Source: Phellopilus nigrolimitatus (lineage: Eukaryota > Basidiomycota > Agaricomycetes > Hymenochaetales > Hymenochaetaceae). From it: DNA of 64,000 bases. Below, piece by piece: positions 1 through 64,000 of this stretch. Where the stretch lies: the NCBI GenBank assembly GCA_021029095.1, contig JAJOHG010000045.1:124001-188000 (forward strand), given 5' to 3'. Position numbers and translations under genes: made by a program. Below the pieces are notes generated by a model, which was not told where the DNA came from, did not search any database, and was given only the letters and a program-made list of their open reading frames with translations. Each line of letters opens with the position of its first letter. The stretch's first letter is position 1.

Positions 1-17
1 CCGGTAATGTGTGTCGG

Positions 18-92
18 CCGATGCCGGTGCACACTTCTTCGACTGTTCGACAACGGTTGTCGAACAGTCGAAGAAGTGTGCACCGGCATCGG
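18..92. repeat. 75-nt perfect palindrome
   Basis: The 37-nt left arm is the exact reverse complement of the right arm, with a single unpaired base at position 55. The arms begin CCGATGCCGG and end CCGGCATCGG. With almost no loop this is either a cruciform-forming site or the head-to-head junction of two copies of one sequence. No coding role is seen. Confidence 0.95.
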
Positions 93-3057
93 ACAACCTA
101 CTGCAGACTTTGAAAAACTCACTGGTCCAATGGTGCCGTCTTTCCGGATTCTTATCTTTTCGGACCGCATCCTATAACGATTTTTACGAGCGGTGCGAGT
201 CTCGGGAAGCGCAGCTCGTGGCACGTGTCCATCACGCCAGTAATTTGCATACTGTCAATTGGATTCAACACGATTCCCGTAGGTGCAAGAGATCTTAGAG
301 AACAAGTAGGAAAAATAACGATGTATAAAGTCTAAGTGCCTTGTTTCTAATCACTTTCTAGAGTCTCGCTGGGGCGCTGGATCGAGTCAGAGACGACTCA
401 CATTCACCTATCTCTTTCGAGGTTCATTGGCTTATTTCCCTCGAACTTCCTTAAATTATCTATTCGTTTCCTAGGTGCTCTAAGGATGCTCCATTTTTGA
501 ATAAATTTGGGTTAGTGAAGCTGTGTTAAAACCCGACGCGTGCAACAAATAACCTTCGTGGCCTGGTTGGTGGTTGGGATTTTCGTTGAGTTTTCTTTTG
601 ACCAGAACTCCAGCGCTTTCGTTTTACGGGTGAAATCCGATCACATGTGTACGTTTTTATCTTATTATTCTATTTTATCTTAATTGTTTCGGTGTATTTC
701 TTTACACACGCTCAACAATTCGCTACATGTCCATCTTTACAGATACCTATGCTCACTTATTTGAGAAAAGTACGCCTGAGAAAGCATGGCTCGCGCAACG
801 TATCCGACGTCTGTCGTCATATACTAAGCCCAGAATATAAACTGATATGCCTAGGTTGTCGCCTGACAGCAAGACAACTTCTGTGTCACAAGCTCCGAAA
901 GACTTGGACTTCAAACTGGCTACGCCTCGGAATCTGCCCTCTCAAGATTAAGCTCAAGTTTAACCTTCGGGCTGCGCATCCCATATTGCATTCGCTTGCC
1001 TTTGGTTGTTTTACGGCTTCCGGTCCTCCAAGGAAGCCTTCTGTAAAAAAATTCACGGATCATGCAGGCAGACACAAACTCACAAAGCACCGGACATCGG
1101 GCTAGACCCACCGATTGTCATCAACTAAATTCAATGTTCTTCACCAATGATCGGCTTTCGTACGTCTTTATGATCGAGACGTAAAGTACTCGCGAGGACT
1201 TGCTTTCTTGGGTCTCCATTCTTCCGCCAACCCTGTCTCGTCTGTATAAGTGTTCGCGGCTGAATATCATCTGACCTGATAGATGAGTGGTTATGCATTC
1301 ACTGTGTGTGTGATTCGACTCTTCGAGCAGCAAAACGGTAATTGTGATGCTTCGGACTGAGCGATTACAAATAAGACTCCGTCCAAGAATTTATCTTTGG
1401 AAGACCTGAAACGTGCGAGTCCTAATGCCTATGTCTTAATCTCATTCAGATTATGTTTGGCAAGTTTAATATCTGGATGTTCACACTGAGCACGGGAGCG
1501 AAGTTCACGTCGATTTCGTGCGTCCTCAAGGTCAGCCTCATTCACTATGACGTTTTACCAGAATCTGAATACTTTGACTCGGTATCAAACCCTACTGCTT
1601 CAAGTTTGTCCCGCAGTTCCGCTTGCCAGAGAAAATCACACACGCAGCATCCTTGGCGGGTAGAAACCCCATTGGTGCATCCTGTCATCATGACTCGAGG
1701 AAATGTAATGAAGTCATGGGAATTCTGTTAGATGTCGTAAAGTGCGGTCCTATCAGCTTTGGACACCGTTCAAGGAGAAGGCATCACCTAAATTCCTTGC
1801 GTTCACGGGAACAGAGCGGCCATCTCCATTGCATGAGTCCGATCAAACAGATTTAATTCTAGATATCTACTGTTGCTTCTGTTACTTATATTGACAATGA
1901 GTGGGACCATTTCTTTTTCATATTTTCTTCATCCTCTGTTCAGTATATTCTAAGGAGTCGGAAACCCTCGATTGATAGAATACTCCAGATCTTTGGAAGA
2001 ACATGCTTCACTGAAGGGAACTCTTGAACTCTTTTTATGATATCTTTCCGACAAGTCCGAACTTCCGACGTGAGAACGTTCGGTGTCGTTTAATAAGCCA
2101 TTACAACTGAGTCTGCTTACAGTCGCACGCTTCACCATTCTCTATAATTGAAACAAAAAATGGAAGAATTTATTGCCCGGCTCCTGATAGCTAGCCACAA
2201 CATTTGAGATCAACATCAGGCATTTTTTGTGGGCTTCGTAGGACGGCAAATCCGTTCCGTCATCCGAGCGTAGATTGCCTATAGGATCTTCGAATTTCGA
2301 AAGGCTAACGGAGAAAACAAAATTTAAGCTTTTGCTTTCTTCTGCGGAGGCAGTCCGCGTATGGTAAAGAGTAAAGCAGGATATGTAGCAAGAGTAAGGC
2401 ACGGGACAAGTGAGCCTATAAAGGGATACCAGATGCGGAAACAGCACCCGAGGAAGCACTTCGTTATTATCCCCAGATCCGAAGAGGCGGGGAATGCGTG
2501 AGTCGAGGCGCGCCATATATGCATTATAGGAGGCCGGCTAAGAGTTGACTCGGGGGAATTGAGGGCGTGTTTTCGGTCTAGAATCTGACAGATCCAGCTC
2601 ATGTATGTCCATGCCAGCAAAAAGGAGTTTGTTCACAGAGGTCACGGGCTTTGTGAAGTCAATGTTCCTGCGCCACGAGTATTAGCCGAAGTCACCCTCG
2701 TTCCCCAGCCTGAGACTCGCTGCTAGCCCCTGAGATGTGATCGTTTCCGAGTGCAGGCTCGAATTCGAAACTGTTGAGATCTGCGATTAAAAATACCATA
2801 AGCCTGAATGTGGGCTTTTTGATGTGTCTTCAGTAACACGCGCCTTCTGGTGGTATGTATATAAGAGGGACGACCACACGCGAACTGTGAACATTTTTCA
2901 GCGTCCCGAGCCGCCAAACGGTCAACCAACAGTGAGTAATCACTCGTGGGAATATTCTCTCTATTCGGCTAAGTGGCGATCGACGTGTCTTCGTTTTTTT
3001 CTCGTTTGCTAACCACCGTCATCGCGACCTCCGTTCTGCAATCGCTACTTTTCAACG
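93..3057. other. No recognisable gene
   Basis: Open frames here are short (152 aa or less) and look like none of the families I know. The longest are on + at 647-1105 and on - at 2142-2516 and 2324-2620. Scattered splice-like motifs could belong to a decayed gene, and 2,850-3,000 may hold upstream sequence of the cyclophilin gene. I see no tRNA or mobile element. Confidence 0.5.
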
Positions 3058-3950
3058 ATGTCTATGCTTTTCCGCAGGTGTTTCTCTGCCGCTGCCGCAG
3101 CTTCAAAAGCACCCATGTATGGTCGTAAATACTTTGTCTATTTTGCAGATGTCTAATTGCTCGTGATTTAGGTCAAACGTTTTCGTAGGTCTAATACTTT
3201 CTCGGTCAAAGAAAGCACGTCTGAGGTGGCTTTATGTTTTTCTAGTTTGACGTTGCGATCAATGATAATCCTCAAGGTCGCATCAGTGAGTTTCGTTCCC
3301 GTTTCTCTTGCAATCACATGGGATACGGAGCTTTAACCATACTTTAGTTTTCAAGCTTTACGACGATATTGTTCCAAAAACCGCGCGTAATTTCCGCGAG
3401 CTTGCTACCGGTCAGCACGGATATGGGTATTCTGGAAGCTCTTTCCATCGTGTCATCCCGAATGTAAGTCCTTATCGCCCCTCCGCTGTTTCGATAACTG
3501 AAAGAGCGTGTCCTGCGAATTCAGTTTATGATCCAGGGTGGTGACTTCACCCGGCATAATGGGACTGGCGGAAAGTCCATCTACGGTGACCGTTTCGCCG
3601 GTGAGTAGATTCCGAGACTGCTTCCTATCTTCTGTTGACCTTCTGCAACATAGATGAGAACTTCAAACTCAGACATAGTAAGCCGGGCCTGTTGTCGATG
3701 GCGAACGCCGGTCCCGATACCAATGGCTCGCAGGTGGGTTATTCTCATTTCACATTTTGGCTTTGACTCAAGCTGATGTTTTTCGCAGTTCTTCATCACA
3801 ACTGTCGTGACATCGTGGTTGGACCGCAAGCACGTCGTCTTCGGCGAGATCATCGAGGGTATGGACGTGGTAAAGTTCATCGAGAAACACGGTTCGGAGT
3901 CTGGGCGACCTCGGGGGAAGATCAGTGTTACTGCCTCCGGCATTGTATAG
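3058..3950 (+). CDS. Cyclophilin-type peptidyl-prolyl cis-trans isomerase, probably mitochondrial
   Basis: Catalyses cis-trans isomerisation of Xaa-Pro bonds. The core is split over exons 3246-3285, 3348-3463, 3525-3600, 3654-3733 and 3789-3950, which join in frame to 157 residues from [12 protein letters not shown] to the stop. All cyclophilin A active-site positions are visible: Arg in FHRVIP, Phe-Met-x-Gln in [16 protein letters not shown], Phe in SQFFITT, and Trp/His in SWLDRKH. A short first exon from ATG 3058 reads [19 protein letters not shown], an Arg/Ala/Ser-rich peptide that looks like a mitochondrial presequence. I could not find a splice that joins it in frame to the exon at 3246, so the N-terminus is uncertain: either an unusual splice site or a damaged first intron. 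The core itself has no stop or frameshift. Confidence 0.88.
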
Positions 3951-4484
3951 GGGCGTCTTTTGATTCATGCTCATCTGCTTCTCGACCCAACATCTACATC
4001 TGAGCGCTGTGTTCTTCAAAATGGCTAAGCTCAAGGACTTGGATATGTTCTGCCTTCCTATCCATAAACACATTATTTTCTTTGTCAACAAGCTTGCGTA
4101 ATAACGAGATAATCGGATCCAGAGGATGCCTGCCCCTATATTGGTCCTCGTTTCTCAAACCTTTGATTCCTAACCTTCGGACCCGAAGGACAGAAGCATA
4201 CGTAGATCGATCTAGCGTTAAGGATCCCGGAAAGTGCTCTAAGGGTACTGCAGCGATGAGAAATTGTCGATTCCCATGAGTTCCAAGCCTGTCATGAAGT
4301 CCAGGTTGCGTTCTGGACTCTCCGCGTCGGTTTACCCATGGTGGATTCGATATTCCCAGCGTGGCGGAGTTAAGTAACGTGTCTGCCAGAATTTCAGTGT
4401 TTCTAAATCCTTAACAGAGGTTTGCTTTTCGAGGGCGCTCAATAACGATAATTTTGGGTAAATCTTGGCTCACTTCTATGCAAA
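3951..4484. other. Intergenic, nothing recognised
   Basis: 3' flank of the cyclophilin gene. No convincing open frame, RNA gene or repeat was seen. Confidence 0.5.
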
Positions 4485-4724
4485 AACTTACAAGAGCGTT
4501 GCTTCCCATTATGTTCATCTGCAGGATAGCAGCAAAAAAAGAGATCGCTCAGCACTTAGCTAGGGGAGCGCGTCCCACCGGTATCTTCCCGCGGGTCAAA
4601 GAACTTTTCGAACAGTAGCATTCCAATTCGTCCACGACAGTTCCATTTCCGGATACTGCGCGCACCCGCACACGTCTAGCCGATCTTACAGGGCAAGCTC
4701 TGTCCTGAGCTCATGTTCAACACG
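4485..4724 (+). repeat. Fourth copy of the block that follows each thioesterase
   Basis: This stretch, with the markers CTGCAGGATAGCAGC, TCTTCCCGCGGGTCAAAGAA and AAGCTCTGTCC, matches the 3' flank of the thioesterase copies at about 11,460-11,690 (+), 19,930-20,160 (+) and 32,140-32,390 (-). Here it lies upstream of the best Argonaute with no thioesterase before it. It therefore looks like the trimmed end of a previous module in a tandem array. Confidence 0.75.
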
Positions 4725-5455
4725 AGAGGGCGTAACGTCGATCTGACTGAAGTCTGTCGGTTTTTGCGAGGGAATTTTTTGTGTGATATGCCCTATCTGC
4801 GCGACAGAGTTTCGTGTTTTCTAATTCACGTGCTTTTATATGCGCACACGTGATTAACACGTGCGCTGCCATTTTCACTGCTCTTTTGTTCACGAAGAGA
4901 CCTTTTCTAACTTTACTTGTCCTGATTCCATACTTTTCTCTGCGGCCCGGAGGTACAGATCAAGATACGTCACGATCAAACTCGGCAAGCTGGCAAACGT
5001 CACTATCGGCACGGCGATGCCTCATGGGCGGTTTGCTTAAGCTGCACGTCAAACTCAGATCCTGTTCATCGCGCAACATCGTAGGAGCTTGTTGACTCGG
5101 ACATAACAGATTGAATCGAAGGCTCGTATGCAGGCTGGTGCGACGGCGAAGTGCGATTTCTCAACTTGTTTTGTCTTACTTGCACGCATTCCAAGCTCCT
5201 GCGTGGGCGCTGAATCGTACCAGCTTCCAACTGTGAAGACATGCTCCTTAGTGCGTCTACCGCCGCAGTCAGTACTTCGAGTAGAAGCAAATGCAGGCCC
5301 TTGGCACTTAGGACTACCCGTAAGCTTCTAATTCACTGGCAAACAACTGACTAGGCGCCTAACTCGGACTCGGCACAGAGAAAGGCATCGACAGCACCAG
5401 AAAATACGGTAGAAATCGAGACGAATGCACACAGCGTGCTAGAAGCGTGTTTCCC
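4725..5455 (+). other. Upstream region of the Argonaute, with probable first intron
   Basis: No gene is recognised up to about 5,280. From about 5,281 the sequence is copied again at 17,836-18,093. Both copies keep a GTAAGC donor (5,320s) and a pyrimidine-rich acceptor ending CAG just before the Gly/Arg-rich start of Argonaute. An untranslated or short coding first exon followed by an intron of about 135 nt is likely. I could not place the initiator ATG. Confidence 0.45.
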
Positions 5456-8416
5456 AGCCATCGTGGTGGGTCCTCTGCCTCTAGAGGTGGTTCTCATACC
5501 TCTCAGGGTGGCCGCGGCAACGCGTCCTTCGGATCTCACGGCCATGGCTCGTCTTCAGGCGGCCCCCGCGGTGGAAATGGTAGTGGATGTGCCGGAGATG
5601 CTAGGCCTATCAAAGTCTTCGCTCAAAACACTCCCTTGAAGCTCGACGTGCGACTGTCTGATAAAGAACAGAATGCACTTGTCGCTCGCTACTAATTGCT
5701 CATAAAATCAGCCCCTGATCGCGTCGTGCGTCCTGGCTTTGGGAAGAGCGGCACCGCAATCACAGTCCGTGCGAACTTCTTCCCGCTAAAATACCCGAAA
5801 GACCTTGATCTATATGATTACACGGTTGATATCAGTCCTGCCGTGAGGTTTGATGAGAAACGAATTCGAAAGCGTCTTTTTGAGCTTCTGGAATCGACGC
5901 AGGAAGCAGCGCCATACCTTGATGGGATGGTGTACGACGGGATGCAGAGACTTATCTCAAGGAGGCGCCTTCCTGTTGGCTTCTCGATAAGAATACCGTT
6001 CTATGGAGCCGATGAAGCAGGGCCTCGTCCAGGTGGGGAGGTTTACACAGTCAGGATGCTCAAACCAAAAATCCTCAGCTCTGCAGACTTGGTCCGGTAA
6101 GTCTTCCATGTCTTCGATTAGACTCCCGTCTGACCATATCTAACTGTCTTTCTCTCAGTTATCTGCGAGGGGGTGATATCAAATATAATCCACTCCCAAT
6201 TATTTCGGCATTTAACCTAATCACGAGCGCGCATGCATCGCAGACAGGCGTGCAAATTGGTAAGAACCAATACTACTTCCCACCATCTGCCTCGAGCGGA
6301 GGCGCATTCCCCCTCAGCGTGGGCCTTGAGGTGTGGAAGGGGTTCTCCACCAGTGTGCGCCCGGTATACAAAAATCTTATGATCAACGTAAATGCCTGCA
6401 CGAGCGTGTTCTATACTCCGTATGCGCGTTTCAGCGACGCGATGTTCAAGTATCCAAAATTGTCGTACGGGGAGAAATTTTACCGACACGCGAGGGTCAC
6501 GATGAAACACTTGGCATATCGAAAGAAGAGTAGAATCAAAGGGTTCGGAAGTCAGACGGCAAGGAAGACGTTCTTCCAATGCGATGAACTTGGCGGAGAG
6601 GTCAGCGTCGAGCAGTATTTCCGGAAAAGTAAGCTCGTTCGCGCAGGGATATCTCGTAGATCTGATCCTTGAGCAGAATACAACATTCATCTTCAGTATG
6701 CGGATAAGCTCCCCGTCATCAACATCGGAAAACAGGATAGGGACGTCTTTGTTCCTGCCGAACTCTGCGAGATAGAGCCGGGCCAGCCTTTTGTAGGCGT
6801 GCTCTCCGAGAGCGAGTCTCAAGGAATGGTACAAAATGCAAGCAATCCGCTATATATCAATGCGCAGGAGATCAGCGGGAAGGGCCTGGAGACACTAGGT
6901 CTTCGTCAACGCGCATCGCCGATGCCGGGCTTCGGCATCGAGGTCTCGAGTGACATGGCGGTTGTTCCAGCGCGCGTGCTCGCCCCACCCAAGGTTGTCT
7001 ACCAGTCCCATCCTCTGGATGTCGTTGTCGGATCCTGGAATCTGCGCAATATGCGCTTCTACCTCCCCGCGCGGCTTACACGTGCCGCCATCCTCATCCT
7101 CTCAGACGGTGTGCCCGAGGGCCGTGAAAGCAGCTTGGACACGTCGCTGGGCTCTGCTTTGAAGGGGTGCCTGTCGAAGTGTCGGGCGAGCGGAATGAAG
7201 TTCGATGATGCGCACATGCCGCTGCGTGTCGTGCATCTCCCGAGACAGAGAATACAGGATCCATAGCGCAACGCGGCGATAGAAGCAATCGAGAAGGAGA
7301 TAAAGTCTCTCCCTTTACGCCCGAGCATTATCCTCGTCTTCTTGTCAAACACCGACCAACGCATTTACCGAGGATTAAAGATGCTCTGCGACGTTAAGCT
7401 CGGGATCCCGACGGTGAGCATGCAAATGGCGAACACCATGAGAGAGAAAGGCCGGGACCAGTATTTTGCGAGCGTCGCACTCAAGGTCAACACGAAGCTG
7501 GGCGGCGTCAACCACCAGCTCCATGCGAGCTCCATGCAATGGCTCAAAAACACGATGCTCGTCGGAATGGACGTGACGCACCCTGGCGTCGGCTGCGTGA
7601 GGGGGACGCCGTCGATTGCGGCTGTCGTCGCTAGCTGCGATGCCGAGTTCATGCACTATCCCGCAAGTCTTGGCCTCCAGGAACACGGTAAAGAGGTGAG
7701 TGACGTTCCTTTAGTTCTTTTCATAATATACTGACGGTATCCGTAATCAGATGGTCACGGACCTCAAGAAAATGATGGTCGAGCGCCTCGATGAATACTT
7801 TAAGCGTATGAAAACACTTCCTGAGCGTGTCGTCGTGTTCCGCGATGGCGTCTCGGAAGGGGAGTTTGTCCAAGTGCTCGTTGCCGAGCTGCCCGAGATC
7901 AAAGCCGCATTTCTGTCTTTTAAGGGCTACAACCCCAAGCTTACCATCGCGATCTGCGGGAAGGGCCACCACGTGCGCTTCTACCCGACGAGGACTGAGG
8001 AGGCCGACAGGACGGCGAACACGCGTGCCGGGACGCTCGTCGACCGCGGCGTCACAGGCGTCTACGATTCCGACTTCTACCTGCAGGCGCACGCGGGGCT
8101 GCAGGGCACTGTACGCTCTACGCACTATACCGTTATCTTTGACGAAAACCGGTTTTCCGCGGACGCGCTCCAGCAAGGCGTGCACACCATGAGCTATCTG
8201 TGGGCGCCCGCGACAAAGAGCGTGAGCCTGATCCCGCCGGCGTATTGGGCGGACCGCGCGTGCGAGCGTGGGCGGCTTTATCTCCACGGGATCATGCAGC
8301 CGTCGGATGGTGACAACGATAAATGCTTGAGCGGGGACCGGGTTTGGGAGAGGGCGAAGGAGATGTGGGGTAAGGGCGTGCATAAGGATCTGAGGAGCAC
8401 CATGTTCTACTTGTAA
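5456..8416 (+). pseudogene. Argonaute, near full length, two in-frame stops
   Basis: Argonautes bind small RNAs and silence complementary transcripts. Exons 5456-6096, 6159-6628, 6677-7695 and 7751-8416 join to about 930 codons, the normal family length. Order: a Gly/Ser/Arg-rich N-tail (HRGGSSASRGG), N domain (GFGKSGTAITVRANFF), linker 1 (YKNLMINVNACTSVFYTP), PAZ (VSVEQYFRKKYNIHLQYADKL, GKQDRDVFVP), MID, and PIWI (MDVTHPG, LQEHGKE, FRDGVSEGEF) ending RSTMFYL. The first three catalytic acidic residues (D-E-D) are present; the fourth position appears to be Tyr in GRLYLHG rather than His/Asp. A TAA at 5693-5695, in the N domain, and a TAG at 7264-7266, just before the PIWI strand IILVFLSNTDQ, interrupt an otherwise open frame. 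I found no splice removing the TAA without deleting conserved residues. Recently dead is the simplest reading; sequencing error or readthrough are alternatives. Confidence 0.87.
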
Positions 8417-8926
8417 TTTTTGATAGGCAAGCTGATGAAAAAGACTTGACAAAGTGCCTTATTTGTTCTTTTGTATATCTGTATCTTGAGACTTTACTTT
8501 TTCTTGCTGTGTACTGCGAATGCATAGTGAAAGAAAATTCTTGTTGCAACAGTCGGTCTGATCCCGCAGCATACGTTTCATCCTTAGCAACATTCAAAAC
8601 TCGCACGAATCTGGTTTTAAACTCGATTATGTGCATCAGTCTTCTGCTTTACTTCATGCCACCCTGCCTCTAGCTTTCCAACGCAGATAATTCTACCAAT
8701 AATCTGCATCGGTTTCACTTTTTCCCGTCTCCAGCGAATCACCTCTGTGTCTGATTTCTGCGAGCTCAGCACATCCGATTTATCTTTTCTTTTCTTTCAA
8801 GAATCACCTTACTTTTAAAATTTCGAAGTGCGCCCAATGTCAACAAACACAATAAATGGGAAAGCTCCATACTAACATGTTTTTAATACTCTCAATATGG
8901 CAATGTAGAATTATTACATACGGCGA
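8417..8926. other. AT-rich intergenic
   Basis: 3' flank of the Argonaute. Pyrimidine- and AT-rich sequence with no recognisable gene. Confidence 0.5.
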
Positions 8927-9250
8927 ATGATATCTGGAGCCGAAAGGCAGTGGGACCTGGAGATATCAGGTCTTCGTCAACGAGCTTCGCCAATGCTGGG
9001 CTTTGGCGGCGAGATCCCGGGCAACACTACGGCGGCTGCTCGGGCGCGGGCGGTCTGCCTGAGCGCATTGCCGTCGGCGGCGCGAGGCGGTCAATCGCCG
9101 CTGGCGGCGCTAGCTGCGCTGCGGAGCGCACACACCGTCCGGCGCGCTTGGCGCGTCAAGCACAAAGAGACGCGCGATGTTCCCGCCGGCGGCATCCTTG
9201 CCTGGACGCGTGCTGACGTCGGAACCGGCCGCGTGCTCCGGCGCGTATTC
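8927..9250 (+). pseudogene. Argonaute fragment (linker 2/MID) fused to decayed downstream part
   Basis: Reads LEISGLRQRASPMLGFGGEIPG, nearly identical to LETLGLRQRASPMPGFGIEVSS of the Argonaute at 6,888-6,950. It continues into GC-rich sequence (9,060-9,240) that matches the far end of the decayed Argonaute at about 22,460-22,600. It lies 0.5 kb downstream of the main copy and is a truncated duplicate. Confidence 0.75.
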
Positions 9251-9259
9251 CGCACATGC

Positions 9260-9545
9260 GGTGACATCCCATTATGTAATCGTGTGCCTCAGCGCCATTG
9301 GTTCACATGGATTTTTCGTCGTGTCATGCGCGGAAGCAACCGTCTTGAAATTTCAACCAACATTCGACACATCGATGGAGGATCTGTCGTCAATTGTAAG
9401 TCTGACGAGACTGGAAAACACGTTCAGCAATTCAAAGAGCGGAGTCAAATCGCTCAGGCGTCCAGCAGGCATGAAAGTTTCGCCTTCTATCCAGAGTGCC
9501 TGTGCGAAATGTGGCATGAAGATGCTATTTTACTGAAAGTCTAAC
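9260..9545 (+). other. Conserved unidentified coding-like segment
   Basis: Shared by both inverted-repeat arms (here and at 34,200-34,480 on -). Translations of both retain KSGV(K/R)SLRRPAG and similar upstream residues, so an ancestral exon is likely. Reading frames are broken in both copies. I do not recognise the family. Confidence 0.35.
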
Positions 9546-9960
9546 TTTCATGGAGACGGAGACGATACAATTCAGGGATCAAGCACTCGGTGGATATAGA
9601 TATACGAGATTACATCTACTTCGCAGATATATGGTAAGCGCAATCAATATCAGAACGAACCCTGCTGATGATGCTGGGACATTTATGTGACTTCCTACAA
9701 TTTTAGGAAGGGAGGGATCATAAGGTTGATGCTAACGGCGACAAGAATTAGGTTCTCCGACTCGACCGACCTGTCGACACGGGAACTACGACTACCTCAT
9801 CTGTTTATCAGCTCTGAACCTCCATCTTGTTCTTGACCTTTCCGTATCGCGAGCTCGTAAACTCTAGATATCACGGTACGTCCAGTTAGAAATCCCCTTA
9901 ATCCTGCTTGCGGAACTGAAATCCGATGAAAGCTGCTTAAGAACTCAATTTTGAACAGGA

Positions 9961-11309
9961 ATGGTGCCCCTCAGCGAAGCGCTCCAGGTGATTGAGGTAG
10001 AGAATGACGGAACCGGAGGTGGAAAAGAGAGTACATGAGGAGGGAAGATTGACGGTGACTGGACCGTTTTTGTGTGAGCTATCCTTCCTTGACTGTCGCT
10101 CTCTTCCTTTCATATTATTTAATCGAGCTCTTTCCAGCTTACCGAACGGAGGTTACTTTCTCCTCGTGCCCAAATTTGAATAATAATGATGTCTCTTCTT
10201 CAGGATACTCCCTCGTGCTCATGATCGAGTCATGCATCGCACATTAAAAACAACATTCTCCCACTCTTCTAGATCCTATACATCTCTCGGTGTACTAGAA
10301 ACGGCCTACGCAAGTATTTGTCAGAGCAGAGGACAAAGGTTCGAAAACGCATAAACAAGCCGCCCTGTTCGAGGTACGCGTGAAGACCGTGAAGCTCGGT
10401 AAACAAATGTGCAACATTGGAGCGGAGATGGTTCAAAGGGTAGGTTCTCTAATTGAAGTTCGAGAGGTCATTTTTCCTTATCGAAGAACAGGGCCAGACA
10501 AGCATCTCCGCCCGTTTTATTTTCGGTCTGCTCTCTCCCATCAAAACCGCTGCGTCCGAGTTCATTGAGCCTAAGGCACTCAATCCGCCCTCTCCGTATG
10601 CTCGGCGCACCCCACTTCGCACGCACCCTTCGGACGCTCCTAGCACGCCCCTCCATGCTGTGTGGAACTTCAAGAAATACATCAGCGGGAAGGAAGACAA
10701 AGTGCTGACCAACATGAATCGACCAGAGAATCGGAAATTCTCAAGCCCCAGCACCGCAGAAATCAGAGCCGAGACTACAAGTTTGAACGGACAGCGTGAG
10801 CCTCCTGGCCTAAAGTTCGGCACATTTCTCACGTTGAAGGTCGAGGAACGCCTGCGTCCGAGTATGCTCGCATTCTGTGCCGACATTGTTAAGCCTCTCC
10901 CGGAACTTCTCCCGTCTGAAGAGAACCCGTTGCAAGGAAATCGTCGGTTTCTCTTCCCAACCTAAATGCGGGAATTGTTGTCTTCGTCTACTGGCTGACA
11001 TCTTCTCATCGACGCAGGTGGTACGCAACACTTACGTTGTCGATCGAGTTCAAGACACCCCTCCGGCTCTACGATTTTGATCAACAGCAGTCCTTTTCCA
11101 ATGACACAGTCGGCTTGTATTCTCTACGCTGATTTATGCAGGACCCGCTCGGACGACACAATACCTATGTCGAGGTTTGGACGGCACCACGCAATAGGGT
11201 ACAAGGCGAAGATTGGAGGGAGAAGCAACAATGCCTGGCAATCGCGACGCAGACAGCTATATGCGTGCCGTACGAGACGCAGATAGTGACTATGAAAGTA
11301 AGGGTGTAG
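9961..11309 (+). pseudogene. Hot-dog thioesterase-like, copy A
   Basis: Related to fungal TesB/4HBT-like acyl-CoA thioesterases. Recognisable blocks in order are: the N-terminal block ENDGTGGGKEST, DGDWTVFV, LPNGGYS, HVSxYxxRPTQ, FEVRVKTVKLGKQMCN, SARFIFGLLSPIKTAASE, LHAVWNFKKYISG, ERLRPSMLAFCADI, RWYATLTLSIEFKTPL and the C-terminal YVEVWTAP...DWREKQQCLAIATQT. Exons are separated by introns of about 50-60 nt. A TGA replaces the Trp codon of STWGG near 10,036 and a TAA replaces the Gln of AHQKK near 10,240, so it cannot make a full protein. Unlike copies B and C it lacks the 22-nt deletion in the LRP...CADI region, so its 3' half best preserves the ancestral frame. Confidence 0.8.
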
Positions 11310-12107
11310 GACGCTACCAGTATTCGTTAGGTTGTTGTTGAAAGCTTTCGTGATGTTCCGGGCCAACGATGCGCCATGGAAGCGAAGATGCAATTCGGAA
11401 ACACGTTGAGCCAGCGAGAGGCGCAGTCGCGCGCGGGTGCTGCGTGCTGCTGCTTAGCCTACAGGAGTGCTTCTTCCCATCGTTCTCATCTGCTAGCAGC
11501 TTAAAAATAGTCGCACAACACTTACCTAAGGACGCACTGCCCATCGGTATTTTCCTGCGGGTCAAAAAAACCTTTCGAACAGTAACATCCCACTCCGACT
11601 ATGACAGCTCCATGCCGGATACCATGCACACCCGAACTTGGCCAGTCTATCTTCTCGGACAAGCTCTGTCCAGAGCTCGTGCTCAATGTTGAAACAGCAG
11701 TATGAATAGAATGTTATATAATATAATGAATTTGAACAGAGAGGAATGGAAGATAGGGCTGGAGAGTAATTCAAAATAGCATTCTGCAAAATTCCAGTAA
11801 TATTTTATTATATCCCACTGATTCCCTGACAACATATACATTGTTTAACACTTTACAATCCCATCAACTAGAGACTGCGATCTAAGCCTTCAAGTTGTAG
11901 TTGTTCAGACATATGAGTTAAGATAACAGTCTGTGTCGAAGTTTATCTCAGCTTAACTTGATTTAAAAGAGAACAAAATGTGACTTTGCTTGGCAAACTG
12001 AACTCCGTCAATGAGACAACCCCTCCTATCATTTAAAAAGGAGGTAGCAGGGGATAAGAGATCAAGTATGTACATGTGCACTAGCTACATATACTTCATG
12101 GTCATGG
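11310..12107. other. Shared 3' block and spacer between thioesterase A and small gene A
   Basis: Contains the repeated block (about 11,380-11,700) shared with 4.5, 20.0 and 32.2 kb, then AT-rich sequence. No open frame is convincing. The convergent small gene starts on - at its far side. Confidence 0.6.
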
Positions 12108-12581
12108 CTACGTTAATAAGCAAAATTGTTTGCTCCAGCCGTCTTTTGCCTCTAAATAGATCCGGCTTAAAATGAACAGTCAGCTCTCTGTGCATTCCTC
12201 TGAGAGGTTTTGCAGCTTACTTTTGTACTCGTAATGTTTCTCGTCGTTCTCGGTAACTTCTCTCACATATGATTTCTGACCCTGCTTTTCAAGTACTTTA
12301 GGAAAGCAGAACTAGTCAGCAACGTGGACAATCATTAGAGACAGACCCCAAACTGAAATACTCACATTCAACACTTTTCAGGAGCCTCTCAGCCAGCCTG
12401 TCTGGAATATTTAGACATGCAAGAACATCAAATGTTAATTCTATCCATTTCCCTGTTTTAAGGTCGGCCCGGACTCTCTGAAATTACGGGAATGTGTCAG
12501 GGTCCGGAGCATTTCCAGCTCTAGTTGCAAACTCACATCTTGGAGCTCGAGCAGCTCATTACGTTCTGTAGTTGACATCAT
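12108..12581 (-). CDS. Small 4-exon gene of undescribed family, member A
   Basis: Exons (on -) 12581-12537, 12477-12366, 12295-12221 and 12151-12108 join in frame to 91 codons plus stop. All three introns (59, 70, 69 nt) have GT-AG ends and GTGAGT/GTAAGC donors. The protein starts MMSTTERNELLELQD and contains GKWIELTFDV, LLEKQGQKSYVREV and HYEYKKAKDGWS. It is charged, with no signal peptide, membrane span or domain I recognise. The gene lies between thioesterase A and decayed Argonaute A, with a TATA box about 110 nt upstream. Members B and C share intron positions, phases and most intron bases, but the exons are strongly diverged. The frame is intact although the Argonaute and thioesterase beside it are dead, which supports real coding. 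Function unknown. Confidence 0.72.
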
Positions 12582-12693
12582 ATAGTTAGATTTTTAATGT
12601 TATTTAAAAACTTGTTGAAAGCTGTTGAGGGGCTCTGAGGGCTGGTGCTGGGACTGTGTTCAGTTGATGGAGTTATGCAGAACACACAGGGCC

Positions 12694-12700
12694 TTTTATA
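12694..12700 (-). promoter_or_regulatory. TATA box of small gene A
   Basis: TATAAAA on -, followed by GGCC, 113 nt before the ATG. It is present at the same place in all three small-gene copies, inside a strongly conserved upstream block. Confidence 0.7.
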
Positions 12701-12835
12701 CGTGCAGCTCCAAGCAGCAATGAGCACATCAAAGCCCACCTCAACCTCAAGACTATTGCAAAGCGCAACAGTTTTTCAGGGATGCAATGGTCTTGACATG
12801 ACAACCGCAATCTCTGGTTCCATTGTACAATAAGA

Positions 12836-14004
12836 ATGCATGTGGTGGGACTCGTATGCAAGAATCTCATGCTCAATGTAGATATCTGCACACGCATTCT
12901 GCACTCTGTATGCACGCCTCAGCGATGCAATGATCGATTTTTGGAAAATGTCATATGCATAATGCTTTTACCTATGCATGAGAGCCGCAATGAGACACTC
13001 GGCACATCGAACAAAGTATTGTAACAAAGGGCTTGGAAGACAAAGTGGCAAGGGCAATGTCCTTCCAATGCGACAAAACTCGGCAGGAAGGCTGTCGTCA
13101 AGCAGCACCTCTGGCAAAGCAAGCACATCTGCACAGAGCCAGTTTGTAGAACTGGTTGCGATGGGCAGAATGCAATGTTCAGCTCCAGTATGCGGGCACC
13201 CTGCCCGCCATGGGCGTCGGAAACTAGGATAGGGGGACGTCTTTGGCCCTGCTGAGCTCTGCGAGACAGAGCCGGGCCAGCCTCGCACAGGTGTGCTCTC
13301 CGAGGACGCATCTCAAGAAATGGTAAAGAACACAAGCAGTCCGCCGTATGTCACGGTGGGAAGGGCCAGGAGATATCAGATCCTCATCAATGCACTTTGC
13401 CAATGCTGGACTTTGGCGACAAGGTGCCAGTACGCGTGGTCCGCCTGAGCGCGCCATATCTGGATGATGCCTGCACAGCATGCGCATCCGTGCACCGCCA
13501 CCCGTGCGTCTGGAGGCTTTAGAGGCAGCTCGGATGAGTGTCGCTGTGCGGGGGCTCCTGCTGGCGTGCCGCGCGAGCGGGATCCAGGCCGGCGAATGCG
13601 CATCCCCACTGCTGCGTCGCGTGCGGCTTCGCGGTAGGCTCGACAGGACGTATAAACGTATCGTATATCGCAGTGGTAGAGAGGGAGAGACGCAAGTGCG
13701 CCCTTGGGCGCGCGAACATCACGCGCGGTGTTCGTATCGAACGATAATGCGGCTGGCCTGCCCGGGTCTGAGGAAGCTCGGTTGGCGGCGCTGTGCCCGT
13801 CGTCCCGGCGGAAAGCGCACACTCGGCACGAAGCTTGGCGGTGTCCGCCTCCAGCCCGACGCGGGCGCCGTGCTGGCGCAGAAATACGACGCTCGGCGGA
13901 ACGGACGTGGCGACGCGGCGCACTGCGCCCTGGCGCTGGCTGCACGAGGGGAGTCCCGCTGGCGGTCGTATACGCTCGTTCGCTCGGACTTCGCAGATGC
14001 GCAT
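12836..14004 (+). pseudogene. Decayed Argonaute A
   Basis: Blocks follow the order of the full Argonaute: KNLMLNVDICTRILHSV (linker 1, compare KNLMINVNACTSVFYTP), GRxGNVLPMRQNSAGR (PAZ), CETEPGQPRTGVLSEDASQEMVKN (compare CEIEPGQPFVGVLSESESQGMVQN), and a PIWI remnant near 13,835-13,900 (TKLGGVRLQPDAGAVLAQ). Stops and frameshifts occur throughout. Many differences from the better copy are CpG changed to TpG or CpA. The start overlaps the promoter side of small gene A, which is transcribed away from it. Confidence 0.82.
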
Positions 14005-14013
14005 TAGGATGGG

Positions 14014-14544
14014 CGGGCGGGAACAAGGGCGGCAAGCATGCATGGCCACAGTCTGCGCTTTTCATTTCATCACAGCATACACGCAGGCGCACTAGAGAGC
14101 CAGACACACCCCTCAGCCAATCGAAAGCAAGCCACAGAACACAGAACACAGCGCAGAGTAACAAAAAAAGACACGGTGAAAGACAGACGCGAAGCGCGGC
14201 GGAGGCGACTACACTACCCAGAGTCACGAAAAAAAAGGGACCCGAACACAAAACCAGCGAAAAGGGGGCGGGGGGGACGAAGGACGCAGGGAGAAGGGAG
14301 AAGGAAGAGGGGTCTACTAGCTAAGTGTACTGCAGCGATTAAGAGAGTTCGGAGGGTACGGAGGGTGGGTCTAGTTATTGTCCGGAGGCGAGAGGCGGTA
14401 GGGAAGAGGGGGCGGATAACAGGCGCCCGTATACAATACAATACTATAAGTCCAGGAAACGCGTCCATTTGCGTCTCGAACTAAATGTCATATTTTTTGA
14501 AGGGAGTCCATGCACGGAGAACGAAGAGAGTGACCGAGACGCTT
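14014..14544. other. 3' flank shared by decayed Argonaute and deacetylase
   Basis: Highly similar to the reverse complement of 29,430-29,960. Purine-rich on +, with no gene. It is the downstream region of the deacetylase fragment on the other strand. Confidence 0.65.
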
Positions 14545-15357
14545 TTAGGCGACTGCGAGCGCCGCGACTGCTGCTGCGGCGAGCAGGCCGAGGAAGGCCG
14601 GGGCGGCCGTCTGGGCAGCAGCGCTGGCCGTATCGCCCGCCTTCGCGGCTGCACTCGCGCTCGCGGACGCCGAAGCCGCGCTGGCGCTGGCGCTCGCGGA
14701 CGCCGCGCTCGCCGATGCCGCGCTCGGTGCCGCCGCCGAGGACGAGGCGGGTATGAGGCTGTTGAACGCCGCGTCCGTCTCGCGGCCGTCCTGCTCGGGC
14801 CCCGCGCTCGCGTTGAGGCGCGCCTGGCTGACGGTCGTCCAGTTGTTCTGGTGCGCGAGCGGCCAGGCGGCCATGAACGCGCCGATCGTGTTGTTGTTCA
14901 GCTCGTGCTCCAGGATGATGAGCCCGGGCGTCTTCGACCCCGTGAGCCAGGTCTGCATGTTGGTTTGGATCGCGGGCAGCGTGGTGCCCCCCGGCGAGCC
15001 GACGCTCCAGTCCTCGGTGTCCTGGTTCCAGAGCACGGCGGTGATGCCGAGGACGGCGGACGCGATCGCGGAGACGCGCGTGTCGATGTCGCCGTACGGC
15101 GGGCGCCAGAAGCGCGGGACGCGCCCGCCGGTGGAGTCGTAGATGATCTGCATCGTCCACGCGAGCTGCGAGAGCACGTCCGCGTTGGACAGCGTCGTCA
15201 TGTACGGGTGCGTCCACGTGTGCACGGCGATGTCGTCGTCGTTGACGGTGGAGGCGATGAGGAACTCCTGCCAGTTGGAGAGGATGTTCAGCCCGATCAT
15301 GTAGTGCGTCGCGGTCTGGTTCTGCGCGCGCAGGAAGGCGTAGAGCGTCGGCGAGTC
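14545..15357 (-). pseudogene. Chitin deacetylase, exon 3 only (5'-truncated duplicate)
   Basis: Carries the entire last exon of the deacetylase at 27.8-29.4 kb, from DSPTLYAFLRAQNQ to the Ser/Ala-rich tail and hydrophobic C-terminus. It keeps HTWTHP, RPPYGDID and LEHEL of the NodB domain, but lacks the signal peptide and the FDDGP metal/catalytic motif encoded by exon 2. The frame is open and nearly identical to the full gene; the few visible replacements include STVNDDD for STVNNDD and GSKTPG for GTKMPG. Homology continues about 32 nt into intron 2 and ends at 15,389. With no promoter or start it is probably not expressed as an enzyme. Confidence 0.9.
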
Positions 15358-15389
15358 CTGGCGGAGACAGGGCGCGTCAGCACGACCTG

Positions 15390-16402
15390 ACAGTTTTTGA
15401 AGTTACTATTTGCTTTTTCAATGAGTTATGCAAGTGTTGTCTAAATACGGCAACTTGTTGGTTGAGGAACAACACACTCCACGCCCAACACGGACTTCGT
15501 CTCATTTTTGCATGGTACCGGCAGCGATTGTACTCCACATCTGTTGAGTCGTTTGTTCGTGCACTCTGGGTGGAAGTCAGCTCTCAGGTGTCGCCTACAA
15601 TGGACTCGTCTCGCAAAATCGCTACGTTTTCTCAGCACGGTGACCCGCTCAAGCAACTGTTGTTGTATTTTCGAGAGCAAGGAGACTGTCTCGGGGCTTG
15701 TCGAGGGCACCATGGTTCCAATGTGACATTACGCAAACATGGTCGAGCAGTTCGAGGATGATCCGCTCGAGTGCGCATCGGCCTGTCGTTTTGGCGAGTG
15801 CGAGTGCTGCCTCCAGCACAGGCGGACTCACCGCTTTTGGTACGATTCGCCGCCAGGCTGCCACGGATGTACTGCGGGCGCTCGTTGCGAGTGGTTTCGA
15901 GGCAGACACGACGGAGGTTGTACTTGGTCGGTTCGGCCGCGGGCTGCAAGCGTATGCAGCGGACCCAAAAAGCGCTCGACTCTCTTTTCCGAAATCTCAA
16001 CAACACCCAGCCGTCCGCTGTGTCCGAACCCGGCCCAATGCCCATGCCCCCTACTGTCGCCAACATGAACAAGAACAATCATTCCGTACTCAGGTTCCCC
16101 TGCTGAACACTAACAGCACTTCTCCCGCAACACCCGTCGCCTCAATCACCGCCGCCCCTCACTCCTCGGCTGGGTCCGCCCAGAACCAGCTGCCCGCAGG
16201 CCGCCAGAGCGCGCTGCTCGGCTCAACCGTCGCTCCCTCGGGCATGTCATCGAGCGCCACCTCTGCTGGGAACCAATCACTCATTCCCCACCAGCCCCCA
16301 AGTCTGCCCAGCATCGAGCAGCGTGAGCAGTGCGCGCGGCTTATGCAGTCTGGAAATGAGGCCCAGGGGAAGATTTTGCTCGAGCAGTTGATGTCCGGGT
16401 AA
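15390..16402 (+). other. Coding-like remnant, Ser/Pro-rich, unidentified
   Basis: Several overlapping frames look partly coding. The clearest ends in LPSIEQREQCARLMQSGN followed by a good GTAAGT donor at about 16,400. A second frame upstream reads ALDSLFRNLNNTQPSA. The change of frame between them suggests missed introns or frameshifts. Together with 16,900-17,350 this may be one gene interrupted by the palindrome-bearing stretch between them. Family not recognised. Confidence 0.3.
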
Positions 16403-16900
16403 GTTTTTTCTTTCTTTTTCGACACATCTTTGTGTATGACGCAGCTTCCGCGCTTCGATATCTCCTTTATGTTGCGATCCCCCCTTTGAACCGAAGATCT
16501 CTTTTTTGAATTGATTCCCTTAGAAAACGGTGTCCGATCGATTAGTAACACTTGTACTCATGACTTCATACAGTAATCTCACTTCAGGCACCCCCCTAGA
16601 GTAGACCTATTAGGTCAATCCTACCTATAGGAGGGTTCACTCTATTAGGTCCCCCACAGCTACCTGCTTCCCATGGGCTGATGGGAATTCCCATATGCTT
16701 GGGAATTCCCAAGCATATGGGAACTGAATTACAAGAACTTATAAAGTTCTCATATGTTAGCGTATATATAGGCTCTCTACATGCCCAAAATAAGGCTCAA
16801 TTAATTTGACTTCACCAAAGTATCTGCTGTCATAGGGACTTGAATGTCCTGTACCTTTTTTTTTCTATTAGGGAGTTAATCTAGTGCTCTGATTTGGTCC
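16403..16900. other. Palindrome-rich AT/GC-mixed insert
   Basis: Contains the 36-bp palindrome described separately, two copies of CTATTAGGT, and a direct repeat resembling GGTCCCACAG-TAC-TGCTT near 16,652 and 16,894. It may be a small non-autonomous element inserted into the surrounding coding-like remnant, but no terminal inverted repeat pair was established. Confidence 0.3.
16688..16723. repeat. 36-bp perfect palindrome
   Basis: Arms TTCCCATATGCTTGGG and CCCAAGCATATGGGAA are exact reverse complements around a central AATT, so the whole is uninterrupted. It contains nested GGGAATTCCC. Confidence 0.95.
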
Positions 16901-17600
16901 CACAGTACTACTGCTTTCTACAAGTAATCTCGGAAAAACTGGTTTTGGCGATCCGTCTCAGGGCTCCTGCCCCCAGTCCGCACCCCTGCCCCAGTCGTGC
17001 GGCCCTTTCCCCACAGGCGCGTATCAAGCACGGTATACTCAAGAGCCGTCGCGCGACTTCCAACCCCAGGCTCTGCGAGCACAGCCGAAACCCCCCTCCC
17101 CAGTCGCAAGTTCATGTTCGACTTCGTCTCGCCCTCTGACGCCTCGCGTCGACCGTCGCAGCCGCCTCTTCTGGAAAGAAGAAGGCCGATCTGGTCACAC
17201 TCGCGCCCAAACCGCGGGACTCCGAGGACGCCTGGACGTCGCTCGCTGCGGACCCGGAGCGCAAATTGATGGAGAACCTTATGGACCAACTGACCCGGAG
17301 TTAGAGCCTCCAGCTCCCTCCGCTGCAGCGCCAGCTCGACTCGTACAGCCCTGAGCCAGGTACCCCGCCGAGCGAGCCCATTCGGTTCCAATCAAAGGTG
17401 CAGTACCCCCCAAGTCACAGACGCTTGGCTCGCCGCGCGGATCACCACCTCGGGCGTGGGGTCTGGATATGCGGGGCAGCGATCCGTTCGGACCTTACTC
17501 TTCATACCATTGTATGAGGATAGACCGGCTCGTTGACCATTGGAGCTTTTAATGACCCCTTCGGCCAGTCGAACCGCTTGTAACCAATGTGTCACCGTTT
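16900..17600 (+). other. Decayed coding fragment (FMFDFVSP / KLMENLMDQL)
   Basis: One frame gives KFMFDFVSP (about 17,110). A frame shifted by one base then gives SGKKKADLVTLAPKPRDSED followed by ERKLMENLMDQL (about 17,170-17,300), ending at a stop. The conserved-looking, Ser/Pro-flanked motifs suggest a linker region of a larger fungal protein. A resemblance to the low-complexity region of fungal decapping-enhancer-like WD40 proteins is possible but unverified. The frameshift and lack of upstream domains make it a remnant. Confidence 0.3.
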
Positions 17601-17673
17601 ATGTGCGCTATCATGCATAATGATAATAGCTCAGAACAACCACAACTTCAGATACTTTTTATCTACTTAATAC

Positions 17674-17828
17674 ACAGGTCCTGCGGGTCACCCGCCATAA
17701 TCACTCTGACCCGGACCCGCTTGAACCGGATCCGCGGGTCCGGGTCATTTCTCGGGTCCGGGTATGAATTTTGAAAATCTCATACCCGTGCAAACGGGTC
17801 CGGGTCTACCCACGGATCGGCCCGCGCA
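17674..17828. repeat. GGGTCCGGGT-rich hairpin repeat
   Basis: Contains GACCCGGACCCGC (17708-17720) and its exact reverse complement (17734-17746), plus a second hairpin with 9-bp arms CGGGTATGA (17759-17767) and TCATACCCG (17780-17788). The motif GGGTCCGGGT recurs four times over both strands. It looks like a dispersed structured repeat; no ends were found. Confidence 0.7.
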
Positions 17829-17835
17829 GAGCGCT

Positions 17836-18093
17836 AAGTAGAAGCAAACACAGGTCCTTAGCACTTAGGAAAACCCGTAAGCTTCTTATTCACTGGCAAA
17901 CAATTGACTAGACACCTAACTCGTCCTCGGCACAGGGAAAGGCATTAACAGCACCAGAAAATACGGTGGAAATTGAAACGAATACGTACAGCGTACTAGA
18001 AGCGTGTTTCTCAGCCATCGTGGTGGGTCCTCTGCTTCTAGAGGTGGCTCTCATACCTCTCAGGGTGGCCAGGGCAACACGTCCTTCAAATAC
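17836..18093 (+). pseudogene. Argonaute 5'-end fragment at a deletion junction
   Basis: Matches the upstream region and Gly/Arg-rich start of the Argonaute at about 5,281-5,520, including the GTAAGC donor and the HRGGSSASRGGSHTSQGG codons. It then switches abruptly, after CACGTCCTTC, to sequence matching 9,610 onward. The body of the gene has been deleted in this module copy. Confidence 0.85.
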
Positions 18094-18448
18094 TACCTTC
18101 GCAGATATATGGTATGCACGATCAATATCAGAACGAATTCTGCTGATGATACTGGGACAGATATCTGTCTTCTTACAAATCTAAGAAGGACAGAGTCATG
18201 GGATTAATGCCAACGGCGACAAGAATTAGGTTCTCCGACTCGACCGACGGTCACCGACCTGTCGACACGGGAACTACGACTACTTCATCTGTTTATCAGC
18301 TCTGAACCACTATCTTGCTCTTGACCTTTCCGTATCGCGAGCTTGTAAACTCTAGATATCACGGTACGTCCAGATAGTTATGCCCTTAATCCTGCTCGCC
18401 GAACTGAAATCTGATGAAAGCTGTTTAAGTACTCAATCTTAAACAGGA
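18094..18448 (+). other. Thioesterase upstream region, copy B
   Basis: Parallel to 9,610-9,960 and to 33,880-34,190 in reverse. No gene recognised; probably promoter and 5' untranslated region of the thioesterase. Confidence 0.5.
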
Positions 18449-19786
18449 ATGGTGCCCCTCGGCGAAGCGCTTCAAGTGATTGAGATAGAGAATGACGGAA
18501 CCGGAGGTGGAAAAGAGAGTACATGGGGAGGGCAGATTGACGGTGACTGGACCGTTTTTGTGTGAGCTATCTTTCCTTGACTGTCGCTTTCCTCCTTTCA
18601 TATCATTTAATCGGGAGTTGTCTCTTTCCTCTTTCCAGCTTACCGAACGGAGGTTGGTTTCTCATCATTTCCAAATTTGAATAATATTGATGTCTCTTCT
18701 TCAGGATACTCTCTTGGGCTCATGATCGAGTCATGCATAGCACACCAGAAAAAACACTCTCCCGGTCTTCTAGACCCTATACATGTCTCGGCGTACTATC
18801 TACGGCCTACGTGAGTATTTGTCAGAGCAGATGACAGGTTCGGAAACGCATAAACAAGCCGCCCTGTTCGAGGTACGTGTGAAGACCGTGAAACTCGGTA
18901 AACAAATGTGCAACATTGAAGCGGAGATGGTTCAAAGGGTAAGTGTTCTAATTGGAGTACGAGATGTCATTTTTCCTTATCGAAGAACAGGGCCAGACAA
19001 CCATCTCCGCCCGTTTAATTTTTCGTCTGCTCTCTCCCATCAAAACCGCTGTATCCGAGTTCATTGAGCCTAAGACACTCAATCCGCCGTCTCCGTATGC
19101 TCAGCGCACCCCACTTCGCACGCACCCTTCGAACGCTTCTAGCATGCCTCTCCATGCTGTGTGGAACTTCAAGAAACACATCAGCGGGAAGGAAGACAAA
19201 GTGCTGACCAACATGAATCGACCAGAGAATCGGAAATTCTCAAGTCGCAGCACCGCAGAAGTCGAAGCCGAGATTACAGGTTTGGACGGACAGCATGAGC
19301 CTCCTGGCCTGGAATTCAACACGTTTCTCACGTTGAAGTGCGAAGGACGCCTGCGTCCGACATTGTTAAGCCTCTCCCGGAACTTCTACCATCTGAAGAG
19401 AACCCGTTGCAAGGGAAGACGTCAGCTTCTTTCCCAACCTAAATGTGGGAATTGTTTTCTTCGTCTGCGTGCTGACATATTATCATCAATGCAGGTGGTA
19501 CGCGACACTTACATTGTCGGTCGAGTTCAAGACACCCCTCCGGCTCTACGACTTTGACCCACAACAGTCCTTTCCCCATGACACGGTCGGCTTGTATTCT
19601 TTAGGCTGATTCATGCAGGACCCGCTTGGACGACGTGAAACCTATGTCGAGGTTTGGACGGCACCGCGAAATAGGTAAGAGGCGAAGATTGGAGGGAGAA
19701 GCAACGATGCCTGGCAATCGCGACGCAGGCAGCTATATGCGTGCCGTACGAGACGCAGGTAGTACCTATAAAAGCGAGGCCGTAGG
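18449..19786 (+). pseudogene. Hot-dog thioesterase-like, copy B
   Basis: Same block order as copy A. The N-terminal exons are intact (KESTWGGQIDGDWTVFV, LPNGGYSLGLMIESCIAHQKK, HVSAYYLRPT), with introns at 18562-18638 and 18653-18704. A TGA replaces the Gln codon after RPT, two bases are lost shortly after, and the 22-nt deletion shared with copy C removes part of the ...RLRP(S)MLAFCADI region and shifts the frame. Non-functional. Confidence 0.8.
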
Positions 19787-20591
19787 ACGCTGCCAAGTAT
19801 CCGTTAGATTGTTGTTGAGAACGTTCGTGGTGTGCTGGGCCAGCGACGCGCCATAAAAGCGAAGATGCCATTCGGAGACACGTTGTTGAGCCAGCGAGAA
19901 GCGCAGTCGCGCGCAGGTGTGCTGCGTGCTGCCGGTTAGCTTACAGGAATGCTTCTTCCCATCATTTTCATCTGCTAGCAGCTAAAAATGATTGCCCAGC
20001 TCTTAGTTATGGATGCGCGGTCCATCGGTATCTTCCTGCGGGTCAAAGAAATTTCCAAACCGTAGTATTTCACTCCAATCATGAGCTCCATGCCGGATAC
20101 CCAAACTCGGCCAGCCGATCTTCTGGGACAAGCTCTGTCCCGAGCTCGTGTTCAACATTGAAACAGCAGTATGAATAGAATCAGAAGGAACACCCTTGAA
20201 TAGAATGTTATATGATGTAATGAATTTGAACAGAGAATAATGGAAAACAGGACTGGAGAGTAAATCAAAATAGCATTCTGCAAAATTCCAATAATGTTTT
20301 ATAATATCCCATCGATTCCAGCAACGGGATTCCCCTGATAGCATTTACACTGTTGAACACTTTACAATCCCATCAATTAGAGACTGTGATCTAGGCCATT
20401 GTTCAGACATATGAGTCATGTGAACTGTCCATGTTGAAGCTCATCTTAGCTTTAGTTTATTTTTTGAGAGTATTAGAAAAAGGTTGGTTTCGCTTGACTA
20501 CTAGTACTGAACTCTGCCGATGAGGCAAATAGATAAGAGATCAAGTACGTACATGTGCACTAGCTACATATACTTCATGGTCATGATTACA
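19787..20591. other. Shared 3' block and spacer, copy B
   Basis: Counterpart of 11,310-12,107, with the repeated GGTCAAAGAA / AAGCTCTGTCC block at about 19,930-20,160. No gene seen. Confidence 0.6.
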
Positions 20592-21084
20592 TTAAACTTT
20601 TCTGACGTATAGATTTTCAAGTTCCCACGGGCCAACACGGCCTGCCAGAGGTCTTTCCACATTGTCTGTCCCTAAATATGTATGTTATAAAAGAAATTGT
20701 CAGCTTCCTGCATTTCCACAAGAAGTTTCACAACTTACGTTTGAAGTAGTACTTAAACACGTCATCAATGTCTTTAAGCCTTTTCATGTAGAGTCTGCAA
20801 CCCTCTTTTATGGCAGCTTTAGGAAAGCGAAACTAGTCAGCAATGTGGACAAACATTAGGGACAGACCCCAGTTTGAAATACTCACATTCACGGAACACT
20901 TCAGCCCCATCCCTCACATTTTCGGGTAGAGAGCTAGGAAGGCCCTCTGTTACATCTTGCCATTCTCCTTCTTTATCTAGCCTTTTAGCCACAGTTTCCT
21001 GTAATCACAGGCATGTCTCAGGGCCCAGGACGTGTTCAGTCCTAGTTGCAAACTCACGCTCCAATTATAATCTGTACTTGGCAT
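20592..21084 (-). CDS. Small 4-exon gene of undescribed family, member B
   Basis: Exons (on -) 21084-21058, 20998-20887, 20816-20739 and 20671-20592 give 98 codons plus stop, all junctions GT-AG and in frame. The protein begins MPSTDYNWS and contains GEWQDVTEGLPSSLPENV, AIKEGCRLYMKRLKDIDD, FKYYFK and a longer last exon (TDNVERPLAGRVGPWELE). Compared with member C, introns 1 and 2 are almost identical (by hand 57/59 and 66/70 bases), while exon 2 agrees at about 13 of the first 24 residues and then not at all. Exon 3 agrees only at its start. No signal peptide or known domain. Position and TATA box are as in the other copies. Confidence 0.75.
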
Positions 21085-21194
21085 CCTATAAGTTGATTCT
21101 TAAGCTTAAAACTTGTTGAAAGTGGTTTAAAGGCTCTGAGGACTGGTGTTGTGACTGTGTTCAATTGATGGAGTTCTGCAGAACACACAGGGCC

Positions 21195-21201
21195 TTTTAT
21201 A
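21195..21201 (-). promoter_or_regulatory. TATA box of small gene B
   Basis: TATAAAA on - with GGCCCTGTGTGTTC following, 111 nt before the ATG; conserved in position with the two other copies. Confidence 0.7.
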
Positions 21202-21338
21202 TGTGCAGCTCCAAGCAGCAATGAGCACATCAAAGCCCACCTCAACCTCAAGACTATTGCAAAGCGCAACAGTTTTGCAGGGATGCAATGGTATTGTCAT
21301 GACAACCGCAATCTCTGGTTCCATTGTACAATAAGAAT

Positions 21339-22620
21339 GCATGTGGTGGGACTCGTATGCAAGAATCTCATGCTCAATGTAGATATTTGCACACGCATTC
21401 TGCACTCTGTATGCACGCCTCAGCGATGCAATGATCGATTTTTGGAAAATGTCATATGCAGAATGTGTTTACCTATGCACGAGGGCCGCAATGAGACACT
21501 TGGCACATTGAACAAAGCGTTGTAACAAAGGGCTTGGAAGACAAAGTGGCAAGGGCAATGTCCTTCCAATGCGACAAAACTCGGCAGGAAGGCTGTCGTC
21601 AAGCAGCACTTCTGGCAAAGCAAGCCCATCTGCACAGAGCCAGTTTGTAGAACTCGTTGCGAAGGGCAAAATGCAATGTTCAACTCCGGCGCCCTGCCCG
21701 TCATGGACATTGGAAACTAGGATAAGGAGACGTCTTTGGCCCTGCTGAGCTCTGCGAGACAGAGCCGGGCCAGCCTCGCACATGCGTGCTCTCCAAGTAC
21801 ATGTACATGTCTCAAGAGATGGTGAAGAACGCAAGCAGTCCGCCGTATGTCATTTGTGCAGGGGAGTGGTGGGAAGGGCCTGGCAATATCGGATCCTCAT
21901 CAACGTGCTCCACCAATGCTAGGCTTTGGCGACGAGGTGCCAGGCGACACAGCAGCTGTTTGAATACGTGTGGTCCGCCTGAGCGCACCATCTAGATGAT
22001 GCCCCTGCACAGCGTGCGTACCCGTGCACCCGCCACCCGCGCGCCTGGAGACTTTAGAGGCAGCTCGGATGCATCACTGTACGGGCCCCCTGCTGGCGTG
22101 CCGTGTGAGCGGAATCCAGGCAGACGACATGCACCTACCGCTCCATCTTGTGCGGTCCCCGTGTATACTCTACAGGATGCATTGCGCACCGTGGTGGTGA
22201 CTGCATCGGCTGAGATGGAGACGCAGGCGCGCCCTGGGCGCCAGAACATCCCGCGCGGTGTGCAAGTTCGTATCAACAATGCGGCCTACTCCGGTCTAAA
22301 GACGTTCTGCGGCGCTGCGGCCGAGATCCCGGCGGCGCGCGTGCGCCGTCATCACGAAGCTTGGCGGCGTTCCACCACCAGCCCGACGCGGGCGCCGCAC
22401 TGGCGCAGAAACACGACGCTCGGCGAAACGGACGTGGCGGGCCGCGCCCTGACGTCTGCGGCGCGAGGAGGGATCCAGCGACCGCCGATGGTGGTACTAT
22501 GTAGTTGCGCTGCAGAGCACACATCCGGCGCGCCTGGGGCGCCAGGGCACGCGGCAAAGCGGCGCATGTTGTCTCCGCGAACGGCGCCCTTGTCCCGGAC
22601 GCGCGCAAAACCCCAAACAA
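21339..22620 (+). pseudogene. Decayed Argonaute B
   Basis: Same blocks as decayed copy A: KNLMLNVDICTRILHSV near 21,360, the PAZ remnant near 21,550-21,620, an EMVKNASSPPYV remnant near 21,820, and the TKLGG-like PIWI remnant near 22,355-22,430, which continues to a stretch shared with 9,060-9,240. Disrupted in every frame. CpG-to-TpG/CpA changes dominate the first half. Confidence 0.8.
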
Positions 22621-22888
22621 TATCGAGGCAAATGCAGTTTGCTATGCAACCATCATTCAAGGCGGTAGAGGATATCTAGTATATCCGCATGTATGAAAAT
22701 ACTTGAAATACTGTTGTAAACTCTTACAAAGTGAGCATGTATGAGAAACACGCGTAAATGTGGTGGCTGTGCCTGTTGGACCGTTGCAACCCGAACATGT
22801 TATTTTTAACACAATTTTCATTGCGCCCTGCGCTGCCTTCTATGAGCTCTGCATTTTTGCGATACAACGAACAACTCAGAGGATTAGA

Positions 22889-24695
22889 ATGCATATTAAC
22901 ACGGTCTTTTCCAACACGGAAATCCGCAGCTTAGTCTTTTCTTTGATCTCGAAACGAGACAACGCGCGCTGTTCTCGGGTCTGTCGTCTGTGGAAGGACG
23001 TCGCATTGGACATCGTATGGGAGGAAGTGGATGGGCTGCTTCCCTTCCTGAACCTTCTGGCACCCATGAAGGTTATTGAACATAAGAAGGTGTGTAACGT
23101 CGGATCCTTCAAATCTTTACGAAGTATTGACATACGCAGTCGGGGCCAGGTTCGGGGCCAGACTCGGAGTCCGGGTCGAATGCTTATGATGACAAATCGG
23201 CGGTGAGCAGTGTGATATAGTGTAAAACTATTAGCGATTATTGAAATATGTGAGCCAGGATTTCACTCGTCGTCTATGCCAAGAGGATTGGAAAAAATTC
23301 TTAACGTACTCCAAACGCGTCAAACATCTGGCAGTTAGTTCTATCCTTAGAAGCAAAGAACTTCCCCGTGCCGCGCGCTGGCATCCACGTCAATATTCAC
23401 AAATCGAACTTGACGACAACGCCTTTGCGCAGATCGTCGAATCCTGTCCACGAGTTGCTTTCCCAAATATTTCGACTCTCTCTGTCAAAGATATCCGGGA
23501 CTCGTGGATGAAACACGTAGAATTCTTCTGTCACAAAACCGTACAGAAACTTTCACTCGCCGAACTCGATCTCCGTACGGCGCGTTTTCTCGAAGAAATT
23601 ATCCGAATATCACCACGGATATCAACACTCGTTTTGGGATACATCGACGATGACAAATCCTTAAACAAGAAGATCCTGCCAGCGATACTCTCTAGATTAA
23701 CATGTTTGATCGATCTGCAGCAGCATCATGAATGTGTCGCCTACCACAACTGGCTACCGAGTCTGGCAACTCTTCCGAGGCTTCGTTACATACGAAATAC
23801 CGCTTCTGACGTTTACCTGAAGTACAAACCCATAACTAGACTTGACTGCGAAAATGTGTTTCCGTCTTTGGAAATCGTCGAATTGGTGGGCGCATTGGGA
23901 GAGTTCAGCCTTCTTTTTAGCTCCCCCGGTGCTTTCAGAAAACTTGTCGTCTTAAGCGTAGACCAATCTCGTCCAGATGTAGAGGGGCTTGCTTCTTTCC
24001 TATTTGCAGTCTCGCACAGTAGTCCTTTGCTGCAAACGATCGCTATCACGAATAGCGACGCGAGGTGGGCTTTCGGCTACGAGGACCCTATCACATTTCA
24101 TACCTTTCGCCCATTGGCCCGTTTGTCTCGACTTCGAAGTTTTGAACTAGTGCATTGGACAGTCCTGAATATTACCGACAGTCAATTTGCCGACATATTC
24201 ATGCACTGCATCTCCTTAGAGACGTTATGGATTATCCAGCATTCTGGCACACGGGATGACCGAAAGAGCTCGCTGACCCTTGGTGTACTCGTATCACTCG
24301 CAGAACATTGTCCGCAAATAACTCGTCTCCGAGTTCGTATCGACTTAGTCACTGTCCCACCTTCAACGCTCGTCTTGCCCACAGCGTTCGCCGGATTGCG
24401 CGTTTTACATCTCGATCGCTCGCCTTTTCCTCAAGATCCCTCAGATGTGGCCATATTTTTGGGGAAGGTCTTGTCAGAGAAATGCAATGTCTACGCAGGC
24501 GATCACCGCTCGCATAAATCATGGAAATACATATTGCCATCGCTCTCTCGGCACTTTGAGCAGAGGCGTGCGGAGCTTCCTCTTCTACCTAAAAACGACG
24601 ACCCCGCTCGCGAGGGCAGGCTAGCTTTGCTGGAGGAGGAGATTGCTACCCTGAAGGCCGCACTTTCATCCGCGAGGGAAGAAACAGCGGCTTAG
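22889..24695 (+). CDS. F-box protein with leucine-rich C-terminal region
   Basis: Probable substrate adaptor of an SCF ubiquitin ligase. Exon 1 (22889-23089) carries the F-box: NTEIRSLVFSLISKRDNARCSRVCRLWKDVALDIVW. Intron 23090-23258 joins EHKK in frame to DFTRRLCQEDWKKFLTYSKR, the usual post-F-box segment of basidiomycete F-box proteins. The body (545 aa in all) shows irregular LRR-like spacing of Leu/Ile (FPNISTLSV, LQTIAITNS, LRSFELVHW, LETLWIIQ, ITRLRVRI, LRVLHLDRS) and ends in a coiled coil (RLALLEEEIATLKAALSSAREE). After the TAG at 24693 the same frame continues as coiled coil for about 60 codons (ENSALKDRISALQRLVSEQG) to about 24,870, so the tail was probably cut by a point mutation. 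Confidence 0.85.
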
Positions 24696-24869
24696 AGGGC
24701 AGAAGCGGGCGTCGCAGGAAAAGCACGGAAGGACGAGAACTCGGCTTTGAAAGACAGGATCTCAGCCCTGCAGCGGCTCGTCAGCGAGCAAGGCAGGGCA
24801 CTGGGAGAGCTGCTCGAAAGCAAGGCCAGCGCAGAGAATGGCCCGCGTTCGCGGACGGGCCGAGGCTAG

Positions 24870-27700
24870 TGCCGCCTGATTCGAGTTTCTCAAGAGTCGA
24901 AATGTTTCGAAGTGCTCGTAAGAAAGGTATGTTCCTAGCTGCTATTACTTGCATATACTCATAATAAATCCATTAACGTTCCTTTTTAGATTGTCAGCAT
25001 TCTACATCGCCTCTTTATTCTTGAGAGTATCATCCTCGCGGCTGGTTTGTTTTCGATTAATGATTGTAGTCGGCGTGCGTTCTCGATTGCTCCTGTGAAA
25101 CCCGAGAGTGGACCTTTCGCGAAGATTGGCAACATCATTATTAAAAAAAACCATTCTTGCTCGCCAAAAAAAAGCTCGAGATAATTTAGCCGCGACAGAC
25201 ATCGCGATGAACCGGCGTTGTACATGTACATAGATAGTATTCGATGTCCGACCTGTGTATTCATGCTAGCCATCGCTCAGTAAGTTCCCACCGGATAGGA
25301 TTACTGTAAGCATCCGATCATTCCCCGCACATTTACCGAGCGATGATTTGTGCCGCGCCATCGCTATTCCCTCCAAGTCGCCGCCGTCGGTATTGGAAGC
25401 CGGACCAGAATGTCGATAAGGGCGAGTCGGCCTCAGAGCTCACACCGCGGTGCTTTTCGTTTTCGCTCTTGTATCCATATTTGTCATTGCCGGGGCGCGG
25501 TGTGCAGCGCTGTCGAAGAGTGCCGCTGCAGGACGTTGCAGCCAAATCGGCGCAGCGGCGCGCCGCGAAACCGAAACCGAAAGCCGGAGACGCGTCGCTG
25601 GGACAGTGAGCGGTGTGCAGTCGCGCACGCGGGCGCTGCGTGTCCGCGCGGCAGTGGTTACTGTGTGCTGGGCATAAGAGGGGGAGAAGAATAATAGACA
25701 AGAAGGGAAGGAAAAGGAGCCTGCGCCGTAGATATCCTTTACGGGCTCAATCGAGCCCTGCTCGAGACCTACATTCCCGGCCCGCGTACTGGTACCACCG
25801 AACCTTGGTGTTTTTGCTTCGCTTCCTGGAGGCCATCTACACACGCGCCACTACCGCTCAAGTCCTGGGATCCCGCAGGTGGTGTCCCATCTCCGTTTCA
25901 GCTTGCCGCTAAGGTGTAACGCGTGGCATTCTAAGCCTCCAGTGTTTTCAACAGTGAGCGGAGTCGGTCTGCGCGCCTTGGGCCATGGAGGACACCAGAG
26001 TGCCAGACTGTACTGTACCGCAAGCAAGCCACCGAGTCAAAAGGGCGTATCGACACGCGTATAATTCGAAGGCCAGCATAATGCACGGTACGCGCGCGTC
26101 TAGGTCGCACAAGTCTGCAAAAAAAAAAAAAAATCCAGGTGTGAGATTGATAGGTAGGACGGGAGACACGAACGGATGTCTTACTCTTGGTCATCTAAAG
26201 GCATTTGGCGCAACACACTTCAAACTCGGCAACCGTCGCGCTCTGTGCTCCCACTCCGCCGAGGCGCACGCGCGCTTGCACGAGCTGCTGTAGGCCAGTG
26301 GGCTTGCCTCTGCCTGACGCTGTTTCGATATGCAAGGCAAGCGCGCTCGCCGAGTAACCCTGTGGCGTGCTTTATGGAGTGGACGCGCTGCCTTCAATTA
26401 TCCGCGTTCGCACTCCGCATCCGCTTCAGCTTCTGCGCTTCGTCTTTGAGCTGTGGGCGCCTGCGCTCGCTCGACCTGCGAGGCGCACCCCCCGAATATG
26501 AAAACGAAGATCGACGCGATAGATAAGGAGAAGAGCGAGCTCACCTCGAAAGTCACCGATATGGAGTTAGATGTGGGATGCGATGTTCTTCCTGGAGGCA
26601 AGAGATATGATCGAGAAAGGAGAGGGTACCGTGTCTGAGGCGGCGGCGATTCGTGGATGCACGCGCCCACGGAACATGCGACTGTACTTGGTTTCGCGTC
26701 GCTACGTCTTTGAAGAATATGTGCTGCGCCCGCCGTCGCTCGACGGGCTCCAACGAATACACGACCGCGGCCACGGCCGAACCGATCGTTCGAACGCGGA
26801 AACCGCATGCCCCGTCCCGCGCGGGCCCGTCCCAGAGTTCGGCGTTCGCGTCGCAACTGTCTTCGCGTTCTGCACCCAGCGGCCGTTGGCGTTGGCATTG
26901 GCGTTGGCATTTCTTCTGATCCTGTCGTTCGACGACTCGGACGTTTTTCCTGTATCAACGCACTCAACAGCGCGAAGAACGTCTCATATATGTACGCCGC
27001 CACGCGCACCCGCATGTGCTTCCGCGCGGGATACGCACCGATAAGCCACACACAAAACGTCCCGCGCGGCAAGTTCCAGCCTGGTGGTTACACACACCGC
27101 GAGGGCACCAAACGAAGCAAGCACGAAGCGCCAAGCGCCACACGTGTTTGTCCGGCAGACGCGTCGGGGCGAATGCGGCTGCGAACGGCCACGCCGGGCA
27201 GGAGAGAGCGATTCGGCAGGGGCGGCAGGGGCCGGCAGCGCGCGGCACGGAGTTGATGCGGCCGGATGCGGGTATAGGAGGTGACGGAGCGTACGTGATG
27301 GGCGGGGATCAGCACGGCGAGAAGGGCAGGCGGACGCGGAGATCCGGAAGATCAGGCGGAGGCGCGCGGTCTGTGTCGACGGCGCGTGCGCTAGAAGGCC
27401 CAGGGCTGTGCTCGATCTGCATCGCCGATTTCGATTTCAACTCGAGCGAGAGAGACGGTTTTGTACGCGCTCAGCGTGCATCAAGGGCCATGTCCGTCAT
27501 TAGGAGAGAGAGCACTGATCGCCATTTCATCTTTTACTTTAGCGGAAGACAGAAGGAAAGAAAAGTAAAAGAGTAAAGAGTTAAGAGTAAAACATACGGA
27601 TAACGGGTGTTTCAGAAATCAACTAGCCCTCTTCGGCTCGTCTCATTTTTCCCTTTTTTTCTCGTCTTCGGCATCAGCAAGCCGCGCCCTGGCACGGCCA
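24870..27700. other. Long stretch without a supported gene
   Basis: AT-rich to about 25,300, then GC-rich. Long open frames on both strands in 25,340-27,580 are Arg/Ala/Ser-rich and appear in several overlapping frames, as expected of GC-rich non-coding DNA. A + frame at about 26,570-26,760 (FFLEARDMIEKGEGTVSEAA, YVFEEYVLRPPSLDGLQRI) looks more protein-like and could be a small gene remnant. A run of 15 A lies near 26,118. Confidence 0.4.
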
Positions 27701-27745
27701 ATCGAGCTGCCCACACTCCATTTCTGCGACTCGCAAGGGGCGCCT

Positions 27746-27750
27746 TATAA
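27746..27750 (+). promoter_or_regulatory. TATA element of the deacetylase gene
   Basis: TATAA 83 nt before the ATG, followed by a C/T-rich leader with long CCCTCCC tracts, a usual fungal arrangement. Confidence 0.45.
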
Positions 27751-27832
27751 CCATGCGTGCCCCTCTCCCCGGGCAGCCTCAGGTCCAGTCGCTCGCTCCC
27801 CCTCCCCTCCCCTCCCTCCCTCTCTCCACACC

Positions 27833-29425
27833 ATGCTCGTCCTCCCCCGGCCCGCGTCTGCGTCCGCCGCCCTCGTCGTCGTCGTCGCTGCGCTCTCTCT
27901 CGCCGTCTCTGTACACGCCCACCCGCATCCCGCGCCCGGCAGCAGCCGCACGCGCGCCGCCCAGCCCCTCCCCGCGACCTGGTACCACGACGCCGACCAC
28001 CCCGTGCACGCCCTCTTCCGCCGGCAGCCCGCGCCCGCCAGCCTCGGCCGGCGCGCCGCGAACGCGACACCCTCCGTCGGCTCTGACAGTGCGTGCCCCC
28101 CCCTCCCCCCCCGCTTCACTTCTCTCTTCTCTTCTCCCCTGACGATCATTCATTCATCCCCCGCCCGCCTCGTATATCTTTCCCACGCCCCCTTCTCCCG
28201 CGCATCACGTGCGCGTCCAGGCTGGACGGCGCAGTACCCCGCCTCGACGCCCGACGCCGCGCAGCTGCCCGCCGCGTGGACCGCCGCGCTCGCCGCCGCC
28301 GTCGCCGCGGGGCACATCCCGGACTACCCGCCCTCCGCGGAGAGCGGCGGCGCGGGGCCCGTGTACCCCGGCGCGCTCAACGCGGACCGCAACAACGCGA
28401 CGATCTGCGCCGCGACGGACCGCGAGTGCCGCATCCCCGGCGACATCTGGGACGCCCCGGATGGCATTATGGGCATCGGCTTCGACGACGGCCCGACCGA
28501 GGTGAGTACAGTCTGTCTGTTGAGGGGAGGCGGCGCGTCCCGGCCCGCGTCGAGGCGCCCCCGTTCCTTTCTTTCTCCCACGCTCCGCGCTGACGCGCCC
28601 TGTCTCCGCCAGGACTCGCCGACGCTCTACGCCTTCCTGCGCGCGCAGAACCAGACCGCGACGCACTACATGATCGGGCTGAACATCCTCTCCAACTGGC
28701 AGGAGTTCCTCATCGCGTCGACCGTCAACAACGACGACATCGCCGTGCACACGTGGACGCACCCGTACATGACGACGCTGTCCAACGCGGACGTGCTCGC
28801 GCAGCTCGCGTGGACGATGCAGATCATCTACGACTCCACCGGCGGGCGCGTCCCGCGCTTCTGGCGCCCGCCGTACGGCGACATCGACACGCGCGTCTCC
28901 GCGATCGCGTCCTCCGTCCTCGGGCTCACCGCCGTGCTCTGGAACCAGGACACCGAGGACTGGAGCGTCGGCTCGCCGGGCGGCACCACGCTCCCGGCCA
29001 TCCAAACGAACATGCAGACCTGGCTCACGGGCACGAAGATGCCCGGGCTCATCATACTCGAGCACGAGCTGAACAACAACACGATCGGCGCGTTCATGGC
29101 CGCCTGGCCGCTCGCGCACCAGAACAACTGGACGACCGTCAGCCAGGCGCGCCTCAACGCGAGCGCGGGGCCCGAGCAGGACGGCCGCGAGACGGACGCG
29201 GCGTTCAACAGCCTCATACCCGCCTCGTCCTCGGCGGCGGCACCGAGCGCGGCATCGGCGAGCGCGGCGTCCGCGAGCGCCAGCGCCAGCGCCGCTTCTG
29301 CGTCCGCGAGCGCGAGTGCAGCCGCGAAGGCGGGCGATACGGCCAGCGCTGCTGCCCAGACGGCCGCCCCGGCCTTCCTCGGCCTGCTCGCCGCAGCAGC
29401 AGTCGCGGCGCTCGCAGTCGCCTAA
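27833..29425 (+). CDS. Chitin deacetylase, secreted and probably GPI-anchored
   Basis: Converts chitin to chitosan in the cell wall. Exons 27833-28088, 28221-28501 and 28613-29425 give 449 aa. An N-terminal signal peptide (ALVVVVAALSLAVSVHA) is followed by a Pro-rich stretch and the NodB polysaccharide-deacetylase domain with all main motifs: GFDDGPTE, HTWTHP, RPPYGDIDTR, WNQDTEDW and LEHEL. The tail is a Ser/Ala repeat ending in a hydrophobic segment (AFLGLLAAAAVAALAVA), typical of a GPI signal. Intron 1 (132 nt) is a multiple of three with no stop, so intron retention would keep the frame. Exon 3 is duplicated at 14.5-15.4 kb. This gene straddles the inner edge of the right repeat arm, so it is the source copy. 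Confidence 0.93.
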   Translation: MLVLPRPASASAALVVVVAALSLAVSVHAHPHPAPGSSRTRAAQPLPATWYHDADHPVHALFRRQPAPASLGRRAANATPSVGSDSACPPLPPRFTSLFSSPLTIIHSSPARLVYLSHAPFSRASRARPGWTAQYPASTPDAAQLPAAWTAALAAAVAAGHIPDYPPSAESGGAGPVYPGALNADRNNATICAATDRECRIPGDIWDAPDGIMGIGFDDGPTEVSTVCLLRGGGASRPASRRPRSFLSPTLRADAPCLRQDSPTLYAFLRAQNQTATHYMIGLNILSNWQEFLIASTVNNDDIAVHTWTHPYMTTLSNADVLAQLAWTMQIIYDSTGGRVPRFWRPPYGDIDTRVSAIASSVLGLTAVLWNQDTEDWSVGSPGGTTLPAIQTNMQTWLTGTKMPGLIILEHELNNNTIGAFMAAWPLAHQNNWTTVSQARLNASAGPEQDGRETDAAFNSLIPASSSAAAPSAASASAASASASASAASASASASAAAKAGDTASAAAQTAAPAFLGLLAAAAVAALAVA

Positions 29426-29959
29426 AAGCGTCCCGGACACTCTCCGTTCTTCGAAAAAATATGACATTTGGTTCGAGACGCAAATGGACGCGTTTCCCTG
29501 CACTTATAGTATTGTATTGTATACGGGCGCCTGTTATCCGCCTCCCTGCCCCTCCCGCCTCTGGACAATAACTAGACCCACCCTCCGTACCCTCCGAACT
29601 CTCTTAATCGCTGCAGTACACTTAGCTAGTAGACCCCTCTTCCTTCTCCCTTCTCCCTGCGTCCTTCGTCCCCCCCCCCCCCGCCCCCTTTTCGCTGGTT
29701 TTGTGTTCGGGTCCCTTTTTTTTCGTGACTCTGGGTAGTGTAGTCGCCTCCGCCGCGCTTCGCGTCTGTCTTTCACCGTGTCTTTTTTTGTTACTCTGCG
29801 CTGTGTTCTGTGTTCTGTGGCTTGCTTTCGATTGGCTGAGGGGTGTGTCTGGCTCTCTAGTGCGTCTGAGTGTATGCGTGTATGCTGTGATGAAATGAAA
29901 TGTGCAGATTGGCTACATTCATATCACGCCCTGTCCCCGCCCGCCCATCCCAATGCGCG
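29426..29959. other. Deacetylase 3' flank
   Basis: Pyrimidine-rich, closely matching the reverse complement of 14,014-14,544. Includes a run of 14 C near 29,672. No gene. Confidence 0.6.
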
Positions 29960-31030
29960 TCTGCGAAGTCCGAGAGCGAGCGAACGTACGACCACCAGCA
30001 GCGATTCCCCTCGTGCAGTCGACGCCAGGGCGCAGTCCGTCGCGTCGCGTCGGCTCCGCAGAGCATCGTGTTTTTCCGTACCAGTGCATGGCGCCCGCGT
30101 CGGGTTGCACTTGCGTCTCTCTCTCTCGGCCACCGTGGTGCGCAATACGTCCTGTCGAGTCTACCGCGGGAACCGCACGCGACACAGCAGTGGGGATGCG
30201 CATTCGACGGCCTGGACTCCGCTCGCACAGTACGCCAGCAGGAGCCCCCCGCACAGCGACACTCATCCAAGCTCCTCCAGGCGCGCGGGTGGCGGTGCAC
30301 GGGTGCGCATGCTGTGCAGGCATCATCCAGATGGCGCGCTCAGGCGGACCATGCGTACTTGAACAGCTGCTGTATCGCCTGGCACCTCGTCGCCAAAGCC
30401 TATAATTGGCGGAGCACGTTGATGAGGATCTGTTATCTTCAGGCCCTGCCCGCTCCCTATGCAATGACATACAGTGAACTGCTTGCGTTCTTTACCACCG
30501 CTCCCCTGCACAATGACATACGGCGGACCACTTGCGTTCTTTACCATCTCTTGAGACGCGTGCTTGGAGAGCACGCCTGTGCGAGGCTGGCCCGGCTCTG
30601 TCTCGCAGAGCTCGGCAGGGCCAAAGACGTCCCCCTATCCTAGTTTCCGACGCCCATGACGGGCAGGGCACCCGCATACTGGAGCTGAACATTGCATTCT
30701 GCCCATCGCAACCAGTTCTACAAACTGGCTCTGTGCAGATGCGCTTGCTTTGCCAGAAGTGCTGCTTGACGACAGCTTCCTGCCGAGTTTTGTCGCATTG
30801 GAAGGACATTGCCCTTGCCACTTTGTCTTCCAAGCCCTTTGATACAATGCTTTTTTCAATGTGCCAAGTGTCTCATTGCGGCCCTCGTGCATAGGTAAAC
30901 ACATTCTGCATATGACATTTTCCAAAAATCGATCATTGCATCGCTGAGGCGTGCATACAGAGTACAGAATGCGTGTGCAAATATCTACATTGAGCATGAG
31001 ATTCTTGCATACGAGTCCCACCACATGCAT
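29960..31030 (-). pseudogene. Decayed Argonaute C
   Basis: On - it reads the same series as copies A and B (KNLMLNVDICTRILYSV, a PAZ remnant, SQEMVKNASGPPYV), then an internally deleted PIWI part in which sequence before and after the TKLGG block is joined. Broken in all frames. Confidence 0.8.
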
Positions 31031-31165
31031 TCTTATTATACAATGGAACCAGAGATTGTGGTTGTCATGACAAGACCATTGCATCCCTGCAAAACTGTTG
31101 CGCTTTGCAATAGTCTTGAGGTTGAGGTGGGCTTTGATGTGCTCATTGCTGCTTGGAGCTGCACG

Positions 31166-31172
31166 TATAAAA
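31166..31172 (+). promoter_or_regulatory. TATA box of small gene C
   Basis: TATAAAA followed by GGCCCTGTGTGTTC, 112 nt before the ATG, as in the two other copies. Confidence 0.7.
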
Positions 31173-31283
31173 GGCCCTGTGTGTTCTTCAGAACTCCATC
31201 AATTGAACACAGTCCCAGCACCAGCCCACAGAGCCCCTCAACAGCTTTCAACAAATTTTAAAGCAAAACAATCAACTTACAGG

Positions 31284-31670
31284 ATGCCAAGTACAAAAGA
31301 TATGAGCGTGAGTTTGCAACTAGGACTGAAAACGTCCTGGACCCTGAGACATGCCTGTGATTACAGGAAACTCAGGCTGAAAATATAATTAATGCAGGAA
31401 AATGGCTAGATGTAACAGAAGGCATTCCTATCTCTCTTAAGTTCCCTTTCAAAGAGACGAGGGGTGATCTTGAACATCACCGTAAATGTGAGTATTTCGG
31501 ACTGGGATCTGTCCCTAATGTTTTTCCACATTGCTGACTAGTTTCGCTTTCCTAAAGCTGCCATAAAAGAGGGTTGCAGATTCTACACGAAAATGTATCG
31601 CTTTGGTGGCCTAGTGTTCCTGACCTGCGACCCGAAAGCATTTGAGAGATTGGCAAGAAACATATTATAA
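31284..31670 (+). CDS. Small gene of undescribed family, member C
   Basis: Exons 31284-31307, 31367-31487 and 31558-31670 give 85 codons plus stop, with GT-AG introns of 59 and 70 nt. The protein begins MPSTKDMS and contains GKWLDVTEGIPISLKFPFKE and AIKEGCRFYTKMYRFGGL, ending FERLARNIL. Relative to A and B the third donor (GTAAG) has become ATAAG, so exon 3 reads through to a TAA and the fourth exon is lost. Exon 3 is unlike member B after its first dozen codons even though flanking introns match almost base for base. No known domain, signal peptide or membrane span. Confidence 0.7.
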
Positions 31671-32533
31671 GCTGCGAAATCTTGAGAAATCTCGGACCGA
31701 AGTCCACTTAAACATGTACTTTCCTAAACAGACATACTGTAATTATGACCATGAAGTATGTGTAGCTAGTGCACATGTACGTACTTGATCTCTTATCTAT
31801 TTGCCTCATCGGCAGAGTTCAGTACTAGTAGGTTAAGCAAAACCAGCCTTTTTCTAATACTCTCAAAAAATAAACTAAAGCTAAGATGAGCTTCAACATA
31901 GACAGTTCACATAACTCATATGTCTGAACAGTGGCCTAGATCACAGTCTCTAATTGATGGGATTGTGAAGTGTTAAACAGTCTATATGCTATCAGGGAAA
32001 TCCTGTTGCTGAAATCAGTGGGACAATCTACGTAAAATATTCTTGGAGTTTTGCAAAATGCTATTTTGAATTACTCTCCAGCCCTATCTTCCATTCCTCT
32101 CTGTTCAAATTCATTATATTATATAACATTCTATTCATACTGCTGTTTCAACATTGAGCACGAGCTCTGGACAGAGCCTGTCCGAGAAGATAGACTGGCC
32201 AAGTTCGGGTGTGCATGGTATCCGGCATGGAGCTGTCATAGTCGGAGTGGGATGTTACTGTTCGAAAGGTCTTTTGAGCCGCAGGAAAATACCGATGGGC
32301 AGCGCGTCCTTAGCTAAGTGTTGAGCGATCATTTTCAAGCTGCTATCCTGCAGATGAACATGATGGAAAGAAGCGCTCCTGCAAGCTAACCAGCGCTACG
32401 CAGCGCCCTCGTGCAATTGCGCTTCTCGCTGGCTCAACGTGTTTCCGAATTGCATCTTCGCTTCCATGGCGCATCGTTGGCCCGGAACATCACGAAAGCT
32501 TTCAACAACAACCTAACGAATACTGGTAGCGTC
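31671..32533. other. Spacer and shared 3' block, copy C
   Basis: Counterpart in reverse of 11,310-12,107, with the repeated block at about 32,140-32,390. No gene seen. Confidence 0.6.
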
Positions 32534-33871
32534 CTACACCCTTACTTTCATAGTCACTATCTGCGTCTCGTACGGCACGCATATAGCTGTCTGCGTCGCG
32601 ATTGCCAGGCATTGTTGCTTCTCCCTCCAATCTTCACCTTTTACCTATTGCACGGTGCCGTCCAAACCTCGACATATGTTTCACGTCGTCCAAGCGGGTC
32701 CTGCATGAATCGGCCTAAAGAATACAAGCCGACCGTGTCATGGGAAAAGGACTGTTGTGGGTCAAAGTCGTAGAGCCGGAGGGGTGTCTTGAACTCGATC
32801 GACAATGTGAGTGCCGCATACCACCTGCATTGATGAGGATATGTCAGCACGCAGACGAAGACAACAATCCCGCATTTGGGGTGGAAAGAGGAACTGATGT
32901 TTTCCCTTGCAACGGGTTCTCTTCAGATGGTAGAAGCCCCGGGAGAGGCTTAACAATGTCGGACGCAGGCGTCCTTCGCCCTTCAACGTGAGAAACGCGC
33001 CGAACTCCAGGCCAGGAGGCTCACGCTGTCCGTTCAATCTCGTAGTCTCGGCTCCGACCCCTGCGGTGCTGTGACTTAGAAATTTCCGATTCTCTGGTCG
33101 ATTCATGTTGGTCAGCACTTTGTCTTCCTTCCCGCTGATGTATTTCTTGAAGTTCCACACAGCATGGAGGGGCGTGCTAGGAGCGTCCGAAGGGTGCGTG
33201 CGAAGTGGGTGCGCCGAGCATACGGAGAGGGCGGATTGAGTGCCTTAGGCTCAATGAACTCGGACGCAGCGGTTTTGATGGGAGAGAGCAGACCAAAAAT
33301 AAAACGGGCGGAGATGGTTGTCTGGCCCTGTTCTTTGATAAGGGAAAGTGACCTCTCGAACTTCTATTAGGGAACCTACACTTTGAACCATCTCTGCTTC
33401 AATGTTGCACATTTGTTTACCGAGTTTGACAGTCTTCAAGCGTACCTCGAACAGGGCGGCGTGTTGGCGCGTTTCCGAACCTTTGTCCTCTGCTATGACA
33501 AGTGCTTGTGTAGGCCGTAGATAGTACGCCGAGACATGTATAGGATCTAGAAGACCGGGAGAGTGTTTTTTCTGGTGTGCTATGCATGACTCGATTATGA
33601 GCCCGAGGGAATATCCTGAAGAAGAGACATCAATATTATTCAAGTTTGGAAATGAGGAGAAACTAACCTCCGTTCGGTAAGCTGGAAAGAGGAAAGAGAC
33701 AAATCTCGGTTAAACAATATGAAAGGAAGAGAGCGACAATCAAGGAAGGATAGCTCACACAAAAACGGTCCAGTCACCGTCAATATTCCCTCCCCATGTA
33801 CTCTCTTTTCCACCTCCGGTTCCGTCATTCTCTACCTCAATCACCTGAAGCGCTTCGCTGAGGGGCGCCAT
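32534..33871 (-). pseudogene. Hot-dog thioesterase-like, copy C
   Basis: The N-terminal half is the best preserved of the three: MAPLSEALQVIEVENDGTGGGK, STWGGNIDGDWTVFV, LPNGGYSLGLIIESCIAHQKK, HVSAYYLRPTQALVIAEDKG, FEVRLKTVKLGKQMCN. Then one C is missing in the run after ARRT (about 33,210), shifting the frame, and the 22-nt deletion near 32,960 is shared with copy B. The C-terminal part retains LSIEFKTPLRLYDFD and YVEVWTAP, then a TAA. Not functional. Confidence 0.82.
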
Positions 33872-34480
33872 TCCTGTTCAAGAGTGTGATGTTAAGCAGC
33901 GTTCATCAAATTCCAGTTCCGCGAGCAGGACCAAAGGAATGTCTATAGACGTACCGTGATATTTAGACCTTACGAGATCGTGATACTGCAAGGTCGAGAG
34001 TGAGATGGATGTTCACAGAGCTGATGAACATATGAAGTGGTCGTAGTTGCTGTGTTGGCAGGTCGGTCGAGTCGGAGAACCTAATTATTGTCGCCGTTGG
34101 CATCAATCCCATGACTCTGTCCTTCTTAAATTTGCAGGAAGACAGATATCTATCCCAGTATCATTGGCAGGGTTCGTTCTGATATTGATCGCGCATAATT
34201 GTCATGCTGTGAATTCGTATGAATAGAACGCGAAGCTTAGAACCCTCGTACCTGCCGGACGCCTGAGCGATCTGACTCCGCTCTTTGAGCTGCTGTACGT
34301 ATTTTTTATATGGCCTTGTAAAGCATACAATTGACGATAAATACACCATTGATATGTCGAATCATGTTGGTTTAATCTTCGAGGCCGTACCAGAGAGCAT
34401 GACAGAAGATGAAAAAAACCCATATGAAGGCAACGGCGCTGAGTCACGCAATTACATAAGTGGTTGAAGTGGTTGAAGTC
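33872..34480 (-). other. Thioesterase upstream region and unidentified conserved segment, copy C
   Basis: Counterpart of 9,260-9,960. The outer 280 bp hold the RSLRRPAG remnant. Homology ends just before the BUD13 gene, so the duplication may have replaced part of the original BUD13 promoter. Confidence 0.5.
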
Positions 34481-34524
34481 ACTCAACGTTGGCCAGAGCT
34501 AGGCTATGCTCTCGGCTGTCGACC

Positions 34525-35518
34525 ATGCAAGCGTATCTCGCAGAAAGGTACATGTCTGGGCCAAAGGCCGATGCCATTCTCTCAAGAGCAGCACCTTCAA
34601 AGAAGAAGAAACGGAAGACGGCGTTGGGAGCTGCCACCGGTTCCGCGAGCGCTATGATCGTCGACGACGACGGCGGGTGGGGCAAGGAGGCCAAAGATGA
34701 TAACGATGAGCTCGCAGAGGCCGTCGTCGAGGCGGATAGGAGCTTCAAGAAACGGAAGGTGGAAACAGAGAAATCTGGCGGAGGTGAGAGCTCCGGCTGG
34801 GCGACCGTGCGTGAGGGCGTCAAACAGGAATCGCCGCAGCCTGAGGACGAAAAGCCGCAAGTTGTTGATGCACCGTTCACCGGGGGTCTTGTCACCTCGG
34901 CGCAACTCAAGAAGGCTCTTCCACAGAAGGGCAAGGACAAGGCACGCGAGGAAACGGAGGAAGAACGCGAGGCTGCGCGGCTCGCACAGGAGACGGTGTA
35001 CCGTGATGTTACCGGACGCAAGATTGACACGAAAGCGGAGCGCGTGGAGGCTGCTCGCAAGAAACGCGAGCGCGAAGAACGGGAGGCGCAGAAGATGGAG
35101 TGGGGGAAGGGGCTCGTGCAGCGCGAGGATGAGGTGCGGCGGCGGGCGCAGCTTGAACAAGAGAGAAAACGTGATCTCGCGGTATACGCAGATGATCGGG
35201 AGCTCAATGATGAACAGAAGGCGAAGGATCGATGGAACGACCCGGCAGCCGCGTTTCTTACTGTGAGCGTTCATACCGTCTTGACTTTCTGCGTGCAGTA
35301 TACTGATCCTTGTCTGGTAGAAAAAAGCATCAAAAGGTCCAAAAAAGCCGATATACTCAGGCCCTCCGCCTCCTCCAAATCGGTTTGGAATTAGGCCGGG
35401 CTATCGCTGGGATGGCGTCGATCGCGGGAATGGCTTTGAGAAGAAGATCTTTCAGAAGCAGAACGAACGCAAACGGACAGGCCTGGAAAGCTATCAGTGG
35501 AGCGTCGACGACATGTAG
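34525..35518 (+). CDS. BUD13: BUD13/CWC26-type pre-mRNA splicing factor
   Basis: BUD13 is a subunit of the RES complex of the spliceosome, acting in the nucleus on pre-mRNA retention and splicing. Exons 34525-35262 and 35321-35518 give 311 aa. The start [16 protein letters not shown], the Lys-rich motif KKKKRKT, a long Glu/Arg/Lys-rich helical middle ([20 protein letters not shown]) and the diagnostic C-terminus ([18 protein letters not shown] ... SYQWSVDDM) all fit. The spacing and short length are typical of fungal members. An AATAAA lies near 35,850. The open frame extends upstream of this ATG, but the family start is MQAYL. Confidence 0.92.
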
Positions 35519-36229
35519 AAACTCCTGCAGCTGGTATCTTGCTTCCTCTCTCCCTATCGCGTGTACTTTCCATTGTGCGCACTCACCTATATCCACATTA
35601 TCATACTTCGAGTCCTGGTCGTCGAGGCCTAGATCTTGCCGTCTGCATCATGTGCATGTCCATTTTCATATCATTTATAAGACAGCTCGACGAGAGTCCT
35701 ACCCTCCAGTTGCAATACCTGGACACCTAGCCGTCTTTGTAGCGGTGGCTGATTGTTCGTTCATATCTGTATGTCTATCTGTCCGTCCCTGCCACCCCTT
35801 TCTACTAAATGTCGATCTCATATATACAATGCCCTGTATTCTAGCAGAATAAATACCTTTCTAATTGGACGCGCGTTATGATGCGATTTGCTGTTTGCCT
35901 TGAAGTCTCTGTTAAATGCGATCTCTGTATGCGAGACTGACGAGTTTATGTACGTTTTACTCTAACCCCTCTGCGCTTTTACTCAAAGGTAGTCGAAGTC
36001 ACTCTCAGGGCATCTACTTCATTCATTCGATATTGAAGAATGCAATGCAAATTGTCCATTTCTCAAATTGCACATCAGAACAGATCGAGTGGTAGCCTGT
36101 CTGATGCACATGTTCAACTAGGCTCCCGAGTCGGCCATGATGTCCATGATCATTTTCACACTGATATCAGCGGGTCGATACTGCTCGAAATTTACGGGCA
36201 CTTCTCTGGCTTGCCTCGATCGTTCACTA
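35519..36229. other. BUD13 3' flank and unidentified sequence
   Basis: Includes the BUD13 3' region. A short + frame at 36,040-36,235 (DVHDHFHTDISGSILLEIYG) runs up to the inverted repeat of the neighbouring element. No family recognised. Confidence 0.4.
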
Positions 36230-37185
36230 TACCGTCATGGACCGGTCCTTGCACCACCACCACTCCTTGCACCACCCCATTTAATTTGACTCAACAACAC
36301 TTTCCCTAGCTCAAATTAGTGAGCAAAAATATTCTTCTAGATCAAATACACTACTACAAAAAAACTCGGTGTAAAATGGTCTACATTTAATGAAGTTATG
36401 GATGAAATAAGCGTGAGAAGGTACTACAACTGAGTGGTTCAAAATGTTTTTAGCCTTATGCACTCGTAAAACCCTCCTTTATGCTCAAACAAAAAATGTA
36501 CCTACTATTAGCACAATAGTTTGGATGTCCTTGCAAAATTTTAAGTCAGATGGATAAGTATACAGTTGTGTAGAAATTCAGGAAAGCCGTATGTGGCGCT
36601 TTTTGCGGGTGTGACACTCTCGTCACGGCCTTTTATGTCACAGTCTTTCCGTCTCAATTGCTCCCTTCTGCCGCACAATTCATACTACTAGAATACACTG
36701 TGAAATACTCATTGATGATAGTAGATACTAGAATATTTGAAGTCATTCTATGCCAAAAAAACTACTAATACAGTTTCTAGGATATTCCATATGAAAAGAT
36801 CCCTAACCCTCCCTGGTGGAACAAGCCTAAAAGGGGGACCTTGGAACCTCCTATTCCCAAGCCAAAGCTTCCAAATACATTGAGGATGTTTTGGAAGCAA
36901 TTGATATTGAAAATGTCAGCGGGGATGAGAGCAGCGACTCAAATCCCGAGTGAAGACGAGCGTGGGAAAGTTGTGGTGCAAGGAGCGGTGATGTGCCGTT
37001 TCGGAGCCAAACTGTATGCAATTCATAACTTATTTCTTCCTTGCTCTTTTCACTCAAAACTTTGTGCAGATAGGCCTGAGTAATATAGCTTTATAATGGT
37101 ATTTTTTGTTTGAGAAAATTTGGAGAAAAGAATGTGTAAAAAGCGAAATCAAATGTGCTGGTTCAAGGACCGGTCCATGACGGTA
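36230..37185. mobile_element. 956-bp element with 22-bp perfect terminal inverted repeats
   Basis: The first 22 bases (36230-36251, beginning TACCGTCATGGACC) are the exact reverse complement of the last 22 (37164-37185). A TA at each edge fits a TA target duplication of the Tc1/mariner kind. Similarity continues weakly inward (CCACCCCATTTAATTTGAC against CCAGCACATTTGATTTCGC). The AT-rich interior has one 80-codon frame (36841-37083) but no recognisable transposase, so it would be non-autonomous. Confidence 0.72.
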
Positions 37186-37403
37186 ATGTTCCCCGACAAT
37201 TCAACGAACGTCGCGAGACCGTCTTTCCTGATTACCACACCATTGTCTGGATGCAAAACCCATTTCCGCGAGATACATTCATGGTACATAATTATCGCAA
37301 GCACTTTACATTAACCTGTGGTTCGATTGGCTATCAGATAACGTCCGCTTGTGATGGGATGTACGTACGTCTTTCGCAGACACTGTGCGGTTGTCAATGG
37401 CCG
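37186..37403. other. Short unidentified stretch before the Nudix gene
   Basis: A + frame reads VFPDYHTIVWMQNPFPRDTF, which looks like a protein fragment, but nothing joins it across the element and I do not recognise it. Confidence 0.3.
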
Positions 37404-37931
37404 CTATTCTTTGTAGCTCACGGCTGCGAGGACGTGCTTCACAGTGTTAATCATTTCAGTCGACATCGGATAGTTCTCGAGTTCCTCTTCATTGGCGACC
37501 CATGCATATGCCTGGTGCTCTTCAGGATTCATGACTACCTCTGGTTCTCCCTTTCCTGCGACCTCCACAAGGAAGTTAAACTGCTTCGAAATGCCCTTTT
37601 TCGTCGTATACTCGAACCCCTCATCGAACTCCGACACGACACGCGTCACGTCTAGGCCCGTTTCTTCGCGAAGCTCGCGCGCTACGTCGTCTAATATGGT
37701 TGCGTCTTCATTCTCCGCGTGGCCTCCGGGGAGCTCGTACATGTCTGGATACTCGTCCTCCTTTGTGATGCGCTTGAGAAGCAGTATTTTTTTCGAAACG
37801 CTCCCTTCTGGTTGGGAAACGACAGCTACGCCTACGATAAGACGCTTTCCTGCGCACTCGGGCTTCATGCGCAGCTCATCCAGTCGGACGGCTCGACGTT
37901 CAACTGAAGGCGAGACTGAGAAGCTGGCCAT
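37404..37931 (-). CDS. Nudix hydrolase
   Basis: Hydrolyses a nucleoside diphosphate linked to another moiety; the substrate cannot be told from sequence. Single exon, 175 aa, start MASFSVSPSVERRAVRLDEL. The Nudix box is LPGGHAENEDATILDDVARE followed at once by LREETGLDV. It has the REL-EETGL core, but one extra residue between the first Gly and the REL, with Asp in place of the first Glu, a variant I recall in other fungal Nudix proteins. The flanking strands (KRLIVGVAVV, KKILLLKR) fit the fold. It is divergent from the oxidoreductase/aminotransferase gene, with about 590 bp between starts. Confidence 0.9.
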   Translation of the reverse strand: MASFSVSPSVERRAVRLDELRMKPECAGKRLIVGVAVVSQPEGSVSKKILLLKRITKEDEYPDMYELPGGHAENEDATILDDVARELREETGLDVTRVVSEFDEGFEYTTKKGISKQFNFLVEVAGKGEPEVVMNPEEHQAYAWVANEEELENYPMSTEMINTVKHVLAAVSYKE

Positions 37932-38434
37932 GAGAATCGATGGATGATGGAATGGCGTGAGATCAGTGCCGTTGTTTAGGTGTCGAACTAGTTGTCAAGT
38001 GCCAAGTCACGCTCAAGAAGAAAAGAGTGCAAACTGGCAAACTCACGCTTGTTCGTTTTTGACGCCTGATGCTGGGATGTTTCGGCGCAGGATCTCGCAC
38101 GCCACAAGAACCGTCGTCTTTTCTGGTTGTCCACCGTTCCAGCGCGGTTTCACAGTGGTATTAAATTGCTGCAAAAGCAACGGGAACAAAATCCGACTCT
38201 CACGTTTGTTGACTAAACGGACGCCACAGCTTCGCTATATCTGGTGATATCGTTAGGATCAAATCCTTATCAGGCGTTTATTGATTATGTTATTTTTGCT
38301 CAAACACTTTCTTTCGACACATCTATTTTCAAATCTTGTTCTCTGCTTCAAACGAGCACATGGCTGTAATCAACTGGGATGCCTAGATTTTTTTCCCTGA
38401 CATTCCGGTCATGAAAAGCTGTGTCTTGACTATG

Positions 38435-38443
38435 CATAAAAGG
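38435..38443 (+). promoter_or_regulatory. TATA-like element
   Basis: CATAAAAGG 75 nt before the ATG of the oxidoreductase/aminotransferase gene, followed by a pyrimidine-rich leader. Confidence 0.45.
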
Positions 38444-38517
38444 GCGAGACCGATGACTATATCTTCTCGTTCCTCTCCAAAAGCATCCGCATCTTTTAAC
38501 AACATTGGCCCTTAAGC

Positions 38518-40835
38518 ATGTCTCCGCCTTCGATTCTACTTGTTGGCCTTGGAAAGCGCACAGTTACTAAGGCGGTACCAGCACTAGCCTCTCTTGGTGA
38601 CGCCGTCCAAATCTCCGGCGCTGTTGAGCCCGTTTTGCCTTCTTCTCTCCCAACCGAACTCCGGACGACCGCTATTCATCCAACAATTCAGGAAATGCTT
38701 TCTCAACAGTCCGCACCCGGGTTTGCATATATTGCTGTCCCCCACCTTGCTTATGGGAATATTCTTCAAGAATTATTTTTCGCCGGGGTAAATGTCATTA
38801 AGGAGAAGCCCTTGGCGATTAACGCTGCTGAAGGGTTCACTCTCATTGAGGCGGCGAATAAAACTGGTGTCCGTTTGGGTGTTTCTGCCCAGCGTCGTTT
38901 CTCCAAGCGCTATAACCGTCTTCGGGAGTGGCTTCCTCGAGTCGGACGCGTCTCCGCCGTTCATGTCATTGAGAAGATTGTTGTAAGTGATTTCACAGAA
39001 GGCTGGCGTGCTTCCAAAAATGCTGCAGGCGGAGGTGTTGTTTTAGATATGGGTTATCATATGCTCGATCAACTCGTGGGTCTCTTTGGTCGCGAATTCA
39101 GGGAGGTTTCAGCGAGATTACTCAAGACCCGCTCAGGTCAATACGATGTCGAAGACACAGCACACATACACATTTCTTATGCTGGAGGAATAGAAGCGAG
39201 CGTCGTGCTGTCTCGTGCTGGCGCGGAACAAGAAGAAATACTGGAAATCATCGGCGAGCATGCGGTTCTAAGGCTGAATGGAACCAAAGTCAAATTCTTA
39301 GCTACAGGCAGCCATGACGCTGGGAACGACATCTTCAACTGCGAGGAGTCGACCAATGATATGCTGAAAGACCTCTTTTCCAGTTTTATCTCAGGAGCAG
39401 ACACTGATTTGTGGAATACTGAGCGCGATCTCGCTGTCATGCGGCTCATTGATGCCATTTACTCGGAGGGTAAACTTGAACAATTATCTTCTACCAAGTC
39501 TATCGTTGGTGATAGTTCAGACGTCCCCGCAAAAAAGTGGTCCTGGCCGCGTCTGACTAAAGAAATAGAGAATGATGTACACAAGCAGCTTCACACAACA
39601 CTAAGTATCTACAACAATGGCGGCGTCTTTGGCGAGTTCGAGACTGAAATCAAGTCAGCGATTTCTACACCGGATTCGAATCTGCGCGTTCTTCTTCATA
39701 ACTCAGGAACAAGCGCGCTGCACGCTACGTTCTACTCTCTCGGGATTGGTCGCGGAGACGAAGTCATTGTTCCGGTCTACACGTTCCATGCGACGATCTC
39801 GCCTCTCATGCAGCTCGGGGTTGTACCTGTATTTGTTGATGCCCTCACTGGTACAGGTAATATCGATCCTGATGGAGTCCGTGCTGCCATCACGAAGAAA
39901 ACGAAGGCAGTTGTTATCACTCACATGTGGGGCATCCCCTGTGACATGAAACAGTTGGTCCAGATTTGCAAGGAAGCTAAAATAAGGCTCGTCGAAGGTA
40001 CTTACTTCAATGCATCTCATTACGCGTAGCATGTACTGAGACAAATATATTTCTAGATTGTGCTCATGCACACGGTGCTACTCTTCACGGCCAGTCCGTC
40101 GGTACATTTGGAGATGGAGCTGCGTGGTCCATTCAAGGTGAGAAAGTTGTTACAGGTGGCGAAGGTGGCGTCTCCGTTACTCCCAACGAAGAAATGTACT
40201 ACCGCCAGCTCATACACGGACACTACAACAAACGCTGCAAAACAGAGATTCCGAAGTCACACCCCCTGCATGCATTTTCGCTAACTGGCGCAGGATTGAA
40301 GAATCGTGCTCATCCTCTCGCCATTTCTATTGCGCTCAATCAGCTCCGCCTCTTGCCATCTATACACAGCTGGAAGTCAATCTATGCCTCTCAGATCATT
40401 CAGGCTTTGAGCATTGTTCCTTTCATTCGCCCACCACAAATAGACGCAGGGGCGAGTCCTTCTTGGTACGCTCTCGTCTTTCGTTTTGATGCTCAAGCAG
40501 CTCCTAAGGGGCTAACTCGCGAGCGCTATGTTGACGAGCTCGTGCGGCGCGGTCTGGATGATGTCGACATTCCTGGCTCTACCAAGCCGCTATACAAGGA
40601 GCCATTGTATGTTCGCCCATGGGACGTCTTACCCCATGTCTACGAGCCAGATGCGTACGAGCCTCAGTGGTCTAATTCCGACTTCCCTGGGGCGGATATG
40701 TTCTATCAGTCAGCTATCAAGATTCCTGTCTGGGCGTATGAGGATGACCGTGCTACTATTGAGATTTACTCGAAGATTATGGTACAAGTTGCGTACGAAT
40801 TCATTGATGGATTTTTGCCGATTGTCATCGAGTGA
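38518..40835 (+). CDS. Gfo/Idh/MocA oxidoreductase fused to DegT/DnrJ/EryC1-type aminotransferase
   Basis: Exons 38518-39997 and 40057-40835 give 752 aa. Residues about 1-340 form a Gfo/Idh/MocA dehydrogenase: N-terminal Rossmann strand ILLVGLGKRTVTKAV, catalytic-type EKPLA, and GGVVLDMGYHMLDQL with the usual Asp/His pair. From about 360 the chain is a PLP-dependent sugar aminotransferase: SGTSALHATFYSLGIGRGDE, VPVYTFHATISPL, the DCAHAHGA motif, and GEKVVTGGEGG with the expected PLP lysine. The two activities, oxidation of a hydroxyl to a ketone then transamination, make amino sugars in bacteria (for example the NtdC/NtdA kanosamine pair). One chain carrying both suggests channelled synthesis of an amino sugar. 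The substrate is not deducible. Both halves look intact; a piece of the aminotransferase half is copied at 44.9 and 55.0 kb. Confidence 0.9.
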
Positions 40836-41046
40836 TCAAGAGACACGAACTTGAATAAATTATTATCCTTTTCTTTCTTCGTAGAATTGTGATTCATGTA
40901 TGTAAAACTATTTATGTCCGTAAATTTACGGGTTATTCCCGCTTTTATATCATTTACGGTGGTCCCCTTGGCGGAGGCGGTGCTTGACACCGGATTCAGC
41001 GGTTCATCAATTCATCAGTCAGCAAATGTGTTGAGAATCAATCGAG

Positions 41047-41257
41047 GATCACCTGCAGTGTTATGAGGATAGTTGCAGACCAGTCTAACACCCACAATTT
41101 TCTTCTGGCTGGTTTCCTGTCCGTTTTGGGTTACCCCAGCATTCTCTGTGTTCTTGGGAGTCGCCTTCTGGTTCATCTGAAGGAAGCTGGTGAGAGGCAA
41201 ACCAACGGAGGGACCAGCTACAGGATGACGACCATGAGCAGTATGCGGTTCTCCTAA
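41047..41257 (+). pseudogene. DUF6533-type membrane protein, last exon only
   Basis: Reads SVLGYPSILCVLGSRLL followed by HLKEAGERQTNGGTSYRM and ends MTTMSSMRFS, the C-terminus of the family seen complete at 59.3 kb. The homology starts abruptly about 0.2 kb after the aminotransferase stop, so this is the truncated edge of the tandem array. Confidence 0.85.
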
Positions 41258-41821
41258 ATTTGCGAAGGGAATTCCAAGATGATTGCATATGTTTTGGCCT
41301 TTAATTACGCCTGAGGCTGATTGATTGTTCGCAGACGTGCAGGACATGCATGTACTTCTGCACCCCTGTCTGATCTTATATTTATGCTTGCCTTTTCTTC
41401 ATGTAGGACATTCGAAGCCTCTATGCTCTTTTCTAATTTTTTATTTATCTTCCCCGTCTCTTCTTGCGCTTATTCAGTATCTCATAGAATGTAAAATCTT
41501 CACTGGGCGAGAAATATATAAATTTGTTTGCGCGCACACGAGTTCACTGTTTAGTTTCTGTTCAGATTCAGCAGAATCATTGATTGCATTTCGTGAAACT
41601 TAGAGCGAGATAACGCGACACAATAGCCGCGCGTAATGACCGCTCAGCCGCTTTTTACTTCGTTGTATACTTGAGCAGTGAGATCTATACGATTCAGTTT
41701 AGCTTATTAGCGTGAGAGATGGAGAGAAGAGCAATGGCGAAGGCGGAGAGAGGGCGCCCCAAGTGCTCGCACGGCTGCTACATGTGCGCCCGCCTCCCCC
41801 TCTCAGCCCATCGCTCCGCAC
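41258..41821. other. Array filler downstream of DUF6533 copy 1
   Basis: Shares AATCTTCACTGGGCGAG..., the GCGCACACGAGTTCACTG block and the GAGAGATGGAGAGAAGAGCAA block with the regions after the other DUF6533 copies (48.2-48.5, 54.1-54.2, 61.0-61.3 kb). No gene. Confidence 0.6.
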
Positions 41822-43161
41822 TCATGCATCCGCCCCTGCGTCCTCCTCCGAGTCAGCGGGCTCGAGCGCCGCGGCGAGCAGGGCGTCGGAGTGCGCGCGT
41901 ACCCACGCAAGCATGGGGAGGCGCCCCTGGGCAGAGAGCGCGCGCCTGTGCGTCTCTCTCCTTCTTATTCTCCTTCGCATTCTCTGCATCTGCGTCAGTG
42001 ATCGACGAAGCGCAGGCGGAGGACGGAGAGGCAAAGAAGCGTAGGTGGCCTGCGGCCGTGTAGAAGTTCGCTACTCGTTCGTTCGTTCGTTTTGGGCAGA
42101 GATAGAGGGGGATAGAGGGGGGGGGGGGGGGGGGGGGGGGGGCAGGCGGGCGCGGACGTACCCACGCTTTTTTTCCCGTTGTTTGGTTTGAGGATTTGCG
42201 GATAGGACATAAGTGAGAGAAGGAAGGCGCGCACGCACTTGCACCAGAGCTCCTCGTTGAGCGGGCGTGCGGACCCGAAGCGGCGGCGCGTCGACCTCGC
42301 GGAGGGCCACCTCTTTTACCTCCGCCGTAAATTCCCTTCGGCGTCGACCGCGCGTGCGCGCAGCGCGTCGTTGAGCGCGGGCGGGGTGACGATCTCAGGG
42401 GGGACGCGCATGTCTGCGCCTGCGGGCCGTCCCTCAGCACAAAACAGAACGAAACAAATTAGGGGAGGACGGGAACGTACCGAGCTACGTGCACGAGTCG
42501 CAGAATGCCGCGAGGGCGTACAGCCCCTGACAGCCGCGCTGTACACGCGGACGGGCCCTTCGGAGCGGAGAAACGGCCAGGCAGCCGCGTAGTGCGCCGG
42601 CGGCCACCCGGGGAGCCGCGCGAGCTTGAAGGCATCGAAGCGCAGGAAGTTCTCGAGGTAGAAGGCCGTGTACAGCCTGCAGCGCGGGTGGTTAGGAAAA
42701 CGGAAAGAGGAGAAGGGAAGGCGAGCACGAGGAGCGCAGCCTTGCTGATTCGCCTGCACGACCGAAATAGTTCGCTAGCGTCAGTGACGGAGAAAAACGA
42801 GACTAGGAAAGACGAAGAGAAAGCGCGCCTACTTGCATGTGTGCTCCAGCTGCTAGGTATCCGTGTACCAGGATCAATGCGCCCTCGGGCACGAGTCCAC
42901 ACGCAGAGGACAGTGGCACGCTTGTCCGAGGATCGCGAGGGAGCGCAGTGCCCAGTTCCCAAACTGTGTCTTCGCGTTTGCTTTCGACCGCTCTTCTAGA
43001 GTATGGCCATGAGTGTTGTCTAACCATGAGACTGGGTGTAGCATAGGAAATTTGCGAACGCACCGACACGTCGCCGGGAGCGCGAGACAGCACGTCACGT
43101 CGTAACACTTGGAGTCTTCTTGAGGGCTATCCGTAATGTGTATAAACGGCGGCATCCGCAA
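41822..43161 (-). other. Decayed multi-exon gene on -, unidentified
   Basis: Pieces on - that look coding, from 5' to 3', are: NWALRSLAILGQACHCPLR (about 42,960), ALILVHGYLAAGAHM, RRLYTAFYLENFLRFDAFK (about 42,680), DMRVPPEIVTPPALNDALRA (about 42,400), EVALREVDAPPLRVRTPAQR (about 42,280), and RALSAQGRLPMLAWVRAHSD to a stop at 41,822. They alternate frames with plausible intron gaps and look like one gene. The first pieces recur on + at 56.8-57.2 kb. I do not recognise the family. Confidence 0.35.
42117..42142 (+). repeat. Run of 26 G
   Basis: Uninterrupted poly-G preceded by GATAGAGGGG repeats and a TTCG tetranucleotide run. Strong G-quadruplex potential; length is likely to vary or be mis-assembled. 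Confidence 0.9.
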
Positions 43162-45375
43162 TGAAACCTGATCGCAAATAAAAGCCTCGCTAGATATCTA
43201 CAGCGCGCACACTGAACGAATTCAGATTATGGCGGAATGCCGTCGCACAGGGCCTTAATGGCGTTGCTAATTCCCGTCCGGCGGCGAGACACGAACACGA
43301 GGTGCCCATCTCGTCTGCTGCAGCAACAGCGTAGATCACAACAAAAATAAACTCGTTCAGCAGCTGGCCTCCGAGCTCGGCGGATGTGAAGAGGGACGCA
43401 CGCTATTCGTTGACACGACCCAGCATGCTCGGCGCGCATTTCCAAGCAAACACAAAAGGCCCCTGCGAAAAGGACGCACCAGCGCAGGCCCGCTTCAAAC
43501 TGCCCGCCGATCGGCCTCGTCTGTTATGTCTCTTACTATCTTGCTCTCTCAACCCGCTCTACTGCCTGCTGCGCGGTGCGGCACCACTTCTGCCCGCACT
43601 CGCGCCCTCGGCCGGGGTTTCGCCTCGCGCGTCGCCAGGTATCTCCCTGCGCGAGGTCGCAAGCCCGAAGGTCAGAAAGGGATAAAAAGAATGTCTGACA
43701 CGTACCATTGTCGCCATACGCGCACAGAGTCCAAAAACAGCGCGCCAGCGGCTTGAGTCCGCTAACGTTTCGCAGGGTAGATTTGAGGTGTATTTGCGCT
43801 CCTTCCTACGTCTGCTTGCACAAGATTTTTAGCAAATGAAAGACTTGCATGGACGAGAAGCGAATGTAATTTGTTGTCGAAGGAATGATGCATGCGATTT
43901 TATTGGTGATTGTGTATGTCGATGTACGGGAGAACCAGAGAGCGAGCGCACAGGCGTGCCCGTTATTCCATATTCGCGTCCCCAGAACCGCGCGTCGGAC
44001 GATGTCGAGCACAAGAGAGAGCCATGCTCGCTGTCCAAGCCGATGCCGGCGACTTGAGTGGAAGGCCGGCTACTAAAACCGTGTCGAGCGCGTGCAAAGA
44101 CCTATAGCTAATGAAGCGGGCAAGCGCCTCTGTTGACTGTATCACTGTCTGCTCCTATACGTCTCCAGCGACATGCGCCATCGGCGAAAAGCGACTCGAG
44201 GGGCTCCAGCACAAACGAGACATCGCGTACCCGACAGCGCTCCTCCTCCTACGCCGGACAGCTGCAGTGCCGAACGCATCTGGCTCGACGCTGCGATGCC
44301 CGTGGTTGCATGAGAGCCTCCGTCACAAATCCCGATGAACTGTCTGTATCTTGTTTATAACTTGCAGCACAAGTGTCGAGTCCGGGAAGGACGTTGAATA
44401 CAGAGGTCTTGAGACGTCGCCGACACGTACGTGCCCGACAGTGCAGTTTGAGTTTATACTGACAACCTCGGTCCCAAGAGCGCGCGAGTCAAGCAGCCAC
44501 ACCCGTCTAACACACCGTCGAGACGGCGCGCGCAACGCTACAGTTGCGTGTGGTCGTGCGGGCACGCGCGGAGCCTTTCGGGGCGGGAGGACTGGCTCGC
44601 CAGATCGGTTACTATGGAATGCCTTTGATCGCGGTGCTGTACGAGCGCGGGACAGGGGTCTGCGCCCGATGCGGGAGGCGCCAGGCGTGGAGGGACCATG
44701 CGTACGCATCGGAGAGCATGCTTCGGTGCAAATATGGGCCGGCGACAGCTATTTATCGCGTCCCTGCGCGGGAGCGTGTCTCCGACGCGGTTCGTAACTC
44801 TTTGAGGTCGTTAAGGCGTTTTTGTCTTGAGCATGAGGACGGTGTGCGCTGTGGCCGCGTGTGTCGAACGCGATGCGCTGCGGGGGCACGCGCGCAAGCG
44901 TGCTGTCGCCGGAGCGCGAGCCGCGCTGGACACGACACTAAGTATCTACCACGACAATGGCAACGTCTTTGGCTAGCTCGAAACTGAATTCAAGCCAGCA
45001 ATCTCTATACCGCATTCAAATCTGTGCGTCCCTCATCATATCTCAGGAACAAGTGCGCTGTACGCTACGTTCTACTCTCTCGGGGTTGGTCGCGGAGACG
45101 GTATCATTGTTCCGGTCTACACGTTCCATGCGATGGCCTCGCCTCATGCAACTCGGGGTCGTACCTGTATTGTTAGCGCCTTTTTCTTTTCCGCGCTGCT
45201 CTTCGTTCAGGCTGTCTACTGCTCAACCTAAACAGGACCACTCTGTACATGCTAGGTCGTCGTTGGATTGGAATATACGATTTTGAATATCTCTTCTCCA
45301 TGCCGCGCTTTGATCTTCGATGTAAAAGCCCGTCAAGCTATAGATTCACCTCTGCGCTCGCAGACTTACCTAATC
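42571..45375 (+). repeat. Left arm of second inverted repeat
   Basis: Matches the reverse complement of 54,805-57,226 over most of its length, with insertions on this side. Landmarks include the CCCGCACTCGCGCCCTCGG stretch (43,590), GCCGGCGACTTGAGTGG (44,045) and the aminotransferase fragment (44,925). Confidence 0.85.
44925..45180 (+). pseudogene. Captured fragment of the aminotransferase gene (left)
   Basis: LDTTLSIYHDNGNVFG-stop-LETEF ... SGTSALYATFYSLGVGRGD ... VPVYTFHAM matches residues encoded at 39,592-39,846 of the intact fusion gene. A TAG and several frameshifts are present. It is joined upstream to unrelated Arg/Ala-rich sequence at exactly the same point as the right-hand fragment. 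Confidence 0.88.
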
Positions 45376-46313
45376 TTCGAGGCTATTCCACCAAGCGTAC
45401 TTCCGTTCACATAGTGATGTGTGATTCATTCTTCAGCACACCGCGCATTACTGGATACGCGCTCGACTTCTTACTCTCTTTTTAGCACGAACCTCTTCTC
45501 ACCTCATGCGTCGTCCGCAAACTATCGCGTTATCGCTGATGTCAACATGGCTATCTAGCAAGACAACGCTTCTTGAAGCTTTAAGATTCGTAGATGCATC
45601 AGCGACATCAATGTTAGCCTCATCGACATCAACATTAGCCTGTCTTATGCGAGTCCGCTACTTCTGGTTCCTTGAGTCACGACTGAAGAACTGCATTTGT
45701 CGGGAAGACAAAGTGCACAGCAATCCAGATACGAACGTCGCTTTCCTTCGACTGTATTGATATTAATCACGCTTATCACGACAACTGGTCTAAGTATACG
45801 TATAGGGCGATCCGACGCGGTTGTTTGATGCGGTGATGTGCTATTTTTCGTATCTGATCACACAACTGAGCGACGTGTGCATTCCATCGCAACATCGCTT
45901 GACTCAAGCTTCTGGATTCCACCGGTGCTCACACATTTTCTTCCATTAAAAACCAATCGACTGCTCTTTGTAACCGCGGACGAAAACAAGTTACGTGCGA
46001 CAGACTGATTTTAATTCTGAATCGCTAACGAATGGTTATCGTTCTCGAGCCGCGTGCCAGGAGACGGTGCCTTTAATGTTTCTCCGACTATTCTCAATTC
46101 TTATTCTGCATCGTCAATGTTACAGAGATGCCGCGCAATCTCAAAGCTTCTGAATGGGCGCATCATGATAGCTTCGCGACGAACTTCATAATTAGTATCG
46201 CCCACGAGAAACATTGCAGACTTCGATCGCCAGGTGTACTGTATCTCCCGAATCTCCGAGCAGTAAGTATGCCATTGACTCGTATCGCCTGCCTTATCTT
46301 ACCGGCTCGCCGT
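45181..46313 (+). other. Array filler and promoter region of DUF6533 copy 2
   Basis: 45,376-46,050 is repeated in direct orientation at 54,190-54,790 and, more diverged, at 51,420-51,830 and 58,390-58,800. No open gene. Confidence 0.6.
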
Positions 46314-46320
46314 TATAAAA
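46314..46320 (+). promoter_or_regulatory. TATA box, DUF6533 copy 2
   Basis: TATAAAA in CTCGCCGTTATAAAAT, 82 nt before the ATG; the same block precedes copies 3 and 4. Confidence 0.6.
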
Positions 46321-46401
46321 TATCCTACGAGGATATTCGGCTAGCCCAACTTACGTCCCCGGACTGTCCTTTCAAAGCTTTGTTGAAGCAGGCACTTCAC
46401 A

Positions 46402-48010
46402 ATGCATTCACCGCGCTCTGACATCGAGTCTATTGATCCGAACCTGGTGCCACTTGTCATATCAGAGATAGATACCTGGATGTACGCTCTAATGGCAATG
46501 TTAACTCTCTTGGTCTACAACACCTGTAAGTTATGTCCTGGCTGGCGCGTCAGATAGTAACTGTTTCAAACTCCCACGACATATCGATTTCAGTTACAAC
46601 TATGGACGACGAGGTGAATAAGGCTAGCATTATTATCTCTACGCCTAAACTGATCCTTATATCTTTTACTAGGTTAAATACTTTTGGGTACGCACTTCCA
46701 TAATCTGAACACCTGGCATATATTTACTTGTCGTTTGACATTAAGAGCGCTCCTCGCAAACTTGTTAGCTGCATCTATTTTGCCGTAAATGATACCTTAA
46801 CTTTATGCTGAATATGTGAACTGATAAGGTGCTATCGAACTATCCAGAACCGCTACATTGGATTCTTGGGTCATTTCTGGTATAGTTAGTAAGTCATAGT
46901 CAAACCTTTTACATACGTGTTGTAAATAATAATGTGCACTGACACTGCCTTTACTACTCAGATGCTACTCTTCAAGCAAACGAAACCCTGCACGTAATCT
47001 CTGATTATTGCATTATAACTCACTGAAACTTACTCTGAGATGCGGACCCATTTATAGATGTAAGCATCCGGATACTATATCTGGTCTCTACTGATGATAG
47101 TGGAAAGGCCTTGGCTTTAGCTGGATTATAGGCCTCGCTAGTGAGTTATTGAATCTTCTTTAAAATGACATTTTACTCATTCCAGGAAGATTGGATGACT
47201 ATCCTTCTAATCGACTCTCCCTGCTTATAGTATGCAAAATATTCATCTGCCCTAATACGTTATGCAGATATTCTTTTGATGCGTGTCCTGGCACTCTACC
47301 AAAACAGTGAGGCACTCCTAATATTACCAAAGCACTGCTGATGTTGATAGTCCAATAGACAGGAGACTCACTGCATGTCTCAGGGCTCTATTTAGCCTGG
47401 AGGCAGCTTTTGGACTAGGTGTTATGATAATCGACAACATACGTGAAGAGCGTAAGCAGAAGTATTCATTATAGAGTGTGCATTCCACTAAATGATTGTT
47501 CCAGTTTCTGTTGCGAGTCTTGCAGAAGGCATAACTGTATGTGTAGATAGTGGTAGCCCTCCGAAAGTTTGGGGCCAAGTATCTTGGTTAGTACTGACAC
47601 CTCTGAGCAAAGATTCGGACTGATTTGAAACAGGGCTGTTACACTGATGTATGCCATCATCTTAATGGTTCTGGCTCTCTGCAAGGCTGCACAACACTGG
47701 CGGGAGTCGGCTATCTCCAACCAGTTTAACATTGTCAAAGTACTTGTCCAAGATCAAGCTATCTATTTTATTTTGTATTTGTTCTTTCATGCACAACAAG
47801 TTGTATAGGAGCTGACAGGTCTGACAGGGTCATATTTTGCACAGTTGTGAGGATAGTAGCAGATGAGCTGATCGTCCCAAATTTGCTTCTGGCTAATCTG
47901 CTGGATGTTGTGGGAAGCCCTAGCTTGCTCTCTGTTATTGGGAGTCACCTATTGATTCATCTAAAGGAAGCTGGAGAGAGGGGAGTCAATGGAGGGTCCA
48001 GCTGACAGGA
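46402..48010 (+). pseudogene. DUF6533-type membrane protein, copy 2
   Basis: Exon 1 is intact (MHSPRSDIESIDPNLVPLVI), and the next exons give FTTMDDE, VKYFW, SAPRKLVSCIYFA. A one-base loss in NRYIGFLG shifts the frame, stop codons interrupt the third-helix exon, and the last exon has an extra base (GGSS-stop). Exon order and intron positions follow copy 4. Confidence 0.85.
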
Positions 48011-49165
48011 TGATGACCATGAGCAGTATGGCATTTCACTGAAGTTTAAAAGGTGACTGGATCTGTTTTGATCTTTCTATGCTTTCTGCAGGAGACTGAT
48101 TGACCTTCCTTCACAAGTCGTGTAGGACATCCAGATACTGCGCTCCTGTCCGGTCTTTTATCTACTCTTACCATGTTCCCTTTTAAATGTCCTGAAATGT
48201 CGAATCTTCGCTGGGCGAAGAGATACCAGTTTGTTTACGCGTGCACAAATTCACCGCTCTTGTTTTGTTCAGATTCAGTGCAATTATCGGTTGCGTGCAT
48301 AATTTCGTACAGCTCAGAAGAGTAAGATAACGCGATACGGTGAGAATACGCAATGATCGTTCAATCGCCTTGCACACTTGAGTAGCGCATCCAGCGCGAC
48401 GGTCAGAGTTCGTTACCATGAGGGACGAAGAGAAAAGAAATGCAGAAGACGAAGGGAAGGTGCCCCGATTTGCATGTGGGTATCCAGGTGCATGTGGTGT
48501 CTGCATGGAAATTGACGAATCTCGAACAGAACTCCGCTCGCTGCCGCGAGTGGCACGCCTTCACAGCTCCCACACCGCGTTCTTACACTTATTTCTGAAA
48601 TCCCTACTGAAGAATAGTGCGTAGTCGCGCTGAAAATGATCTAGCCGTGAGGATTTGTTCAAATAATGTTATTTGCGTACGCACGGGACTCGTCGTCGGG
48701 AAAGTCAATTGAGGGCTCCTCTCCCTCAGCCTGCTTTATCTCCAGCTACATGCTCTGAGCCGCCGATGCTTCTGAAAACCCCCGTCACTTCGCGCGGATT
48801 GTCACAGTGTCTATACGGGCAACTTTGCACTTTGCTCTGGATTAGCGAGGCCGATCATGCTTTTCGCCGCAAATGTGCCCCGTAAATCTCGGTCCGGCCA
48901 CGGCGATCGCGACGAAACGAAACACGGATGAGAATACAGCTAAGGAGAAAAACGCTACTCACTCGCAGGGCATCGAAATACCGAAGGACCGGGAAATGCA
49001 CGTCGGTGCACTGTGTGTGGCGACGCCTCCGTGCTATCACTCCTGAAACGATACGGGTAATGTAAGACTTGCATCCTGACGGCCAGACGCGCCCACCCTA
49101 GTCCTGCGGCGGCTCGTATCTGCAGAATGCTTCAGCGCGCGCAGAGGCCGATCGCAATAGGGGTG
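48011..49165. other. Array filler downstream of DUF6533 copy 2
   Basis: Parallel to 60,904-61,960. The short frame at 48,418-48,624 (MRDEEKRNAEDEGKVPRFAC) recurs at 61,205 and 41,718 with different continuations. No family recognised. Confidence 0.45.
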
Positions 49166-49173
49166 TATAAATA
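49166..49173 (+). promoter_or_regulatory. TATA box of the MSQVQL gene
   Basis: TATAAATA 106 nt before the ATG, followed by a C/A-rich leader ending AACAACAATG. The second copy (61,977) has CATAAACA here. Confidence 0.6.
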
Positions 49174-49278
49174 CCAAGCAGCCTCTCTCCGAAAAGCATC
49201 AACACAACCAAATCCAAGCCTCACTACACCGACGCTCCCACTCCAACCCCCATCTCTCAATCTTACTAGTAAACAACA

Positions 49279-49434
49279 ATGTCCCAAGTACAACTCCCCG
49301 GATACACAGGCGCCTTCGAGGCCAACTCGCTCTGCATCGTCTTCCTCGGCACAGGGAAAGAGCAGACCTACGGCTTCTATTGGTCCAGGGATGGCAAGAC
49401 CGGTCTCCTCCACGAAAAAGTAAATAAAGTGTGA
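49279..49434 (+). CDS. Short unidentified protein, truncated MSQVQL copy
   Basis: 51 codons: MSQVQLPGYTGAFEANSLCI, then GTGKEQTYGFYWSRDGKTG, ending LLHEKVNKV at a TGA. The first 45 residues match the longer copy at 62,091, after which homology stops. It therefore looks like a 3'-truncated duplicate, although it keeps a good TATA box and leader. Not a family I recognise. Confidence 0.5.
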   Translation: MSQVQLPGYTGAFEANSLCIVFLGTGKEQTYGFYWSRDGKTGLLHEKVNKV

Positions 49435-52196
49435 TATTGAGGCGTTTTATACGCGCCTTTTGATAGTCAAAGTGGATAAATAACTGCGAAGTGACTAGGA
49501 GTCGGATTCAGAGGAAGTGAGCACGTTAGCATCCGGCGGCTCATATAGAAAGATAACGCACAGCATGGTCATGATTTATTTAAGAAAGGATTGAAAACGG
49601 ATATCGGCCGTGCTTCTACTTAGAGGATATTGCGTCGCCGCTAGTCCCTCATGGCATGGGCGAACAATCGTCGCACAGCGCCTCAGTGGCATGGCTCCAT
49701 TCCGTCAAGCGGTTCGACGTGACTCTCGTGTACTCTTTGCCGACATGCTCGAGAATGAGAAGGATGCGAACGCCGCTTACGGACGGTGCCGGCGCCGGCG
49801 ACTAGTGACAACCGGCTACTAAATCCTTCTCGAGCTCATCATTCTGCGCGCTCGAGTCGAAGCGGAGAAAGCATATTTGATATTTGCATTGCTATCTGTT
49901 CTCTAATTTCTCCAGTGACACGTGATGTCAGACGGTCTCTTGCGTTCTCGGTGCCGCGTCGCGCTCGCACATCCTCGTATACATTCCGGACCGCCGCAGC
50001 GCTCGAGCGCGTCTGCCCGGAGTAATGACGCCCGCCATGTCGTGCCGAAGCCTCTGTCCCGATGGAACTCTGCCGTCACCGGCACGGACATGCCTGATCA
50101 TGCACTTATGGTCAAATTTGGCAGGCTTGGCCGCATGCGCGCGCGAGGTGCGGGGAGGGGACAGGCGGCCCCGCTGGGCGCTGGCAGACAGCGCACAGGG
50201 GCGGTGGGGCGTGTACAGCCTGCGCCGGCCGTAAAATTGGGCTTCGGCCGCTGCGCGGTACGAGCCCGAGACTGCGTGCATGGCGGGCCGTGCTGGTACC
50301 GCGGAGGGCCAGCGAATACCACGAGGGACGTGCTTCAGCACGGGTGCGGGTTGGCGGCAACTAGCTATAGCGTCCTTGGGCGGGGAGGGCATCTCCAACG
50401 CGATATTTACTTGGGTGTTTATTTCCGGGCATGAGGACAATGCGCGCCGTGGGAGGGACTGCGTGGTCGTCACGCTTCCCCGCGCAAGACGGCGTCCTCG
50501 CCGCGTTCTTGACGATGTCCGTCCAGCGCCCCTGAACGGGCTCAGTTCGTCCATATGATGTGCGCTCCTACTTTTATCTCTAGGTCCGAGTCCTTCTGGA
50601 ATGCGTGGCGATAGACGTCTCGGATCAACGGCGGGAAAGATGATCAACTCAGCAGCCGACCGCAGGCCAAAGCCCGCTCGGGCATCGGGTTTTGTCTGCG
50701 TGTGCCTGCTCTTGCACCGGCGTCCGTCTCTGCGCCTGTCTGCAGTGGCTAGCGTCGTCGCAGGAGGCGCTCAAGATGGAGAACGGTTGCCGACAGGTGA
50801 TTTCAGACCGCGCAAGTTGGTTTATTTATTTATTTTGGCAGGCTCGACCCCATTGCGCTCGCGAGGCGCCGCTGGGGGAGGAAAACAGGCGTTCCTGTTG
50901 TGCGCATGCAGGGTTCTGCGAAAGGTGTAGCAGTACAGGCGGACTGTGTCTTTCAGGCCGTCCGTCGACACCAACCTCAGCCTCGACAGGCGAGTCGTCG
51001 GCCTCTCGCTGTTTCTTCTTAACTACTCTCTCAAGCACCTGTACGTGTGCAGTTATTCAATCGGAATATACAAATTTGATTACCTCGGTTTCCATGCCAC
51101 ACCTTGAACTCTTCGGCATGAAAACCCATCAAACTCCAGATTCACTCCACGCATCCGTGCTCGCAGGCTTACCCTTATCGACGTGACGAGACATTAAACT
51201 CTCGTTTATCAACACTCGAATTGCGAAACCGTTCTGAAAGAAAACTCGAGATTCACGCTCTTCTCTTGGGTCGTATATACCGTCTAAAGCGCATTCATAG
51301 GCTCTCCGTTCTTTGGACCGTCCATTCTCGGCGATGTCGTGAAGATACTGAAGGTGCGTCATCGTCGAGCAGCTCTGACGAGCTTCCGGGCAGGCGGGAC
51401 GGACGCGAATCTTATGCCGCATAATGATATACCAATCGTGCTTCACCTTCTCCTGCTCTCTTACCCAGCACCAATATCTTCTCACTTCATGCATCGTCTA
51501 CATGCTATTGCATTATCATCTACCTCGCCATGAACCTCTGGCAGGGCGACACTTTTTGAAGCTTTAAACATCCATGGAAACGTTAGCGGCGTCAACTAGG
51601 AGGTCTTGTAAGATCGTGTCTTCCTGTTTCCCCGAGTCACGACTAAAGGAACGTGCCTATCCAAAAAGCAAAATTGAGCTACGATGCACAGACGCGAACA
51701 CCACGTTCTTTTGGTTGTATCAACATCATACACGCTTCATCACGACGAATAATCTAAGTATACGTATAAACCAGAGCAATGAGCGCGGTGCGATTGTTTA
51801 ATGGTGCGATGTGCTAGTTCTTTCATATCCGGTAATTTTCATCTTGAACCTGTCTGAAACCGTCTTACATCTGTTCCGAATCACACAACCAAAGAAGTAC
51901 GTACATACTCGTACCTCGAAATTCCTGTGCAACAATGCTTGATTTGATCATTTGGATTCTGAAGGTCCCTGTTGACTACTCTTTATGACACAAGCTAAAT
52001 CATGAAGCTATGCGCAACAGTCTAATTTGCGTCCGCTAGTGTGTAGACATGAGGCATTATTGAGTCGTTCTTAAGGGCCGCCGAGACGTTGAACGTCGCA
52101 GACTTTGATCGACTGGTATGATGTATTGCCTGAACCTTCACATCAAACGCGCCATTGACTCATATCGGCCCGCCTCACACTTTACCGGCTCGCCGT
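49435..52196. other. Decayed duplicated filler, no intact gene
   Basis: 49,590-50,960 matches 57,226-57,980 and 63,040-64,000 in direct orientation (GCGCGGTACGAGCC, GCTAGCTATAGC(G/A)TCCTTGGGC). 51,100-51,830 matches 57,980-58,800. GC-rich frames in 49,900-50,650 overlap on both strands and are not credible. A remnant with DTNLSLDRRVVGLSLFLLN lies near 50,970 and again near 57,930. Confidence 0.5.
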
Positions 52197-52203
52197 TATA
52201 AAA
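52197..52203 (+). promoter_or_regulatory. TATA box, DUF6533 copy 3
   Basis: TATAAAA 93 nt before the ATG, in the conserved CTCGCCGTTATAAAAT block. Confidence 0.65.
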
Positions 52204-52295
52204 TGCCTGCGAGGACGTTCGACTAGCCCAACTCACGCCCCCGAACCGATCTTCCTAAGCTTTGTTGAAGACTTGACAACTGCAGACGCCTCACT

Positions 52296-53937
52296 ATGCA
52301 TCCAATACGCTCTGACATCGAGACTATTGATCCAAGTCTAGTGCCCTTTCTCGTCTCAGAGATAGATACCACTATGTACGGCCTAGTGGCAATATTAACT
52401 CTCTTAGTCTACGACACCAGTAAGTTTTGCATATTGATGGGTGAGCCAGATACCTGCGATGACATTGATCATTCAGTTATCACAATGGACAAGGAGGTAA
52501 GCAAAGCTTCGCACTGTTATTTCTATGTCTAGACTAATCATAGTATCTATAAGATAAATTACTTTTGGGTATGTCGCTTTCACAACATTAATGTGAGGAA
52601 TAGAATATTTACTCATGTGGCATGAAGGGCTCGCCTTGTAAATTTGTCAGCTTGATTTACTTTATGGTAAGTAAGAGTTTACAACTTATTATAAGGTATA
52701 GCTGATCAACTCCTCTAATGAATGGTTGTAGAATCGCTATATGGGAATTCTCGGAGCCATTTCTGGTATAATAGGTAAGCTGTACTCAACCTTTATTAGT
52801 AGTGTGTTAAAAACAATAATGTCCACTAATGCTGCCTTTTGTACTCAGTTATTGCTCTTCAAGCAAATGAAACACTGCAAGTAATTTCTGATTATTGCAT
52901 ACTGGCCCATTGAACGTAACTCTAAAGTGGACTCATTTATAGGTGTAAGTGTCCAGATACTATATTTTCTCTCTACTGATGATAGTGAAAAGGCCTTGGC
53001 TTTACTTGGATTATAAGCCTGGCTAGTGAGATATTGAATATTTTGCGAAACATCATTTACTCATTCAGGGAAAGATTGGATGACCATCCTTCCAATTGAC
53101 TGTAGTGGCATCTCCCTGCTACATTTAACATGCAGAATATTCATCTGCCACTGATTATTGTTTCAGACATTCTCTTGATGCGGGTCCTGGCACTCTACCA
53201 CCAGAGTAAGGTGCTCCTGGTTCCACTAAAACATCACTGATGTTTAAAATACAGCAGACAAGAAATTGACTACATGTCTGAGGACTCTATTTGGCATGGA
53301 GGCAGCTTTTGGGCTGGGTCTTTTGGTATATAGTAACATATTTGAAGAGAGTAAGCAAAACTATTCATTTTAGAGTATACAGCTCATTAAAAAGTTTCCC
53401 CAGTTTCTGTAGGAAGACTTGCAGAAGATGCAGCAGTATGCTTACTTAACAGAAGCCCAAAAGTTTGGGGTGCATTAGCTTGGTTAGTACTGACATCCTT
53501 GGATAAGGATTTAGACTGATTTGAACAGTGTTGTTACACTTCTATATGCAATAATCTTAATGGTTCCAGCTCTCTCCAAGGCCGCACAACATTGGAGGGA
53601 GTCAGCTGGTTTCAGTCAGTTTAACCTACTTAAGGTGCTCATCCAGGATCAGGCCATCTACTTTCTTTTGTATGCTTCCTTAGTGTACAACCAGTGTGGT
53701 ATATGAGCTGACTAGTCTGACAGGGCCATATTCTGCAGTGTTATGGGGATAGTATCATATCAGTTTGATATCCGAGGTTCTCTTCTGGTTAATCTCCTGT
53801 CTCTTTTGGCTTACCCCAGACTTCTCTCTGCCCTTGGGAGTTACCTGTTGATTCATCTGAAGGAAGCTGGTGAGAGGAGAGCCAGTGGTGGGACCAGCTT
53901 CAGGATGAGGACTATGACCAGCATTGGGTTTTCCTGA
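52296..53937 (+). CDS. DUF6533-type seven-helix membrane protein, copy 3
   Basis: Same exon series as copy 4: MHPIRSDIETIDPSLVPFLV, IITMDKE, INYFW, GSPCKFVSLIYFM, NRYMGILGAISGII, IALQANETL, YYIFSLLMIVKRPWLYLDYK, DWMTILPIDYILLMRVLALY, KKLTTCLRTLFGMEAAFGLG, SVGRLAEDAAVCLLNRSPKV, YAIILMVPALSKAAQHWRES, VLIQDQAIYFLL and a last exon ending RTMTSIGFS. All exons are open. One intron has a GC donor (GCAAGT). The junction between YYIFSLL... and DWMTI... is doubtful: the obvious GTGAGA donor would create a TAG, so either an odd donor is used or the gene is newly broken. Confidence 0.7.
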
Positions 53938-54804
53938 TTTTATGAAGGGAAATCCAAGCTGGCTGTTTATTCTACAGACATGTAGACACCCAAATACTTC
54001 TGTGCTTTTTTTTTACACTTGCCTTATTTTTGTGTAGGACATCCAGAAGTCTCTATGCTCTTGTCTAATCTTTTATTTATCTTTGCCTTCTCTTCTTGCA
54101 CTTATTCAGTATCTCAAAGAATGTAAAATCTTCACTGAGCGAAGAAATATAAATTTCGGTGCGCGCACACGAGTCCACTGTTTAGTTTCTACTCCTATTC
54201 CGCCAAGCGTACTTCCGTTCACACAGTGGTCGGCTTTCTTCTCTCCTCATGTGTCGTCCGCAAGCTATTGCATTATCGCGGATCTCACCACGGGTATCTA
54301 GCAAGACGCTTCTTGAAGCCCCAAAATTTGTAGATGCATCAGCGACATCAATGTTAGCCTCATCGACATCAACATTAGCCTGTCTTATGCGAGTCCACTA
54401 CTTCTGGTTCCTCGAGTCACGACTGAAGAACTGCATTTGTCGGGAAAACAAAAAATGCACAGCGATCCAGATACGAATGTCGCTTTTCTTCGATTGTATT
54501 AGCATTAATCACGCTTCATCACGACAACCGGTCAAAGTATACGTATATGCCAATGCAATAGGGCGATCCGGTGTAGTTGTTCGACGTGGCGATGTGCTAT
54601 TTTTCATATCTGACCACACAACTGAGCGACGTGCGCATTCCATCGCAACATCACTTGACTTAAGCTTCTGGATTCCGACGGTGCTCATATATTTTCTTCC
54701 CTAAAAAAGTCAATTGACTGCTCTTTCTAACCAGAAAAATTAAAAGAACTTACGTGCGACAAACTTATTTCCAGTTCTGAATTGCTAATTCTGAAACGCT
54801 CCTC
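53938..54804. other. Array filler after copy 3
   Basis: The DUF6533 3' block ends at a junction near 54,190, where sequence matching 45,376-46,050 begins in direct orientation. At about 54,805 it flips into the inverted arm. No gene. Confidence 0.6.
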
Positions 54805-57226
54805 GTTGATTAGGTAAGTCTGCGAGCGCGGAGGTTGAAGATCAAAGCGCGGCATGGAGAAGAGTTATTCAAATTCGCATATTCCAATCCAGCGACGACC
54901 TAGCATGTACAGAGTGGTCCTGATGAAGTTGAGCAGTAGACAGCCTGAACGGAAAGCAGCGCGGAAAAGAAAAAGGTGTTAACAAATACAGGTACGACCC
55001 CGAGCTGCATGAGCGACCGCATGAACGTGTAGACCGGAACAATAATACCGTCTCCGCGACCAATTCCGAGAGAGTAGAACGTAGCGTGCAGCGCGCTTGT
55101 TCCTGCGTTATAGAGAAGGACGCGCAGATTTGAATCCGGTGAAGAAATTGCTGATTTGAATTCAGTTTCGAGCTCGTCAAAGAGGTCGCCGTTGTTGTCG
55201 TAAATACTTAGTGTTGTGTCCAGCGCGGCTCGCGCTCGGGGGACAGTGCGCTGGCGCGCAAGCCCCCGTAACGCATCGCGTTCGACACGCGCGGCCACAG
55301 CGCGCACCGTCCTCATTCCCAAGACAAAAACGCCTCAACGACCTCGAAGAGTTACGAACCGCGTCGGAGATGCGCCCCGCCCAGGGACGCGATAAATAGC
55401 TGTCGCCGGCCCATATTTGCACCGAAGCATGCTCTCCGATGCATACGCATGGTCCCTCCACGCCTGGCACCGCGACCAAAGGCATTCTATAGTAACCGAT
55501 CTGGTGAGCTAGCCTTCCCGCCCCGAAACGCTCCGTGCGTGCTCGCACGACCACACGCAACTGTAGCGTTGCGCGCGCCGTCTCGACGGTGTGTTAGACG
55601 GGTGCGCATATCCCGGTGGCTGCTTGACTCGCGCGCTCTTGGGACCGAGGTTGTCAGTATAAACTCAAACTGCACTGTCGGGCACGTACGTGTCGGCGAC
55701 GGGCAGGCCTCTGTATCCCACGTCTCGACACTTGTGCTGCAAATGATAAACAAGATACAGACAGTTCATCAGAATTTGTGACGGAGGCTCTCATGCAACC
55801 ACGGGCATCGCAGCGTCGAGTCAGATGCGTTCGGCACTGCAGCTGTGCGTAGGAGGAGGAGCGCTGTCGGGTACGCGATGTCTCGTTTGTGCTGGAGCCC
55901 GTCGAGTCGTTTCTCGCCGATGGCGCATGTCGCTGGAGACGTATAGGAGCAGACAGTGATACAGTCAACAGAGGCGCTTGCCCGCTTCATTAGCTATAGG
56001 TCTTTGCACGCGCTGAGCGTCACACGGTTTTAGTAGCCGGCCTTCCACTCAAGTCGCCGGCACCGTCTTGGACAATGGCCCTGCGAAACGATAGCGAACT
56101 CAAGCCACTAGCGCGCTGTTTTCGGACTCTGTGCGCGTATGGCGACAATGGTACGTGTCAGACATTATTTTTATCCCTTTCTGACCTTCGGGCTTGCGAC
56201 CTCGCGCAGGGAGATACCTGGCGACGCGCGAGGCGAAAACCCCGGCCGAGGGCGCGAGTGCGGGCAGAAGTGGTGCCGCACCGCGCAGCAGGCAGTAGAG
56301 CGGGTTGAGAGAGCAAGACAGTAAGAGACATAACAGACGAGGCCGATCGGGCGGGCAGTTTGAAGCGGGCCGCCGCTGGTGCGTCCTTTCCGCAGGGGCC
56401 AGCTGCTGAATGAGTTTGCATCCGATGTGATCTGTGCTGTTGCTGCAGCAGACGAGATGGGCGCTTCACGACGAGCCGCCGGTATTCCGCCATAATCTGG
56501 TTTCATTCAGTGTGCGCGCTGTTAGATATCTAGCGAGGCTTTTATTTGCGATCAGCTTCCATGGCGGAAGCCGCCGTTTATGCACATTACGGGTAGCCCT
56601 CAAGAAGACCGGCGCATTTGTTACATGAGCGGGAGCTTGATGTATATAAGTTCGTCCCGTTTCGTCTCTCCACATGATTGTCTCAGGACTCCAAGTGCTA
56701 CGACGCGTCGTGCTGTCTCGCGCTCCCGACGTGTCGGTGCGTTCGCAAACTTTCTATGCTACACACAAAGTCTCATGGTTAGACAGCACAGAACACTCAA
56801 AGCCATACTCTAGAAGCGCGGTCGAGAGCAAACGCGAAGGGAACTGGGCACTGCGCTCCCTCGCGATCCTCGGACAAGCAAGTCACTGTCCTCTGCGCAT
56901 GGACTCGTGCCCGAAGGCGCATTGATCCTGGCACACAGATACATAGCACCTGGAGGTACACATGCAAGTAGGCGCGCTTTCTCTTCGTCTTTCCTATTCT
57001 CGTTTTTCTCCGTCACTGACACTAGCGAACTATTTCGGTCGTGCAGGCGAATCAGTCAGGCTGCGCACCTCGTGCGCGCCTTCCCTTCACCTTTCCGTTT
57101 TCCTAACCACCCGTGCCGCAGGCTGTACACGGCCTTCTACCTCAAGAACTTCCTGCGCTTAGATGCCTTTGAGCTCGCGCGGCCCTTGGGTGGCCGCCGG
57201 CGCACTACGCGGCTGCCTGGCCGTTC
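54805..57226 (-). repeat. Right arm of second inverted repeat
   Basis: Reverse complement of 42,571-45,375. The outer end at 57,226 is a clean switch: the left arm continues with the coding-like minus-strand remnant, while this side continues into the type-2 filler (GCGCGGTACGAGCC). Confidence 0.85.
54960..55225 (-). pseudogene. Captured fragment of the aminotransferase gene (right)
   Basis: On - reads ALDTTLSIYDNNGDLFDELE, SSPDSNLRVLLYNAGTSALH, GIGRGDGIIVPVYTF, then a small deletion and LMQLGVVPVFVNT. Less damaged than the left fragment and still part of a 140-codon open frame starting in unrelated upstream sequence. Lacks the PLP lysine region. Confidence 0.88.
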
Positions 57227-59171
57227 GGCCGTTGCGCGGTACGAGCCTGAGCACGACTGTGTGCATAGCGGGCCGTGCTGGCACCGCGGAGGACCAGCGG
57301 AGACCGCGAGGAGCACGGGTGCGGGCCGGCGGCAGCTAGCTATAGCGTCCTTGGGCGGGGAGGGCATCTGCGACGCGGTGTTCAAGGTCTTTCGACGCGA
57401 CTGGGGTGTTATTCTCGGGGATGACGCCACGGGGAGGGACCGCGTGGCCGTCACGCTTCCCCGCGCAAGGCGGCGTCGTCGCTGCTCTCGTCGTTCTTGA
57501 CGATGTCCGTCCAGTGCCCCGGGACGGGCCCAGTCTGTCCATGCAGTGTGCGCTGCTGTTTCTGTCTCTAGCTCCGAGTCCTTCTGAAATGCCTGGCCAT
57601 AGACGGCTCGGATCAACGGTGGGAAAGATGATCAACTCGGCAGCCGACCCCAGGACAAAGCCCGCTCGGGCACCGGGTTCTGTCTGCGTGTGCTTCCTCC
57701 TGCACCGGCGTCCGTCTGCGCCCGTCTGCATTGGCTAGCGTCGTCGCAGAAGGCCCTCAAGAAGGAGAACCGTTGCCGGCAGGTAATTCCCGACCGCGCA
57801 AGCTGATTTTTATTTTATTTTGGCAGCCTGCGCGCGCTGGGGGAGAACAGACGGCCCTGTTATGCTCACGCGAAGTCCTACGAAGTGTGTAACAGTACAG
57901 GCGAGCTGCTTTTCTTTCAGGCCGTCGACACTAACCTCAGCCTCGACAGGCAATTCGTCGGCCTCTCATTGTTTCTTCTCAACTTGTACAGGACTGTTCT
58001 CTCAAGCATATGTACGTGTATCGTCGCTGAATTGGAATATACAAATATGATTCCCTCGGTTCCATGCCGTGCTTTGAACTCTTCGGCATGAAAGCCCCCA
58101 TCAAGTCGCAGATTTATTCCACGCATATGTGCTCGCAGACTTATCCAACCAGACATTAAGTCCCCATTATTAACGCTCGGATTGAGAGACCGTTCTGAAA
58201 GAAAACTCGACATTATCGCTCTCCTCTTGAGTTGCTTCTGCCGCCTGAAGCGCACTGAAAGGCTCCGTGCCCTTCGGATCGTCTACGCTCGGCGATTTCG
58301 TGAACGATGCTGAAAGTGTGTCATCGTCGAGCAACTCTGGCAAGGCTTCCGGACAGGCGAAACGGACACGGGTCATACGCTACATAATGATATACCAATC
58401 ATGCTTCAGCCGCACCTCATCATTGGATACGCACTCGACAGTACCTTCTCCCACTCTCCTACCTAGCACCAATCTCTTCTCACTTCGTGCGTCGTCCGCA
58501 TGCTACCGCGCGATCGCCGACTTTGCCAAGAATATCTGGCAGGACGACGCTTCTTGAGTTTCAAACATCAGCAGTGCATCGGAGTTATTTTTGCTTTTTG
58601 GACAGGTGCATCTTGTTTAGCCATGAATCGAGGAAACAGGAAGACCGAACTTACGAGACCTGATCAATGCCATTAGCGTACGAACGCGAATACCATATGT
58701 CTTCGGTTGAATCAGTGTCATCCACGCTTTAAGGTCTCATTATAAGTATGAGCTGATCCGACGTGGTTGTTTGATGATGCGATGTGCCATTTTTTTCACA
58801 ATCAGTAATCTGTCATCCTGAACCTGTTTAGGACCTCCTTACATTTGTTTTGAATCACACAACTAGGCAAGTACGTATACACTTGAACTTCAAGATTCGT
58901 GCGCTCGCTTTGATCCTCTGGATTCCGGCGGTAATCGTACATCGTCCTCCATTGATAAGATCTGTTTACTGCTCCTTATAGCACAAGCTAGATGATGGCT
59001 ATGCGTAATAATCCGATTTACGGTTCTCATTCGCTGATGCGTGGTCATCGGGTCTTGAGCCTATTTTAGGATTGCAGACGTCAAACGTTGTAGACTTTGA
59101 TCGGCGTGTGTTGCCTGGATCTTCGAGCAGAAAATGTGCCATCGGCGTGCCATATCGTACCGGCTCGCTGT
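57227..59171. other. Decayed duplicated filler and promoter region of copy 4
   Basis: Direct repeat of 50,230-52,190. A - frame at 58,170-58,376 (PELLDDDTLSASFTKSPSVD) looks coding and its counterpart near 51,340 is disrupted, but I do not recognise it. Confidence 0.5.
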
Positions 59172-59178
59172 TATAAAA
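59172..59178 (+). promoter_or_regulatory. TATA box, DUF6533 copy 4
   Basis: TATAAAA 93 nt before the ATG. Confidence 0.65.
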
Positions 59179-59270
59179 TGTCCACGAGGACGCTCAGCTA
59201 ACCCAACATACGCCCCCGAATAGACCTATCGAAGCTTCGTTGAAGACCTGACGACTGCAGACGCCTCACT

Positions 59271-60903
59271 ATGCATTCAGCGCGCTCTGACATCGAGCCC
59301 CTTGATCCAAGCTTAGTGCCACTTCTCGTCTCAGAGATAGATATCAGTTTGTACGGCCAAGCGGCAATGTTAACTCTCTTGATATACGACACCAGTAAGT
59401 TCTACACCTTGAAGGGCGTGTTAGATGCTTGCAATGACATTGACCATTCAGTTATCACAATGGACAAGGAGGTAAGCAAAGCTTGACAATCTCATCTCAA
59501 TGTCTAGACTAATCGTATATCGTACTATCTATTAGATAAAATACTTCTGGGTAGGTCGCTTTCACAACAATAACGTGAGGAATAGTATATTTGCTCATGT
59601 GGCATGAAGAGCACTCCTTGCACATTTGTCAGTTTGATTTACTTTGCAGTAAGTAATGTGTTACAACTTATTATAAGGGAGTAAGCTGGTCAATTCCTCT
59701 AATGAATGGTTGTAGAATCGATATATTGGAATTCTTGGAGCCGTTTGTGGTATATTAGGTGGGTCGTGGTGAATCCTTTAATAGGAGTGCATTAAAAACA
59801 ATAATAACCACTGATACTGTCTTTTATACTCAGTTGTTGTTCGAGCAAATGAAGCACTGTAAGTAATCTCTGATTACTGAATTATAACTTGTTGAAGCTA
59901 ACTCTAAAATGTGAACTCGTCTCTAGGTGTAAGCACCCAGATACTATATTTGGTCTCTGCTGATGATAGCAAATAGGCCCGGGCCTTTTTTGGTTTACAG
60001 ATCTGTGTGGTAGGTTATTAATTATTCTACGAAACACCATTTTACTCATTCAGGAAAGACTGGACAATTATCATTACCATTGACTGTAGTAATATTTCTT
60101 GCCTATAGTCCATCTGCCACTAACTGTTTATGTAGATATTCTTCTGATGCGGGTCTCAGCACTCTACCACCAAAGTAAGGTACTCCTGATGCCACAAAAC
60201 ACTGCTAATGTTTATGATCCAACAGACAAGAAATTTGCTGCATGCCTGAGGACTATATTTGTCCTGGAGGCAGCTTTGGGGCTGGCTGCTCTGATATACA
60301 CCATCATATATGCAAAGAGTAAGCAAAATATTTATTGTAGAGTGTACAGTTTACTAAATAATTGTTCCAGTTTCTGTATGGAGACTTGCAGAAGGTGTAA
60401 CAGTATGTTTACCTGATAGAAGCCCAAAGCTTTCAGGTGCACTAGATTGGTAAGTACTGACATCCTTTGGTAAGGATTTTGACTGATTCAAAACAGGGCT
60501 GTTCTAATGGTGTATGCAATCATCCTGATGGTTCTAGCTCTCTATAAGGCTGCACAATACTGGAGGGAGTCAGCTGGTTTCAGTCAGTTTAACCTTCTTA
60601 CGGTGCTCATCCAAGACCAGGCCATCTACTTCATTTTGTATGTTGCCTTAATGTACAACAAGTGGTATATGAGCTGAATGGTCTGACAGGGTCATATTCT
60701 GCAGCATTATGGGGATAGTTTCATACCAGGTGTACACCCAAAGTCCTCTTCTGGCTAATGTTCTGTCTGTTTTGGTTTATCCCAGACTTCTCTGTGTCCT
60801 TGGGAGTCACCTGTTGATTCATCTGAAGGAAGCTGGAGAGAGGCGAGCCAATGGAGGGACCAGCTACAGGATGGAGGCCACAAGCAGCATTGATTTTTCC
60901 TGA
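59271..60903 (+). CDS. DUF6533-type seven-helix membrane protein, intact copy 4
   Basis: Thirteen exons join without stop or frameshift to 310 aa: 59271-59394, 59452-59471, 59536-59550, 59610-59648, 59716-59758, 59834-59858, 59941-60009, 60054-60085, 60136-60174, 60226-60318, 60371-60449, 60497-60637, 60690-60903. The N-terminal DUF6533 block reads LTLLIYDTIITMDKEIKYFW, then VSLIYFANRYIGILGAVCGI. Further hydrophobic segments are LYYIWSLLMIA, WTIIITIDYILLMRVSALY, FVLEAALGLAALIYTIIYA, VLMVYAIILMVLALY and AIYFILVIFCSIMGIVSY, giving about seven helices. It ends LLIHLKEAGERRANGGTSYR. These proteins are common in agaricomycetes; function unknown, probably plasma-membrane receptors or sensors. Intron length is about 50-75 nt. 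Confidence 0.88.
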
Positions 60904-62090
60904 TTTGGTGAAGGGAACTCCAAAGCTCTGATTGATCATTCAGCAGGCATGTAGGAAATCCAGAAAATTCAGCATTCCTTTCCTATCTTTCTTACCTGTT
61001 CTTTTAAATGTTCTGCAATGTGGCATGTTTACTTTGCAAAGAAGTATTATTTTGTTTGCATGTACACGAGTTCCCTGTTCTCGTTTTGTTCAGACTCAGG
61101 ATAACGATTGTGGTTGCATGCAAACATTCGTACAGCTCGGAGTGAGATAATGATACAGCGGGAACGCGTAATGATCACTCAGTCACTTTGCACAGTTGAG
61201 TAGCATGAGAAATGAAGAGAAGGGAAAGGCTAAAGGAGAAGGGAAGGCACCCCGATTGGCATGTGGGTCTCCAGTTTCTCGGTGTCCGCGTCTAAACTTG
61301 AGAAATCTCGGGCACGACTCCGCACGCTGTCGCGAGTCGCACGCCTTTCCAGGTCCTACACGGTGCTCTTATGCTTAGTTCTGAAAGCCCTACTGAAGAA
61401 TGGCCATGCGTGCTTCGCGCTGAAAATGATCTTGTCTGTAACGTTCTGCGCAGGATAGAGATATTTGCGTACGTACGATACTCGTTGTCGAGGAGGCTTC
61501 CTTCCCTCGGTCGTTTCCATCTTCTGAGCCGCCAGTGTATTCCGGAAACACTCGCCATATTGCGCGGAATGCCACAATGTGTGTACGGATGTGTGTACGG
61601 GGAGCTTTGCGCCTTGCTTTGTGTCACCTGAGTCGTACGGTACCAATCATGCTTTGCGCCGCGAATGTGCCTCGCAAATCGTGTCGACCACGGCGGTTGC
61701 AACGAAGCGAAACATGGATGCGAAAAGCAGCCAAGGAAACAATACGCCACTCACCCGCAGGACATACAAACACCGAAGGACCGGAAAATGCACATCGGGA
61801 ATAACCAAACGAGTGGGCCGCATTGTGTGTGGCAACGCCTCCAGGCTGTCGCTCCTGAAACATTCCGGACAATGCAGGACTCGCGTCCTGACGGCCAGAC
61901 GCGCTCGCCCATGTCCTGTAGCAGCCCGTACCTGCAGAATGTTTCAGCGCGCACAGAGGCCGATCGCGATGGGGGTGCATAAACACCAAGTCAGCTCTCT
62001 CCGAAAAGCATCAACACAACCACATCCAAGGCTCACTGCACCGACGCTCCCATTCCAACCTCCAACTCTCGATCTCACTAGTAAACAACA
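60904..62090. other. Filler and leader region before the MSQVQL gene
   Basis: Parallel to 48,011-49,278. Includes the altered TATA element (CATAAACA at about 61,979) and the C/A-rich leader. Short frames recur in the other copy but no family is recognised. Confidence 0.45.
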
Positions 62091-62608
62091 ATGTCCCAAG
62101 TGCAACTCCGCAGCTACACAGGCGCCTTCGAAGCCAACTCGGTCTACCTCGTCTTCCTCGGCACAGGGGAGGAGCAAGACTGCGGCTTCTACTGGTCCGG
62201 GGACGGCAAGACCGGCGAGCTCGCCTGGTACGACTTCAACATAAATGCAAGCGAACAAAGCAAAGGCACTGTATCCAGGTCACCCAGGACCTCGCGACTG
62301 AAAAACTAGAGGTCGCCGTCCAGTTCCTCAAGGAAATACCGAACACGGCCTGGCGTAAAGCGCTGCAGTTGTTCTTCGGTAACCTCATGGTGTGCGGGAG
62401 CCGCAGGCAGTGGCTCGAGCTCGTCATGCGGCGGGTCTTCAACTCCATATATGGGCGCGTCGCCCCGAAAAACCGCCCCGCCTACACGAAGGAAGATCAG
62501 AACGCTGCCGTTGTCGACGCATTGGAACACTTTGGGTCGAACTCGGCCAACAAGCACAACATCGTAAACATCTCGACGATGACAAGAAAGGCGGCGGGGA
62601 AACGCTGA
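62091..62608 (+). pseudogene. Unidentified MSQVQL protein, longer copy with one frameshift
   Basis: Frame 1 gives MSQVQLRSYTGAFEANSVYL, then GTGEEQDCGFYWSGDGKTGE and LAWYDFNINASEQ. A frame shifted by one base then gives CIQVTQDLATEKLEVAVQFL, LKEIPNTAWRKALQLFFGNL, WLELVMRRVFNSIYGRVAP, KEDQNAAVVDALEHFG and a stop at 62,608. The second part is clearly coding in composition, so the shift (near 62,255-62,280) is either a one-base lesion or a missed intron. Total about 170 aa, with no signal peptide. Family unknown. Confidence 0.5.
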
Positions 62609-64000
62609 GGAGTGCTTACTGCGTGCGAAGCTCGGCGAGGCTGGCGGACACGTACAGGTGAAGTGGTAGAATGGTAGATTGCCTCTGTACTTCCATTAGC
62701 AGGATTAGACTCCGGTTTGCTCGCGCAGCTGCAATAAGCTTACCTGTAACCGGTGATAATATTGTCTTGAACTATCTGGGAGTCTAGCCGTCGATTGGGA
62801 TGGGAATTCTTAAAGCGTGCACGGGTATTGATGTCCAAAGGGAAAACGTCTATGAGCCTGTTGGATTTTCCGGACGAGGTAGTACGTGAAACGGCTGGTA
62901 TATTTCAGTTGCACGTCGAGGCAGTCGAGGCAGCTATACAACTGCGAGGGTGACCTTGAGTCGGATTTAGAGAATGTGAGCACACTAGCATCCCATGGCT
63001 ATCAGAATAACGCACATCAGGAAAACTACAATGCGGAAAACCGAGAGTCGATCGTGCTTCTACTTAGCGGAACTATGTCTCGCCACTAGTACTTCGCGGT
63101 ATGGGCGAACTACTATCAGCGGCGCTTCCCAGAGCGCTTCCCGTCGGCGCTTTCCCGAACCTCCGGCGCGCTGGAGCCTCCCGCACCTCCGTGAACCGCA
63201 GCAACCACGTTGATCACAGCGGAAGCAACCTTTCTCAGCAGCTGCCTCTCCAGCTCAGGGGATACGTGGACGAGCATCCGCTATTCGCGGACACGACCCG
63301 GCCTGCCGTCGCGCGTTTGCAGGAGTTCAAAAAAAGGGTCTTGGGGAGGGACGCCACGATGCGATGCACAACCCACCGCCCGTTGTATCAAAAAGCGCCC
63401 GTCCTCTTCTCCTCCTTTTCGAAGTCGCCACCCGGAACCAGACCGAGGAGAAACAAAGGAGCAGTCGGAGGCATGCTATGGCGTGCCGCCATACGCGCTG
63501 GAGAGAAAGTCCCCGCCGGGGGGATGCCGGTGTCCAAGACGGCGCCGGCGACTTGAAGTTGGCAGCCGGCTACTAAAACAGTCGAGCTCGTCGTCGTCTG
63601 GCCTGAACGCCCCGGTGCACTCTGCGACCAGCAAGCGCCCCCCATATTGGCATTTACTGCCTGTTTTCATACTTCTCCAGCGATACGAGATGTTCTGTAG
63701 CCTCTAGCAACCACAAGCGAAACATTGCGCTCTCGAAAGCGCTCCGCGCGCAAGGTGCGGGGCGGGGACAAGCGGCCCCGCTGGGCGCACGCAGAGACGG
63801 CACATAGGGGCGGTAGGGCGTGTACAGCCTGCGCCTGCCGTGTGTTTGTGTAAAAAATTGGGTTTCGGCCGCAGCGCGGTACGATCACGAACCCGACTGC
63901 GTGCATGGCAGGCCGTGCTGGCGTCAGCGAAGACCGCGAGGGACGCGCTTCAGCATGGGTGCGGGCCGGCGGCGCTAGCTATAGCATCCTTGGGCAGGGA
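62609..64000. other. Filler, end of window
   Basis: 63,040-64,000 matches 49,590-50,400, and the GCCGGCGACTTGAAG...GCCGGCTACTAAAAC pair matches 44,045 and 56,050. A + frame near 63,200-63,360 (LQLRGYVDEHPLFADTTRPA, VARLQEFKKRVLGRDATMR) looks like an exon and has a poorer counterpart near 43,340-43,420. Unidentified and cut off by the window end. Confidence 0.45.

Follow-up and report, generated by a model that had tools for sequence, protein, structure and literature searches.

Exons diverge faster than introns in a family of small genes in Phellopilus nigrolimitatus

Genes A, B, and C and their surroundings

We analyzed a stretch of 64,000 nucleotides from Phellopilus nigrolimitatus (Hymenochaetaceae), referred to as the window, which contains the three related small genes A, B, and C. 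Gene A (12108..12581, minus strand) encodes 91 aa in four exons (12581-12537, 12477-12366, 12295-12221, and 12151-12108; lengths 45/112/75/44) separated by introns of 59, 70, and 69 nt. Gene B (20592..21084, minus strand) encodes 98 aa, likewise in four exons (21084-21058, 20998-20887, 20816-20739, and 20671-20592), with introns of 59, 70, and 67 nt. Gene C (31284..31670, plus strand) has an 85-aa frame with exons at 31284-31307 and 31367-31487 and a third one that runs from 31558 into a transposable-element remnant. A promoter and 5' leader of approximate extent precede each gene, at 12582..12706 for A (minus strand, TATA box at 12700), 21085..21207 for B (minus strand, TATA box at 21201), and 31160..31283 for C (plus strand, TATA box at 31166). 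The leader type of A is common to distant family members. For all three genes, the start codons were confirmed, as were the coordinates and the position and phase of each intron assigned in an earlier note. The marks of the family, namely a TATA promoter, exon lengths of 0,1,0 modulo 3, and the donors GTGAGT, GTGAGT, and GTAAG, are all present in A and B, and in C within exons 1-2 only.

Gene C is broken. Its frame enters a dispersed element stretch from ~31612, the same stretch being found at C614, C446, and C599 (97-98%), and its exon-3 tail, rather than having diverged, comes from the end of a transposable element. This remnant of a small DNA transposon spans 31612..31737 (plus strand), and the 85-aa frame stops inside it by chance. 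Intron 3 and exon 4 of C were not found on the window haplotype. At the same point of C, the other haplotype carries a 1.4-kb insertion (C27 61652-63051) with an imperfect 8-bp duplication, and a 24-nt exon 4 piece on C27 is C's own. An 8-bp target duplication together with terminal inverted repeats marks hAT transposons, and the insert may be a hAT-like MITE; the TGGTGGCC/TGATGGCC duplication (one mismatch) and the TAGTGTTC ends were seen only on the C27 copy, and three other fetched stretches differ at that end. Of the three frames described as open, those of A and B thus stand, while that of C is truncated by the element, and the change noted beyond about the first twelve codons of exon 3 is, in C, an artefact of the element stretch.

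The window additionally contains an Argonaute gene at 5696..8416 (plus strand), with ArgoN, ArgoL1, PAZ, ArgoL2, Mid, and Piwi spread across five ORFs. An Argonaute-like stretch (12854..13425, plus strand; 69% to 6364-6944) lies head-to-head upstream of A, and the stretches at 21355-21938 and 30502-31012, upstream of B and C respectively, match it. The thioesterase that had been placed beside the genes received no support, since the three downstream ORFs tested gave zero Pfam matches.

A gene family at 33 genomic places

DNA searches of the two-haplotype assembly revealed matches to the family of A, B, and C at 33 places, both haplotypes counted and some of them partial, so that the initial observation is real and of wider extent. 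Exon lengths of 0,1,0 modulo 3, and with them the phases, are kept by 17 of 19 models (exceptions: C and M16), a count that covers 19 of the 33 places and is partly built in because the models were picked with open frames in view. In the models, exon 1 measures 9-45 nt, exon 2 91-124 nt, and exon 3 69-90 nt. Outside this count, the pattern also holds for M12 and M22 and, with an additional in-phase exon, for M20; M21 as modelled misfits (its donors being unclear), and M13 is split. M05 equals M04, and M07 equals M06. Intron-2 acceptors were set to the conserved TTGAAG/CTAAAG acceptor, which replaced the wrong ones of the first gene predictions. For M08-M11, the in-phase intron-2 donor GTAAGG was used in the phase count and the out-of-phase GTGTAA in the 15-pair comparison described below. 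Besides C, A2 and M13 appear broken, and perhaps also M16. Every locus checked for telomere repeats contained at most three TTAGGG/CCCTAA words.

The family had been regarded as undescribed, and protein searches indeed gave no relative from other species. The 151-aa model of M18 is identical to the deposited DFH11DRAFT_1587306, which was its sole match, namely itself, at E 0.01 against 5.8 billion proteins. A 12-row profile yielded two matches among deposited proteins at E 10, both from Phellopilus, and no deposited protein was found for B. Six family proteins searched against Pfam at E 1 gave two sub-threshold matches, neither HET, NACHT, nor related, and none above the cut-off; four matches to PDB sequences were no better than E 0.66. 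AlphaFold modelled P0001 alone with a pLDDT of 47.8. Neither a hydrophobic N-terminus nor a membrane segment was found in six proteins (A and B included, C not), in which the mean hydropathy of the first 20 residues is -1.27 to -0.49 (judged from hydropathy values instead of with a trained predictor), the highest 19-residue value is 1.39, and cysteines are few. These features weaken the term "effector-like" used in the earlier note, as does the description of the species as a wood decay fungus.

Divergence of exons, introns, and codon positions

Introns 1 and 2 of B and C are identical at 57 of 59 and 66 of 70 bases, in agreement with the previous hand counts, and those of A and B at 76% and 89%, as claimed. 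Likewise, 13 of the first 24 residues of exon 2 are identical between B and C (by eye on the proteins). Pairs with C in our 15-pair exon/intron and 10-pair pN/pS tables include the transposon tail and are superseded by tail-free recounts. For exons against introns, the recount sets exons 1 and 2 plus the initial 36 nt of exon 3 against introns 1+2. In this comparison, B and C differ at 40/172 exon versus 6/129 intron positions (p 4e-6), and A and C at 78/172 versus 22/129 (p 2e-7). Between A and B, divergence is 0.51 in all exons and 0.22 in all introns. Exon divergence exceeded intron divergence at p <0.01 in 12 of 15 chosen and non-independent pairs; the three C pairs among the 15 hold when redone without the element tail, and in M02-M03 intron change is slightly above exon change. 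Overall, exon divergence in the family has run at two to three times the pace of intron divergence. A literature search for this general pattern found nothing matching, which is not proof of absence in print.

We then estimated rates on one tree, an assumption made although conversion is likely. For 14 members (the 19 models without the broken C and M16 and the near-copies M03, M09, and M11), rates were 1.83, 1.74, and 1.22 at codon positions 1, 2, and 3, 0.55-0.71 in introns, and 0.46 in the leader. With M02 and M10 additionally left out (12 members), positions 1+2 evolved at 2.8 times and position 3 at 2.1 times the intron rate, silent sites thus also outpacing introns. The ratio of positions 1+2 to position 3 had a bootstrap median of 1.37 (1.05-1.79) and exceeded 1 in all 60 bootstraps, and the order was concordant in 5/5 alignments. 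A single-omega codon model gave 1.14 on a very long tree (16.8). The duplicated neighbouring deacetylase, used as a control, showed the ordinary order, with 5/1/13 differences at positions 1/2/3.

Individual pairs were less uniform. pN (0.283) exceeded pS (0.100) for B-C (p 0.048 without the element tail), with 0.113 in the flank and 0.047 in the introns. pS exceeded pN in 6/10 pairs, mostly deep ones (A-B, A-C, A-A2, M01-M02, M14-M15, and M17-M18), and therefore selection is unproven for individual pairs. Among the other four, only B-C and A2-C had bootstrap support (0.04), and the recount without the tail gave p 0.26 for A2-C and p 0.86 for A2-B; flank differences of A2-C are 253/2094. For M04-M06, the closest paralogs compared by codon (both modules), the sites outside the variable segments gave a pN of 0.035 and a pS of 0.044. 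The proposal of strong diversifying selection consequently finds support in the order of codon positions, in the excess of exon over intron change, and in B-C exons that exceed their flank, and is opposed by the pairs in which pS is larger.

Probable selection, likely conversion, and a possible role in recognition

The above results are probably best explained by diversifying selection that changes the small proteins, while promoters and introns are likely held similar by gene conversion together with constraint. The proteins would retain a scaffold (G-W/F, Y-K, and VC-R positions), while variable segments might bind a moving target. New variants would be supplied by substitutions and in-frame indels, and duplication and ectopic conversion may carry promoter and introns to new copies.

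It is rather unlikely that the exons are instead old segments, i.e. ancient allele lineages, or patches of copies outside the sample, that recombined into these loci, with introns homogenised later. Both pS and pN far exceed the flank in A-B and M16-M17 (pS 0.32-0.36 versus 0.03 for the latter), which fits such an origin, as do the six pairs with larger pS, the concentration of differences in short segments, and the mosaic flanks (167 runs versus 240 expected; 0/2000 shuffles). The two haplotypes at A/A2 differ by 20-39% across the gene and by 0-5.5% on its 5' side, and those at M16/M17 by 33% in exons and 3% in the flank (150/4966, excluding ~370 bp immediately upstream and ~750 bp immediately downstream of the gene, where 3-15% is reached). 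At these two loci, the difference peaks in and next to the gene. This peak counts in favour of selection with conversion, and so do the mosaic flanks. Haplotypes of B differ at 0-1 positions per 250 bp across the gene, and such peaks are not restricted to family genes, with 12-18% upstream of C. Against old segments, however, intron 1 of M16/M17 differs by only 5%, compared to 43% and 36% in the exons on either side, codon positions 1+2 outpace position 3, a genome-wide search found no second copy of A exon 2, and in a donor search among the fetched loci the A, B, C, and A2 exons matched only parts of one another. The exon replacement considered in the earlier note is accordingly not supported for A exon 2, and its apparent instance in C is the transposable element.

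Several known systems share features with the family. In MHC class I/II genes, selected exon variation lies next to homogenised introns, as proposed here, and in accelerated venom genes of animals exons outpace introns; in contrast, six Phellopilus proteins gave no Pfam match above cut-off, and six checked for hydropathy show no membrane segment, few cysteines, and no signal peptide-like start. The wtf proteins of Schizosaccharomyces span membranes with several transmembrane helices, and wtf drivers make distinct transcripts for antidote and poison. PMC6526906 describes wtf as having numerous multi-exon copies, fast change of amino acids, and nonallelic conversion that takes in promoters; the Phellopilus family shares the first two and probably the third. 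By this analogy, a poison-antidote meiotic driver might be considered, given also the broken copies, the mosaic flanks, and the relatives not found elsewhere, but we regard it as quite improbable, given six proteins without membrane segments and a different fungus.

That the exons are simply unconstrained, and promoter, introns, and leader conserved for regulation or splicing, appears very unlikely. B-C introns (0.047) do lie below the flank (0.113, p 0.018), intron blocks other than the splice sites are common to distant members, and silent sites exceed the intron rate; yet B-C exons (40/172) change more than the distal flank (223/1972, p 3e-5), 17/19 models keep phase, and positions 1+2 outpace position 3. 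A functional intron-borne RNA, hosted by genes whose exons drift, would account for intron conservation past the splice signals, but it is extremely unlikely given the retained exon phases, 7/9 folded introns that do not reach z < -2 (2/9 do), and the lack of any Rfam match at E 1 in 11500-33000, hence of a known intronic RNA as in a snoRNA host.

Codon positions 1 and 2 that outpace position 3 are unusual for a family and point toward recognition, conflict, or an arms race. An intracellular role of this kind seems most likely, either as a selfish or anti-parasite factor or in nonself recognition, whether between nuclei or between mycelia. More tentatively, the genes might belong to a basidiomycete system of nonself recognition or nuclear conflict. 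In such a system, exons would encode specificities, with sharply different alleles of A and M16/M17 in the dikaryon's two nuclei, and the family would spread as its conserved promoter-intron frame is converted while selection separates the exons. Fungal het and somatic incompatibility genes similarly have divergent alleles (here two haplotypes of one strain), although no HET/NLR domain was found in six proteins searched. Promoter and intron DNA reveals members despite diverged proteins, at 33 places compared to two by protein profile search. According to PMC8229728, how somatic incompatibility works in basidiomycetes is completely unknown; a family whose exons are haplotype-specific at loci identified in a single assembly is a candidate that can be tested directly.

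Genes A, B and C and the wider family

The window corresponds to positions 124001-188000 of contig C390 in an assembly of 56.4 Mb and 635 contigs, and a second haplotype of the region is present on contig C27. The coordinates, phases and hand counts given in the earlier note for three small genes proved correct: A (12108-12581, minus strand) and B (20592-21084, minus strand) each have four exons and encode 91 and 98 aa, respectively, and C lies at 31284-31670 on the plus strand. The divergence of C in exon 3, also cited in that note, has to be set aside as evidence, since from 31612 the exon enters a stretch of dispersed element some 126 bp long and the tail of the gene is missing from the window; C is thus a truncated gene. 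The element stretch recurs on contigs C614, C446 and C599 (97-98%), with poorer copies on C625 and C555. At the same point of C, the second haplotype carries a 1.4-kb insertion (C27:61652-63051) that has TAGTGTTC termini and an 8-bp duplication with an imperfect match; the remainder of exon 3 follows it, and then intron 3 and exon 4. This insertion appears to be nested: a GGTCAGGTCA-rich outer element, about 0.5 kb long and with numerous relatives, encloses another repeat of some 0.9 kb whose ends are of the TACGG type. Direct and inverted repeats, about 69-96% alike, crowd the right part of the window (39593-64000).

DNA searches of the genome with promoter and gene revealed at least 33 matching places, a lower bound because such searches score the best candidates only: nine on C112, four each on C68 and C266, three each on C27, C390 and C268, two on C53, and one each on C2, C256, C359, C489 and C625 (split). 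Both haplotypes enter this count, C256 and C266 overlap, and some matches are partial; the sample is one strain with two haplotypes, and several copies are broken. Members have their TATA box, start codon, positions of introns and donor sites in common. Exon lengths vary widely, and lengths of 0, 1 and 0 modulo 3 for exons 1 to 3 are kept in 17 of 19 models, a count that overstates independence because open frames guided the choice of models and several are near-copies. C departs from this pattern owing to the transposon, and M16 because its exon 2 differs by 8 nt. Among later additions, M12 and M22 fit the rule, M20 fits with an extra exon and M21 as modelled does not. For M02-M07, a second run of exons 2-4 is predicted. 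A search of deposited proteins with a 12-row protein profile, some rows of which had been trimmed by hand, gave two Phellopilus proteins at E 10. The M18 model, drawn up ahead of the protein search, is identical to the deposited DFH11DRAFT_1587306 at 151/151 residues; for M14, the deposited P0002 begins within modelled intron 2, where the two models conflict. M22 (C112:2201000-2202100) is predicted to end in CLIS, which resembles a CaaX prenylation box; its model is uncertain in the 3' part. A copy at C625:252889-258528 matches C359 (97.6% upstream), stops just past the TATA box and is followed by more matches about 5.6 kb farther on; this haplotype therefore seems to be split in the leader by an insertion.

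Rates of change in exons and introns

Exons differed more than introns at p below 0.01 in 12 of 15 chosen pairs, the difference being not significant in the three near-identical pairs. The excess persists without the element tail in the three pairs with C (p 4e-6, 2e-7 and 3e-4). Averaged over 28 pairs of eight members, the difference came to 0.45-0.55 for exons, 0.29-0.35 for introns and 0.32 for the leader. When all partitions were placed on a single maximum-likelihood tree with 14 members, which is assumed to hold despite conversion, relative rates at codon positions 1, 2 and 3 were 1.83, 1.74 and 1.22, compared with 0.57, 0.71 and 0.55 in introns without splice sites and 0.46 in the leader. 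Bootstrapping with 12 members under the same one-tree assumption put the rate of positions 1+2 at a median of 1.37 times that of position 3 (95% 1.05-1.79; 60/60 above 1) and 2.8 times that of introns (2.3-3.7), and the ratios agree across five alignment settings. Misalignment by itself should level out the rates of the three codon positions. With a single-omega codon model, the point estimate was 1.14, on a long tree. As a control, the copies of a deacetylase next to A and to C, which belong to the same duplicated block, show 5/1/13 differences at positions 1/2/3 over 277 codons and are under ordinary constraint.

Pair by pair, the pN/pS picture is mixed. pN exceeds pS in 4 of 10 pairs (A2-B, B-C, A2-C and M04-M06, A2 being the allele of A on C27), and the reverse holds in six (A-B, A-C, A-A2, M01-M02, M14-M15 and M17-M18). 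Most of these six, M01-M02 not among them, are deep and near saturation. Between B and C without the element tail, pN is 38.5/135.8 (0.283), pS 3.5/35.2 (0.100), distal flank 223/1972 (0.113) and introns 6/129 (0.047); silent sites therefore lie at about the flank level, replacement sites reach 2.5 times that level and introns fall below it (p 0.018). The corresponding pN, pS and flank values are 0.245, 0.138 and 0.121 for A2-C and 0.193, 0.185 and 0.115 for A2-B. In M04-M06, pN is about equal to pS outside the variable segments.

Probable exchange among copies, and differences between haplotypes

For genes A, B and C, 3'-flank sites that group two of the three fall in long runs (167 runs versus 240 expected; 0/2000 shuffles). 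Over the 600 bp upstream, the three are 3.5-4.9% apart, compared with 9.5-11.3% for the distal part of the 3' flank. Both patterns are accounted for by conversion among copies, and constraint may add to its effect. A block upstream of several members (C112:2077136-2077560 and C266:16488-16912) is 91% alike while the similarity of adjoining promoters is only about 75%, as would be seen if family copies had exchanged upstream blocks.

At locus A, haplotype divergence is 0-5.5% toward the 5' side (12.75-16.5 kb), rises to 20-39% across the gene, is 23% in the interval adjoining its 3' end and falls to 7-14% farther out; the alignment breaks down past 16.5 kb because the stretch there is missing from C27. 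In A2 (C27:42472-43150), the TATA box is altered and the intron-1 acceptor rebuilt; this allele is closer to B than to A. The two haplotypes are almost identical over B and C; upstream of C (29.75-30.5 kb) they are 12-18% apart, so haplotype peaks are not limited to family genes. M16 and M17, at corresponding positions on C112 and C266, differ by 33% in exons (116/355), 17% in introns (36/209; intron 1 at 5%), 14% in the first 500 bp downstream and 3.0% in flanks (150/4966). Both pS and pN exceed the flank, a pattern suggestive of old allele lineages or imported segments and not of recent selection alone.

A possible course of family evolution

From the hydropathy of six members, the family proteins look soluble. 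According to PMC8229728, no mechanism is known for somatic incompatibility in basidiomycetes. The resemblance of the Phellopilus family to the wtf drivers (PMC6526906) is one of evolutionary style. We propose that a protein scaffold would be kept (the exon-2 G-W/F and the exon-3 Y-K and VC-R) while the rest varies, that duplication and conversion may have spread the promoter-intron frame, and that new exon variants would be favoured by selection.
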